Positions 1 through 37,117 of a DNA stretch of 37,117 nt are shown one piece after another. Position 1 is the stretch's first letter. Each line of letters begins with the position of its first letter. Made by a program: the position numbers and the translations under genes. The notes under the pieces were generated by a model, which saw only the letters and a program-made list of their open reading frames with translations, ran no database searches and had not been told where the DNA came from. Source of the stretch: Thermoplasmata archaeon (lineage in GTDB: Archaea > Thermoplasmatota > Penumbrarchaeia > JAEHCK01); contig JAEHCK010000035.1 of NCBI GenBank assembly GCA_020696345.1, positions 1 through 37,117 of the forward strand, given 5' to 3'.

Positions 1-68
1 ATATGCTTCAATGTTGGTTTCGTGGTTGATTTCATCGTTGGAGTATATCCTCTATTCACCTATTTAAA

Positions 69-353
69 GATGAAATCGACTGGTTAGGTTGAAATTCCAA
101 TATGTCATAAAAAAATGCTATGCAAAACGATCAATATATAACGCATTTTTTTAAGTTAAATTTGAAAAGTTAAATCTTAAAAGTTAAAAGTATACTTTTG
201 CCTTTTAGCCGGGTAAGAATTCTTTACTCAATGTTATTTATTATAAGAATTCTTAGCTCAAGAATAATTTGTGCCAACAAATTGTTCGAGTTTAACTTTT
301 CCTTTTGACTTTTCCTATGGATGAGATCGACTGGTAGCGTTGAAATTCCAATA
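69..353 (+). repeat. 34-bp direct repeat, two copies
   Basis: Positions 69-102 and 320-353 match at 30 of 34 bases. Both begin GATGA(A/G)ATCGACTGGT and end GTTGAAATTCCAATA, with the differences clustered in the middle. The copies are 217 bp apart, too far for a CRISPR spacer, and no third copy is seen. The first copy lies immediately before the 44-bp A-run/T-run element. Function unknown; they could be the ends of a small mobile element or decayed repeat units. Confidence 0.6.
109..152 (+). repeat. 44-bp A7TGC...GCAT7 element, copy 1
   Basis: The element starts AAAAAAATGC and ends GCATTTTTTT, a perfect 10-bp terminal inverted repeat. The interior includes AAAACGATCAATA and ATAACGCA. The opposite strand of 14366-14410 carries nearly the same sequence, and 22947-22991 carries a more diverged copy. 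The ends could pair into a stem followed by a T-run on either strand, like a two-way terminator. No gene ends or starts next to this copy in the window. Confidence 0.65.
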
Positions 354-869
354 GACGATATAAAATAATATGATATTTATTATATCAATCTTATAAAAAT
401 GATCATACCTTTATTAGTTTCATTATTGATAACTTCTCAAATCTTCTCGAATTTGACCAAATTTAATCAAAACAATAGTAAATTATTTATATCTCCTAAC
501 GCTATTAAGGATTGTTTCACTCACCCCATAAGAAAGGAGGGCGAACTCACCCACCCAATTTGTTTTTTTTTCCCCATCGCCCTCCACCCCATTTCACGTA
601 GAGTTGTTGTTGATTTTTAATGCATTGTTGTTGAAATGAATTTATCAATTAATGATTAGTGAATTTGAAAATGCAAATTCGAACAATTTTCCTGAGAAAA
701 ATTATTCTACATTGGAAAACTCTTCGACTTTTCCAAAGTTGCATATTGGAAATTGCAAAATTGAGAAAAAATAAAGAAGTCTCACTTTTAACTTTTAAAA
801 TTTTCATTTTAACTTTTCCAATACCCACATCGTAATCTAAACAAGTGAATGCGGGGAAGTTGTTCCGAA

Positions 870-949
870 CGTAAACTTTTTGGCGCTGAACTGCGCTGGC
901 TTACCCCTCGCAAAAAGTTTTACGGTCATCCCAAAACTCGGGGTAAGCC
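870..949 (+). other. Possible RNA pseudoknot (two interlocked stems)
   Basis: Stem 1 pairs 870-885 with 909-924: 15 base pairs with one bulged base on each side (G882 and T918). Stem 2 pairs 898-907 (GGCTTACCCC) with 940-949 (GGGGTAAGCC), ten perfect pairs. The 5' arm of stem 2 lies in the loop of stem 1 and its 3' arm lies downstream, so the topology is that of an H-type pseudoknot or two competing hairpins. The junction between stems is one base, and the crossing loops are 12 and 15 bases, which is sterically reasonable. Either strand could carry it. No known RNA family is recognised. Confidence 0.4.
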
Positions 950-1066
950 TGCTCGTTCACCGTATTTTCATGAATTTGTTTATGTAATTTGGTATTTGGA
1001 ATTTATTTGGAACTTGGAACTTGAGATTTGTGATTTCCACGAATACCAGCAATAACAAATAATGAG

Positions 1067-1153
1067 TGGTGCGGGGAAGGGGATTCGAACCCCAGAACCA
1101 CTAAGGACTAGACCCTGAATCTAGCGCCGTTGACCAGGCTTAGCTATCCCCGC
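1067..1153 (-). tRNA. tRNA-Leu (anticodon CAG)
   Basis: On the minus strand the acceptor stem is GCGGGGA paired with TCCCCGC, followed by discriminator A and an encoded CCA (1067-1069). The D arm contains the AGCCTGGTCAA loop typical of archaeal tRNA-Leu. The anticodon stem CTAGA/TCTAG closes the loop TTCAGGG, giving anticodon CAG (reads CUG). The long variable arm makes it a type II tRNA, as expected for leucine. The T loop is TTCGAAT; the outermost T-stem pair appears to be a T-T mismatch. There is no intron. It lies about 100 bp from the divergent ATPase gene. Confidence 0.93.
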
Positions 1154-1171
1154 ACAAGATATAATATAAGA

Positions 1172-1183
1172 GTGTATATAGAC
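1172..1183 (-). promoter_or_regulatory. TATA box for tRNA-Leu
   Basis: On the minus strand GTCTATATACAC lies with its centre about 24 bases upstream of the first tRNA nucleotide (1153), where an archaeal TATA box would sit. A second AT-rich tract (1159-1169) is closer and less well placed. Confidence 0.5.
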
Positions 1184-1258
1184 ATCAATATTAAAAATAT
1201 TTTGATTAAACGGAAAAAGATTTATTTACTTTAAAGATAATGATGGACTGGCGATGCG

Positions 1259-2614
1259 GTGAAGTCTTCGAGTATACCCCATGAACTGCACGAATTTTTT
1301 AATCGTGCGAAAGGTCAAACCCTATTAATAAAGGGCGATAGCGGCACTGGCAAAACTACATTTGCTCTTGAATTGATCCCTGAACTCATGAAAAAGAATC
1401 AGAAAAATGGATACATATTCGTCAGGTTAGAAGAAGAGCAGGTCTATAATAATTTCCCATTGGTCGTTGACCTTAAGAAGAAGGAAGAAATCATGGTTTT
1501 CGACAGTTTAACGCCTATTGCCGATGCAAATAAGTTTGGTAAAGAACTCGACAACTTAAACGAAACATCTACATTTGGGTTATTTATAATAGATACAATT
1601 GATGCAATAACCGAGCGTTTTGACCACCCAAATCGTAAACTGAAGGAGATCGTGGGGAAAATTAAGGAGCATAAAGTCAATTCGATCTTGATCCAGGAGC
1701 ACGCTACCGAATCATATCTTGATTATTTGGTGGATGGGATCATAACTTTACAGCGCTCTGAGTATGAAGGCCAGCGAATCAGGCTCATATCCTTGGACAA
1801 ACTACGTGGTGTTGAGATATTCCAGGCCAAATACCTTATTACACTTAAAGGAGGCAGATTCAAAAGCTTTAATCCGTTTGATCCCGGTGAGGTGGGACCA
1901 CACAAATGGGTGGTGCAAAAAGATAAAGGCGGTTACTTCTCCACGGGGATCAGTGATTTGGATTCTCTATTAGGCATGGGTTACAAAAAAGGAAGCTACA
2001 ATGTTATTGAGATCGGTGATAATGTAACCTCGGAGGAATATCTATCGATCATCCGGCCAATAATTTTAAACTTTATGAGTTTGGGTCGAGGTGTAATTGC
2101 GGTCTTACCTGGTGGTGATCACCCCGATTCATTTAGAAATGATTTTACAAGATTCATTTCCAGAGAAACATTCGATAAATACATGCGAATTGCAGATTAT
2201 TTTTCACCTGACTCAAAAAGCCCATATATCATACCTTTAGGTGTAGGTCGCGACGAAGCTATCAAACGCTGGTCGGAGACTGTAATGCAACTCCGAAATC
2301 AAGAAAATAATCCAATTCTTGACTTTACCGGGTTTGATACACTCGAGTATACCCGTGGTGAGAATATTGCCATTCGCGAGCTGTTGAATGGTGTAGCCGC
2401 TACCAAGGTATCCAACGACCTGGGCTTGGGAATCATAAAACCAGGATTAAAATTGACCCAAGGGATTAAGAATATGGCAGATACTTATATAAAAATCATC
2501 GATATCGCCAAATGCTGTTGTATTTACGGTCTAAAACCACAAACCACACTTTATGTGATAACACCTGACGAAAAACGGCTGTATCCTAATGTGAAATTGA
2601 CGGCGTTAGTGTAA
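1259..2614 (+). CDS. GvpD/KaiC-like RecA-superfamily ATPase
   Basis: A 451-aa cytoplasmic protein with two RecA-like halves. The first has Walker A GDSGTGKT (residues 26-33) and Walker B FIID (109-112). The second half (from about residue 225, STGISDLDSLLG) has the KaiC-type entry motif, but its P-loop position reads GDNVTSEE, without the lysine, so it probably does not bind nucleotide normally. This pairing of one active and one degenerate half recalls GvpD and archaeal KaiC-like ATPases implicated in signalling. The only in-frame start is GTG at 1259, because a stop codon precedes it at 1241. A TATA-like TTTATTTACTTTAA (about 1219-1232) fits a leaderless or nearly leaderless transcript. Partner and signal are unknown. 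Confidence 0.8.
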   Translation: MKSSSIPHELHEFFNRAKGQTLLIKGDSGTGKTTFALELIPELMKKNQKNGYIFVRLEEEQVYNNFPLVVDLKKKEEIMVFDSLTPIADANKFGKELDNLNETSTFGLFIIDTIDAITERFDHPNRKLKEIVGKIKEHKVNSILIQEHATESYLDYLVDGIITLQRSEYEGQRIRLISLDKLRGVEIFQAKYLITLKGGRFKSFNPFDPGEVGPHKWVVQKDKGGYFSTGISDLDSLLGMGYKKGSYNVIEIGDNVTSEEYLSIIRPIILNFMSLGRGVIAVLPGGDHPDSFRNDFTRFISRETFDKYMRIADYFSPDSKSPYIIPLGVGRDEAIKRWSETVMQLRNQENNPILDFTGFDTLEYTRGENIAIRELLNGVAATKVSNDLGLGIIKPGLKLTQGIKNMADTYIKIIDIAKCCCIYGLKPQTTLYVITPDEKRLYPNVKLTALV

Positions 2615-2647
2615 ATTGCTGATGAGTGAGATAGTCCGGTAGAATTA

Positions 2648-3052
2648 TTGCTTGACAGTGGCCGAGATGAGTTATTGATGGGTAGTAGCAGTGATGAGTT
2701 ATTGATTGACAGAAGCCGTGATGGATCGTTGATTGGCAGAAGCCTGGATTAGTTGTTTATTGGCAGATGCCTTGATCGATTATTGATTGACAGATACCTT
2801 GATCGATTATTGATTGACAGATGCCTTGATTAATTGTTGATTGACAGATGCCGGGATTAATTGTTGATTGACAGATGCCGGAATTAATTGTTGATTGATA
2901 GATGCCGGGATTAATTGTTGATTGACAGATGCCGGGATTAATTGTTGATTGACAGATACCTGGATGAATTAGCGAATGACAGATGCCATGATGAGTTATT
3001 GATTGATAGATGCCTGGATGAATTATCGATTAATTGAAACCTAGTTTTAAAG
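2648..3052 (+). repeat. 27-bp tandem array, left arm (about 15 units)
   Basis: Units of 27 bp follow each other without spacers from 2648, with a core TTGATTGACAGATGCC and a tail (G/T)GGATTAATTG. The central units (2810-2944) are nearly identical and the outer ones are diverged, as in arrays that grow by slippage or unequal exchange. The array begins 34 bp after the stop of the GvpD-like gene. It is related to the array at 3072-3314 in inverted orientation: the two unit consensuses match at about 17 of 27 positions when one is reverse-complemented. Confidence 0.9.
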
Positions 3053-3071
3053 ACAAATCCTGGAATCAACT

Positions 3072-3314
3072 CAGTATCAACCCAGCACGGTATCTGTTCA
3101 GCATCAACCCAGCACGGTATCTGTTCAGCATCAACCCAGCACGGTATCTGTTCAGCATCAACCCAGCACGGTATCTGTTCAGCACCAACCCAGCCCGGTA
3201 TCTGTTCAGCATCAACCCAGCCCGGTATCTGTTCAGCATCAACCCAGCCCGGTATCTACTCAGCATCAACTAATCCTGGTTTCTGTTCAACATCAATCAA
3301 TCTCTGTCTTGTTT
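3072..3314 (-). repeat. 27-bp tandem array, right arm, inverted (about 9 units)
   Basis: Eight clear units of 27 bp run from 3072 (plus-strand core ATCAACCCAGCACGGTATCT); a ninth degenerate one (3288-3314) overlaps the last codons of the minus-strand STAND ATPase gene, which stops at 3297. Units 1-4 have CCAGCACGG and units 5-7 CCAGCCCGG, a sign of local homogenisation. Because 27 is a multiple of three, the array is open in several frames (repeating INPARYLFS on the plus strand), but nothing indicates translation. With the left arm it forms a large inverted structure filling the gap between two convergent genes. Confidence 0.9.
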
Positions 3315-5966
3315 CAATTTTAATTTATCTGATCTCAAAACATTTTCTATGTTTTTGATCCTGATCTTGGCATTCATTTCCTTGAATATTTTTAATGAAA
3401 ACTCCAGACGTTTTTTCGCGTCATCATAATCCCCTTTACTGAACAACATCAGACCGTACTCCATGTATGAAGAACTGAATTCGAACGGCACATTTAACCG
3501 TTTTAATTGTTTAATACTCTTAGTAAAATATTTTTCAGATGTTTTCCAATCTTCTTTGAAATGGAAAATGATCCCGTAATTCCGAGATACGAGGCCTAAA
3601 CCTACTCGATCGTTGACCTGGGTTAGGATCTCTTCGGCAGCCTTACATCGTTCCATTGCTTTATCAAATTGGTTCATTCTAGCATAACATTCCGCAGTGT
3701 ATAACAATGCCCAGCCGCGATTATAAAAATCGCCTATCTTTATAGATAACTGATCACATTTTTTAAAATGCTTGATCGCTTCCAACCAATTCTCCTGTTT
3801 TGCATATATTTCGCCCAAACCGTTAAACGCCCTACCCATTTCATGAATCCAACCGATCTTTTCAAGGTGCCCTATACTTTCATTATAAAACTTAACAGCT
3901 TTATCCCAATCTCCCGTGTAATTATATATATTGCCCATATCTATGTAAGTGACTGCAATGACTGGAATGTCATTAATTTTTGTGGCGAAATCTATGCATA
4001 TATCATAATGTTCCAAAGCCTTCGAATAATCACCTTGGCGCCATTCCAGATACCCACGACCCCATTCGGTCTTTGCTAAACCGTGATAATCATCGATCTC
4101 TTGGGAGATTATCAAACTCTTTTTATAATTCTTTTCTGCTGATTTCCAATCACTTTTAAATGCCATCAATTCTCCCAAATTACGGTATGTGTCTGCAAGC
4201 TTGAGTTGTATCCAATTAGTTGATATTTCCTCTTTTTTCGACTTCTTTTCATTTACCTTTTTCTGCATTTCATTGCGAAGTTTCTCCACCAAATTCGGTA
4301 TGGGTCGCAAATATTCTAACGCCTGGTCCCAATCACCCAACATTTTATTTGTTTGCCCAAGATTGCTCAATAATTCGATCTCATTACGTTGAATTTGTAT
4401 TGTATATCTAAATTTATTCAATATTTCCAAGGCGGTCAGATAATACCTTCGAGCATCATCAAGCGCATAAATGCTGGTGGCATGCTTACCAGCCAACATC
4501 AGATATTTCAAGGCTTTATCATGATCCGTACCCTTTGAAAAATGGTCGGCAAGGTCAAAAACCAGATTACCTAAACTCTCCTGGTTCTGTTTCTCAATTA
4601 AAGTACCTACTTTTGTATGTAAAAATTTGCGACGACTACGGTTTAGATCCTGATATGCAATTTCTTGGATCAACGGGTTATCATATCTATATACATCAAT
4701 ATCAGATGATAGATCCTCGTGGATCAATTTCGCATCCAGTAGTGCGTCGAGCGAGTCAAGTATCTGCTCATCTGGAAATTCGGTAACCTCTTTTAACATA
4801 TCATACGAGAACTCTCGACCGATTACCGCGGCATAGCCCAACACCTTCAGATCCTCTTTTTTCAGCCGTCTGAGACGTGCGATCAGTCTCTCACGTGTAG
4901 TGGTTGGTATAATCAAATCTTTAACATCTAATCGTGGTTGCCAGACATAGCTCGAAACATCGATGACATCCTCTTCGATCAGTGCCTGGAGCACATCTTC
5001 GATAAATAGTGGATTCCCTTCGGTTTTTTGATATATCTGGTTTATGAAGTTTTCTGCAATGTCTTCCCTAGAAAAGATATTCTGGAGCATTAAATTTACA
5101 TTCTCTATTGCAAAGCGTTCCAAGGTGATAGCCGTAAAAAATTCAAAATGGTTCAATCTCTGGATCATTTTATCAATTTTTTCTTTTTTTTCAATTGAGA
5201 CATCAAGTTCCTCGGGACAAATTCCAAATATTAACATAATAGGTAGATCAGGTATCTGATCGATAAGATAATCAAGGAAATCTAAAGTGGCACCACTTGC
5301 CCAATGCAGATCGTCGATAAAGAATACAACCGGTGAATTCTGGGCCAATTGGAATAATTGTTTGCCCATAGCCTTAAATAAATTTGCCTGCCCCTTTTTT
5401 ATTTCACCAACTTCCGTAACTCTAAGCGTCGCAGGTATCAGGCCCATGGGTAATGCTTCCACCACCGGCGGTTCAGATGTTGGTGGTTCGAACTCATTCG
5501 TTAATGATATCTCTTCCTCGGTATCTGTGCCAACGAACGGAATTAGACCTAATGGTTTCGGTTGAATATTTGTGTCAATATTATTAAGTTCTGGATCTAA
5601 ACTATTGTTAATTCCATTATTTTGATCCTGTGATGAAGTATCCAATTCTCTAATTCCTGAACGTTCTTCGGGAGTTTCTAGCTTGGATGACATTTGTAAA
5701 TTGTAATCCAAAGCTTCGATTATGGACTGATATGGAGAATGGCTTTCCGTGCTTTTACAACTGCCTATACGAACCTGGACTTTCTCGGTCTCTGCGAATT
5801 TCATGAATTCTTCTATCAATCTGGTTTTACCGATACCATGCTCTCCATTGATCACAACGACCTGTCCTTTTGTATTACGCATTCTAGTGAGCAGGTCTTT
5901 TAGAATGGTCAGTTCTCTCTCACGATCGATAAATACGTGTTTGACTCTGTAGTCTCGAACCACCAT
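3297..5966 (-). CDS. STAND-type AAA ATPase with TPR repeats
   Basis: An 889-aa cytoplasmic protein of the AAA_16/MalT-like class, in which ATP binding and TPR-mediated ligand sensing are coupled. Walker A is GEHGIGKT (41-48) and Walker B is VVFFIDD followed by LHWA (213-223). Between them is an unusually long, Asn/Glu/Pro-rich insert (about 91-190) holding two short GLIP motifs (GLIPFVG and GLIPA). A winged-helix-like segment follows, then about eight TPRs over roughly residues 480-870 (repeated GD/A-KALEHY patterns). GGAG lies 7 bases before the ATG. The C-terminal residues (KQDRD) are encoded inside the flanking 27-bp repeat. Likely a signalling or regulatory switch; no effector domain is visible. 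The 24052-27045 gene is a paralogue. Confidence 0.8.
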   Translation of the reverse strand: MVVRDYRVKHVFIDRERELTILKDLLTRMRNTKGQVVVINGEHGIGKTRLIEEFMKFAETEKVQVRIGSCKSTESHSPYQSIIEALDYNLQMSSKLETPEERSGIRELDTSSQDQNNGINNSLDPELNNIDTNIQPKPLGLIPFVGTDTEEEISLTNEFEPPTSEPPVVEALPMGLIPATLRVTEVGEIKKGQANLFKAMGKQLFQLAQNSPVVFFIDDLHWASGATLDFLDYLIDQIPDLPIMLIFGICPEELDVSIEKKEKIDKMIQRLNHFEFFTAITLERFAIENVNLMLQNIFSREDIAENFINQIYQKTEGNPLFIEDVLQALIEEDVIDVSSYVWQPRLDVKDLIIPTTTRERLIARLRRLKKEDLKVLGYAAVIGREFSYDMLKEVTEFPDEQILDSLDALLDAKLIHEDLSSDIDVYRYDNPLIQEIAYQDLNRSRRKFLHTKVGTLIEKQNQESLGNLVFDLADHFSKGTDHDKALKYLMLAGKHATSIYALDDARRYYLTALEILNKFRYTIQIQRNEIELLSNLGQTNKMLGDWDQALEYLRPIPNLVEKLRNEMQKKVNEKKSKKEEISTNWIQLKLADTYRNLGELMAFKSDWKSAEKNYKKSLIISQEIDDYHGLAKTEWGRGYLEWRQGDYSKALEHYDICIDFATKINDIPVIAVTYIDMGNIYNYTGDWDKAVKFYNESIGHLEKIGWIHEMGRAFNGLGEIYAKQENWLEAIKHFKKCDQLSIKIGDFYNRGWALLYTAECYARMNQFDKAMERCKAAEEILTQVNDRVGLGLVSRNYGIIFHFKEDWKTSEKYFTKSIKQLKRLNVPFEFSSSYMEYGLMLFSKGDYDDAKKRLEFSLKIFKEMNAKIRIKNIENVLRSDKLKLKQDRD

Positions 5967-6199
5967 GGTAATTCTCCGACTTATGTGAAGGCATTATCTT
6001 TTCAAAAAATTGGTTAAGAGTTATTAACATTTTCCATAGATACAGATATTATTAAGCTTTTCGCAACCATATGTTTAATATTATCTTTGAAATGCGCCCG
6101 GTTATACATTAAAGGTCACCTTAAATTACACCATTTACTGGCAATTACCGGTATATCCGAAAAATTATTAAGTCTATTATCTATTATATCTCCGATATT
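5967..6199. promoter_or_regulatory. Divergent promoter region with a small palindrome
   Basis: This 233-bp gap separates the divergent STAND ATPase and the unknown-radB-cupin operon and must contain both promoters. A perfect 11-base palindrome AAGGTCACCTT (6112-6122) lies inside a longer imperfect one and could be an operator. An AAAAATTATTAAGT tract at about 6160-6173 is a plausible BRE/TATA for the 6200 gene. No tandem array is present here, unlike the convergent gaps. Confidence 0.35.
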
Positions 6200-7423
6200 A
6201 TGTCACCATCAACTAATTCGAATATGCCATTATCCAGAGAAGATCTGATCAAATTAAAGCATTCGATCGAGCCTAACGATTATCAGGTTGTAGCGGCGGG
6301 AAATTCCAATCTTCTGGTGATAAGGTCGCCACAAGAATATCCAGATATCGTAAATGATCTGGAAAGTTTGATCAATAAATTCGATATGCGTGATGTTGAT
6401 CAAGCCGATCAAGTTTGTATAATTGGTGATGCAGAGGTGGTGGGTGTGTCGATCGAGGCGATCAAATCATTAATGGACCGTAGAATAGAAGATGATGAGC
6501 AAATCGCCACAGATCTTGAAGAAAAATTGAGTGAACCTTATGATACTTTATCATTTCATAGTGACGACGACCCATTTAAGATACTAAGACTTGGCATTCG
6601 AATACCTGGTAGTCTGGAGGATTTTAAACCACAACAATTGCGGGAGACATTATTCTCAAAAATAAAGGACCTTCCTCGTGAAAGCGAGATTGTATATTTA
6701 ATTGCAAAAGATGGCTACCTTAGATTATCGGGAAAAGAATTTTATAAATACCTAGGCGATTTTCTTCGTGAGCATTCAGATAAGAACAGAGAAATGAAAG
6801 ATGAATTCTTAGATATTGCCAAGGGTACATTAGCCAACCATTTTGTCGGTAAAGGGCCGGAAACAGAAATTAGCATCACCGGTAAACAGGAGCAATTAAA
6901 CAACTATCTGGACGTGCCAGAACGTTCAATTGAAGTTGAAAACACCGAGGATATTAAGAAAAAGATCGAAGTTGATGGCGCGAAGGAAATTGCAGCTCTG
7001 TTGCAATTAGAGCAAGAGACTGCTATTCAAATACCCGAACCTGAACCGGCGTTAACTTCTGTTGAACCTAAGCCCATATCATCGCCGGAGATAAAATTGG
7101 AAACAAAATTGGAGAGCAAATTATCAGAGAGTGGTTTTCAGATAGTTTCCGGTATAATGCTCTCCGGTGTGGATGTAGTGGCAAATACCCAGGAAAATGT
7201 GGATAAAAAATTATTTTTCAGTTTTATGCCACAATTCGACTTTAGAAAAGCATTGGCCCTGGAAAAAGCGATAGAGCAACATACTCCCGGGCTGGGTATA
7301 ATAATCGGTTCCAAAGATGATGTGGATACGAAACTGTTCGTTATTGGTAAAAATATAGTATTAACGGATATTGATACCATACTTAACACTGATTTTCTTA
7401 ATCGTCCCGAGGACCAACAATGA
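6200..7423 (+). CDS. Unknown 407-aa protein upstream of radB
   Basis: I do not recognise this family. It is a soluble, acidic protein with no signal peptide or membrane segment. An N-terminal alpha/beta region (about 1-220) is followed by a low-complexity Glu/Pro-rich linker (about 270-310) and a C-terminal alpha/beta domain (about 315-405) that starts QIVSGIMLSGVD and resembles a small ligand- or protein-binding fold. No P-loop or metal site is visible. Its last codons overlap the radB start in an ATGA junction (4 bp), so translation is probably coupled and a role with RadB is a reasonable guess. Start is the first ATG after a TATA-like tract; there is no clear ribosome binding site, so the mRNA may be leaderless. 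Confidence 0.75.
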   Translation: MSPSTNSNMPLSREDLIKLKHSIEPNDYQVVAAGNSNLLVIRSPQEYPDIVNDLESLINKFDMRDVDQADQVCIIGDAEVVGVSIEAIKSLMDRRIEDDEQIATDLEEKLSEPYDTLSFHSDDDPFKILRLGIRIPGSLEDFKPQQLRETLFSKIKDLPRESEIVYLIAKDGYLRLSGKEFYKYLGDFLREHSDKNREMKDEFLDIAKGTLANHFVGKGPETEISITGKQEQLNNYLDVPERSIEVENTEDIKKKIEVDGAKEIAALLQLEQETAIQIPEPEPALTSVEPKPISSPEIKLETKLESKLSESGFQIVSGIMLSGVDVVANTQENVDKKLFFSFMPQFDFRKALALEKAIEQHTPGLGIIIGSKDDVDTKLFVIGKNIVLTDIDTILNTDFLNRPEDQQ

Positions 7424-8097
7424 AGCTTAAGATCAATTGTACTAGCCTGGACGATCTATTGGGCGGCGGTATCGAGGCGGGTGCGGTTACCGAATTATAT
7501 GGTGAGGGTGGCACTGGGAAGACCAATATCTCCCTTCAGTTAACACGTAACAGTGTTCTGTCCGGAAAAAAGGTAATATTCATAGATACCGAGGGCGTGT
7601 CACATGAGAGGTTTCGCCAAATATGCGGTAAAGACCATGGAGATATCAATAAAGAGGTATTATTTTTCTCGCCGTTCTCACTATCCGAACAAGAGTCCAT
7701 GGTCCAGCAGGCAGTGAAGATCTTGGAAAGCGATAGCGATCCAAACATTGGCCTGATCGTACTGGATTCTGCCACCATATTTTACCGCATGTCGCTGGGT
7801 TGCGAGGATGAACAGGCACACCGCCAGTGTTTATCACGGCAGATAATATTACTTCTGGCTGCTGCGCGTAAATATGATCTTCCAGTGGTCATCACGAACC
7901 AGGTGTTCATGGATATCGAAAACGATACCGTCGCACCGATCGGCGGGCACATATTACTGCATAACGCTAAGACAATAATTAAACTGGAAAGAGTAACTGA
8001 TAACGTACGCCGTGCTACGCTTATGAAACATCGTTCGTTGGCCGAAGGTTTGTACTCGGAGTTTAAGATCACTGGTAATGGGATCGAGGATGTATAA
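7420..8097 (+). CDS. radB: DNA repair and recombination protein RadB
   Basis: A 225-aa RecA/RadA paralogue of the RadB family, which in euryarchaea assists RadA in homologous recombination and binds DNA. The protein is just a RecA core: it lacks the N-terminal helix-hairpin-helix domain of RadA, as RadB proteins do. The start LDDLLGGGIEAG leads into Walker A GEGGTGKT (28-35); the Walker B strand is LIVLDS (about 113-118), and VVITNQV and PIGGHILLHNAKTIIKL are the L2 and C-terminal core motifs. It overlaps the upstream unknown gene by 4 bp and is followed directly by the cupin start (TAA then ATG), so the three are probably one operon. Confidence 0.95.
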   Translation: MKLKINCTSLDDLLGGGIEAGAVTELYGEGGTGKTNISLQLTRNSVLSGKKVIFIDTEGVSHERFRQICGKDHGDINKEVLFFSPFSLSEQESMVQQAVKILESDSDPNIGLIVLDSATIFYRMSLGCEDEQAHRQCLSRQIILLLAAARKYDLPVVITNQVFMDIENDTVAPIGGHILLHNAKTIIKLERVTDNVRRATLMKHRSLAEGLYSEFKITGNGIEDV

Positions 8098-8442
8098 ATG
8101 GATAAAGAATTTGGACAGTCAAGCTTAATTGATGTAAAAAGAATAGTTAATGATTGCAAAGAAAAATGGATCAATTATAATCTAACGGAAGTTAATGAGT
8201 GTATTGTTCGACTCGGTATTGTCGAAGGAGAATTTCATTGGCATAAACACGATTCCGAAGATGAATTCTTCTTTGTAATCGAAGGTAAACTATTACTTGA
8301 TCTGGAAAATGAAACAATAGAATTATCACCATGGCAAGGTTATACTGTGCCCAGGAAAATTGTTCATCGAACAAGAGCTAAACAAAGAACAGTAATGTTA
8401 ATGTTTGAAAAAAGTACAGTAGATCCAAAAGGAGATAAATAA
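8098..8442 (+). CDS. Small single-domain cupin
   Basis: A 114-aa protein with the two cupin motifs. Motif 1 is HWHKHDSEDEFFFVIEG (HxH and Glu metal ligands, then Gly) and motif 2 is PWQGYTVPRKIVHRT, with a histidine as fourth ligand. Small cupins of this type bind a divalent metal and act as sugar-phosphate isomerases, oxygenases or sensors; the reaction cannot be assigned here. The start codon begins at the base after the radB stop, so it is almost surely co-translated with radB. It is the last gene of the operon and is followed 14 bp later by the 8-bp-periodic hairpin element. Confidence 0.85.
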   Translation: MDKEFGQSSLIDVKRIVNDCKEKWINYNLTEVNECIVRLGIVEGEFHWHKHDSEDEFFFVIEGKLLLDLENETIELSPWQGYTVPRKIVHRTRAKQRTVMLMFEKSTVDPKGDK

Positions 8443-8456
8443 TAGGATGTAGGATG

Positions 8457-8600
8457 GTCGGAAGGTCAGTTAGTCGATCAGTCAACTAGTCAGCTGGTCA
8501 ACTAGTTAACTAGCAGACCGATTGACCGACAGACCGGTAGACCAGCAGACCGGTGGTCTATACCTCAACACCAATTTTTCCATCACTCACAAATATTATT
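8457..8600 (+). repeat. 8-bp-periodic hairpin element, copy 1 (short)
   Basis: From 8457, seven consecutive octamers begin GTC (one GTT); the series then passes through GTTAAC (8505-8510) and continues as octamers carrying GAC on the same strand to about 8560. Read on the other strand the right half is again GTC octamers (for example GTCTGCTG), so the whole folds into one imperfect hairpin centred on GTTAAC. A non-repetitive tail follows (CTCAACACC and CCATCAC at 8564-8587) that recurs beside copy 2. The element fills the gap between the convergent cupin and kinase-like genes. Confidence 0.85.
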
Positions 8601-8611
8601 TCATGATAGAA

Positions 8612-10354
8612 TTATACCGATGTATGACCGGGAGCGGCTTTTTGATCTCTGGTTTTGACAGGGTTTCGTCTGATGAACCAGTGCTCTAATGTAGAATTTA
8701 TTTCACCAAATAAGGGTATTCTCCTACCAAACCCGGAAAGGATACTATTTAACAATAACCAAAATATCTCGCGTTGACGATGATACATCTGAAACGGGAA
8801 CGCCATGATGCCAATTTTTGGTATTGCCCCAACTATCAATGCGGTACCAATTTTCATCTTATTTCCCTTTAACCGTTCTTGTACCCATAGAATTATCGTG
8901 GCCAGAACTCTCAACGAGGGCATAACGAGCATGAATAGAAGAGGCACCCAACTTTGTGTTACCAAGACTCCAAAGATCGAAATGGTATTGAAATAAATGG
9001 AAAATGGTTTAAGAAACAGGTGGTAGCCGAAACCGCGTATATATGCCGATGAATCCCTGGTGCCATCTCTTAAAGTTTCCTTCTCTCGTGTGGTTAACCG
9101 GCCTAATGAATCGAATTCTCTGGTCTTTTCATTTATATAAAAAATTCCGAACTCCTTATACTTTGCTCGTGTTCTTTGATGGATGATCCAGAAATGAAGT
9201 TCTTTGAACGCTAATTTGCTAAGAATAATATTGGTGACCACGTTGTTTCTGTATCCTATCGGGATACGACCCATTTGCTCCATGTTTCTAAATTTATTTT
9301 CCAACCAACGTTTACGATATCGGTCGTTAATGACAAGATATATTAGGTCCGCAAAGATCAAGAAAAGCAATAACTGAACCATTGAATTGCGAATTCTCAT
9401 CTCGGTTCTTGTTGAAATATTATATTCTTTTTTCCATGTGCAAATGTACTGTTCGGTTATGTTTATTTTGTGATCTCGTTCATCGCTATTTGCAGAACTG
9501 GTTTTAGTTCGATCTCTGAACAATGCCAATTCGCTCTCTTTCCAGGCATGCATGCAATACTGTAACTTTGTTATATTCGCCTTTAGTGAAGGATATTTCG
9601 CAAGTATATCTTGATATCGTTCAATATATTTCCATAACTTATCAAAATCGATATCACCAAATAACGGTGAAAATCCTTTTTTCTTTGCTTCCGTAATATA
9701 TGGCTTATTTTTGAAGAATTGGATCCCGGGCATGCCGGACTCGAGGTCGATCCAGATCCATTCGTTTTTGTGGTTAAGTAAATAATTGCTGGTAGGCACA
9801 CTCAAGGATTTATCGGCCTGCCACATGGGTCCATAGAGCCCTGCATCAAACAGGTGTTCCATGAGTTTGTCCATGAAAGCCGTGAGTTCGAAGATCTCGT
9901 ATGTCGAGAATCTCAAATTCGGATCTGGTCCGCGGCCACTTATAAATTCCGTTCCTAATACCCAACAGCAATCTAACCGATCCCATCGTATATATTTTGC
10001 TTCGGCCACCTTGGGCGAACCAAACCAAAATGCTGTCAGATCTCTTATAACTGCCCGGGTATAATACGCAGCTGCTACTGCATTTATGTTCGTCCTATAT
10101 GGTAACGGCGCCTGATAGGCCAATTTATATAATCCTCTGGTGAAAATGTTACATTGAACAAAGCGTTTCTCAGCTGTCAATTCACCATCTTTATTTTTTA
10201 TCAACTCTACTACTGCGGCCTTACCCCTCCCAAGTGACCTGATGTATTCGATATCGTTTGAATCCTGTAATATAATTGCATCCAACATTCCTTTTTCGTT
10301 GTTGAATGTTTGCGTTTTGATCCCTTGTATCATTTCATCTACTCTTGCGCACAA
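8612..10354 (-). CDS. Kinase-like membrane protein, family unknown
   Basis: A 580-aa protein I cannot place in a named family. Residues 41-65 resemble a kinase nucleotide-binding loop (LGRGKAAVVEL, then AEKRF with a candidate lysine). Around residues 178-207, WQADKSLSVPTSNYLL followed by WIWIDLESG resembles the catalytic-loop and metal-binding segments of ABC1/aminoglycoside-kinase-like enzymes, but the usual His-x-Asp is QAD. The C-terminal half has about four hydrophobic helices (near 327-344, 455-500 and 506-527) separated by basic loops. So it may be a membrane-anchored atypical kinase or a pseudokinase. The longest frame starts TTG at 10354; ATG at 10333 is equally plausible, since a TATA box sits 26 bp upstream of 10354. 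Confidence 0.65.
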   Translation of the reverse strand: MCARVDEMIQGIKTQTFNNEKGMLDAIILQDSNDIEYIRSLGRGKAAVVELIKNKDGELTAEKRFVQCNIFTRGLYKLAYQAPLPYRTNINAVAAAYYTRAVIRDLTAFWFGSPKVAEAKYIRWDRLDCCWVLGTEFISGRGPDPNLRFSTYEIFELTAFMDKLMEHLFDAGLYGPMWQADKSLSVPTSNYLLNHKNEWIWIDLESGMPGIQFFKNKPYITEAKKKGFSPLFGDIDFDKLWKYIERYQDILAKYPSLKANITKLQYCMHAWKESELALFRDRTKTSSANSDERDHKINITEQYICTWKKEYNISTRTEMRIRNSMVQLLLFLIFADLIYLVINDRYRKRWLENKFRNMEQMGRIPIGYRNNVVTNIILSKLAFKELHFWIIHQRTRAKYKEFGIFYINEKTREFDSLGRLTTREKETLRDGTRDSSAYIRGFGYHLFLKPFSIYFNTISIFGVLVTQSWVPLLFMLVMPSLRVLATIILWVQERLKGNKMKIGTALIVGAIPKIGIMAFPFQMYHRQREIFWLLLNSILSGFGRRIPLFGEINSTLEHWFIRRNPVKTRDQKAAPGHTSV

Positions 10355-10375
10355 ATCGGAAGCCCCTAAGCTATT

Positions 10376-10385
10376 GTATAATAAA
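10376..10385 (-). promoter_or_regulatory. TATA box of the kinase-like gene
   Basis: On the minus strand TTTATTATAC is centred about 26 bases upstream of 10354. This predicts transcription starting at or next to the TTG codon, so translation would be either leaderless from TTG or start at ATG 10333 after a leader of about 20 bases. Confidence 0.5.
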
Positions 10386-10427
10386 TTAAACAGCTAAATT
10401 GATGAGAGTATAATAAAGTTTTTGAAT

Positions 10428-10841
10428 TTAATCGATCAACTTGAACTTATACCCGTAATGTATGATGCCGGATTTACCATCAGCACTGATCTTTCTAAAT
10501 ACCGAGTTCACTTTGCGGCCGATCATAATATCTTGATCATTATCTGGCTGTGGATAATTCACGATCTGCCCGGTAATTCTCGGTCCCTCATCCAATTCCA
10601 CGATCGCCATCATGTATGGCACTTGGGCCTTGAATGCATCCGGTGCATCATGCACGATCGTATAGCTTACAATTTTACCACTACCGCTCAGTTTCTCATT
10701 TTCCATTTTTCCAAGACTCTTTCGCCGGCAATCGGTGCAGATCTCTCTTGGCGGAAAGAAGAACCGACCGCACGAACCACATTTTGTACCCACGAAGTTA
10801 TATCTATTTTGCTGTTCACGCCAGAATCTAGCCACTGACAT
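10428..10841 (-). CDS. DUF35 OB-fold / zinc-ribbon protein (thiolase-HMGCS scaffold)
   Basis: A 137-aa DUF35 protein: an N-terminal helix, a rubredoxin-like zinc ribbon with C21, C24, C35 and C38 (CGSCGRFFFPPREICTDC), then an OB fold (about 45-137) containing GSGKIVSYTIVH. In archaea this protein holds thiolase and HMG-CoA synthase together so that acetoacetyl-CoA passes directly between them, and the zinc ribbon and OB fold are both typical. All four cysteines are present. It starts one base after the thiolase stop codon and is the last gene of the operon. Confidence 0.93.
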   Translation of the reverse strand: MSVARFWREQQNRYNFVGTKCGSCGRFFFPPREICTDCRRKSLGKMENEKLSGSGKIVSYTIVHDAPDAFKAQVPYMMAIVELDEGPRITGQIVNYPQPDNDQDIMIGRKVNSVFRKISADGKSGIIHYGYKFKLID

Positions 10842-10842
10842 T

Positions 10843-12012
10843 CTAGGCCACCCCCTCCAAGATATGTACCACAGCAGTTCCGCCCGTGCCGCCCAGGTTA
10901 TGTGTCAGGCCGAACCTTGCACCTTTAACCTGCCTCTCCTTGGCATCGCCTCTTAGCTGTGTAACGATCTCTACTATTTGTGCAACACCGGTGGCACCAG
11001 GTGGATGGCCGCGTGCCTTTAGACCGCCTGAAGTATTTACGGGTATCTCGCCATCCAGAGCGGTCAGCCCGTCCTCAACTGCTTTTCCACCATGTCCCTT
11101 TTCCACAATACCAAGATCTTCTATGGCCAAGATCTCACTAATGGAATACGAATCATGAACCTCTGCCAAATCAATCTCTTTTATGGTCATGTTTGCCTGT
11201 TTCAGCGCTCGATGGGCGGCAAATCTTGTAGAATCAATGCTTGTTAGGCTCTTTCGATCATGTAATGACATGAAATCCGATGCCTGTCCCGAACCAATGA
11301 TCTTTACTGGCCGGTCACAGATATCTTGTGCTCTATCCATCGAACACAGGATCACCGTGGCGGCGCCGTCCGAGGCTGGTGCACAATCGAAAATGCCAAG
11401 TGGCTCAGCTACACGAGGGGCATTCAATACCGCCTCGAGATTTATCTCGAATGGAAACTGTGCCTTCTTATTGAGCTTGGCATTCTTATGATTTTTCACC
11501 ACAACCGCCGCGAGTTGTTCATAAGTGGTACCGAACTCATGCATATGTCTCCTGGCCATCATGGCCCATAATGATGGCAAAGTGGCGCCAAAGAACCCTT
11601 CCCATTCACGGTCCGCTCCCGATACTAGCGTATCCACCAGCTCGGAAGGATTTGTATCACTCATTTTTTCTGCACCGCCAACCACTACAATTTCATGCTG
11701 TCCTGCGGCAACTGCAAAATACCCCTGCCGGAATGCCAGCCCGCCCGAAGCCGAAGCGGCCTCTATCCGTGTTGCCGGTGTATGTTTGTGGGTTAAGGCC
11801 ACTTGATCGGCAAATAATGGTGCAATATGTTCCTGGCCGATGGCAGAACCCGATGACATGTTGCCGATATACAGTGCATCGACATCATCACTAGTTATCC
11901 CCGCATCAAGTATGGCTAGGTAACCAGCCTCAAGCCCTAGCTGGCGAAGTGATTTGTCCCAGACCTCGCCAAATTTTGTGATCCCTACTCCTATTACTGC
12001 TACATCGCGCAC
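10843..12012 (-). CDS. Archaeal thiolase-like protein, active-site Cys replaced by Ser
   Basis: A 389-aa thiolase-fold protein in the position of acetyl-CoA acetyltransferase, the first step of the mevalonate pathway. The general-base region GLKARGHPPGATG and the C-terminal THNLGGTGGTAV segment are intact. However, the nucleophile motif, normally ACASGG, reads AASASGG (Ser87), and the second motif, normally HDCF, reads HDSYS, so both catalytic cysteines of archaeal/SCP2-type thiolases are serine. GTG at 12012 is chosen because GGTGA lies 5 bases upstream and the protein then starts VRDVAVIGVG as relatives do; the open frame extends to 12066 inside the HMG-CoA synthase gene. It may be a non-thiolytic acyl-binding subunit. 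Confidence 0.85.
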   Translation of the reverse strand: MRDVAVIGVGITKFGEVWDKSLRQLGLEAGYLAILDAGITSDDVDALYIGNMSSGSAIGQEHIAPLFADQVALTHKHTPATRIEAASASGGLAFRQGYFAVAAGQHEIVVVGGAEKMSDTNPSELVDTLVSGADREWEGFFGATLPSLWAMMARRHMHEFGTTYEQLAAVVVKNHKNAKLNKKAQFPFEINLEAVLNAPRVAEPLGIFDCAPASDGAATVILCSMDRAQDICDRPVKIIGSGQASDFMSLHDRKSLTSIDSTRFAAHRALKQANMTIKEIDLAEVHDSYSISEILAIEDLGIVEKGHGGKAVEDGLTALDGEIPVNTSGGLKARGHPPGATGVAQIVEIVTQLRGDAKERQVKGARFGLTHNLGGTGGTAVVHILEGVA

Positions 12013-12037
12013 AGATCTCACCTTGTAATTTTTATTA

Positions 12038-13102
12038 TCATTCTCCTTCCATTTTGAGTTTGTCACGGAATTTTAAATATGATGCATAATCCAAGAATTT
12101 CGAGGATTTGATCATATTCCGGATAGTAAACTCCTCTGATCTATCATAATTCGAAATATTATCGGTGACCGTAATATCGAACCCGTCCGAACCCGCGCCT
12201 GAACCGTATGAGATCATGAAGACCCTATCACCCGGCTCGGCTATGTCTAAAACCGCTGCAAGACCAAGCATTGCCGAGCCTGAGTATGTATTTCCAATTG
12301 TAGGTGTGAGAAGCCCGGTCGAAATTTGGTCAATGCTAAATCCCAGCATTTTTGAAACGGTGATCGGGAATTTCCCGTTCGGTTGATGAAAGATCGCATA
12401 TCTATAATCAGACGGGTCCGTGCCGCATTTGGTCATTAGGTTATTGCCGCAGCTTACGATATGTTTAAAATAAGCGGGTTTTCCGGTGAAACGCTCACCA
12501 TGTGATGGATACTTCATGCCCTCACGCCGCCAGAAATCGGGTGTGTCCGTGGTAAAAGACAGTGTCTGGTTAATGGAGGCGATCAAATTCGATCGGCCAA
12601 TAATAATTCCACATCCGCCGGCAGAGGCAGTATATTCCAGCATGTTCCCAGGTGCACCTTGGGCAGAATCGGCGCCGATCGCCAAACCATACTTGATCAT
12701 ACCAGCACTCACGAGACCCATACATGTTTGTATCGCCGCGGTACCGGCTTTACACGCAAATTCAAAATCTGCAGCTGTCAGGTTTGGTGTTGCACTTATT
12801 GCCTCTGCAACTATTGTAGCTGTTGGCTTCACCGCGTATGGATGACTCTCGCTGCCAACATAAATGGCACCAACTTCGGTGGGTGAAACCACACAGCGGC
12901 GCATAGCTTGCCGTGCAGCTTCAACGGAGATCGTCACCACATCTTCATCCAGGTCCGGTATGGATTTTGCCTCGATGTTCAAACCTTTTTTAATGGACTC
13001 GGCATTCCCTCCCCAGACTTTAGCTATCTCTTCTACCCTGATCCTAAAAACAGGTACATAAGCCCCGTAACTTACAATTCCAACATTGTCCATATTCATC
13101 AC
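12038..13102 (-). CDS. Hydroxymethylglutaryl-CoA synthase, archaeal type
   Basis: A 354-aa thiolase-superfamily enzyme that condenses acetyl-CoA with acetoacetyl-CoA to HMG-CoA for isoprenoid (archaeal lipid) synthesis. It starts [14 protein letters not shown], the family signature. Catalytic residues are visible: E85 in VGSESHPY, C117 in EFACKAGTA and the histidine of FHQPNGKFP, as well as GYTNTYSGS-like [12 protein letters not shown] near the C-terminus. Length is normal. The start overlaps the stop of the HTH regulator by 4 bp, and the stop is 25 bp before the thiolase start, so this is one operon. Confidence 0.95.
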
Positions 13103-13776
13103 ATTTTTTTAATTTTTAATAATAGATCGTCCAGAGGTATGTTCGTGCTTAAAAACACAATATTTTCCAATTTTGCAAGCTTCACCGCCAACTGGTCGAT
13201 CCGTTTGGGTTGATGATAAACTATAACCGCCGGTTTTAGAGAATGAGTCCGTATCGCGATCATGGGCGATCGGCCGAATTCAACACCTGTAAATATCAAT
13301 GCCCGGTCAGAATTCCAGCCATATAACTTAATATAGTCATCAGCCGATAAAGTGAGTATCGCTTTTACACTGTCAATTACAGTGTAGCCGTAAATGAATC
13401 GTGATAGGTCTTTATCGGGTGTTAGATTCTTTGCACCGATCATCTTGGAAAGACCAGAGATGGATTTACCTTCAAAGAATTCGCGAATGTCGATAATAGC
13501 CTCTACTTGCGGTACCGAAAACTTATTAACAATAGGCGAGCCGCGGTGGTGATCTATACTTATCATCCCTTCAATGATCTTACGTATCATCCCGACCCCC
13601 GGTGAGGCTCGACGACCATGTTCATAATCGCTGATCACGGATGTGCTGAAGTTGATACTTTTTGCCAGCTCTTGTTGTGTAATGTCAAAAGTCTCACGCC
13701 ACTTTTTTATTGTGAGCCCTGGCTTATCGGATAGCGTGATCTCACTTGCGATCTTTTCTGTGATTGTCAAGTACAT
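13099..13776 (-). CDS. HTH regulator heading the mevalonate operon
   Basis: A 225-aa protein with an XRE-type helix-turn-helix at about residues 21-76 ([17 protein letters not shown], then [11 protein letters not shown]). The rest (about 85-225) is an alpha/beta sensor-like domain of the kind found in archaeal regulators adjacent to HMG-CoA synthase. The frame is open to 13884, but the TATA box at 13799-13806 is centred 26 bases from ATG 13776, which predicts a leaderless mRNA starting there, and homologues begin near this ITEKIASEI segment. It overlaps the HMG-CoA synthase start by 4 bp. It probably senses pathway status and regulates the operon (inference). Confidence 0.85.
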
Positions 13777-13798
13777 AACGACCGGCATTGCGGATGTT

Positions 13799-13806
13799 GT
13801 ATATAA
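13799..13806 (-). promoter_or_regulatory. TATA box of the mevalonate operon
   Basis: TTATATAC on the minus strand, centred 26-27 bases before ATG 13776. No ribosome binding site precedes that ATG. Together these indicate a leaderless transcript for the whole HTH-HMGCS-thiolase-DUF35 operon. Confidence 0.65.
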
Positions 13807-13909
13807 GAATGTCGAACATTGCATCGACAAATGTCGTTGTTTTCTAACGCCTATTGGAATTTCAACGCTACCAGTCGATCTCATCTTAAAAAAAGGGAAA
13901 TTAATGAAA

Positions 13910-14290
13910 GAAAATTCTAAATCCGAAATTCTAAACTGTAAACAAATCCGAAATGAGAATATTCCAAACTAGTTTTTCCTGCTGAAGTTTGGAACAGAAT
14001 ATTATGAGCTTATTATTAATGGATTATAATAATTTTCTGGCAGGAGAATTTTTATTCAATAGGAAAATTAGTAAATGAAAATTTTCCGTTTAGATTTGTT
14101 TTTAATTCTTGATTTTGATATTTGTGATTTAGAATTTGTTTAGGATTTAGTGATTAGAATTTCGGATTTTAGGGTTAGAATTACATTTAAATCAATGATT
14201 TATTAATGGAATTCTAAGCCAGAATAATTTAATCACATAAATTATTCCGAGCTAAAAATTCCAAATAATCCTTAGTTTAACGGAATTTTT
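13910..14290. repeat. Degenerate AT-rich inverted repeat region
   Basis: The left part (13912-13950) has AAATCCGAAATTCTAAA-type short-period sequence; the right part (14106-14185) has its complement (for example TTTAGAATTTG and GAATTTCGGATTTT). In between, GCTGAAGTTTGGAA resembles CTTGAAGCTTGGAA inside the MITE-like element at 23443-23714, so this may be an eroded relative. I could not find clean ends or a target duplication. A second hairpin follows: 14207-14230 pairs with 14239-14263 (about 20 of 24 positions, 8-base loop). No gene is seen in the rest of this divergent gap. Confidence 0.5.
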
Positions 14291-14365
14291 ACCCCTACAA
14301 CAAAAATAAGAATTAATAATGATATATTTTTATTTTTGTATGGTACTTCAGATTTATCTCTTTAT

Positions 14366-14410
14366 AAAAAAAATGCGTTATTTATTGACCGTTTTACGAA
14401 GCATTTTTTT
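14366..14410 (-). repeat. 45-bp A-run/T-run element, copy 2 (inverted)
   Basis: Read on the minus strand it is nearly the same as 109-152: it starts AAAAAAATGCTTCG, has AAAACGGTCAATA inside and ends ACGCATTTTTTTT. It lies about 115 bp upstream of the COG2403 gene. Differences from copy 1 are single substitutions scattered through the interior, and the length is conserved. Confidence 0.65.
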
Positions 14411-14513
14411 ATTAGAGAAACATTTTATTATGACATACTCGATATGGGTTGCGAGCCGGTTAAGAACAAAACTCTGGGTCATAAAGAAACACGGCAAGGA
14501 ACAGTACAAGTGC

Positions 14514-14520
14514 AGGAGGA
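14514..14520 (+). promoter_or_regulatory. Shine-Dalgarno that points to an AUU start
   Basis: AGGAGGA is a near-perfect Shine-Dalgarno sequence, but no ATG, GTG or TTG follows at usable distance in any reading frame that continues. Six bases downstream is ATT (14527), in frame with the COG2403 protein. The first ATG of that frame is 36 bases away. Confidence 0.6.
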
Positions 14521-14526
14521 ATATAT

Positions 14527-15849
14527 ATTTCAAAGCGTATTATTAAAGTTATAATAATGGGAGCGGCAGGTAGGGATTTTCACAATTTCAATGTCTTTTT
14601 TCGAAACAACCCTGATTATAAGGTGATAGCCTTTACCGCAGAGCAGATACCTGGAATTGCCGATAAAAAATATCCGCCAGTCCTGACAGGTAAGTTATAC
14701 CCGAAAGGCATTCCAATTTTCAAGGAATCAAAACTACCCGAACTCATTGTAAAACACAAAATAGACCAGGTGATCCTATCATACAGTGATCTACCGTATA
14801 GTACGGTTATGAGCAAGGCCTCGTTGGTCATGGCATGTGGTGCGGATTTCCGGTTAATGGGTCCGAATAATACTATGCTGAAGAGCCGCAAACCGATGAT
14901 CGCTATTTGTGCGGTGCGTACCGGTGCGGGCAAATCACCCACCACGCGCAAGGTGTGCGCATACCTTAGAGCGAAAGGCAGAAAGGTCGTGGTGATACGT
15001 CATCCAATGCCTTATGGCGATCTGTCCAAACAGATCTGTCAGAGGTTCGCCACATTTGAAGATCTTGATAAACATAAAACAACCATAGAAGAACGCGAGG
15101 AGTACGAGCCTCACATTGAAAATGATATAATTGTATACGCCGGTGTAGACTATCAAGAGATCCTTCGTCAAGCTTCGCGTGAGGCCGATATCATAATCTG
15201 GGATGGTGGAAATAATGATCTACCATTCTATTCCACTGACCTGCATATTGTAATCGCGGACCCGCTTAGACCGGGGGACGAACTGGCTTATTATCCTGGT
15301 GAGACAAATCTACGAATGGCCGATGTTGTAATAATCAATAAAGTTCGCAGTGCCAAAAAAGGTGATATAAAGCTCGTGGAAAATAATATAAGAACGGTCA
15401 ACCCGAATGCTGGAATCATTAAGGCGGATCTGAAGATAACGGTTGAAGACACAAAATTGATCAAAAATAAAAAGGTATTAATTGTTGAGGATGGCCCCAC
15501 GATCACACATGGCGGTATGTCGTATGGTGCGGGGTTCATTGCCGCTAAAAAGTACAAGGTCAAGTCGATCCTGGATCCAAGATCGTATTTAGTGGGTTCA
15601 TTAAAAGCAACTTTTAAAAAATATCCACATATCGGTAAACTATTACCTGCCATGGGTTATGGTGACAAGCAGATAAGTGAATTGGAATCAACCATTAACA
15701 AATGTCCCGTAGATGTGGTATTGGCTGGTACACCTATTGATCTGGGTAGATTGATCAAGTTAAAGGGTGGCAGAAGCCTGGTCAGAGTTTGGTATGAATA
15801 TGACGACATTACCAAACCGGGTTTGGAAAAATATCTGGAGAAATTTTAA
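14527..15849 (+). CDS. COG2403 P-loop GTPase-like protein (cyclic 2,3-DPG synthetase-like)
   Basis: A P-loop protein of about 440 aa. The N-terminal domain has a Rossmann-like start (VIIMGAAGRDFHNF); the second domain has the P-loop AVRTGAGKS, then VVVIRHPMPYGDLSK and IIIWDGGNND. Members of this family are often annotated cyclic 2,3-diphosphoglycerate synthetase or predicted GTPase; the true reaction of this branch is not established. If translation starts at ATG 14557 the first beta strand is lost. Starting at ATT 14527 gives SKRIIKVIIMGAAG, a complete strand, with a Shine-Dalgarno 6 bases upstream; no ATG/GTG/TTG lies in frame between the stop at 14482 and 14557. I therefore prefer the AUU start. 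A T-rich terminator follows. Confidence 0.8.
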   Translation: MSKRIIKVIIMGAAGRDFHNFNVFFRNNPDYKVIAFTAEQIPGIADKKYPPVLTGKLYPKGIPIFKESKLPELIVKHKIDQVILSYSDLPYSTVMSKASLVMACGADFRLMGPNNTMLKSRKPMIAICAVRTGAGKSPTTRKVCAYLRAKGRKVVVIRHPMPYGDLSKQICQRFATFEDLDKHKTTIEEREEYEPHIENDIIVYAGVDYQEILRQASREADIIIWDGGNNDLPFYSTDLHIVIADPLRPGDELAYYPGETNLRMADVVIINKVRSAKKGDIKLVENNIRTVNPNAGIIKADLKITVEDTKLIKNKKVLIVEDGPTITHGGMSYGAGFIAAKKYKVKSILDPRSYLVGSLKATFKKYPHIGKLLPAMGYGDKQISELESTINKCPVDVVLAGTPIDLGRLIKLKGGRSLVRVWYEYDDITKPGLEKYLEKF

Positions 15850-15881
15850 TATTATTTATTAATACAGCAAAACGGCACAAA

Positions 15882-15916
15882 TCCTCGAGAGGAACCTCTA
15901 TTTTTATTTTTATTAT
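15882..15916 (+). terminator. Terminator after the COG2403 gene
   Basis: A small GAGG-AA-CCTC hairpin (overlapping CCTCGAGAGG) is followed directly by a T-rich tract, TATTTTTATTTTTATT. It lies 33 bp after the stop codon. T-runs are the main archaeal termination signal. Confidence 0.55.
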
Positions 15917-16101
15917 TATTTGACAAATCTATGGCCATACGTGCCCAGAAACCTTTAAGTAGAATGATTGCATATAAATATTAAATAATAATTTTACAAC
16001 AAATAAATGAATCGAAGAGAGAGGATTTTCACATAATATTGCTCTATATTAATATCTTTATGTGAGAAGAAACAGTATTGCCCGAAGGAGGAATGAGCAT
16101 T

Positions 16102-19100
16102 ATGAAAGAGAGTGACAGAAAGGCTAAATTGTTAAAGGTTTTTATATTGGTCAGTGTTTTGATCGTGAGCGGGTTAGGTATGACTATGACCCTTGGTTCG
16201 ACATTAAACGAGTCTGAAACCGGGTCGAACTCGATGATGTATGCAAGTGCCACCGATGTAGATTCTAGAGATGTAGGCGTATCCGAGTCGCGTGGCGAGG
16301 CAAGGCAGGGCGTAAAAGTGGAGATCGTGCCACCACCAACTACTACACTCGTTTTTGTTGGCCAGCAGGATTTTGACTTCGATGTTCAACTGAAGTCAGT
16401 ATTTGAAGATGATGATGATGACCAGAATGGCGATAACGTACTATACGATGTCGAGATAACCGGGACCGATGCGGGTATAACCGGAGATAACCTTAAGAAA
16501 TATGATTATACAAAGCGCGATTTCGTAAATGTGACCACGCCTGTATTTACCTGGGCCTCAAAACGGATAGCACCCAATAGCACTAATAAAAGCGCGTATT
16601 TCTTGTACAACACAAGCGATCCGGCAAAACCATATAAATATATTACAAATTATACTGATAATTATACTAATACTTATCTTGACCGAAATAATAGTGGAAC
16701 TATAGACGTTGAAGAATATTGGCCCATTTTGGATGGTGCAAAAACATTTGGCAATTTCAATTTTGATGTATTGCCCGATGTGCCACCGGGATATTATCGG
16801 ATGAAATTCAAAGTATCCTATAAATACCAGATATGGCAGGATGTAAATACTACATGCATGGGCAACGGTGCAGGTCCGGTTTTACCTGATGGTTCATTGA
16901 CCACCAATGAGGCCTTGGGGCCATTTAAATATTATTTCTGGTATCCAATAGATACCAGTGATGGTCAAGCGATTCAACCATCAGGTAAAAACCTAACTAC
17001 AGTGTGGGGTGGTGGTACTGGAACTTTAGGGTATGCAAAAAAATTGAACTATATTGAATGTACGGACCAAATAAGTTGGGAAGGATTACAAGATGATGGT
17101 GTGGACCTGCCTGATAATTATTTTGATTTTGATAATGATGGCTATACAACCTGGATGCCCGGTGACCCCGATGCAAATATGGGTGCAATATCCACTGATT
17201 TTGATACTAAAATTCGCCAGAATTTCCCCACTCCACGCGAGATCGACCAACCTGATGCAGATGGTAATTTAAATGCCAATCAAGGTAATGGTACCTGGAC
17301 ATATTCAGGTTACATGAATAGGACCGACCCGGCCATTTGGGGCGACACGATCTTACATACCGAAGATGTATGGTTTGATTTCATTATTAATTCAACCATT
17401 GTTCCGGAAGAGGATCTGAACGAAGATAACATCACTGGTAATGACTTGAAGTTGGCCGCAGTAGATGATGATTACTTTACTGGAAGCACTTTTGAGGAAT
17501 TCTTTGTTCAATTAACCAATGCACACCCGACCCTGGAGATGCGCGATGTAGAGGCCCGGCTGGTATTGCCAAATGTGAGCCCGGGTGGATTTTTATTATA
17601 TGCCGACCATGATACCACAACCATCAAGCAGATCGACTCCAACGATAAGGTCAACATGAGTTTTCGTATCTCGGTTGACAAGGCAACACCGCCAGGGTTT
17701 TATTATGGGCAACTTGTGCTGGAATATACAATGCGTTACCCCAGCGGTGAAGTCGACCCCCTGGGTGTGCCATTTACAACAAACGTACGAATAACAGAAG
17801 ATCATTGGGTGGTCCAGTTCAAAGTTGATTTTACGCCGGACATGGGCGATGCCTCCGTCAAACTTGCTTCACCAGGTCTGGCTGTGCGTGCTGCACCATC
17901 CACAGAGATCGACACCAGCACGGGCCGGCAGATGTTCAATTTCACCGTGAAGAACACGGGTAATGTGAAGCTGTACGGTGGTGATATGCCCGAAGGAAAC
18001 CTATATCTGGACTACGCGGAGTTCGAGCAATCGGGTGAAGGTTTCTATGACTCCGATGCTGACCCCGGTGTCGAACTCGTGCCTATTTCGATCGATGAGT
18101 TAGATATTGGTGCTTCTGTATCAACGCCCATTCCAGTTACAATTCCCAATCATTGGTACTTGCCTGAGGGTAAATACCGTTTGTACTTGGACTTCAAAGG
18201 ATTTTATTATAATAACGGCGCATTAGGCAACGCATCAGGTTTCTCGTACATGGAGATGAATTGGGTAGGTATAGACGACGATGACCAGCCGCGAAATTGT
18301 TTTGTACTGCTCGATACGAACGGCAACGACAGCGTAAATGATCTTGACGACTCGATCCGTGAGACCGAAGGAATTTACACGGATATATACATAAAACAGT
18401 TTGACCCAACCACTAAAGAGCTAGCCATTGTGGATTACTCGCCAATTTCGTTGAACCAGGAGGATCTGGAGGGTGGTGGGTATGATTTCTCGGTAACATT
18501 CCAGAACCAGCAGTCGTTCATTATGCACAATGTGGATGTGGAGATCGATATCGATGGCTACTTTGACGAGAGTAATTATTATGACTGGACATACGTAACC
18601 CGTAGACCCAACCCCAAGTTCCATATAGACGAACTCAACCCGATAGTGGCTAATGGAACCTGGACCGTGGACTTTGTCATAGATGACCTGGATAAACTGC
18701 TGCCGGAGGGTGAGCATCATATACCAATTAAATATTCTTATGACTATGAGGTTCCCGGTATAGAAGATATGACAACATACAGTATAATCTGGGATACCTC
18801 AGCATCGCCATTTGTTCCGTATATAGATGCAAATGCAAATTTCATGTTGAACAAAGCTATTGGTGGGACACGCGCATCTGTAAATGCCATGGACATCATT
18901 TTCGTAGTGGATGTATCCAACTATGCAAGTAATACATATTATACCCGCTTAAGTAATACAATTGACGGGTTCGTCAATGATCTGATGCTGGATAGTATAG
19001 ATTACCAGCTCGGTCTTGTGGCATTCCGTGATCACTCCTGGCTCGTACAAGATCTCACAACTGATGGCGACGATATAAAGAATGGACTAGTCGGCCTGAC

Positions 19101-21030
19101 GCGGACAACCTGGAACTGTGGTGTCTATGATGCAGTAACTGAAACCATTTCTAATACTTTGACCGCTGGTGGCACAATATCTTATAGGCAGGGCGCAACC
19201 AAGGTAATTGTTTTACTAACTGATTATTTCCCGAACGAAGGAGCCAATAGTGAATTGTCATTTGGTCTGGCAGTGAAAGGTGAGGCCATTTTATTTACGA
19301 TTATCGATGTGGGTTCATATTCGGGATGGTATGATGAGACCGTTGGTGCAACCGGTGGCCAGATGTATAACGTATTAGATACGGATTATTCCCCGTTCAC
19401 ATCTTCGATGCTAAATGATATAAAAGCATATATCGTAGGTGTCACGGCTGCGGGTGTTTTGATCTATGATGTGCCATTGCGAGATGTGGCAGATCCTAAC
19501 ACCGTGGACATTGATACATACGGGCCTTATCTGGTGGTCGAGGTAATTGACTCCGAATTGGACATAGATGCGGAAGATCTAACCGCACCAGCCATTTCAC
19601 TTGGCGGCAGGATACGGGATGTTAATGTTAGGATTCGCTTGACCAATCAAGAAAATGTACAATATACGGATATAGAGGTCGGGCTTCCTGTTATATCTGC
19701 CAATAAGAACCAGACCGTATTTACCAGGGAATGTGACCCAATAAATTCATCAGAGAATTTTGTGGGGGTTCTAACTAGTACTACATTGGGGCCAAAAGGC
19801 GGGTTCATTGATGCAACATTTAATGTGGATATAAACACAGACATCGAAACCGGGATACATAGATTTGAATTGGTATTCAAAGGTATGAATGACTATACCA
19901 AACTACCGGTTGAAAGCACTATCCCCGTCGCCATCCGGATCTATCCCGGACAACCCATTTTGATCATCCCACAAATAAATGAACAGACTGGTGAGCCCGG
20001 TGTCGTTGTTGGGAATGTCGAACCTGGAAAGGAATTCTCACTCACTTTTACCTTACTGAACACAGGTGGTGATGATGCCAGGGAGATATATGTGACATTG
20101 AGTAACGATTGGTATGATGATGACCCGTTCACCACCATTGATACATTTGTAACAAGCGTTTCTTCGTACGGTACAGAAACTACATATTATAATAACGGCA
20201 ATTTGCGAAGTCTTAATACATCTCGTAAGGCCAATACAAAATTGAGTGACATTGGGATCTCTGACACATCAGATATCATTAATGTTGAGCGCAAACTTTT
20301 GGCGCCTACCGCAGTGGTTCCAAGATTTTACATTAAAGAGATCAAGGCCGGTGAATCATATAATGTGACATTCAAATTAAAAGCAGATATACATATGGTA
20401 GTAGGCAGACCATATAGTGAACATATCTTATTGGAATATATCGACTCTACCGGTTTGGTATTCCGGTACGATGAGACAAATCCGGAACTGTCAACCAAAC
20501 CATTGCCTGTCATAGTCTATACAAAAAAGAGTGGTGAATTGCAGATCGAAAAGGAAGGTTTGGCTAACGAGACTTATGCTGCAATTATAATGGCGGTTAT
20601 ACTAATAATATTGGTCCTTTTGCTCATAGGTTCCAGATTTCAAAAGCGAAAGATGAAAGGGGCGGGTGAAGGTGATGATGAAAGTGAACCGGAAGCATTT
20701 GACGAAGACGAAGAACTGGAAGAAGACGAAGATGATGAGCTACCATTACCCGATGACTATGATGAAGAGCTCGAAGAAGAGCTCCCCGAAGACCTGAGAG
20801 ATGAAGAAGAAACAGAAGGTGGCCCAGAATCTGATGAGCCTGAAGATGAAGATCAAGATGAACCTTCCGACCGTGACCGTGATAATGATTGGGACTTTGA
20901 TGATTCAGAGAAGGAAAACGAGAGAGGGTCTGAAGACGAAGAGAAAAAACCGGCAAAGGGCAGAGGCAAAGATAAGGGTAAGATGCCGGATAAAGACAAA
21001 GGCAAAGACGATGATGTTGAAGACTGGTAG
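16102..21030 (+). CDS. Large surface protein with vWA domain and acidic cytoplasmic tail
   Basis: A 1642-aa exported, membrane-anchored protein. ATG 16102 is chosen because AAGGAGG (16085-16091) sits 10 bases upstream; the frame is open to TTG 16078. A signal/anchor (LLKVFILVSVLIVSGLGMTM) is followed by many beta-sandwich repeats of the CARDB/NEW3 kind (phrases such as FTVKNTGNVKLYGG, DFSVTFQNQQSFIMHNVDVEI and TFTLLNTGGDDAREIYVTL). A vWA domain lies at about 930-1110 (MDIIFVVDVSNYAS); its MIDAS motif is DVSNY, one residue short of DxSxS. A single C-terminal helix (about 1490-1512, IIMAVILIILVLLLI) precedes a 130-residue tail that is mostly Asp/Glu and ends Lys-rich. Likely an S-layer-associated or adhesive protein; partner unknown. 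Confidence 0.8.
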   Translation: MKESDRKAKLLKVFILVSVLIVSGLGMTMTLGSTLNESETGSNSMMYASATDVDSRDVGVSESRGEARQGVKVEIVPPPTTTLVFVGQQDFDFDVQLKSVFEDDDDDQNGDNVLYDVEITGTDAGITGDNLKKYDYTKRDFVNVTTPVFTWASKRIAPNSTNKSAYFLYNTSDPAKPYKYITNYTDNYTNTYLDRNNSGTIDVEEYWPILDGAKTFGNFNFDVLPDVPPGYYRMKFKVSYKYQIWQDVNTTCMGNGAGPVLPDGSLTTNEALGPFKYYFWYPIDTSDGQAIQPSGKNLTTVWGGGTGTLGYAKKLNYIECTDQISWEGLQDDGVDLPDNYFDFDNDGYTTWMPGDPDANMGAISTDFDTKIRQNFPTPREIDQPDADGNLNANQGNGTWTYSGYMNRTDPAIWGDTILHTEDVWFDFIINSTIVPEEDLNEDNITGNDLKLAAVDDDYFTGSTFEEFFVQLTNAHPTLEMRDVEARLVLPNVSPGGFLLYADHDTTTIKQIDSNDKVNMSFRISVDKATPPGFYYGQLVLEYTMRYPSGEVDPLGVPFTTNVRITEDHWVVQFKVDFTPDMGDASVKLASPGLAVRAAPSTEIDTSTGRQMFNFTVKNTGNVKLYGGDMPEGNLYLDYAEFEQSGEGFYDSDADPGVELVPISIDELDIGASVSTPIPVTIPNHWYLPEGKYRLYLDFKGFYYNNGALGNASGFSYMEMNWVGIDDDDQPRNCFVLLDTNGNDSVNDLDDSIRETEGIYTDIYIKQFDPTTKELAIVDYSPISLNQEDLEGGGYDFSVTFQNQQSFIMHNVDVEIDIDGYFDESNYYDWTYVTRRPNPKFHIDELNPIVANGTWTVDFVIDDLDKLLPEGEHHIPIKYSYDYEVPGIEDMTTYSIIWDTSASPFVPYIDANANFMLNKAIGGTRASVNAMDIIFVVDVSNYASNTYYTRLSNTIDGFVNDLMLDSIDYQLGLVAFRDHSWLVQDLTTDGDDIKNGLVGLTRTTWNCGVYDAVTETISNTLTAGGTISYRQGATKVIVLLTDYFPNEGANSELSFGLAVKGEAILFTIIDVGSYSGWYDETVGATGGQMYNVLDTDYSPFTSSMLNDIKAYIVGVTAAGVLIYDVPLRDVADPNTVDIDTYGPYLVVEVIDSELDIDAEDLTAPAISLGGRIRDVNVRIRLTNQENVQYTDIEVGLPVISANKNQTVFTRECDPINSSENFVGVLTSTTLGPKGGFIDATFNVDINTDIETGIHRFELVFKGMNDYTKLPVESTIPVAIRIYPGQPILIIPQINEQTGEPGVVVGNVEPGKEFSLTFTLLNTGGDDAREIYVTLSNDWYDDDPFTTIDTFVTSVSSYGTETTYYNNGNLRSLNTSRKANTKLSDIGISDTSDIINVERKLLAPTAVVPRFYIKEIKAGESYNVTFKLKADIHMVVGRPYSEHILLEYIDSTGLVFRYDETNPELSTKPLPVIVYTKKSGELQIEKEGLANETYAAIIMAVILIILVLLLIGSRFQKRKMKGAGEGDDESEPEAFDEDEELEEDEDDELPLPDDYDEELEEELPEDLRDEEETEGGPESDEPEDEDQDEPSDRDRDNDWDFDDSEKENERGSEDEEKKPAKGRGKDKGKMPDKDKGKDDDVEDW

Positions 21031-21086
21031 AGTAGATATAAAAATTTAAAATTGCTTTAAAGATGGGCAGTTGAATTAATCTCTGG

Positions 21087-21343
21087 TATGTCGGGATGTT
21101 GTATATGTCGTAGGGATATCAGGATGTTCTATATATCGTTGAGATGACAGGATGTTCTATATGTCGTTGGGATGGCAAGATGTTCTATATAGCGCTGGGA
21201 TAGCAGAATGTTCTAAATGTCGAAGATATAACAGGATGCATAAATGAATTAACGAGAATAAATCACACATCCTGATAATTAATCACAAAATAGAACATGC
21301 TAGTAATTAATCGAAATATAGAACATCCTAATAACAAATCGCT
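21087..21343. repeat. 28-bp tandem array with inverted right arm
   Basis: Left arm (21087-21240): about six units of 28 bp ending in GATGTTCTATAT (core TCGTTGGGATGGCA, drifting). Right arm (21264-21343): about three units of the complement (ATAGAACATCCTAATAA and ATAGAACATGCTAGTAA), also with 28-bp spacing. Thus the unit changes strand at about 21250 and the array can fold back on itself. It fills the gap between the convergent vWA surface protein and MATE genes. At 21385-21425 there is also a 20-bp imperfect direct repeat (ACCCCTGAATTGTAAC and ACCCCTAATTACAAC). The remaining bases of the gap are AT-rich without a gene. Confidence 0.85.
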
Positions 21344-21450
21344 AAATTCCCCATTCCCGAAAAATTTTAACACTGCTTATTTCTGACCCCTGAATTGTAA
21401 CCCCCGACCCCTAATTACAACTCCCATAACTTTCGACAAATAAGCGTTAG

Positions 21451-22908
21451 TTAATCCATTTTACACCCCTCTTGCAAGTGACTTCGATTGTTTTTATCTT
21501 TTTTGAAAGAGGATCTTAGACCTTTGATAAAAACCATTGCCCAGATGAATGCCGCCATAGAACCAATAATGTTGGCTATGACCATCCCGATCCAGATGCC
21601 CAGAATGCCCATGTTCATGTAAATTGCAAATGCTAAGGCCAACGGTGGTGCTAATATTAATGTTCGAAAAACCGTAACGAGGAGCGATTTCGTCCCCTCA
21701 CTTGTTCCTTGGAACATGGCAGAAGAGAACATACCAAATGCCACACCAGGGTAAAATAGACAAATAACTCGTAAGAATAATATGAGATCATCGGCAATCC
21801 GTGTCGAACCTTCTCCAGTGATAAACACTGCCGTGATCTGGGGTGCGAAAATAAAAGTTATGGCTCCAGCTATAGTTGAAATTATTAAACCCAACTTGAT
21901 CGAATAAAAATACGAAGTTTTGAGTTTATCAATGTTCTTTGCACCGAAAGCCGCACCAGTTACCGATGTTACCGCAGTTGCAACTCCGATCAACGGTAAT
22001 ATCGCAACGGTAACTACACGCCAACCGATCGTAAATACGGCCACCCCGTCTTTACCCGCTATTAATATGAGTATAATATTCATGATCAACATGGTAAATG
22101 CCATAGACACCTGCATCACTGAGGCGGGTACACCTACCTTTGAAATATCCTTCATGATCTCTCTATCCCATTTAAATGACCGGAAATTGAAAGAGATATA
22201 GGTATCTTTTTTAATGAACAGCCAATAAAAAACTATCAAAGAGGCGATGGTCATCGAGATCATGGTAGCCCATGCTGCCCCGGCAACACCCAGTCCAAAT
22301 GTATATATGAAAATGGGGTCCAGAAATATATTTAAAATTGCACCAAACATCATGATCCACATGGCTCTCTTTACATCACCTTCTGCCCTGAGAATAGATG
22401 TTGCGATCATGGAGAAAAAGATTATTATGGTTCCTGCAAACATGATCCTTGAATAGGCCATGACAAGATCGATAAGCTCGCCAGCACCTATAAGATAAAA
22501 TATGTTTTCTGCAAAAATTAGAAATGGTACTGTAAATAAAATTGCAGTAATAACCATCAAAATAATGGTATGAACCGCAACCTTATCTGCCCCGACTTTG
22601 TCCTTTGCACCAATTCGCCTCGAAATAGCTGCGCCGCCACCAATACCAAGACCTGTGGAGATCGCCATAGCCATGAAAAAGAACGGGAAAAAGAAACCGA
22701 TCGATGCGATTGCGTCCGGGCCCAAACCCGAGACCCAAATGGCATCAACCAAGTTGTAAATAGTGTGGGCCGCCATGGCAATTATCATTGGCCAGGCGAG
22801 TTTATTTATGGCCTTTTTCGGATCGCCAAGAAGTGTTCTCACACCTTCAGGCTGTTTTGAAGAAAAGGGCTTTGGTTCTCTATTTTTTTTTGGTTTTGAC
22901 CGGTTCAT
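21451..22908 (-). CDS. MATE family multidrug/cation antiporter
   Basis: A 485-aa polytopic membrane protein (about 12 helices) of the MATE family, which exports cationic compounds in exchange for sodium or protons. The motif AWPMIIAMAAHTIYNLVDAIWVSG in the first helix and GLGIGGGAAISRRIGAKDK in the second loop are characteristic, and the two halves repeat the pattern (GVATAVTSVTGAAFGAKN). The open frame extends to 22938; ATG 22908 (MNRSKPKK) is preferred because TTATTATTAA at about 22940-22949 would be the TATA box and would place transcription start after 22938. The substrate cannot be inferred. Confidence 0.9.
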   Translation of the reverse strand: MNRSKPKKNREPKPFSSKQPEGVRTLLGDPKKAINKLAWPMIIAMAAHTIYNLVDAIWVSGLGPDAIASIGFFFPFFFMAMAISTGLGIGGGAAISRRIGAKDKVGADKVAVHTIILMVITAILFTVPFLIFAENIFYLIGAGELIDLVMAYSRIMFAGTIIIFFSMIATSILRAEGDVKRAMWIMMFGAILNIFLDPIFIYTFGLGVAGAAWATMISMTIASLIVFYWLFIKKDTYISFNFRSFKWDREIMKDISKVGVPASVMQVSMAFTMLIMNIILILIAGKDGVAVFTIGWRVVTVAILPLIGVATAVTSVTGAAFGAKNIDKLKTSYFYSIKLGLIISTIAGAITFIFAPQITAVFITGEGSTRIADDLILFLRVICLFYPGVAFGMFSSAMFQGTSEGTKSLLVTVFRTLILAPPLALAFAIYMNMGILGIWIGMVIANIIGSMAAFIWAMVFIKGLRSSFKKDKNNRSHLQEGCKMD

Positions 22909-22946
22909 GCAATCACACTGAATTAATTGGATTATCATTTAATAAT

Positions 22947-22991
22947 AAAAAAATGCTTCGCAAAAAGAGTAATGATTGACACATTTTTTTT
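22947..22991 (+). repeat. 45-bp A-run/T-run element, copy 3
   Basis: Begins AAAAAAATGCTTCGCAAAA and ends ACATTTTTTTT. The length is conserved but the middle has diverged from copies 1 and 2. It occupies the promoter region between the divergent MATE gene and the small proline-rich gene, and its A/T-run ends may serve as their TATA regions. The sequence after it (AAAGTTAAAT) also resembles that after copy 1 (AAGTTAAAT). Confidence 0.6.
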
Positions 22992-23071
22992 AAAGTTAAA
23001 TATGAATGATATTACAAAAACTTTTTTTATAAGAATATTGTTTACAGGCACAGAAAAGGGAGGTGGAATTC

Positions 23072-23419
23072 ATGCCAGGACCAGGAAAAATAATATTTAT
23101 TGAGCCAGATGGAAAAACGATCACCGTTGATTGTGCACAGATACCATATCCGGGGGACCCGCCGACAGAAATAATAATTCCCCAAGTGACCCGCAGCCCA
23201 CCAAACGCTGCCACACCGTATGATCATTTGCATGTGCCCGTAAGTGCGGATAATTCTCCGCCAACACCAAACGACCTGCAAATTAAACTTTTAGAACCAT
23301 TACCACCGCATGGTCAACTTGGTAAAATGATGCTTCCATATAACGGCGGCCCGGCAAATACCGTGTCGATAAAGATAGATGATGGAAGTTCAGGTGACGC
23401 AGGTACCCCAGATCAATAA
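23072..23419 (+). CDS. Small proline-rich orphan protein
   Basis: A 115-aa protein I do not recognise. ATG 23072 is preceded by a strong Shine-Dalgarno, GGGAGGTG (23058-23065), at 6 bases; an in-frame GTG at 23063 lies inside that site and is rejected. It is acidic and rich in Pro, Gly and Asp, with beta-strand-like stretches (GKIIFIEPDGKTITVD and NTVSIKIDDGSS) and a conserved-looking DHLHVPV segment. It has no signal peptide, membrane helix or Cys pair (one Cys). Codon use matches its neighbours. It stands alone between two repeat-filled gaps, and the MITE-like element begins 24 bp after its stop. Confidence 0.7.
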   Translation: MPGPGKIIFIEPDGKTITVDCAQIPYPGDPPTEIIIPQVTRSPPNAATPYDHLHVPVSADNSPPTPNDLQIKLLEPLPPHGQLGKMMLPYNGGPANTVSIKIDDGSSGDAGTPDQ

Positions 23420-23442
23420 TATCAATAATAAATAGATAAAAG

Positions 23443-23714
23443 GTATTTGTTTAGCCAAATCCTAAATTCGAATTTCTAAATTCACACAAAAATAGGATTT
23501 ATTATTGAGTTTGCACTATTTTTCTTGAAGCTTGGAATTCCTTTTTTAAGTAATAATTAATATGGAATTCCAACCCTCTAAACAATTTCTAAATCCTAAA
23601 TCACACAATTTTCCAAACCAGTTAAGTGTTTGAAATTTGAAAGTTTAAAATTTGTTTAGGATTTCGGATTTCGCACTTCGAATTTGTATGGGATTTTGTT
23701 AACTAAACAAATAC
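23443..23714. mobile_element. MITE-like element, 272 bp, with TIRs and 8-bp TSD
   Basis: The ends are perfect 12-bp terminal inverted repeats: GTATTTGTTTAG at 23443-23454 and CTAAACAAATAC at 23703-23714. They are flanked by an exact 8-bp direct repeat GATAAAAG at 23435-23442 and 23715-23722, the expected target-site duplication. Inside the ends an imperfect inverted relation continues (CAAATCCTAAATTCGAA against the complement of TTCGAATTTG...GGATTTTG). No transposase or other frame is encoded, so it would be a non-autonomous element moved by a transposase elsewhere in the genome. It lies just downstream of the small proline-rich gene. Confidence 0.8.
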
Positions 23715-23781
23715 GATAAAAGATATAATCTTAATCGTAGTATTATCTTAATTGACTGCACTTTTGCGTTTTGATTGGATT

Positions 23782-24015
23782 GTCGACTGGTCAGCTAGTC
23801 GATCAGTCAGCTAGTCGACCGGTCGGCCAGTCGGCTGGTCAACTAGTCGGCCAGTCAGGTAGTCACTTGGTCGACTAGATGACTGATAGACCGATTGACC
23901 GGCAGACCGATTGACCGGTAGACTAACGGACTAGCAGACCGATAGACCAATGGACTGGCAGACTGGTGGACCACATCTCAACACCCATAATTCCATCACC
24001 ATTAGCTCAATATTT
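23782..24015 (+). repeat. 8-bp-periodic hairpin element, copy 2 (long)
   Basis: Twelve octamers beginning GTC (GTCGACTG, GTCAGCTA, GTCGATCA and so on) run from 23782 to 23877. The series turns at about 23878-23885 and continues as eleven octamers carrying GAC to 23973. On the opposite strand these are again GTC octamers, so the halves form a long imperfect hairpin of roughly 90 bp per arm. The tail (CTCAACACCCATAATTCCATCAC, 23977-23999 in two parts) matches that of copy 1 at 8564-8587. The element ends about 40 bp before the stop of the convergent STAND ATPase gene. Confidence 0.85.
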
Positions 24016-24051
24016 GAAAACGCAAAACTTCAATTAATTGATATAAGGTCT

Positions 24052-27045
24052 CTATTTAGGTGGAGATATATTCAATTCAGTTTCTATAAGATCGATATAT
24101 TTCGTGGCACCCAGCTGTTTGTAAATATCCAAAGCCTGTTGAAGGAATCTCTGACCTTTTACAATCGTTTCTGCAGTGCCCTGCTCCGCAAGCATCAGTC
24201 CATACTGTCGTGTAGCGTCCGCTTGAAATGAGGGGATTTTCAAATCTTTTAAAAGCGCTAAGCTCTTCTCGAAGTAATATCTTGCATTATCCCAATTCTG
24301 TCTGTTTCTGAAGATTATACCATAATTCATCCAAACCAGTGCGATCATGGATTTCTCATCGAGTTTTTTGAAGATCTCAAGCGCCTTATCAGCATACTTT
24401 TGAGCCTTATCCAGTTCTTTTTTATATGCATATACCTCAACGGCATTGGAATATCCATAACCCAATAACCGAATATTACCTGTTCGATTTGAAAGCTCGA
24501 TGCATTTCTCGTTCCATTCAATTACCTTATCGAACTCATTCAGTTCGAAATATGTGATGCCCATGTTCGTGTATGCCTTGGCAAGCTCGGAATAATTATC
24601 CGTATCCGTCAGCAGTTCTATGCATTTTTGATAATATACCAAAGCCAGACTGTATTCTTCCATGGTATGGAATATTCGGGCAAAAGCACTGTACCCGCGA
24701 GCGGTCTCGGTTTGGGAATTCATTGTAGATGCCATTTGCGTGAAATGTTTGAAATATTCCATCGCTTTCTTGGTCTTTCCAATTCTCTCATGCACAAATC
24801 CGAGACCATGGTATGCTTCCATCACGCCGTGGTTATATTTGATCTCATCGGCTAATGAAAGCGCTTTATTGAAATGGTCGATGGCTTTTACCCATGCCGA
24901 GCGATTTGAATGGATCAGGCCTGCATAGTTGTAAGCGTCACCACTTCGACGTTTGTCACCAAGCTCGTCACTGAGTTTTAGCAATTGATGAGTGAACATA
25001 AGCGCTTCATCCCATTCGCCTATGAGTAAACATATTTCTGACTGTTTCAATAAAATATCCATGAACTGTCCTTTATAGGATGTGGTAGTGGAAGTGGTAG
25101 TAGTGGTATCAGATGTTTGCGATTCCAATACATCGATCGATGCCAGGCCCCATTGGTAGAATGTTCTTGCCTTCTCTGGTGCAAAACTCCGCAGTGCTTT
25201 TTCACCGGCTTTCATGGTATATTCCAATGCCCGGTTAAAATCACCACCATGATAATAGTGCTGGGCCAATTCATAAATGACAGCATCCGGATCGTTCTGA
25301 TAGTTTTCCTCAATGGCTTTTGCGGTTTTTGTATGCAACAAACGCTTATGAGATTCACTCAGCCCCCTGTAAAGAACCTCACAGATCTTATTATGAACGA
25401 ATCTATATTGAATGGTTTTGCCCGGTTTGGTGGGCAGTTCACTGAGAAACTTTAGGCGAATCAGGTCATCCAGGTTCGTCACCAGCAAGCTTTCATCAGG
25501 TGCGGAGACCGCCGAGAGTATGTCATATTCAAACTCAACACCCAGAACCGACGCACGTTCCAGCACCAGACGCATGGATTTAACCAGTCTATTGATCCTT
25601 GCTTCGATCACTCCTTTAATTGTGTCCGGCAACGAGATCTCCGGTATCTTCCTGGTCAGCGACCATGAGGTCTGGTCTTCTTCATAAGTTATTACGATTT
25701 CCTCCTCCAGAGACCGCAATAGCTCTTCGATGAAGAACGGGTTGCCCTCGGTCTCTTTGAAGATCAATTCACCCAACTCTACGGGGAATTTGGTGTTATG
25801 TAACAACGATCTTATCATATCATGTGTTTCATTGTAATCCAATCTCTTCATGGATATTAATTTCACCAGTTTTTCCGGCACCAACCGGTTAAGCAATTCA
25901 CGTAACGGGTGCAATTCCACAGGGTTCTCAACTTCTTCGGGGCGATATGTACCTATTATTGCCACCGGCCGATTCTGCATTGCCCGGGCAAGATAATGTA
26001 AAAGATACAACGCACCTTTATCTGCCCAGTGCAAATCGTCAATGAACAATATAACAGGTTTTACTTTAGCTATGTCGGATATCTGTTGTGTAATGGTTTC
26101 GAATATCCTGTCCCTGCCCTGCTGTAACATCTCCTCGTTGAGTGTTTGATCTTTAGGTGCATTGATCTCGACATGTGTTGGTGCCGAACCTATCGACTCT
26201 TTGTCAGGGATCTCGATCGTGTTCATATCACGTTCGAGCAAGGCTAACTGCTTCGCCTCAACAGTGAGCGGGTTGATGGGGATCAATAAAATACTCTTGT
26301 ACATGGCCATGGAATCCACAAGTCCATTTACGAACTTAAGTACATTATTGAACTCGATGTGGCTGATCAGATACTCCAATCCGTCCAACATGATCACGCT
26401 ATTTGGATGGAATTTGACAAATTGTGAAATCTCATGCGAGATCTTGGTAAGCGAAGGTGATATCGAGTGCTTGCCAGGTTTACTGCTTAACCAAAATTTT
26501 GCCACACTCTCTTTCTGGGCCAGGCTGCCAAGCTTTTCCAAAGGCATCCGGGTAATGCATAAACCTCTTCGACCCAGGTCGACCAGAGCAGAGAACACAC
26601 CCAACGAAAATTCTGATTTTGGTTCTTTGATCATGAAAGAACCAAAAGACAATGAAGGATCTTCGGTCAATTTTGGGCCGATAATAGGGATCTTAGCCAA
26701 ATCGTTAATACTGTATTTCTCCGGGCCCGAACTAGCTTCGGTATCCAGCGATGGTTTTTCTTGGGCTGCCGTGTCTGAGCCAGACCAATCCTTTAATGCA
26801 TCGAAAAATGGTAGATACGGGTCTGTCCCTTCCTGGTATATACACTGGGCGTTGAGCCAGTTGAAGCGCTGGCTAATGGGTCTGGACTTCAATTCGGTTA
26901 TCAACCTGGTCTTACCGATACCTGCCTCACCAGATATTAGAATGATCTGCCCCTCACCGGTTACGGCCGCGGCCAGCAAATCTTCAAGCTCGGCAATCTC
27001 TGGGCGACGACCGATAAAGTCAGCTTTTTCCGCAAGTTGGGGCAT
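24052..27045 (-). CDS. STAND ATPase-TPR protein with nested DUF835 domain
   Basis: A 997-aa cytoplasmic protein. Walker A is GEAGIGKT (39-46) and Walker B is VILFIDD then LHWA (331-341). The roughly 285 residues between them are far more than in normal AAA_16 ATPases and contain a DUF835 domain at about 158-275 (RRGLCITRMPLEKL, SVIMLDGLEYL, then LALLERDMN). A winged-helix-like region follows, then a linker with a run of Thr (about 645-660) and about eight TPRs (660-985). AGGAGATG sits 6 bases upstream of the ATG. The parallel 889-aa paralogue has a shorter insert at the same place without DUF835. DUF835 is known from archaeal signalling proteins; function unknown. Likely a ligand-controlled switch. 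Confidence 0.82.
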   Translation of the reverse strand: MPQLAEKADFIGRRPEIAELEDLLAAAVTGEGQIILISGEAGIGKTRLITELKSRPISQRFNWLNAQCIYQEGTDPYLPFFDALKDWSGSDTAAQEKPSLDTEASSGPEKYSINDLAKIPIIGPKLTEDPSLSFGSFMIKEPKSEFSLGVFSALVDLGRRGLCITRMPLEKLGSLAQKESVAKFWLSSKPGKHSISPSLTKISHEISQFVKFHPNSVIMLDGLEYLISHIEFNNVLKFVNGLVDSMAMYKSILLIPINPLTVEAKQLALLERDMNTIEIPDKESIGSAPTHVEINAPKDQTLNEEMLQQGRDRIFETITQQISDIAKVKPVILFIDDLHWADKGALYLLHYLARAMQNRPVAIIGTYRPEEVENPVELHPLRELLNRLVPEKLVKLISMKRLDYNETHDMIRSLLHNTKFPVELGELIFKETEGNPFFIEELLRSLEEEIVITYEEDQTSWSLTRKIPEISLPDTIKGVIEARINRLVKSMRLVLERASVLGVEFEYDILSAVSAPDESLLVTNLDDLIRLKFLSELPTKPGKTIQYRFVHNKICEVLYRGLSESHKRLLHTKTAKAIEENYQNDPDAVIYELAQHYYHGGDFNRALEYTMKAGEKALRSFAPEKARTFYQWGLASIDVLESQTSDTTTTTSTTTSYKGQFMDILLKQSEICLLIGEWDEALMFTHQLLKLSDELGDKRRSGDAYNYAGLIHSNRSAWVKAIDHFNKALSLADEIKYNHGVMEAYHGLGFVHERIGKTKKAMEYFKHFTQMASTMNSQTETARGYSAFARIFHTMEEYSLALVYYQKCIELLTDTDNYSELAKAYTNMGITYFELNEFDKVIEWNEKCIELSNRTGNIRLLGYGYSNAVEVYAYKKELDKAQKYADKALEIFKKLDEKSMIALVWMNYGIIFRNRQNWDNARYYFEKSLALLKDLKIPSFQADATRQYGLMLAEQGTAETIVKGQRFLQQALDIYKQLGATKYIDLIETELNISPPK

Positions 27046-27491
27046 TTAATACATCTCCTAAGAAATCACTTATCCCCGGTAATTCTATAAAATTTGTTTT
27101 TAATTAAACTCATAATTACAATCGGTATAAAGTATAAAAATATATCGTTCTTCGAACTAGCAGAATAAAAATCGCATGCCTTCTTTTATAATTTATATAT
27201 CTCACTATTATACATACATAAATATATATATCTACAGATAAATCAAAGGCCAGAGTAGGTTAGAAGGATTTTGAAAATTGGAATTTCTATCAGAAAATGA
27301 TATATAGGTTATTGTCTATGTACCGCTAACTCCAATTATTCTTAGGGAGGCGATGTAACAATGGGGACTAGATAAATGAACTAAGAGTTTTGGGGTTTGA
27401 AGGAGAAATCAGATCAGGGAAAGTAAAATAGGTTATAATGGGAGGCAAAAAGATGAACGAAAAAGAGAGTATAATTTCTAGAAAAAAATTT
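27046..27491 (+). promoter_or_regulatory. Leader of the giant surface-protein gene
   Basis: TATA-like GATATATAGG (about 27298-27308) would start a transcript near 27330 and so a leader of about 160 bases. The leader contains a strong Shine-Dalgarno AGGGAGG (27344-27350) followed by three minimal frames: ATG-TAA at 27353, ATG GGG ACT AGA TAA at 27361 and ATG AAC TAA at 27376. A second strong GGGAGG (27441-27446) precedes ATG 27454, whose frame ends after 17 codons, at the TGA starting 27505. The rest of the gap is AT-rich with promoter-like tracts for the divergent STAND gene. Confidence 0.45.
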
Positions 27492-30400
27492 ATGGGTAAA
27501 AAATTGAAAAAAATTAAGACTGCAATGACAGTTGTTTTTTCCATAATGATGGTAATTTCAGCAATACCAATGTTATTGGCCGATATTCCGGGATCAAGCG
27601 GAGATGATTATGAAATTACCTTCAATTTTGTGGACCAGAACGATGATATTGTTTCGGGTGATCAAAAGATATATGTTAATAGTTTTGGATACCTAGCTAA
27701 TGGAGCAACCATTTCTGTTGGTGACGGGTGCACTCTTAATTACAGAGCATATTATTCAGAGGGCAGTGGTCTTTATGGGAATTTGATATCTCATCCAGTT
27801 GCTGGGTCTGAGATAATTGATGTGGAGTTCGTCAGTCTTAACCTGCAATTCATTAATCAATATGGCAGTCCACTTTCACCCTTGGAAGCGACGGGGCATG
27901 AGCGAGTTTATATTGATCATGTTGGTTACAGAGCAAATAGTGACACGGTTATAGTTCCCAGTGGTGCAACTATCCAACACAGGGCATATTACCAACAGGG
28001 GTCAGGATTGTATGGGCTAAAATATCCTGCAATCATACCTGATGATGTTGTTGACCATACATTAAATGTGGAATTCATAACATTCCTAGTTGAGTTCACG
28101 CCATGCCTGCCGTACACCGGTCTGGAGCGTGCTTATATCGATCATGTTGGTTATAAAGGAAACGGCGAACCTGTGACCGTACCCAAAGATTCTACTATCC
28201 AATATCGTATGTATTATAAAGCCGGCAGCGGTCTTTATGGTACAAAAAATCCAATACTTGTGAACAGTGGTGATGTAGTCTTTGAACATAATTTTGTTGA
28301 AGTAGCAATGAATTTTCTTGACCAGGATGGACCCGACCCGATCTCGGCCACGGGTGATGAACGTGTTTACATAGATCATGTTGGCTACAAATCAGATACT
28401 GATACGATCGTAGTGCCAGATGATTCCATATTATATTACCGCGCATATTACAATGCAGGCTCAGGCCTATATGGGCTTAAGGAAAGTATTGCTGTGGCCG
28501 ACATGCTAGCCGAAATAAATCCGGTTGGAATGTGGCACTTCAATGAGGGATCTGGTACAGTTGCCTCGGATTCATCCGGCAACGGTAACCATGGCACGGT
28601 GAATGGTGCAGCTTGGACCGTTGGTGTGTGTGATGGCGCTTTAGAGTTCGATGGTGTTAATGATTATGTTGAGGTGGCAGATGATTCTAGCATTATGCCT
28701 GCAATCTTAACTGTAGAAGCATGGGTGAAACCCGCCAAAACTGGAGTAAGACAGAGCATAGTTTCGAAGTGGGATGGAGGGGGAGATGCATCTTATTCAC
28801 TTGAACTAACCTCAAGCAATAAATTCCTATTCTATTTGCATAATGGGGTTACCACTCAATCTATTACCGGAACGACGACGATTACTATTGGAACTTGGTA
28901 TCACATAGTTGGGACCTATGATGGTTCCCAGGCAAGACTCTATATCGACGGTAATTTAGAAGCGGGTCCGACAACCTTGGTGGCACCAATGACCGCCTCA
29001 AACGTTCCTCTAAGAATGGGAGCAAGCGCAGCTTCAGGTCCGGCATACCCAATTTATGTTCCATATAAGGGAACCATCGACGAGGTAGCGATCTGGGGTA
29101 GAGCATTATCTGCGGAGGAAATACTGGAACATTATAATGCGTTAGCGCCCGAATCTGGCCCAATAGTCCAATGGCATTTTGACGAGGGTGTTGGTACTAC
29201 CGCGTACGATGCAACTCCAAATAATAATGATGGTGCGATCAATGGTGCCTCATGGACTTCAAGTAGATTTGGTAATGCCTTAGAGTTTGATGGGATTGGT
29301 GACTATGTGGACGGTGGAGATATTGACGACCTAGATGGTTTATCGGCAATGACAATAAGTCTCTGGGTTAAACCAAACTCTTTAGGAAATTTGAAATCAT
29401 TGGTGAGCAAATATAGTATCCCCACCGGGAACTCGATAATAGAAACGAGTACTCCTACCTATGGAGCTGATGACATTCTTTTTGCACCCACAGGTGCTGC
29501 TGGACATGATTGGGGTACTACAACGGACAATGTTTTAAGTGTTGGCCAGTGGACGTATGTTGCTATGGTCTATGATGGTTCAGGAGCTACTGATGCAGAT
29601 CGGTTGAAGGGTTATATTAATGGTGAAAGTAAGACATTAACATTTCATGGGAGTATCCCCAGCATATTACCTTCTAATTCACTTTCTTTACTGGTAGGTG
29701 CTGCTTCAGATGGGAGATATTTCGATGGTACGATCGACGAAGTAGCTATTTGGAATCGAGCATTATCCGAAGCGGAGATCCTTGGACATTACAATGCGGT
29801 TCCCAGCCCGGTTTCGTTCTGGCATATGGACGAAGGCACCGGAACAACAACTTTTGACGATACCGACAATAATCATGATGGGACAATAAATGGTGCTGGT
29901 TGGACAACAGGTAAGTGCGATACTGGACTAAATTTTGATGGAATAGATGATTACGTAAGCGTACCTGATCCTGGCGACCCGAGAAATCTTGATGGTTTTT
30001 CAGGATTGACTCTCAGTGCTTGGATATACCCAACTGATGTGACTGGAATTCAAATGATCGTGAGTAAGTATGATACAGTAAATGACTTTGTTTCATATTA
30101 TCTATCTTTATCAGATGATGAACTTAGGGTTTTTGTGGGGAAAGATAAGTCGAATTATGCATACATGACCACAAATGACGCAAATCTAATAACTGATACT
30201 TGGTATCATGTAGTCGGCACCTGGGATGGATTAGAATTTAAACTTTATGTTAACGGAGCACAAACTGATGGTACAACTAATGTTATAGGTAGTTTCCCAA
30301 CTACTATGCAGGATAGCAATGTTGATGTTGAGGAGGGTGCATTACACCTGGCTATTACCTTTGGGACTAGAGTATATTACTTTAATGGAATAATAGACGA

Positions 30401-33400
30401 AATAGGACTCTGGGATTTAGCTTTAACCGAATCGCAGATACAAACTCTTTATTCTTCTTGTCCATCACAATTATGCTGTCCATACCGCAGCATACCTGAG
30501 CTGGATGTGGAGTTCTTTTCACTGAATCTAAACTTTGTAGACCAGAACGGCGACCTGACCGACAACCCGGCAGCAACAGGTAACGAAAAGGTACTTATCG
30601 ATCATATCGGCTACAAAGCTGATGGCGATACGATCTTGGTGCCATTGGATTCGGAAATTCATCACCGTGCATATTACTCTGCAGGCAGCGGCCTATATGG
30701 CCCAAAGAACGATTTCGGGGTTGACGGCAATTTTGAGACACTTGATATCCAGTTCAAGGACATCGAACTGAATTTTATTGCTTCGGTATTATCCGGCAAT
30801 GAGAAGATCCACATCGACCATATTGGCTACAAAGGTGATAGTGAACATATCGTAGTACCCATGTTCTCCACGATCAATTACCGTGCCTACTTTACGTCAG
30901 GTAGCGGCCTAAAAGGCCTTCCAATGCAAGAGTATGTGGATTGTGACGAAGATGTATTGGATGTAGAATTTTGGAGTATAAGATTAAAAGTGATTTTGAA
31001 GGGTATAACGCCCGAGCAACTGGTCGCCGGTGCACAGGTTTATGTGGACTATGTAGGTTATGTTGCCAACGATGGGATCATAACCGTCCCATTGGGCTCT
31101 ACAATTGGATATACACCGAAGGTAGGCAGCACCTGGGGTAGTAAGAGCACAAAATTAGTGGACAAAACCTGGAACCTTATCATCATTGAATGGGATGGCA
31201 CAACCTTTTCCACCCCAACCTATCACACTGAGATCACATTTAAGTTCTATGACCAAAATGGATTTTTAAGTGATAGCCTTGGTTATACAACTTATGAAAG
31301 AGTATATATCCACACTCTCCACACTTATGCTGTAGACGGACAGAGTTATCTGCTCAGTTCAGGTAGCTCACTTAGCTACTCTACATATTACAAAGTAAGT
31401 GGTCTCCACGGACCTGTTCGGTCGGCCTCAAGTTTGATCGAATCTGTCATGTTCCAGACCATTACATTTGATTTTCAAGATCAAGACGGCGATATTACAA
31501 GTACTGATGAACGCGTGTATGTCCATTCGATCTCCACATATTTAGATGAACATGACCCAATATCAGTACCATTGGACTGTGTTATATCATATTCAGTTTA
31601 TTATAAGGTAAGTGGTTTACATGGACCGGTTATATCGAAAACCATTGATGATACTGTTGAAGTTATCATTATATATTTCCAGACCTTCGAATTCGATTTC
31701 CAGGATCAATTTGGAGATCTTTACAGAACTGATGGTCCTGGTACAGGCGACGAACGCGTATATGTTCATTCCATCTCAAAATATGTGGTAGACGGAGAAC
31801 CAATTACAGTACCTCTGAACAGTGTGATCTCGTACACTGCATATTATGAAATTAATGGTTTACATGGGCAGGTTAGGTCAGAAACAATTGATGGCAGTGT
31901 TGAAACCATCGTTGTCTATTATCAGACATTCGAATTCGATTTCCAGGACCAATTTGGAGATCTTTATCGAACTGGTGGTCCCAGTACAGACGACGAACGC
32001 GTGTATGTTCATTCCATCAGTGCCTATGTTGAAGATGAAGAGAAAATATCAGTACCTTTGAACAGCGTGATATCGTACACAGCTTATTACAAAGTTAGTG
32101 GCTTGCATGGGCCGGTTATGACAGAAGTAATTGGTAGTACTGTTGAAACCATCGTTGTCTATTATCAGACATTCGAATTCGATTTCCAGGACCAATTTGG
32201 AGATCTTTACCGAGATGATGGTCCTGGCACAGGCGACGAACGCGTGTATGTGCACTCTATTAGTGCCTATGTCGTAGATGGAGAAAAAATATCAGTACCT
32301 TTGAACAGTGTGATATCGTACTCAGCTTATTACGAAGTTAATGGCTTGCGTGGGCCGGTTATTTCAGAAACTATTGGAAGTGGTGTTGAAGTCATCATAA
32401 TCTATTATCAGACCTTTATATTTGACTTTGTCGACCAGGTTGGAGATCTTGGGGGTACGGGAGATGAGCGTGTATATGTTCATTCGATCCACTCTTATGT
32501 AGACGAAAATATACCTATCTCCGTACCTATAGACAGTGCTATATCATATTCAGTTTATTACGAGGTTAGCGGTTTACATGGACCAGTTCTAGCAATTACG
32601 ATCGGTAGTTCAATCGATGAGATCGATGTATTCTTCCAGACTGTAAAGTTTAATTTCGTTGACCTAAATGGTGTTGATCTTATGGGAACTGTTCTCGAGC
32701 GTGTTTATGTAAATTCAGTCCATGAATATTTCCCAGATCATTCGCTTGTATCATTCCCAGTTGACTGTACTATCACCTTCCGACCTTATTTCAGGGTGGG
32801 TTTCCCGGGCGGGGATCAAGACTCCGAATATATTGATACCCAAGATGTGATAGATGTAATTTTCGATATAATCCAAAACCGCGCACCAGAGGCGAACGCA
32901 GGACCTGACCAGACCGTGGATGGTGGCGGCGAAGACCAGTCCGTTAATGAGGGAGATACAGTATACTTCGATGGTTCGGGAACAACGGATCCGGATGTTG
33001 GAGATGTTTTAACCTACACCTGGGACTTTGGTGACGGCTCACCCGAAGAGAGCGATGTTGACCTGATTGCACCAACTCATGTATATGTAGACCAAGGTTC
33101 GTTCAATGTTAGGTTAACGGTATCAGACATCCAAGGGGTTATTGATCTTGACACAATGGAAGTAATAGTTGTAAATGCGCCACCATTTGTGGACGTGGGC
33201 CCTGATATCTCAGTGAACGAGGGCGCACCTGTCACATTCTCAGCAACAATAACAGATCCGGGCATTCTCGATGTAGTGACCTATCAATGGAATTTTGGAG
33301 ATGGTGTCACTGCACCTGGTGTTCTTGGACCAACACACGTATATGATGTTGATGATGATATAACATATACTGTAACCTTAACCGCTAATGATGGTGATGG

Positions 33401-36400
33401 TGGTATAGGAAGTGATACCCTTCTTGTGGCTGTAGCGGATCTTGCGCCAACGGCAGCATTTATATGGATACCCAAGCCACAAGATGAGGGTTATTTAGTT
33501 CAATTCATTGACCAGTCAACTTCAAGTCCAGACCTTATTGCGGGATGGTCTTGGGACTTTGCCGGTTTAGGCAGTTCCACCAGCAAAGACCCATCATTCG
33601 TATTCGATGATGATGGGACACATTCTGTGACACTAACGGTTACAGATGATGATGGTTCGACAAATTTGATATCTCATTCGGTGACCATTAATGATCAAGG
33701 ACCAACTGCAGCGTTCACATGGTCGCCCGAGCCACAGGACGAAGATTCACCAGTCCTGTTTACAGATGCATCCTTGTCTTCGCCTGATGCTATCGTTACC
33801 TGGTCTTGGGACTTCGGTGGTGCAGGCACCTCAACCGAAGAAGACCCGGAATTTACTTTCACAGAGCCTGGTTTGTATACTGTGAGCTTAACGGTCACTG
33901 ACGATGATGGCAGCACAGATAGTATTTGCCATACAGTAACAATTCGTGCCTTACCGGAAGCAGATGCTGGCCCGGACCAGACCGTTGACGAGGGTGATAC
34001 CGTGTATTTTGATAGTACTGGATCGGTGGGAACTTGCACACCAAGTGTTAGCACCGCTAATGGTGTTTGGCATTTTGACGAGAATGGCGGCAACATTGCT
34101 TATGACAGTTCGGGTAATGGTAATCATGGTACGATCTCTGGTGCATCCTGGACAACTGGAAAATCAGGTTCAGCTCTCTCATTTGATAGTGTGAATGATT
34201 ATGTTTTAGTGCCTGGATTTACAGTATCAGATGCATTTACCATCTCGCTTTGGATCAATAATCCGGGTCAAGGCCCAACAGCTGCTGGTAGTTATAATAG
34301 AGTAATAAGTCATATAGGTGATACTTTTGAGATCGCGGTACGAGGAACGGGCAGTACAAATAATCTTGCATTCTTTTCTCGTGATCCTGGCATCGGCTGG
34401 AGGGATACAGGATATACGGTTCCCACGGACACATGGATGAATATCGTTATTACTGATGATAATTCGATCATTCGTGTCTTTGTAGATGGTACTCAAGTAT
34501 ATTCATTATCGGGAGACATTACACCTTCAGGTAACTTATACTTTGGTTTACGTTATATTTTAAACGAAGGATTCAAGGGCAAGATCGATGAAGCTATCGT
34601 CTTTGACCATGCATTATCAGCCGGTGAAGTGAGTACATTATACACAACAGGTTATGGCTCTTGTGTTTATTCGGATATAGTCTCATATGAATGGGATTTC
34701 GAGAGCGACGGAACATACGATTACCAAGAGACCACCACAAGTGCACCCGATGGAACATTTGATGGACAGACCACGCATGTATATTCGAATTACGGTGTTT
34801 ATACCGTGACCTTACGGATCACCGATGATCTGAGTAACCAGGACACAGATACGTGTAAAATAACTGTTCGTGCACCCCCGGAGGCAGTCGCATGTACAGA
34901 CCAGACAGTTGATGAGGGTGATACTGTTCACTTTGACGCCTCAGGTTCAAAGGGCACTTTCACGCCTGGTGATTATTCAGGTGCGGTTGCACGCTGGCCG
35001 CTTGACGAGGGAACAGGAAATATTGCGTATGACGAGACAGATAATAACAATGACGGGACTCTATTAAATGGTGCCAGCTGGACAACTGGAAGATTCGGAA
35101 CCGCAGTAGGTTTTGACGGTATCAATGATCAAATAAGGGTACCTGATTCGGATAGTTTGGATATCACTGATGAAATTACCATCGAGGCGTGGGTGTATGT
35201 AACTACATATACTATGCCGAGTGCCATCGACCATGGTAGGATCATATGCAAAGATTATGTTTACGAATTTGCGCTTCAAAAAGATACGGGTAAGTTAAGT
35301 TTTGCATTAAAAAACAATGTTGGCTGGGTTTGGCGAGTCTCTGATGATATAGTCCCACTAAACGACTGGACACATGTAGCCCTTACATATGACTATGCCA
35401 CTGGAAATGTGAAGATATACATGGATGGAGCATTGGTACATACATTTTCGGAGTCCGGAAAGATCCAAACATCAAGTGGTGATCTATTCTTTGGAACCTA
35501 TAATGGTGCAATAAGCTTCTTCAAAGGTATTATTGATGAGGTAACAATTTTCGATCGTGAATTGACTTCTACTGAAGTGTATGCTCATTATGCAGATGTA
35601 GGTTATGAGGATATCGTCTCCTACGAGTGGGATTTCGAGAGCGATGGAACTTATGATTACCAGGAAACCACAACCAGTGCACCCGACGGCACATTCGATG
35701 GACAGACCACGCATGTTTATCCGAATTCCGGGATTTATACCGTAACTTTGCGCATCACCGATGACCTAAGCCATCAAGATACGGCCACTTGTACAATAAC
35801 TGTGCGCGCCCCACCGGAGGCAGATGCTGGGCCCGATCAGAATGTTGATGAGGGTGATACTGTACAATTTGACGGTACCGGCTCTGTGGGTACCTTTACT
35901 CCTTTAGACGGAATCTCCGGTGCAGTTGGTCTATGGCACCTTGATGAAGGCACTGGGACAACGGCATACGATTCCAGCGGAAACTCCAATGATGGAGCGA
36001 TCTTTGAGGCATACTGGGTGGATGGTCGGATGAGACAAGCACTGGATTTCGATGGTTTAAATGATTATATTCAAGTGCCAGATGATCCAACTTTGGATTT
36101 CGGTGCAGCCACTGGGCCCGGTATAGGCGATCTTTCGATTGGCTCGTGGGTCAAAACAACCAAGTCAACAGGTATTACCGTGATCCTTGACAAGCGTGAA
36201 TCCAGTCCATGGACAGGATATGTTTTATTCACCTCTTCAGGTAAATTGGGCTTCCAGTTATCCTCCGGAGGCACTTACACAAATTGGGCTTCTAATTCTT
36301 ATATCACTGATGGTAAATGGCATCATGTAGCAGTAACGGTGGATAGAGATAGTCCAACTGGGGGCCTTATGTATATTGATGGCCAGGTTGATAGAACTTT

Positions 36401-37117
36401 CAATCCGACAGGTTATACAACAACACTAGAGAACTCCCAACCACTATTGATCGGAATTCGTCATCCCATCTATGATGCTGCATTCTATAGAGTTATAGAT
36501 GAAGTTGGAATATATAATAGAGTACTCTCCCCAACTGAGGTTGACACCCTAGCAGGTGATTATGCAGATATCGTTTCCTACGAATGGGATTGGACCTCTG
36601 ATGGTGGCTATGATTACCAGGAGACCACAACCAGTGCACCCGATGGTTTATTCGATGGAAAAACCACGCATGTTTACAACGATAATGGAGTTTACACTGT
36701 GACCTTACGGATCACGGATGAGCTAGGCCATTGGGATACAGATACGATGGTGGTTACGGTAGACAATGTTGCACCGGTAGTGAATGCAGGCCCTGATGCA
36801 ACAATCAATGAAGGAGCAACCTTCACAAGTTCGGGCTCATTCACAGACCCAGGTTCAGATAGTTGGACGGCGACTGTAGACTATGGCGATGGTACTGGAG
36901 TGCAGTCACTGACACTTACAGGTAAGACGTTCAGTCTCAGCCATGTTTATGCAGATGACGGTGCCTACACTGTGACAGTAACGGTAACCGATGATGATAG
37001 TGGTGTTGGCTCTGATACTGCAACGGTCACAGTAAACAATGTTGCACCGGTAGTGAATGCAGGCCCTGATGCAACAATCAATGAAGGAGCAACCTTCACA
37101 AGTTCGGGCTCGTTCAC
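27492..37117 (+). CDS. Giant surface protein with LamG and PKD domains (partial)
   Basis: At least 3208 aa, running off the window end without a stop. The signal peptide (MGKKLKKIKTAMTVVFSIMMV, ending LLA) is followed by seven type-A beta repeats (about 27610-28500 and 30480-31220; key phrase YIDHVGYK and YYxAGSGLYG), three LamG domains in tandem between repeats A4 and A5 (28503-30460; WHFxEG starts, FDGxxDYV), seven type-B repeats (31221-32870; ERVYVHSIS and YYKVSGLHGPV), then PKD domains. The first four PKDs (32883-33944) are plain; the next three (33945-36767) each have a LamG inserted; then plain PKDs. Start ATG 27492 has no Shine-Dalgarno; a well-placed one serves ATG 27454, which is out of frame by one base at an A7 run (27482-27488). 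Probably a cell-surface adhesin or glycan-binding protein. Confidence 0.8.
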   Translation, partial: MGKKLKKIKTAMTVVFSIMMVISAIPMLLADIPGSSGDDYEITFNFVDQNDDIVSGDQKIYVNSFGYLANGATISVGDGCTLNYRAYYSEGSGLYGNLISHPVAGSEIIDVEFVSLNLQFINQYGSPLSPLEATGHERVYIDHVGYRANSDTVIVPSGATIQHRAYYQQGSGLYGLKYPAIIPDDVVDHTLNVEFITFLVEFTPCLPYTGLERAYIDHVGYKGNGEPVTVPKDSTIQYRMYYKAGSGLYGTKNPILVNSGDVVFEHNFVEVAMNFLDQDGPDPISATGDERVYIDHVGYKSDTDTIVVPDDSILYYRAYYNAGSGLYGLKESIAVADMLAEINPVGMWHFNEGSGTVASDSSGNGNHGTVNGAAWTVGVCDGALEFDGVNDYVEVADDSSIMPAILTVEAWVKPAKTGVRQSIVSKWDGGGDASYSLELTSSNKFLFYLHNGVTTQSITGTTTITIGTWYHIVGTYDGSQARLYIDGNLEAGPTTLVAPMTASNVPLRMGASAASGPAYPIYVPYKGTIDEVAIWGRALSAEEILEHYNALAPESGPIVQWHFDEGVGTTAYDATPNNNDGAINGASWTSSRFGNALEFDGIGDYVDGGDIDDLDGLSAMTISLWVKPNSLGNLKSLVSKYSIPTGNSIIETSTPTYGADDILFAPTGAAGHDWGTTTDNVLSVGQWTYVAMVYDGSGATDADRLKGYINGESKTLTFHGSIPSILPSNSLSLLVGAASDGRYFDGTIDEVAIWNRALSEAEILGHYNAVPSPVSFWHMDEGTGTTTFDDTDNNHDGTINGAGWTTGKCDTGLNFDGIDDYVSVPDPGDPRNLDGFSGLTLSAWIYPTDVTGIQMIVSKYDTVNDFVSYYLSLSDDELRVFVGKDKSNYAYMTTNDANLITDTWYHVVGTWDGLEFKLYVNGAQTDGTTNVIGSFPTTMQDSNVDVEEGALHLAITFGTRVYYFNGIIDEIGLWDLALTESQIQTLYSSCPSQLCCPYRSIPELDVEFFSLNLNFVDQNGDLTDNPAATGNEKVLIDHIGYKADGDTILVPLDSEIHHRAYYSAGSGLYGPKNDFGVDGNFETLDIQFKDIELNFIASVLSGNEKIHIDHIGYKGDSEHIVVPMFSTINYRAYFTSGSGLKGLPMQEYVDCDEDVLDVEFWSIRLKVILKGITPEQLVAGAQVYVDYVGYVANDGIITVPLGSTIGYTPKVGSTWGSKSTKLVDKTWNLIIIEWDGTTFSTPTYHTEITFKFYDQNGFLSDSLGYTTYERVYIHTLHTYAVDGQSYLLSSGSSLSYSTYYKVSGLHGPVRSASSLIESVMFQTITFDFQDQDGDITSTDERVYVHSISTYLDEHDPISVPLDCVISYSVYYKVSGLHGPVISKTIDDTVEVIIIYFQTFEFDFQDQFGDLYRTDGPGTGDERVYVHSISKYVVDGEPITVPLNSVISYTAYYEINGLHGQVRSETIDGSVETIVVYYQTFEFDFQDQFGDLYRTGGPSTDDERVYVHSISAYVEDEEKISVPLNSVISYTAYYKVSGLHGPVMTEVIGSTVETIVVYYQTFEFDFQDQFGDLYRDDGPGTGDERVYVHSISAYVVDGEKISVPLNSVISYSAYYEVNGLRGPVISETIGSGVEVIIIYYQTFIFDFVDQVGDLGGTGDERVYVHSIHSYVDENIPISVPIDSAISYSVYYEVSGLHGPVLAITIGSSIDEIDVFFQTVKFNFVDLNGVDLMGTVLERVYVNSVHEYFPDHSLVSFPVDCTITFRPYFRVGFPGGDQDSEYIDTQDVIDVIFDIIQNRAPEANAGPDQTVDGGGEDQSVNEGDTVYFDGSGTTDPDVGDVLTYTWDFGDGSPEESDVDLIAPTHVYVDQGSFNVRLTVSDIQGVIDLDTMEVIVVNAPPFVDVGPDISVNEGAPVTFSATITDPGILDVVTYQWNFGDGVTAPGVLGPTHVYDVDDDITYTVTLTANDGDGGIGSDTLLVAVADLAPTAAFIWIPKPQDEGYLVQFIDQSTSSPDLIAGWSWDFAGLGSSTSKDPSFVFDDDGTHSVTLTVTDDDGSTNLISHSVTINDQGPTAAFTWSPEPQDEDSPVLFTDASLSSPDAIVTWSWDFGGAGTSTEEDPEFTFTEPGLYTVSLTVTDDDGSTDSICHTVTIRALPEADAGPDQTVDEGDTVYFDSTGSVGTCTPSVSTANGVWHFDENGGNIAYDSSGNGNHGTISGASWTTGKSGSALSFDSVNDYVLVPGFTVSDAFTISLWINNPGQGPTAAGSYNRVISHIGDTFEIAVRGTGSTNNLAFFSRDPGIGWRDTGYTVPTDTWMNIVITDDNSIIRVFVDGTQVYSLSGDITPSGNLYFGLRYILNEGFKGKIDEAIVFDHALSAGEVSTLYTTGYGSCVYSDIVSYEWDFESDGTYDYQETTTSAPDGTFDGQTTHVYSNYGVYTVTLRITDDLSNQDTDTCKITVRAPPEAVACTDQTVDEGDTVHFDASGSKGTFTPGDYSGAVARWPLDEGTGNIAYDETDNNNDGTLLNGASWTTGRFGTAVGFDGINDQIRVPDSDSLDITDEITIEAWVYVTTYTMPSAIDHGRIICKDYVYEFALQKDTGKLSFALKNNVGWVWRVSDDIVPLNDWTHVALTYDYATGNVKIYMDGALVHTFSESGKIQTSSGDLFFGTYNGAISFFKGIIDEVTIFDRELTSTEVYAHYADVGYEDIVSYEWDFESDGTYDYQETTTSAPDGTFDGQTTHVYPNSGIYTVTLRITDDLSHQDTATCTITVRAPPEADAGPDQNVDEGDTVQFDGTGSVGTFTPLDGISGAVGLWHLDEGTGTTAYDSSGNSNDGAIFEAYWVDGRMRQALDFDGLNDYIQVPDDPTLDFGAATGPGIGDLSIGSWVKTTKSTGITVILDKRESSPWTGYVLFTSSGKLGFQLSSGGTYTNWASNSYITDGKWHHVAVTVDRDSPTGGLMYIDGQVDRTFNPTGYTTTLENSQPLLIGIRHPIYDAAFYRVIDEVGIYNRVLSPTEVDTLAGDYADIVSYEWDWTSDGGYDYQETTTSAPDGLFDGKTTHVYNDNGVYTVTLRITDELGHWDTDTMVVTVDNVAPVVNAGPDATINEGATFTSSGSFTDPGSDSWTATVDYGDGTGVQSLTLTGKTFSLSHVYADDGAYTVTVTVTDDDSGVGSDTATVTVNNVAPVVNAGPDATINEGATFTSSGSF
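31689..32660 (+). repeat. 243-bp in-frame tandem repeats in the giant gene
   Basis: Type-B repeats B3, B4, B5 and B6 begin at 31689, 31932, 32175 and 32418 (counted from the GAA, or in B6 the ATA, of the first strand), exactly 243 bp (81 codons) apart. B3-B5 are nearly identical at DNA level over the first 40 bases (GAATTCGATTTCCAGGA and so on) and over ATATGTTCATTCCATC-type stretches. B6 keeps the period but is more diverged. This indicates recent tandem duplication or gene conversion. Confidence 0.8.
33945..36767 (+). repeat. Three PKD units each interrupted by a LamG domain
   Basis: Unit 1 is 33945-34868 (308 codons), unit 2 is 34869-35804 (312) and unit 3 is 35805-36767 (321). Each opens with the first PKD strands (for example ADAGPDQTVDEGDTVYF) and then a LamG domain (from GVWHFDE, ARWPLDE or GLWHLDE). 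It closes with the remaining PKD strands (DIVSYEWDFESDGTYDYQ and HVYSNYGVYTVTLRITDD). The PKD portions are highly alike between units at DNA level, whereas the LamG inserts are much more diverged. Confidence 0.8.
36768..37117 (+). repeat. 273-bp PKD tandem repeat at window end
   Basis: The segment starting GTTGCACCGGTAGTGAATGC at 36768 recurs at 37041 and is identical but for one base (A to G in GGCTC-TTC) to the window end. The spacing of 273 bp is 91 codons, one PKD domain. The PKD array therefore continues, recently duplicated, beyond the window. Confidence 0.8.

Follow-up and report, generated by a model that had tools for sequence, protein, structure and literature searches.

The tandem arrays between converging genes in the window, a 37,117-nucleotide stretch of a Thermoplasmata archaeon (assembly GCA_020696345.1, contig JAEHCK010000035.1, analysed over its whole length), are in our judgement likely to be the cores of dispersed short repeat elements, i.e. 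non-autonomous Foldback-like MITEs. They were probably not purpose-built as signals at gene ends. The assignment to mobile-element cores is likely because the array in the fourth convergent gap keeps matching ends and a duplicated target site. What had appeared as four 'palindromic satellites' thereby becomes one testable class.

Array anatomy in the four convergent gaps

Independent gene calling recovered the same four tail-to-tail gene pairs that the preliminary description had named; Pfam gives no match for one partner of a convergent pair, the 118-aa gene located at 23063-23419. TRF confirmed an orientation-reversing tandem array in each of the four gaps, with 27-bp units at 2642-3031 and reversed copies at 3071-3296 in gap 1, 8-bp units at 8480-8513 and 8512-8554 in gap 2, 28-bp units at 21094-21238 and reversed copies at 21267-21341 in gap 3, and units of 8, 16 and 24 bp from 23782 to 23973 in gap 4. 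The unit sequences had been thought to differ from gap to gap. This is true of the 27-bp, 28-bp and 8-bp types, but the two 8-bp gaps hold one common family and carry the same conserved right flank, CAACACC.AT..TTCCATCAC. There are therefore three unit families, A (27 bp), B (28 bp) and C (8 bp).

Gap 1 contains a family A arm of subtype A1 on the + strand (2642..3046), built from 27-bp units ..TTGATTGACAGATGCC.., and a reversed arm of subtype A2 (GGGTTGATGCTGAACAGATACC..) on the - strand (3057..3299), both defined by TRF, PWM arms and subtype consensus. The centre between them (3047..3056) reads ATTGAAACCTAGTTTTAAAGACAAATCCTGGAATCAAC together with 14 bp of each arm. Centres of the same type are found on other contigs at C257:57045 and C26:9177, and a longer version at C129:19494. 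The A2 arm runs into the stop codon of the gene at 3297-5966. The family C element of gap 2, an 8-bp inverted array with approximate bounds 8450..8590 from TRF and flank comparison, is probably decayed: the conserved right flank persists as a remnant from 8566, and no TIR was detected at this element in the TIR scan of the sample. In gap 3 a + strand arm of five B1 units (GGATGTTCTATATGTCG + TTGGGATAACA, 21094..21233) and a reversed - strand B2 arm (GGATGTTCTATATTTCG + ATTAATTATTA, 21273..21328), both assigned by subtype consensus, enclose the conserved 39-bp centre of family B (GGATGCATAAATGAATTAACGAGAATAAATCACACATCC, 21234..21272).

Among the four gaps of the window, complete ends with a target duplication are seen in gap 4 only, while for gaps 1-3 it is the family of the array that suggests membership of such an element. 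Reading along the + strand, the gap-4 element comprises the left target duplication TTAATTGA (23748..23755), the left terminal repeat CTGCACTTTTGCGTTTT (23756..23772), the family C inverted array identified by TRF with AGTCGACT-type and then GACCGATT-type units (23781..23972), a conserved right subterminal segment CAACACCCATAATTCCATCACCATTAGCTC... that is present beside B arrays too (23979..24016), the right terminal repeat AAAACGCAAAACTTCAA (24017..24033) and the right target duplication TTAATTGA (24034..24041). The same gap holds a second MITE-like insert, which has no array (23443..23714, ends GTATTTGTTTAG / CTAAACAAATAC) and is flanked on the + strand by the target duplication GATAAAAG at 23435..23442 and 23715..23722.

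Shared ends and three dispersed families

One pair of 17-bp ends, CTGCACTTTTGCGTTTT / AAAACGCAAAACTTCAA (end sequences also given as CTGCACTTTTGCG / CGCAAAACTTCAA), brackets many C, some B and few A arrays. Genome-wide, 44 left and 40 right ends were found with up to 1 mismatch, compared with none for reversed control patterns, and 26 pairs of ends lie 38-568 bp apart. Exact target duplications of 7-10 bp flank 13 of the 26 pairs, while shuffled pairing gives a mean of 0.86 and a maximum of 6 (5000 shuffles); in 13 of 26 an exact duplication of 7 bp or more is absent. By motif the paired ends enclose 17 C cores, 4 B cores and 1 A core, with none in 4 cases, one of which (C68:30567) carries an A arm in the arm scan. 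With up to 4 mismatches allowed, an end motif lies within 160 bp of 8/32 A (p=9e-4), 8/36 B (p=2e-3) and 20/44 C arrays (p=3e-11), compared to 21/366 control gaps; a recognised end within this distance is missing for most A (24/32) and B (28/36) elements. Judged by eye, A-type units come next after the left end at four loci (L189, L199, L205 and L220). For one B-core element (C15:1561-1954) a paralogous site without the insert exists, the match being off by a 6-bp gap at the junction. The TIRs and target duplications point to insertion, and the elements are short and multi-copy, as MITEs are.

The wider survey covered 1.52 Mb on 70 contigs of the same genome, in whose gaps we counted 32 elements of family A, 36 of B and 44 of C. 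These numbers exclude family F, a 32-bp type seen in 5 gaps, as well as 4 arms that fall within called genes and 17 that lie at the edges of contigs. Arms face each other in 74/75 two-armed gap elements (A 22/22, B 26/26, C 26/27), and two unit subtypes are paired within each element of B (26/26) and A (22/22). Fixed columns were used to score the subtypes in a later step, since the PWM run had joined the seeds A1, A2, D1, D2 and E in a single family of 27-28 bp. The B centre measures exactly 39 bp in 22/26 elements. Inverted arms with variable numbers of tandem units, the mark of Foldback-like elements, are thus found here.

Arm sizes range from 2 to 15 units and the two arm lengths of a B element are uncorrelated (r=0.08), as would be the case for local satellites in which palindromic seeds had grown independently in each gap through replication slippage. 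We nevertheless hold such an origin to be extremely unlikely, since identical units, two subtypes, the centre and their order recur at dozens of unlinked sites, which is unexpected from independent origins. We keep slippage as an explanation for changes in arm length; as the source of the arrays it is at odds with their common subtypes and centres. The 'repeated creation' of satellites proposed earlier is likewise not supported, the arrays being copies of three dispersed families with an invariant internal order.

Gene orientation and RNA folding

The preliminary description had found clean arrays in convergent gaps only. This is correct inside the window, but elsewhere A, B and C also occupy codirectional and divergent gaps. 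Considering gaps of 60 bp or more in the 1.52 Mb sample, an A, B or C arm is present in 29/102 convergent, 64/411 codirectional and 18/132 divergent gaps, an approximately twofold convergent excess (p=0.004 vs codirectional, p=0.008 vs divergent). Family A is the only one with a significant convergent excess by itself (14/102 vs 18/543 other gaps, p=1e-4); that of B (p=0.34) or C (p=1.0) is not significant. In codirectional gaps the arms lie nearer the upstream stop than the downstream start in 51/64 cases. TRF arrays of any kind, at a score of at least 50 and with a residual gap of at least 60, occur in 45/99 convergent, 101/400 codirectional and 36/132 divergent gaps (p=0.0001 and 0.005), and in a first subset of 42 contigs (869,094 bases) in 30/61, 57/229 and 18/80, respectively. 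Inverted array pairs were seen in 14/102 convergent, 24/411 codirectional and 11/132 divergent gaps of at least 60 bp on the 70 contigs, direct pairs in 2, 3 and 2. With a residual gap of at least 60, inverted pairs are enriched in convergent over codirectional gaps (12/99 vs 24/400, p=0.049), but not significantly over divergent ones (12/99 vs 11/132, p=0.38). An ungapped-stem score was dropped owing to its poor registration of 8-bp arrays.

These biases could be explained if the arrays were selected two-way 3'-end elements, whose hairpins in both converging transcripts end, protect or insulate the mRNAs. The convergent excess of arms, of family A and of TRF arrays in general, and the stop-proximal position of codirectional arms would fit. 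This is further supported by RNA folding of the + strand, where all four arrays beat dinucleotide shuffles, with z of -8.4 (20 shuffles), -3.3, -5.8 and -5.2 (200 shuffles each) for gaps 1 to 4. The 278-nt element of gap 4 folds into a branched structure rather than the single long hairpin expected. We nonetheless regard selected 3'-end elements as unlikely. The 3'-side bias exists, but a restriction to convergent gaps fails with 82/111 arm-bearing gaps being non-convergent. Moreover, B arms show no covariation, arms of the same element matching at 0.738 vs 0.739 for different elements (p=0.76), and the subtypes are kept different: throughout, the B1 consensus departs from that of B2 at about 7/28 positions, so that full arm pairing is not maintained. 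In A, arms of the same element match slightly better than those of different ones (0.591 vs 0.580, p=0.006), a result that descent of subfamilies would give as well. Selection for the hairpin is thus not supported for B, and Rfam gives no match in the window at the gathering threshold.

The MITE reading would explain the same bias through insertion. A transposase, not recognised here, would have moved the elements by their 17-bp ends, copies would have spread via transposition into A+T-rich sites, and replication slippage would afterwards have lengthened or shortened each arm independently. Inserts would persist mainly 3' of genes, where no promoter is broken. Such survival would account for the twofold convergent excess and make ordinary landing sites of the window's four gaps. 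The excess of family A (14/102 vs 18/543) may be stronger than promoter avoidance alone gives. A bolder version, in which an archaeal Foldback counterpart combines one terminal pair, three interchangeable inverted-repeat cores and hundreds of copies, the host having co-opted the A core to separate converging genes as a barrier that acts both ways at their 3' ends, has in our view a small chance of being correct.

Possible mobilisation, distribution and relation to known systems

Searches of the assembly, which is in 272 contigs, with PF01609, PF00872 and PF12762 revealed no transposase gene lying between such ends: PF01609 gave 5 matches, none with such an end within about 1.5 kb, and PF00872 and PF12762 gave 0 each. 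Of the Mutator- and P-type transposases expected of Foldback-like elements, the search covered PF00872. No autonomous partner was recognised among multi-copy proteins (15 clusters, judged by eye) or between ends 0.7-5 kb apart, and the frames inside 5 of 21 unpaired ends look like ordinary genes (by eye, no family search). The 15 Y1_Tnp matches in the genome, 14 of them above the cut-off, would be consistent with a different mechanism, in which a Y1 (REP-associated) transposase mobilises REP/BIME-like palindromes in single-stranded form. Against this, an A, B or C arm lies within 2.5 kb of 1/5 sampled Y1 genes (3 of the five being close to a contig end) vs 36% of random sites, and the three Y1 loci L326-L328 contain no unit. 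To our knowledge, target duplications flanking TIRs are not expected of Y1 transposition, which also counts against this explanation. It is thereby weakened and we consider it highly improbable, even though REPs likewise pair head-to-head and tend to occur where neighbouring genes converge or run in one direction (PMC3733652).

This genome carries 18 exact copies of the left end, for which 291 other sampled genomes of the phylum gave no match, and the three arrays have no match in 11 other genomes of the class. The two-unit pattern of B gave 0 exact matches in genome_contigs and viral_contigs, the left end extended by 8 bases gave none in viral_contigs, and a relative (G001, 131 kb only) had a TRF array in 0/45 gaps. 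Among open-licence papers, none was found that describes inverted tandem cores in a MITE or Foldback element of an archaeon. If the MITE reading is true, a Foldback-type architecture known from eukaryotes occurs in an archaeon in high copy, with varied cores behind one set of ends. Such inserts can skew the picture that one gains of 3' gaps, and a hairpin between converging genes is not necessarily the outcome of selection for RNA function. The inserts also provide a natural set of arrays for measuring slippage, arm subtypes and promoter avoidance.

The elements resemble several known systems. In Foldback (FB) elements, and in Tm1 of root-knot nematodes, the inverted arms consist of short tandem units in varying number and are unequal within one element; short asymmetric end motifs lie beyond the arms, and the target is duplicated, over 9 bp in Tm1 and about 8 bp here (PMC3169594). 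FB and Tm1 are eukaryotic, whereas the present host is an archaeon in which no transposase copy was found. The elements here also differ in that the arms of A and B have two distinct unit subtypes and that one set of ends is combined with three core families. BOX elements of Streptococcus pneumoniae and S. suis are modular prokaryotic repeats with MITE features, whose fixed ends with TIR and TSD surround a variable tandem array (PMC3049150). In S. suis different ends enclose the same boxB type, while here the same ends enclose different cores; the boxB array is tandem, with no reversal mentioned in the excerpt (PMC3049150), whereas the array here reverses. REP/BIME sequences are high-copy extragenic palindromes of 20-40 bp, arranged in opposite-orientation pairs mostly in convergent and unidirectional gaps and in some cases linked to tyrosine transposases (PMC3733652); in contrast, the elements here have long tandem arms, TIRs and target duplications and no Y1 linkage in the five genes tested. 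With prokaryotic MITEs in general they share a length under 600 bp, TIRs, target duplications and high copy number (PMC3733652, PMC3049150), but they differ by an interior made of an inverted tandem array, the type of which is interchangeable.

Inverted arrays in the convergent gaps of the window

Every convergent gap of the window contains a tandem array that reverses its orientation (4/4), confirming the preliminary description. The gap at 2615-3296 carries 27-bp units (family A) and overlaps with its array the stop codon of the right neighbour gene. The gap at 21031-21450 carries 28-bp units (family B), and those at 8443-8611 and 23420-24051 share one 8-bp family (C) with the same right flank. 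On the + strand, RNA folding of these arrays is better than that of shuffled sequence. In the gap at 23420-24051 a 278-bp C element with TTAATTGA on either side directly follows another MITE-like insert, 272 bp long (23443-23714), which has the ends GTATTTGTTTAG / CTAAACAAATAC and an 8-bp duplication, GATAAAAG, on both sides; one further pair of these ends, without duplication, occurs in the genome sample. This gap thus consists mostly of inserted DNA. The neighbouring stretch 24052-27045 encodes a protein of 997 aa with DUF835, AAA_16 and TPR matches. A very long open frame (27438-37115, 3226 codons) continues past the contig end and includes a 243-bp repeat in 3.5 copies at 31559-32413.

Orientation of array-bearing gaps across the genome

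The window is one entire contig (C145) of an archaeal assembly (4.97 Mb, 272 contigs, 91% complete, 6% contaminated). Among 80 loci kept, its Rad51-family protein has its closest relatives, at 54-55% identity, in assemblies that carry a Euryarchaeota or Thermoplasmatota label, which suggests that the genome belongs to the Thermoplasmatota. In a sample of 1,517,548 bases (70 contigs, window included) 1051 genes were called with a simple hexamer caller and the gaps between them were scored. At least one Y1 transposase gene (C42:4144-4497) escaped the caller, so that one listed gap is too long.

The proposed restriction of arrays to convergent gaps holds as a tendency but not as a rule beyond the window. 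In favour of the initial reading, convergent gaps hold a tandem array of whatever type more often (45/99) than codirectional (101/400) or divergent ones (36/132). Among gaps of at least 60 bp on the 70 contigs an A, B or C arm, that is, a run of units in one orientation, is present in 64/411 codirectional and 18/132 divergent as well as 29/102 convergent gaps. Taken singly, only family A shows a convergent enrichment (14/102, versus 12/411 codirectional and 6/132 divergent); B occupies 8 convergent, 24 codirectional and 4 divergent gaps, and C 7, 29 and 8. Given the rate of 28% among convergent gaps, occupation of all four in a single window is unusual (0.0065), but the pattern was noticed post hoc. 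Within codirectional gaps the arm lies nearer the upstream stop in 51 of 64 cases (median 68.5 bp versus 169.5 bp).

Further array families occur in gaps at C17:10272-10357, C33:14204-14260, C129:55731-55782 and C5:14167-14465, with units of 14 bp (AAAAGTTAAAAGCT, reverse AACTTTTAAAATTT), 16 bp (GTCGAGAGTCTAAAGA) and 32 bp (GGCTCTAATTTATTATTACTG). Once arrays are masked, 299 of the 645 sampled gaps of at least 60 bp have sequence in common with at least one other gap and fall partly into several large clusters, indicating that the intergenic DNA of this genome is full of other dispersed repeats.

Common ends, target duplications and internal order

C arrays and some B arrays are set in a common frame, CTGCACTTTTGCGTTTTGATTGGATAGAATAATAATTTTAGTTCAACGAG... 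on the left and CAACACCCAT..TTCCATCACCATTAGCTC...GAAAACGCAAAACTTCAA on the right. Genome-wide, 44 left and 40 right ends are found at no more than one mismatch, and none with reversed controls. Exact copies of the left end, the one searched for across the phylum, number 18 in this genome and none in the 291 other genomes sampled. The sample, together with loci fetched with the ends, yielded 35 end pairs within 4 kb (at most 5 mismatches in sum), of which 28 were distinct, had full flanks and spanned no more than 700 bp; removal of one double count and one false pair left 26. In 13 of these 26 the ends are immediately flanked by an exact 7-10 bp duplication (shuffled mean 0.86, maximum 6). At fixed length, near-perfect duplications peak at 8 bp (10/28), with 4/28 at 7 bp and 0 or 1 of 28 at 5, 6 and 9-11 bp. 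By motif, the 26 cores are C (17), B (4), A (1) or none (4), and A-type cores, judged by eye, adjoin the same left end at four fetched loci (L189, L199, L205, L220). Among A and B elements, the majority showed no recognised end. One B-core element (C15:1561-1954) sits in a repeat whose other copy (C244:18783-18871) is continuous without it, save a 6-bp gap. Minimal 40-bp elements, in which a core is missing and the two ends almost abut, were seen at C244:70542-70581 and C271:49876-49915.

Where both arms are present they are head-to-head in 22/22 A, 26/26 B and 26/27 C elements. These counts exclude gaps with arms in a single direction (10 A, 10 B, 17 C), as well as the 4 arms located within genes and the 17 located at contig edges. 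Two-armed B elements always join an arm of subtype B1 to one of B2 (26/26), across a centre of exactly 39 bp in 22/26, and two-armed A elements join A1 to A2 (22/22) around one of few centre types. Selection of the arrays as hairpins, as had been proposed, does not generalise: B arms match no better within than between elements in their core columns (p = 0.76), and B1 and B2 units, which have most of a 17-bp core in common, differ at about 6 of the remaining 11 positions, a divergence that speaks against selection for a perfect helix. The lengths of the two arms in B elements show no correlation (r = 0.08). Family A does show a slight within-element excess (p = 0.006), which could stem from subfamilies with different centres.

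Proposed mobilisation and relation to known repeat elements

We read the arrays as non-autonomous, Foldback-like transposons, supported by their common ends, duplications, invariant internal order and dispersal. A transposase would act on them in trans, arms may change by slippage, and inserts would survive mainly away from promoters. Profile searches (PF01609, PF00872, PF12762) and inspection of frames at unpaired ends found no mobilising transposase. Y1 transposase matches occur at 15 places in the genome, three of them on C23, and the five Y1 genes in the sample show no linkage to A, B or C units. Two of five PF01609 transposase genes have a B array at a distance of up to about 1.5 kb (L221, 495-729; L225, 23-257), which may be chance, since an arm occurs within 2.5 kb of 36% of random sites.

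Searches of 11 other genomes of the same class, the nearest level of relationship compared, gave no match to the A, B or C arrays at E 0.001, and exact matches to a two-unit B pattern are absent from a collection of 84,980 species, which may omit this genome and very near ones. In the literature searched we found no report of an archaeon in which a single set of ends encloses three types of inverted array core. REPs are found chiefly in gaps of the convergent and unidirectional classes (PMC3733652), so that a modest bias towards 3' sides is in keeping with known extragenic repeats; BOX elements have a variable tandem array between fixed ends, and in S. suis the same boxB type occurs within different ends (PMC3049150). 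Foldback elements including Tm1, whose duplication is 9 bp, have, like the present elements, inverted arms built of variable tandem units (PMC3169594). The initial observation stands.
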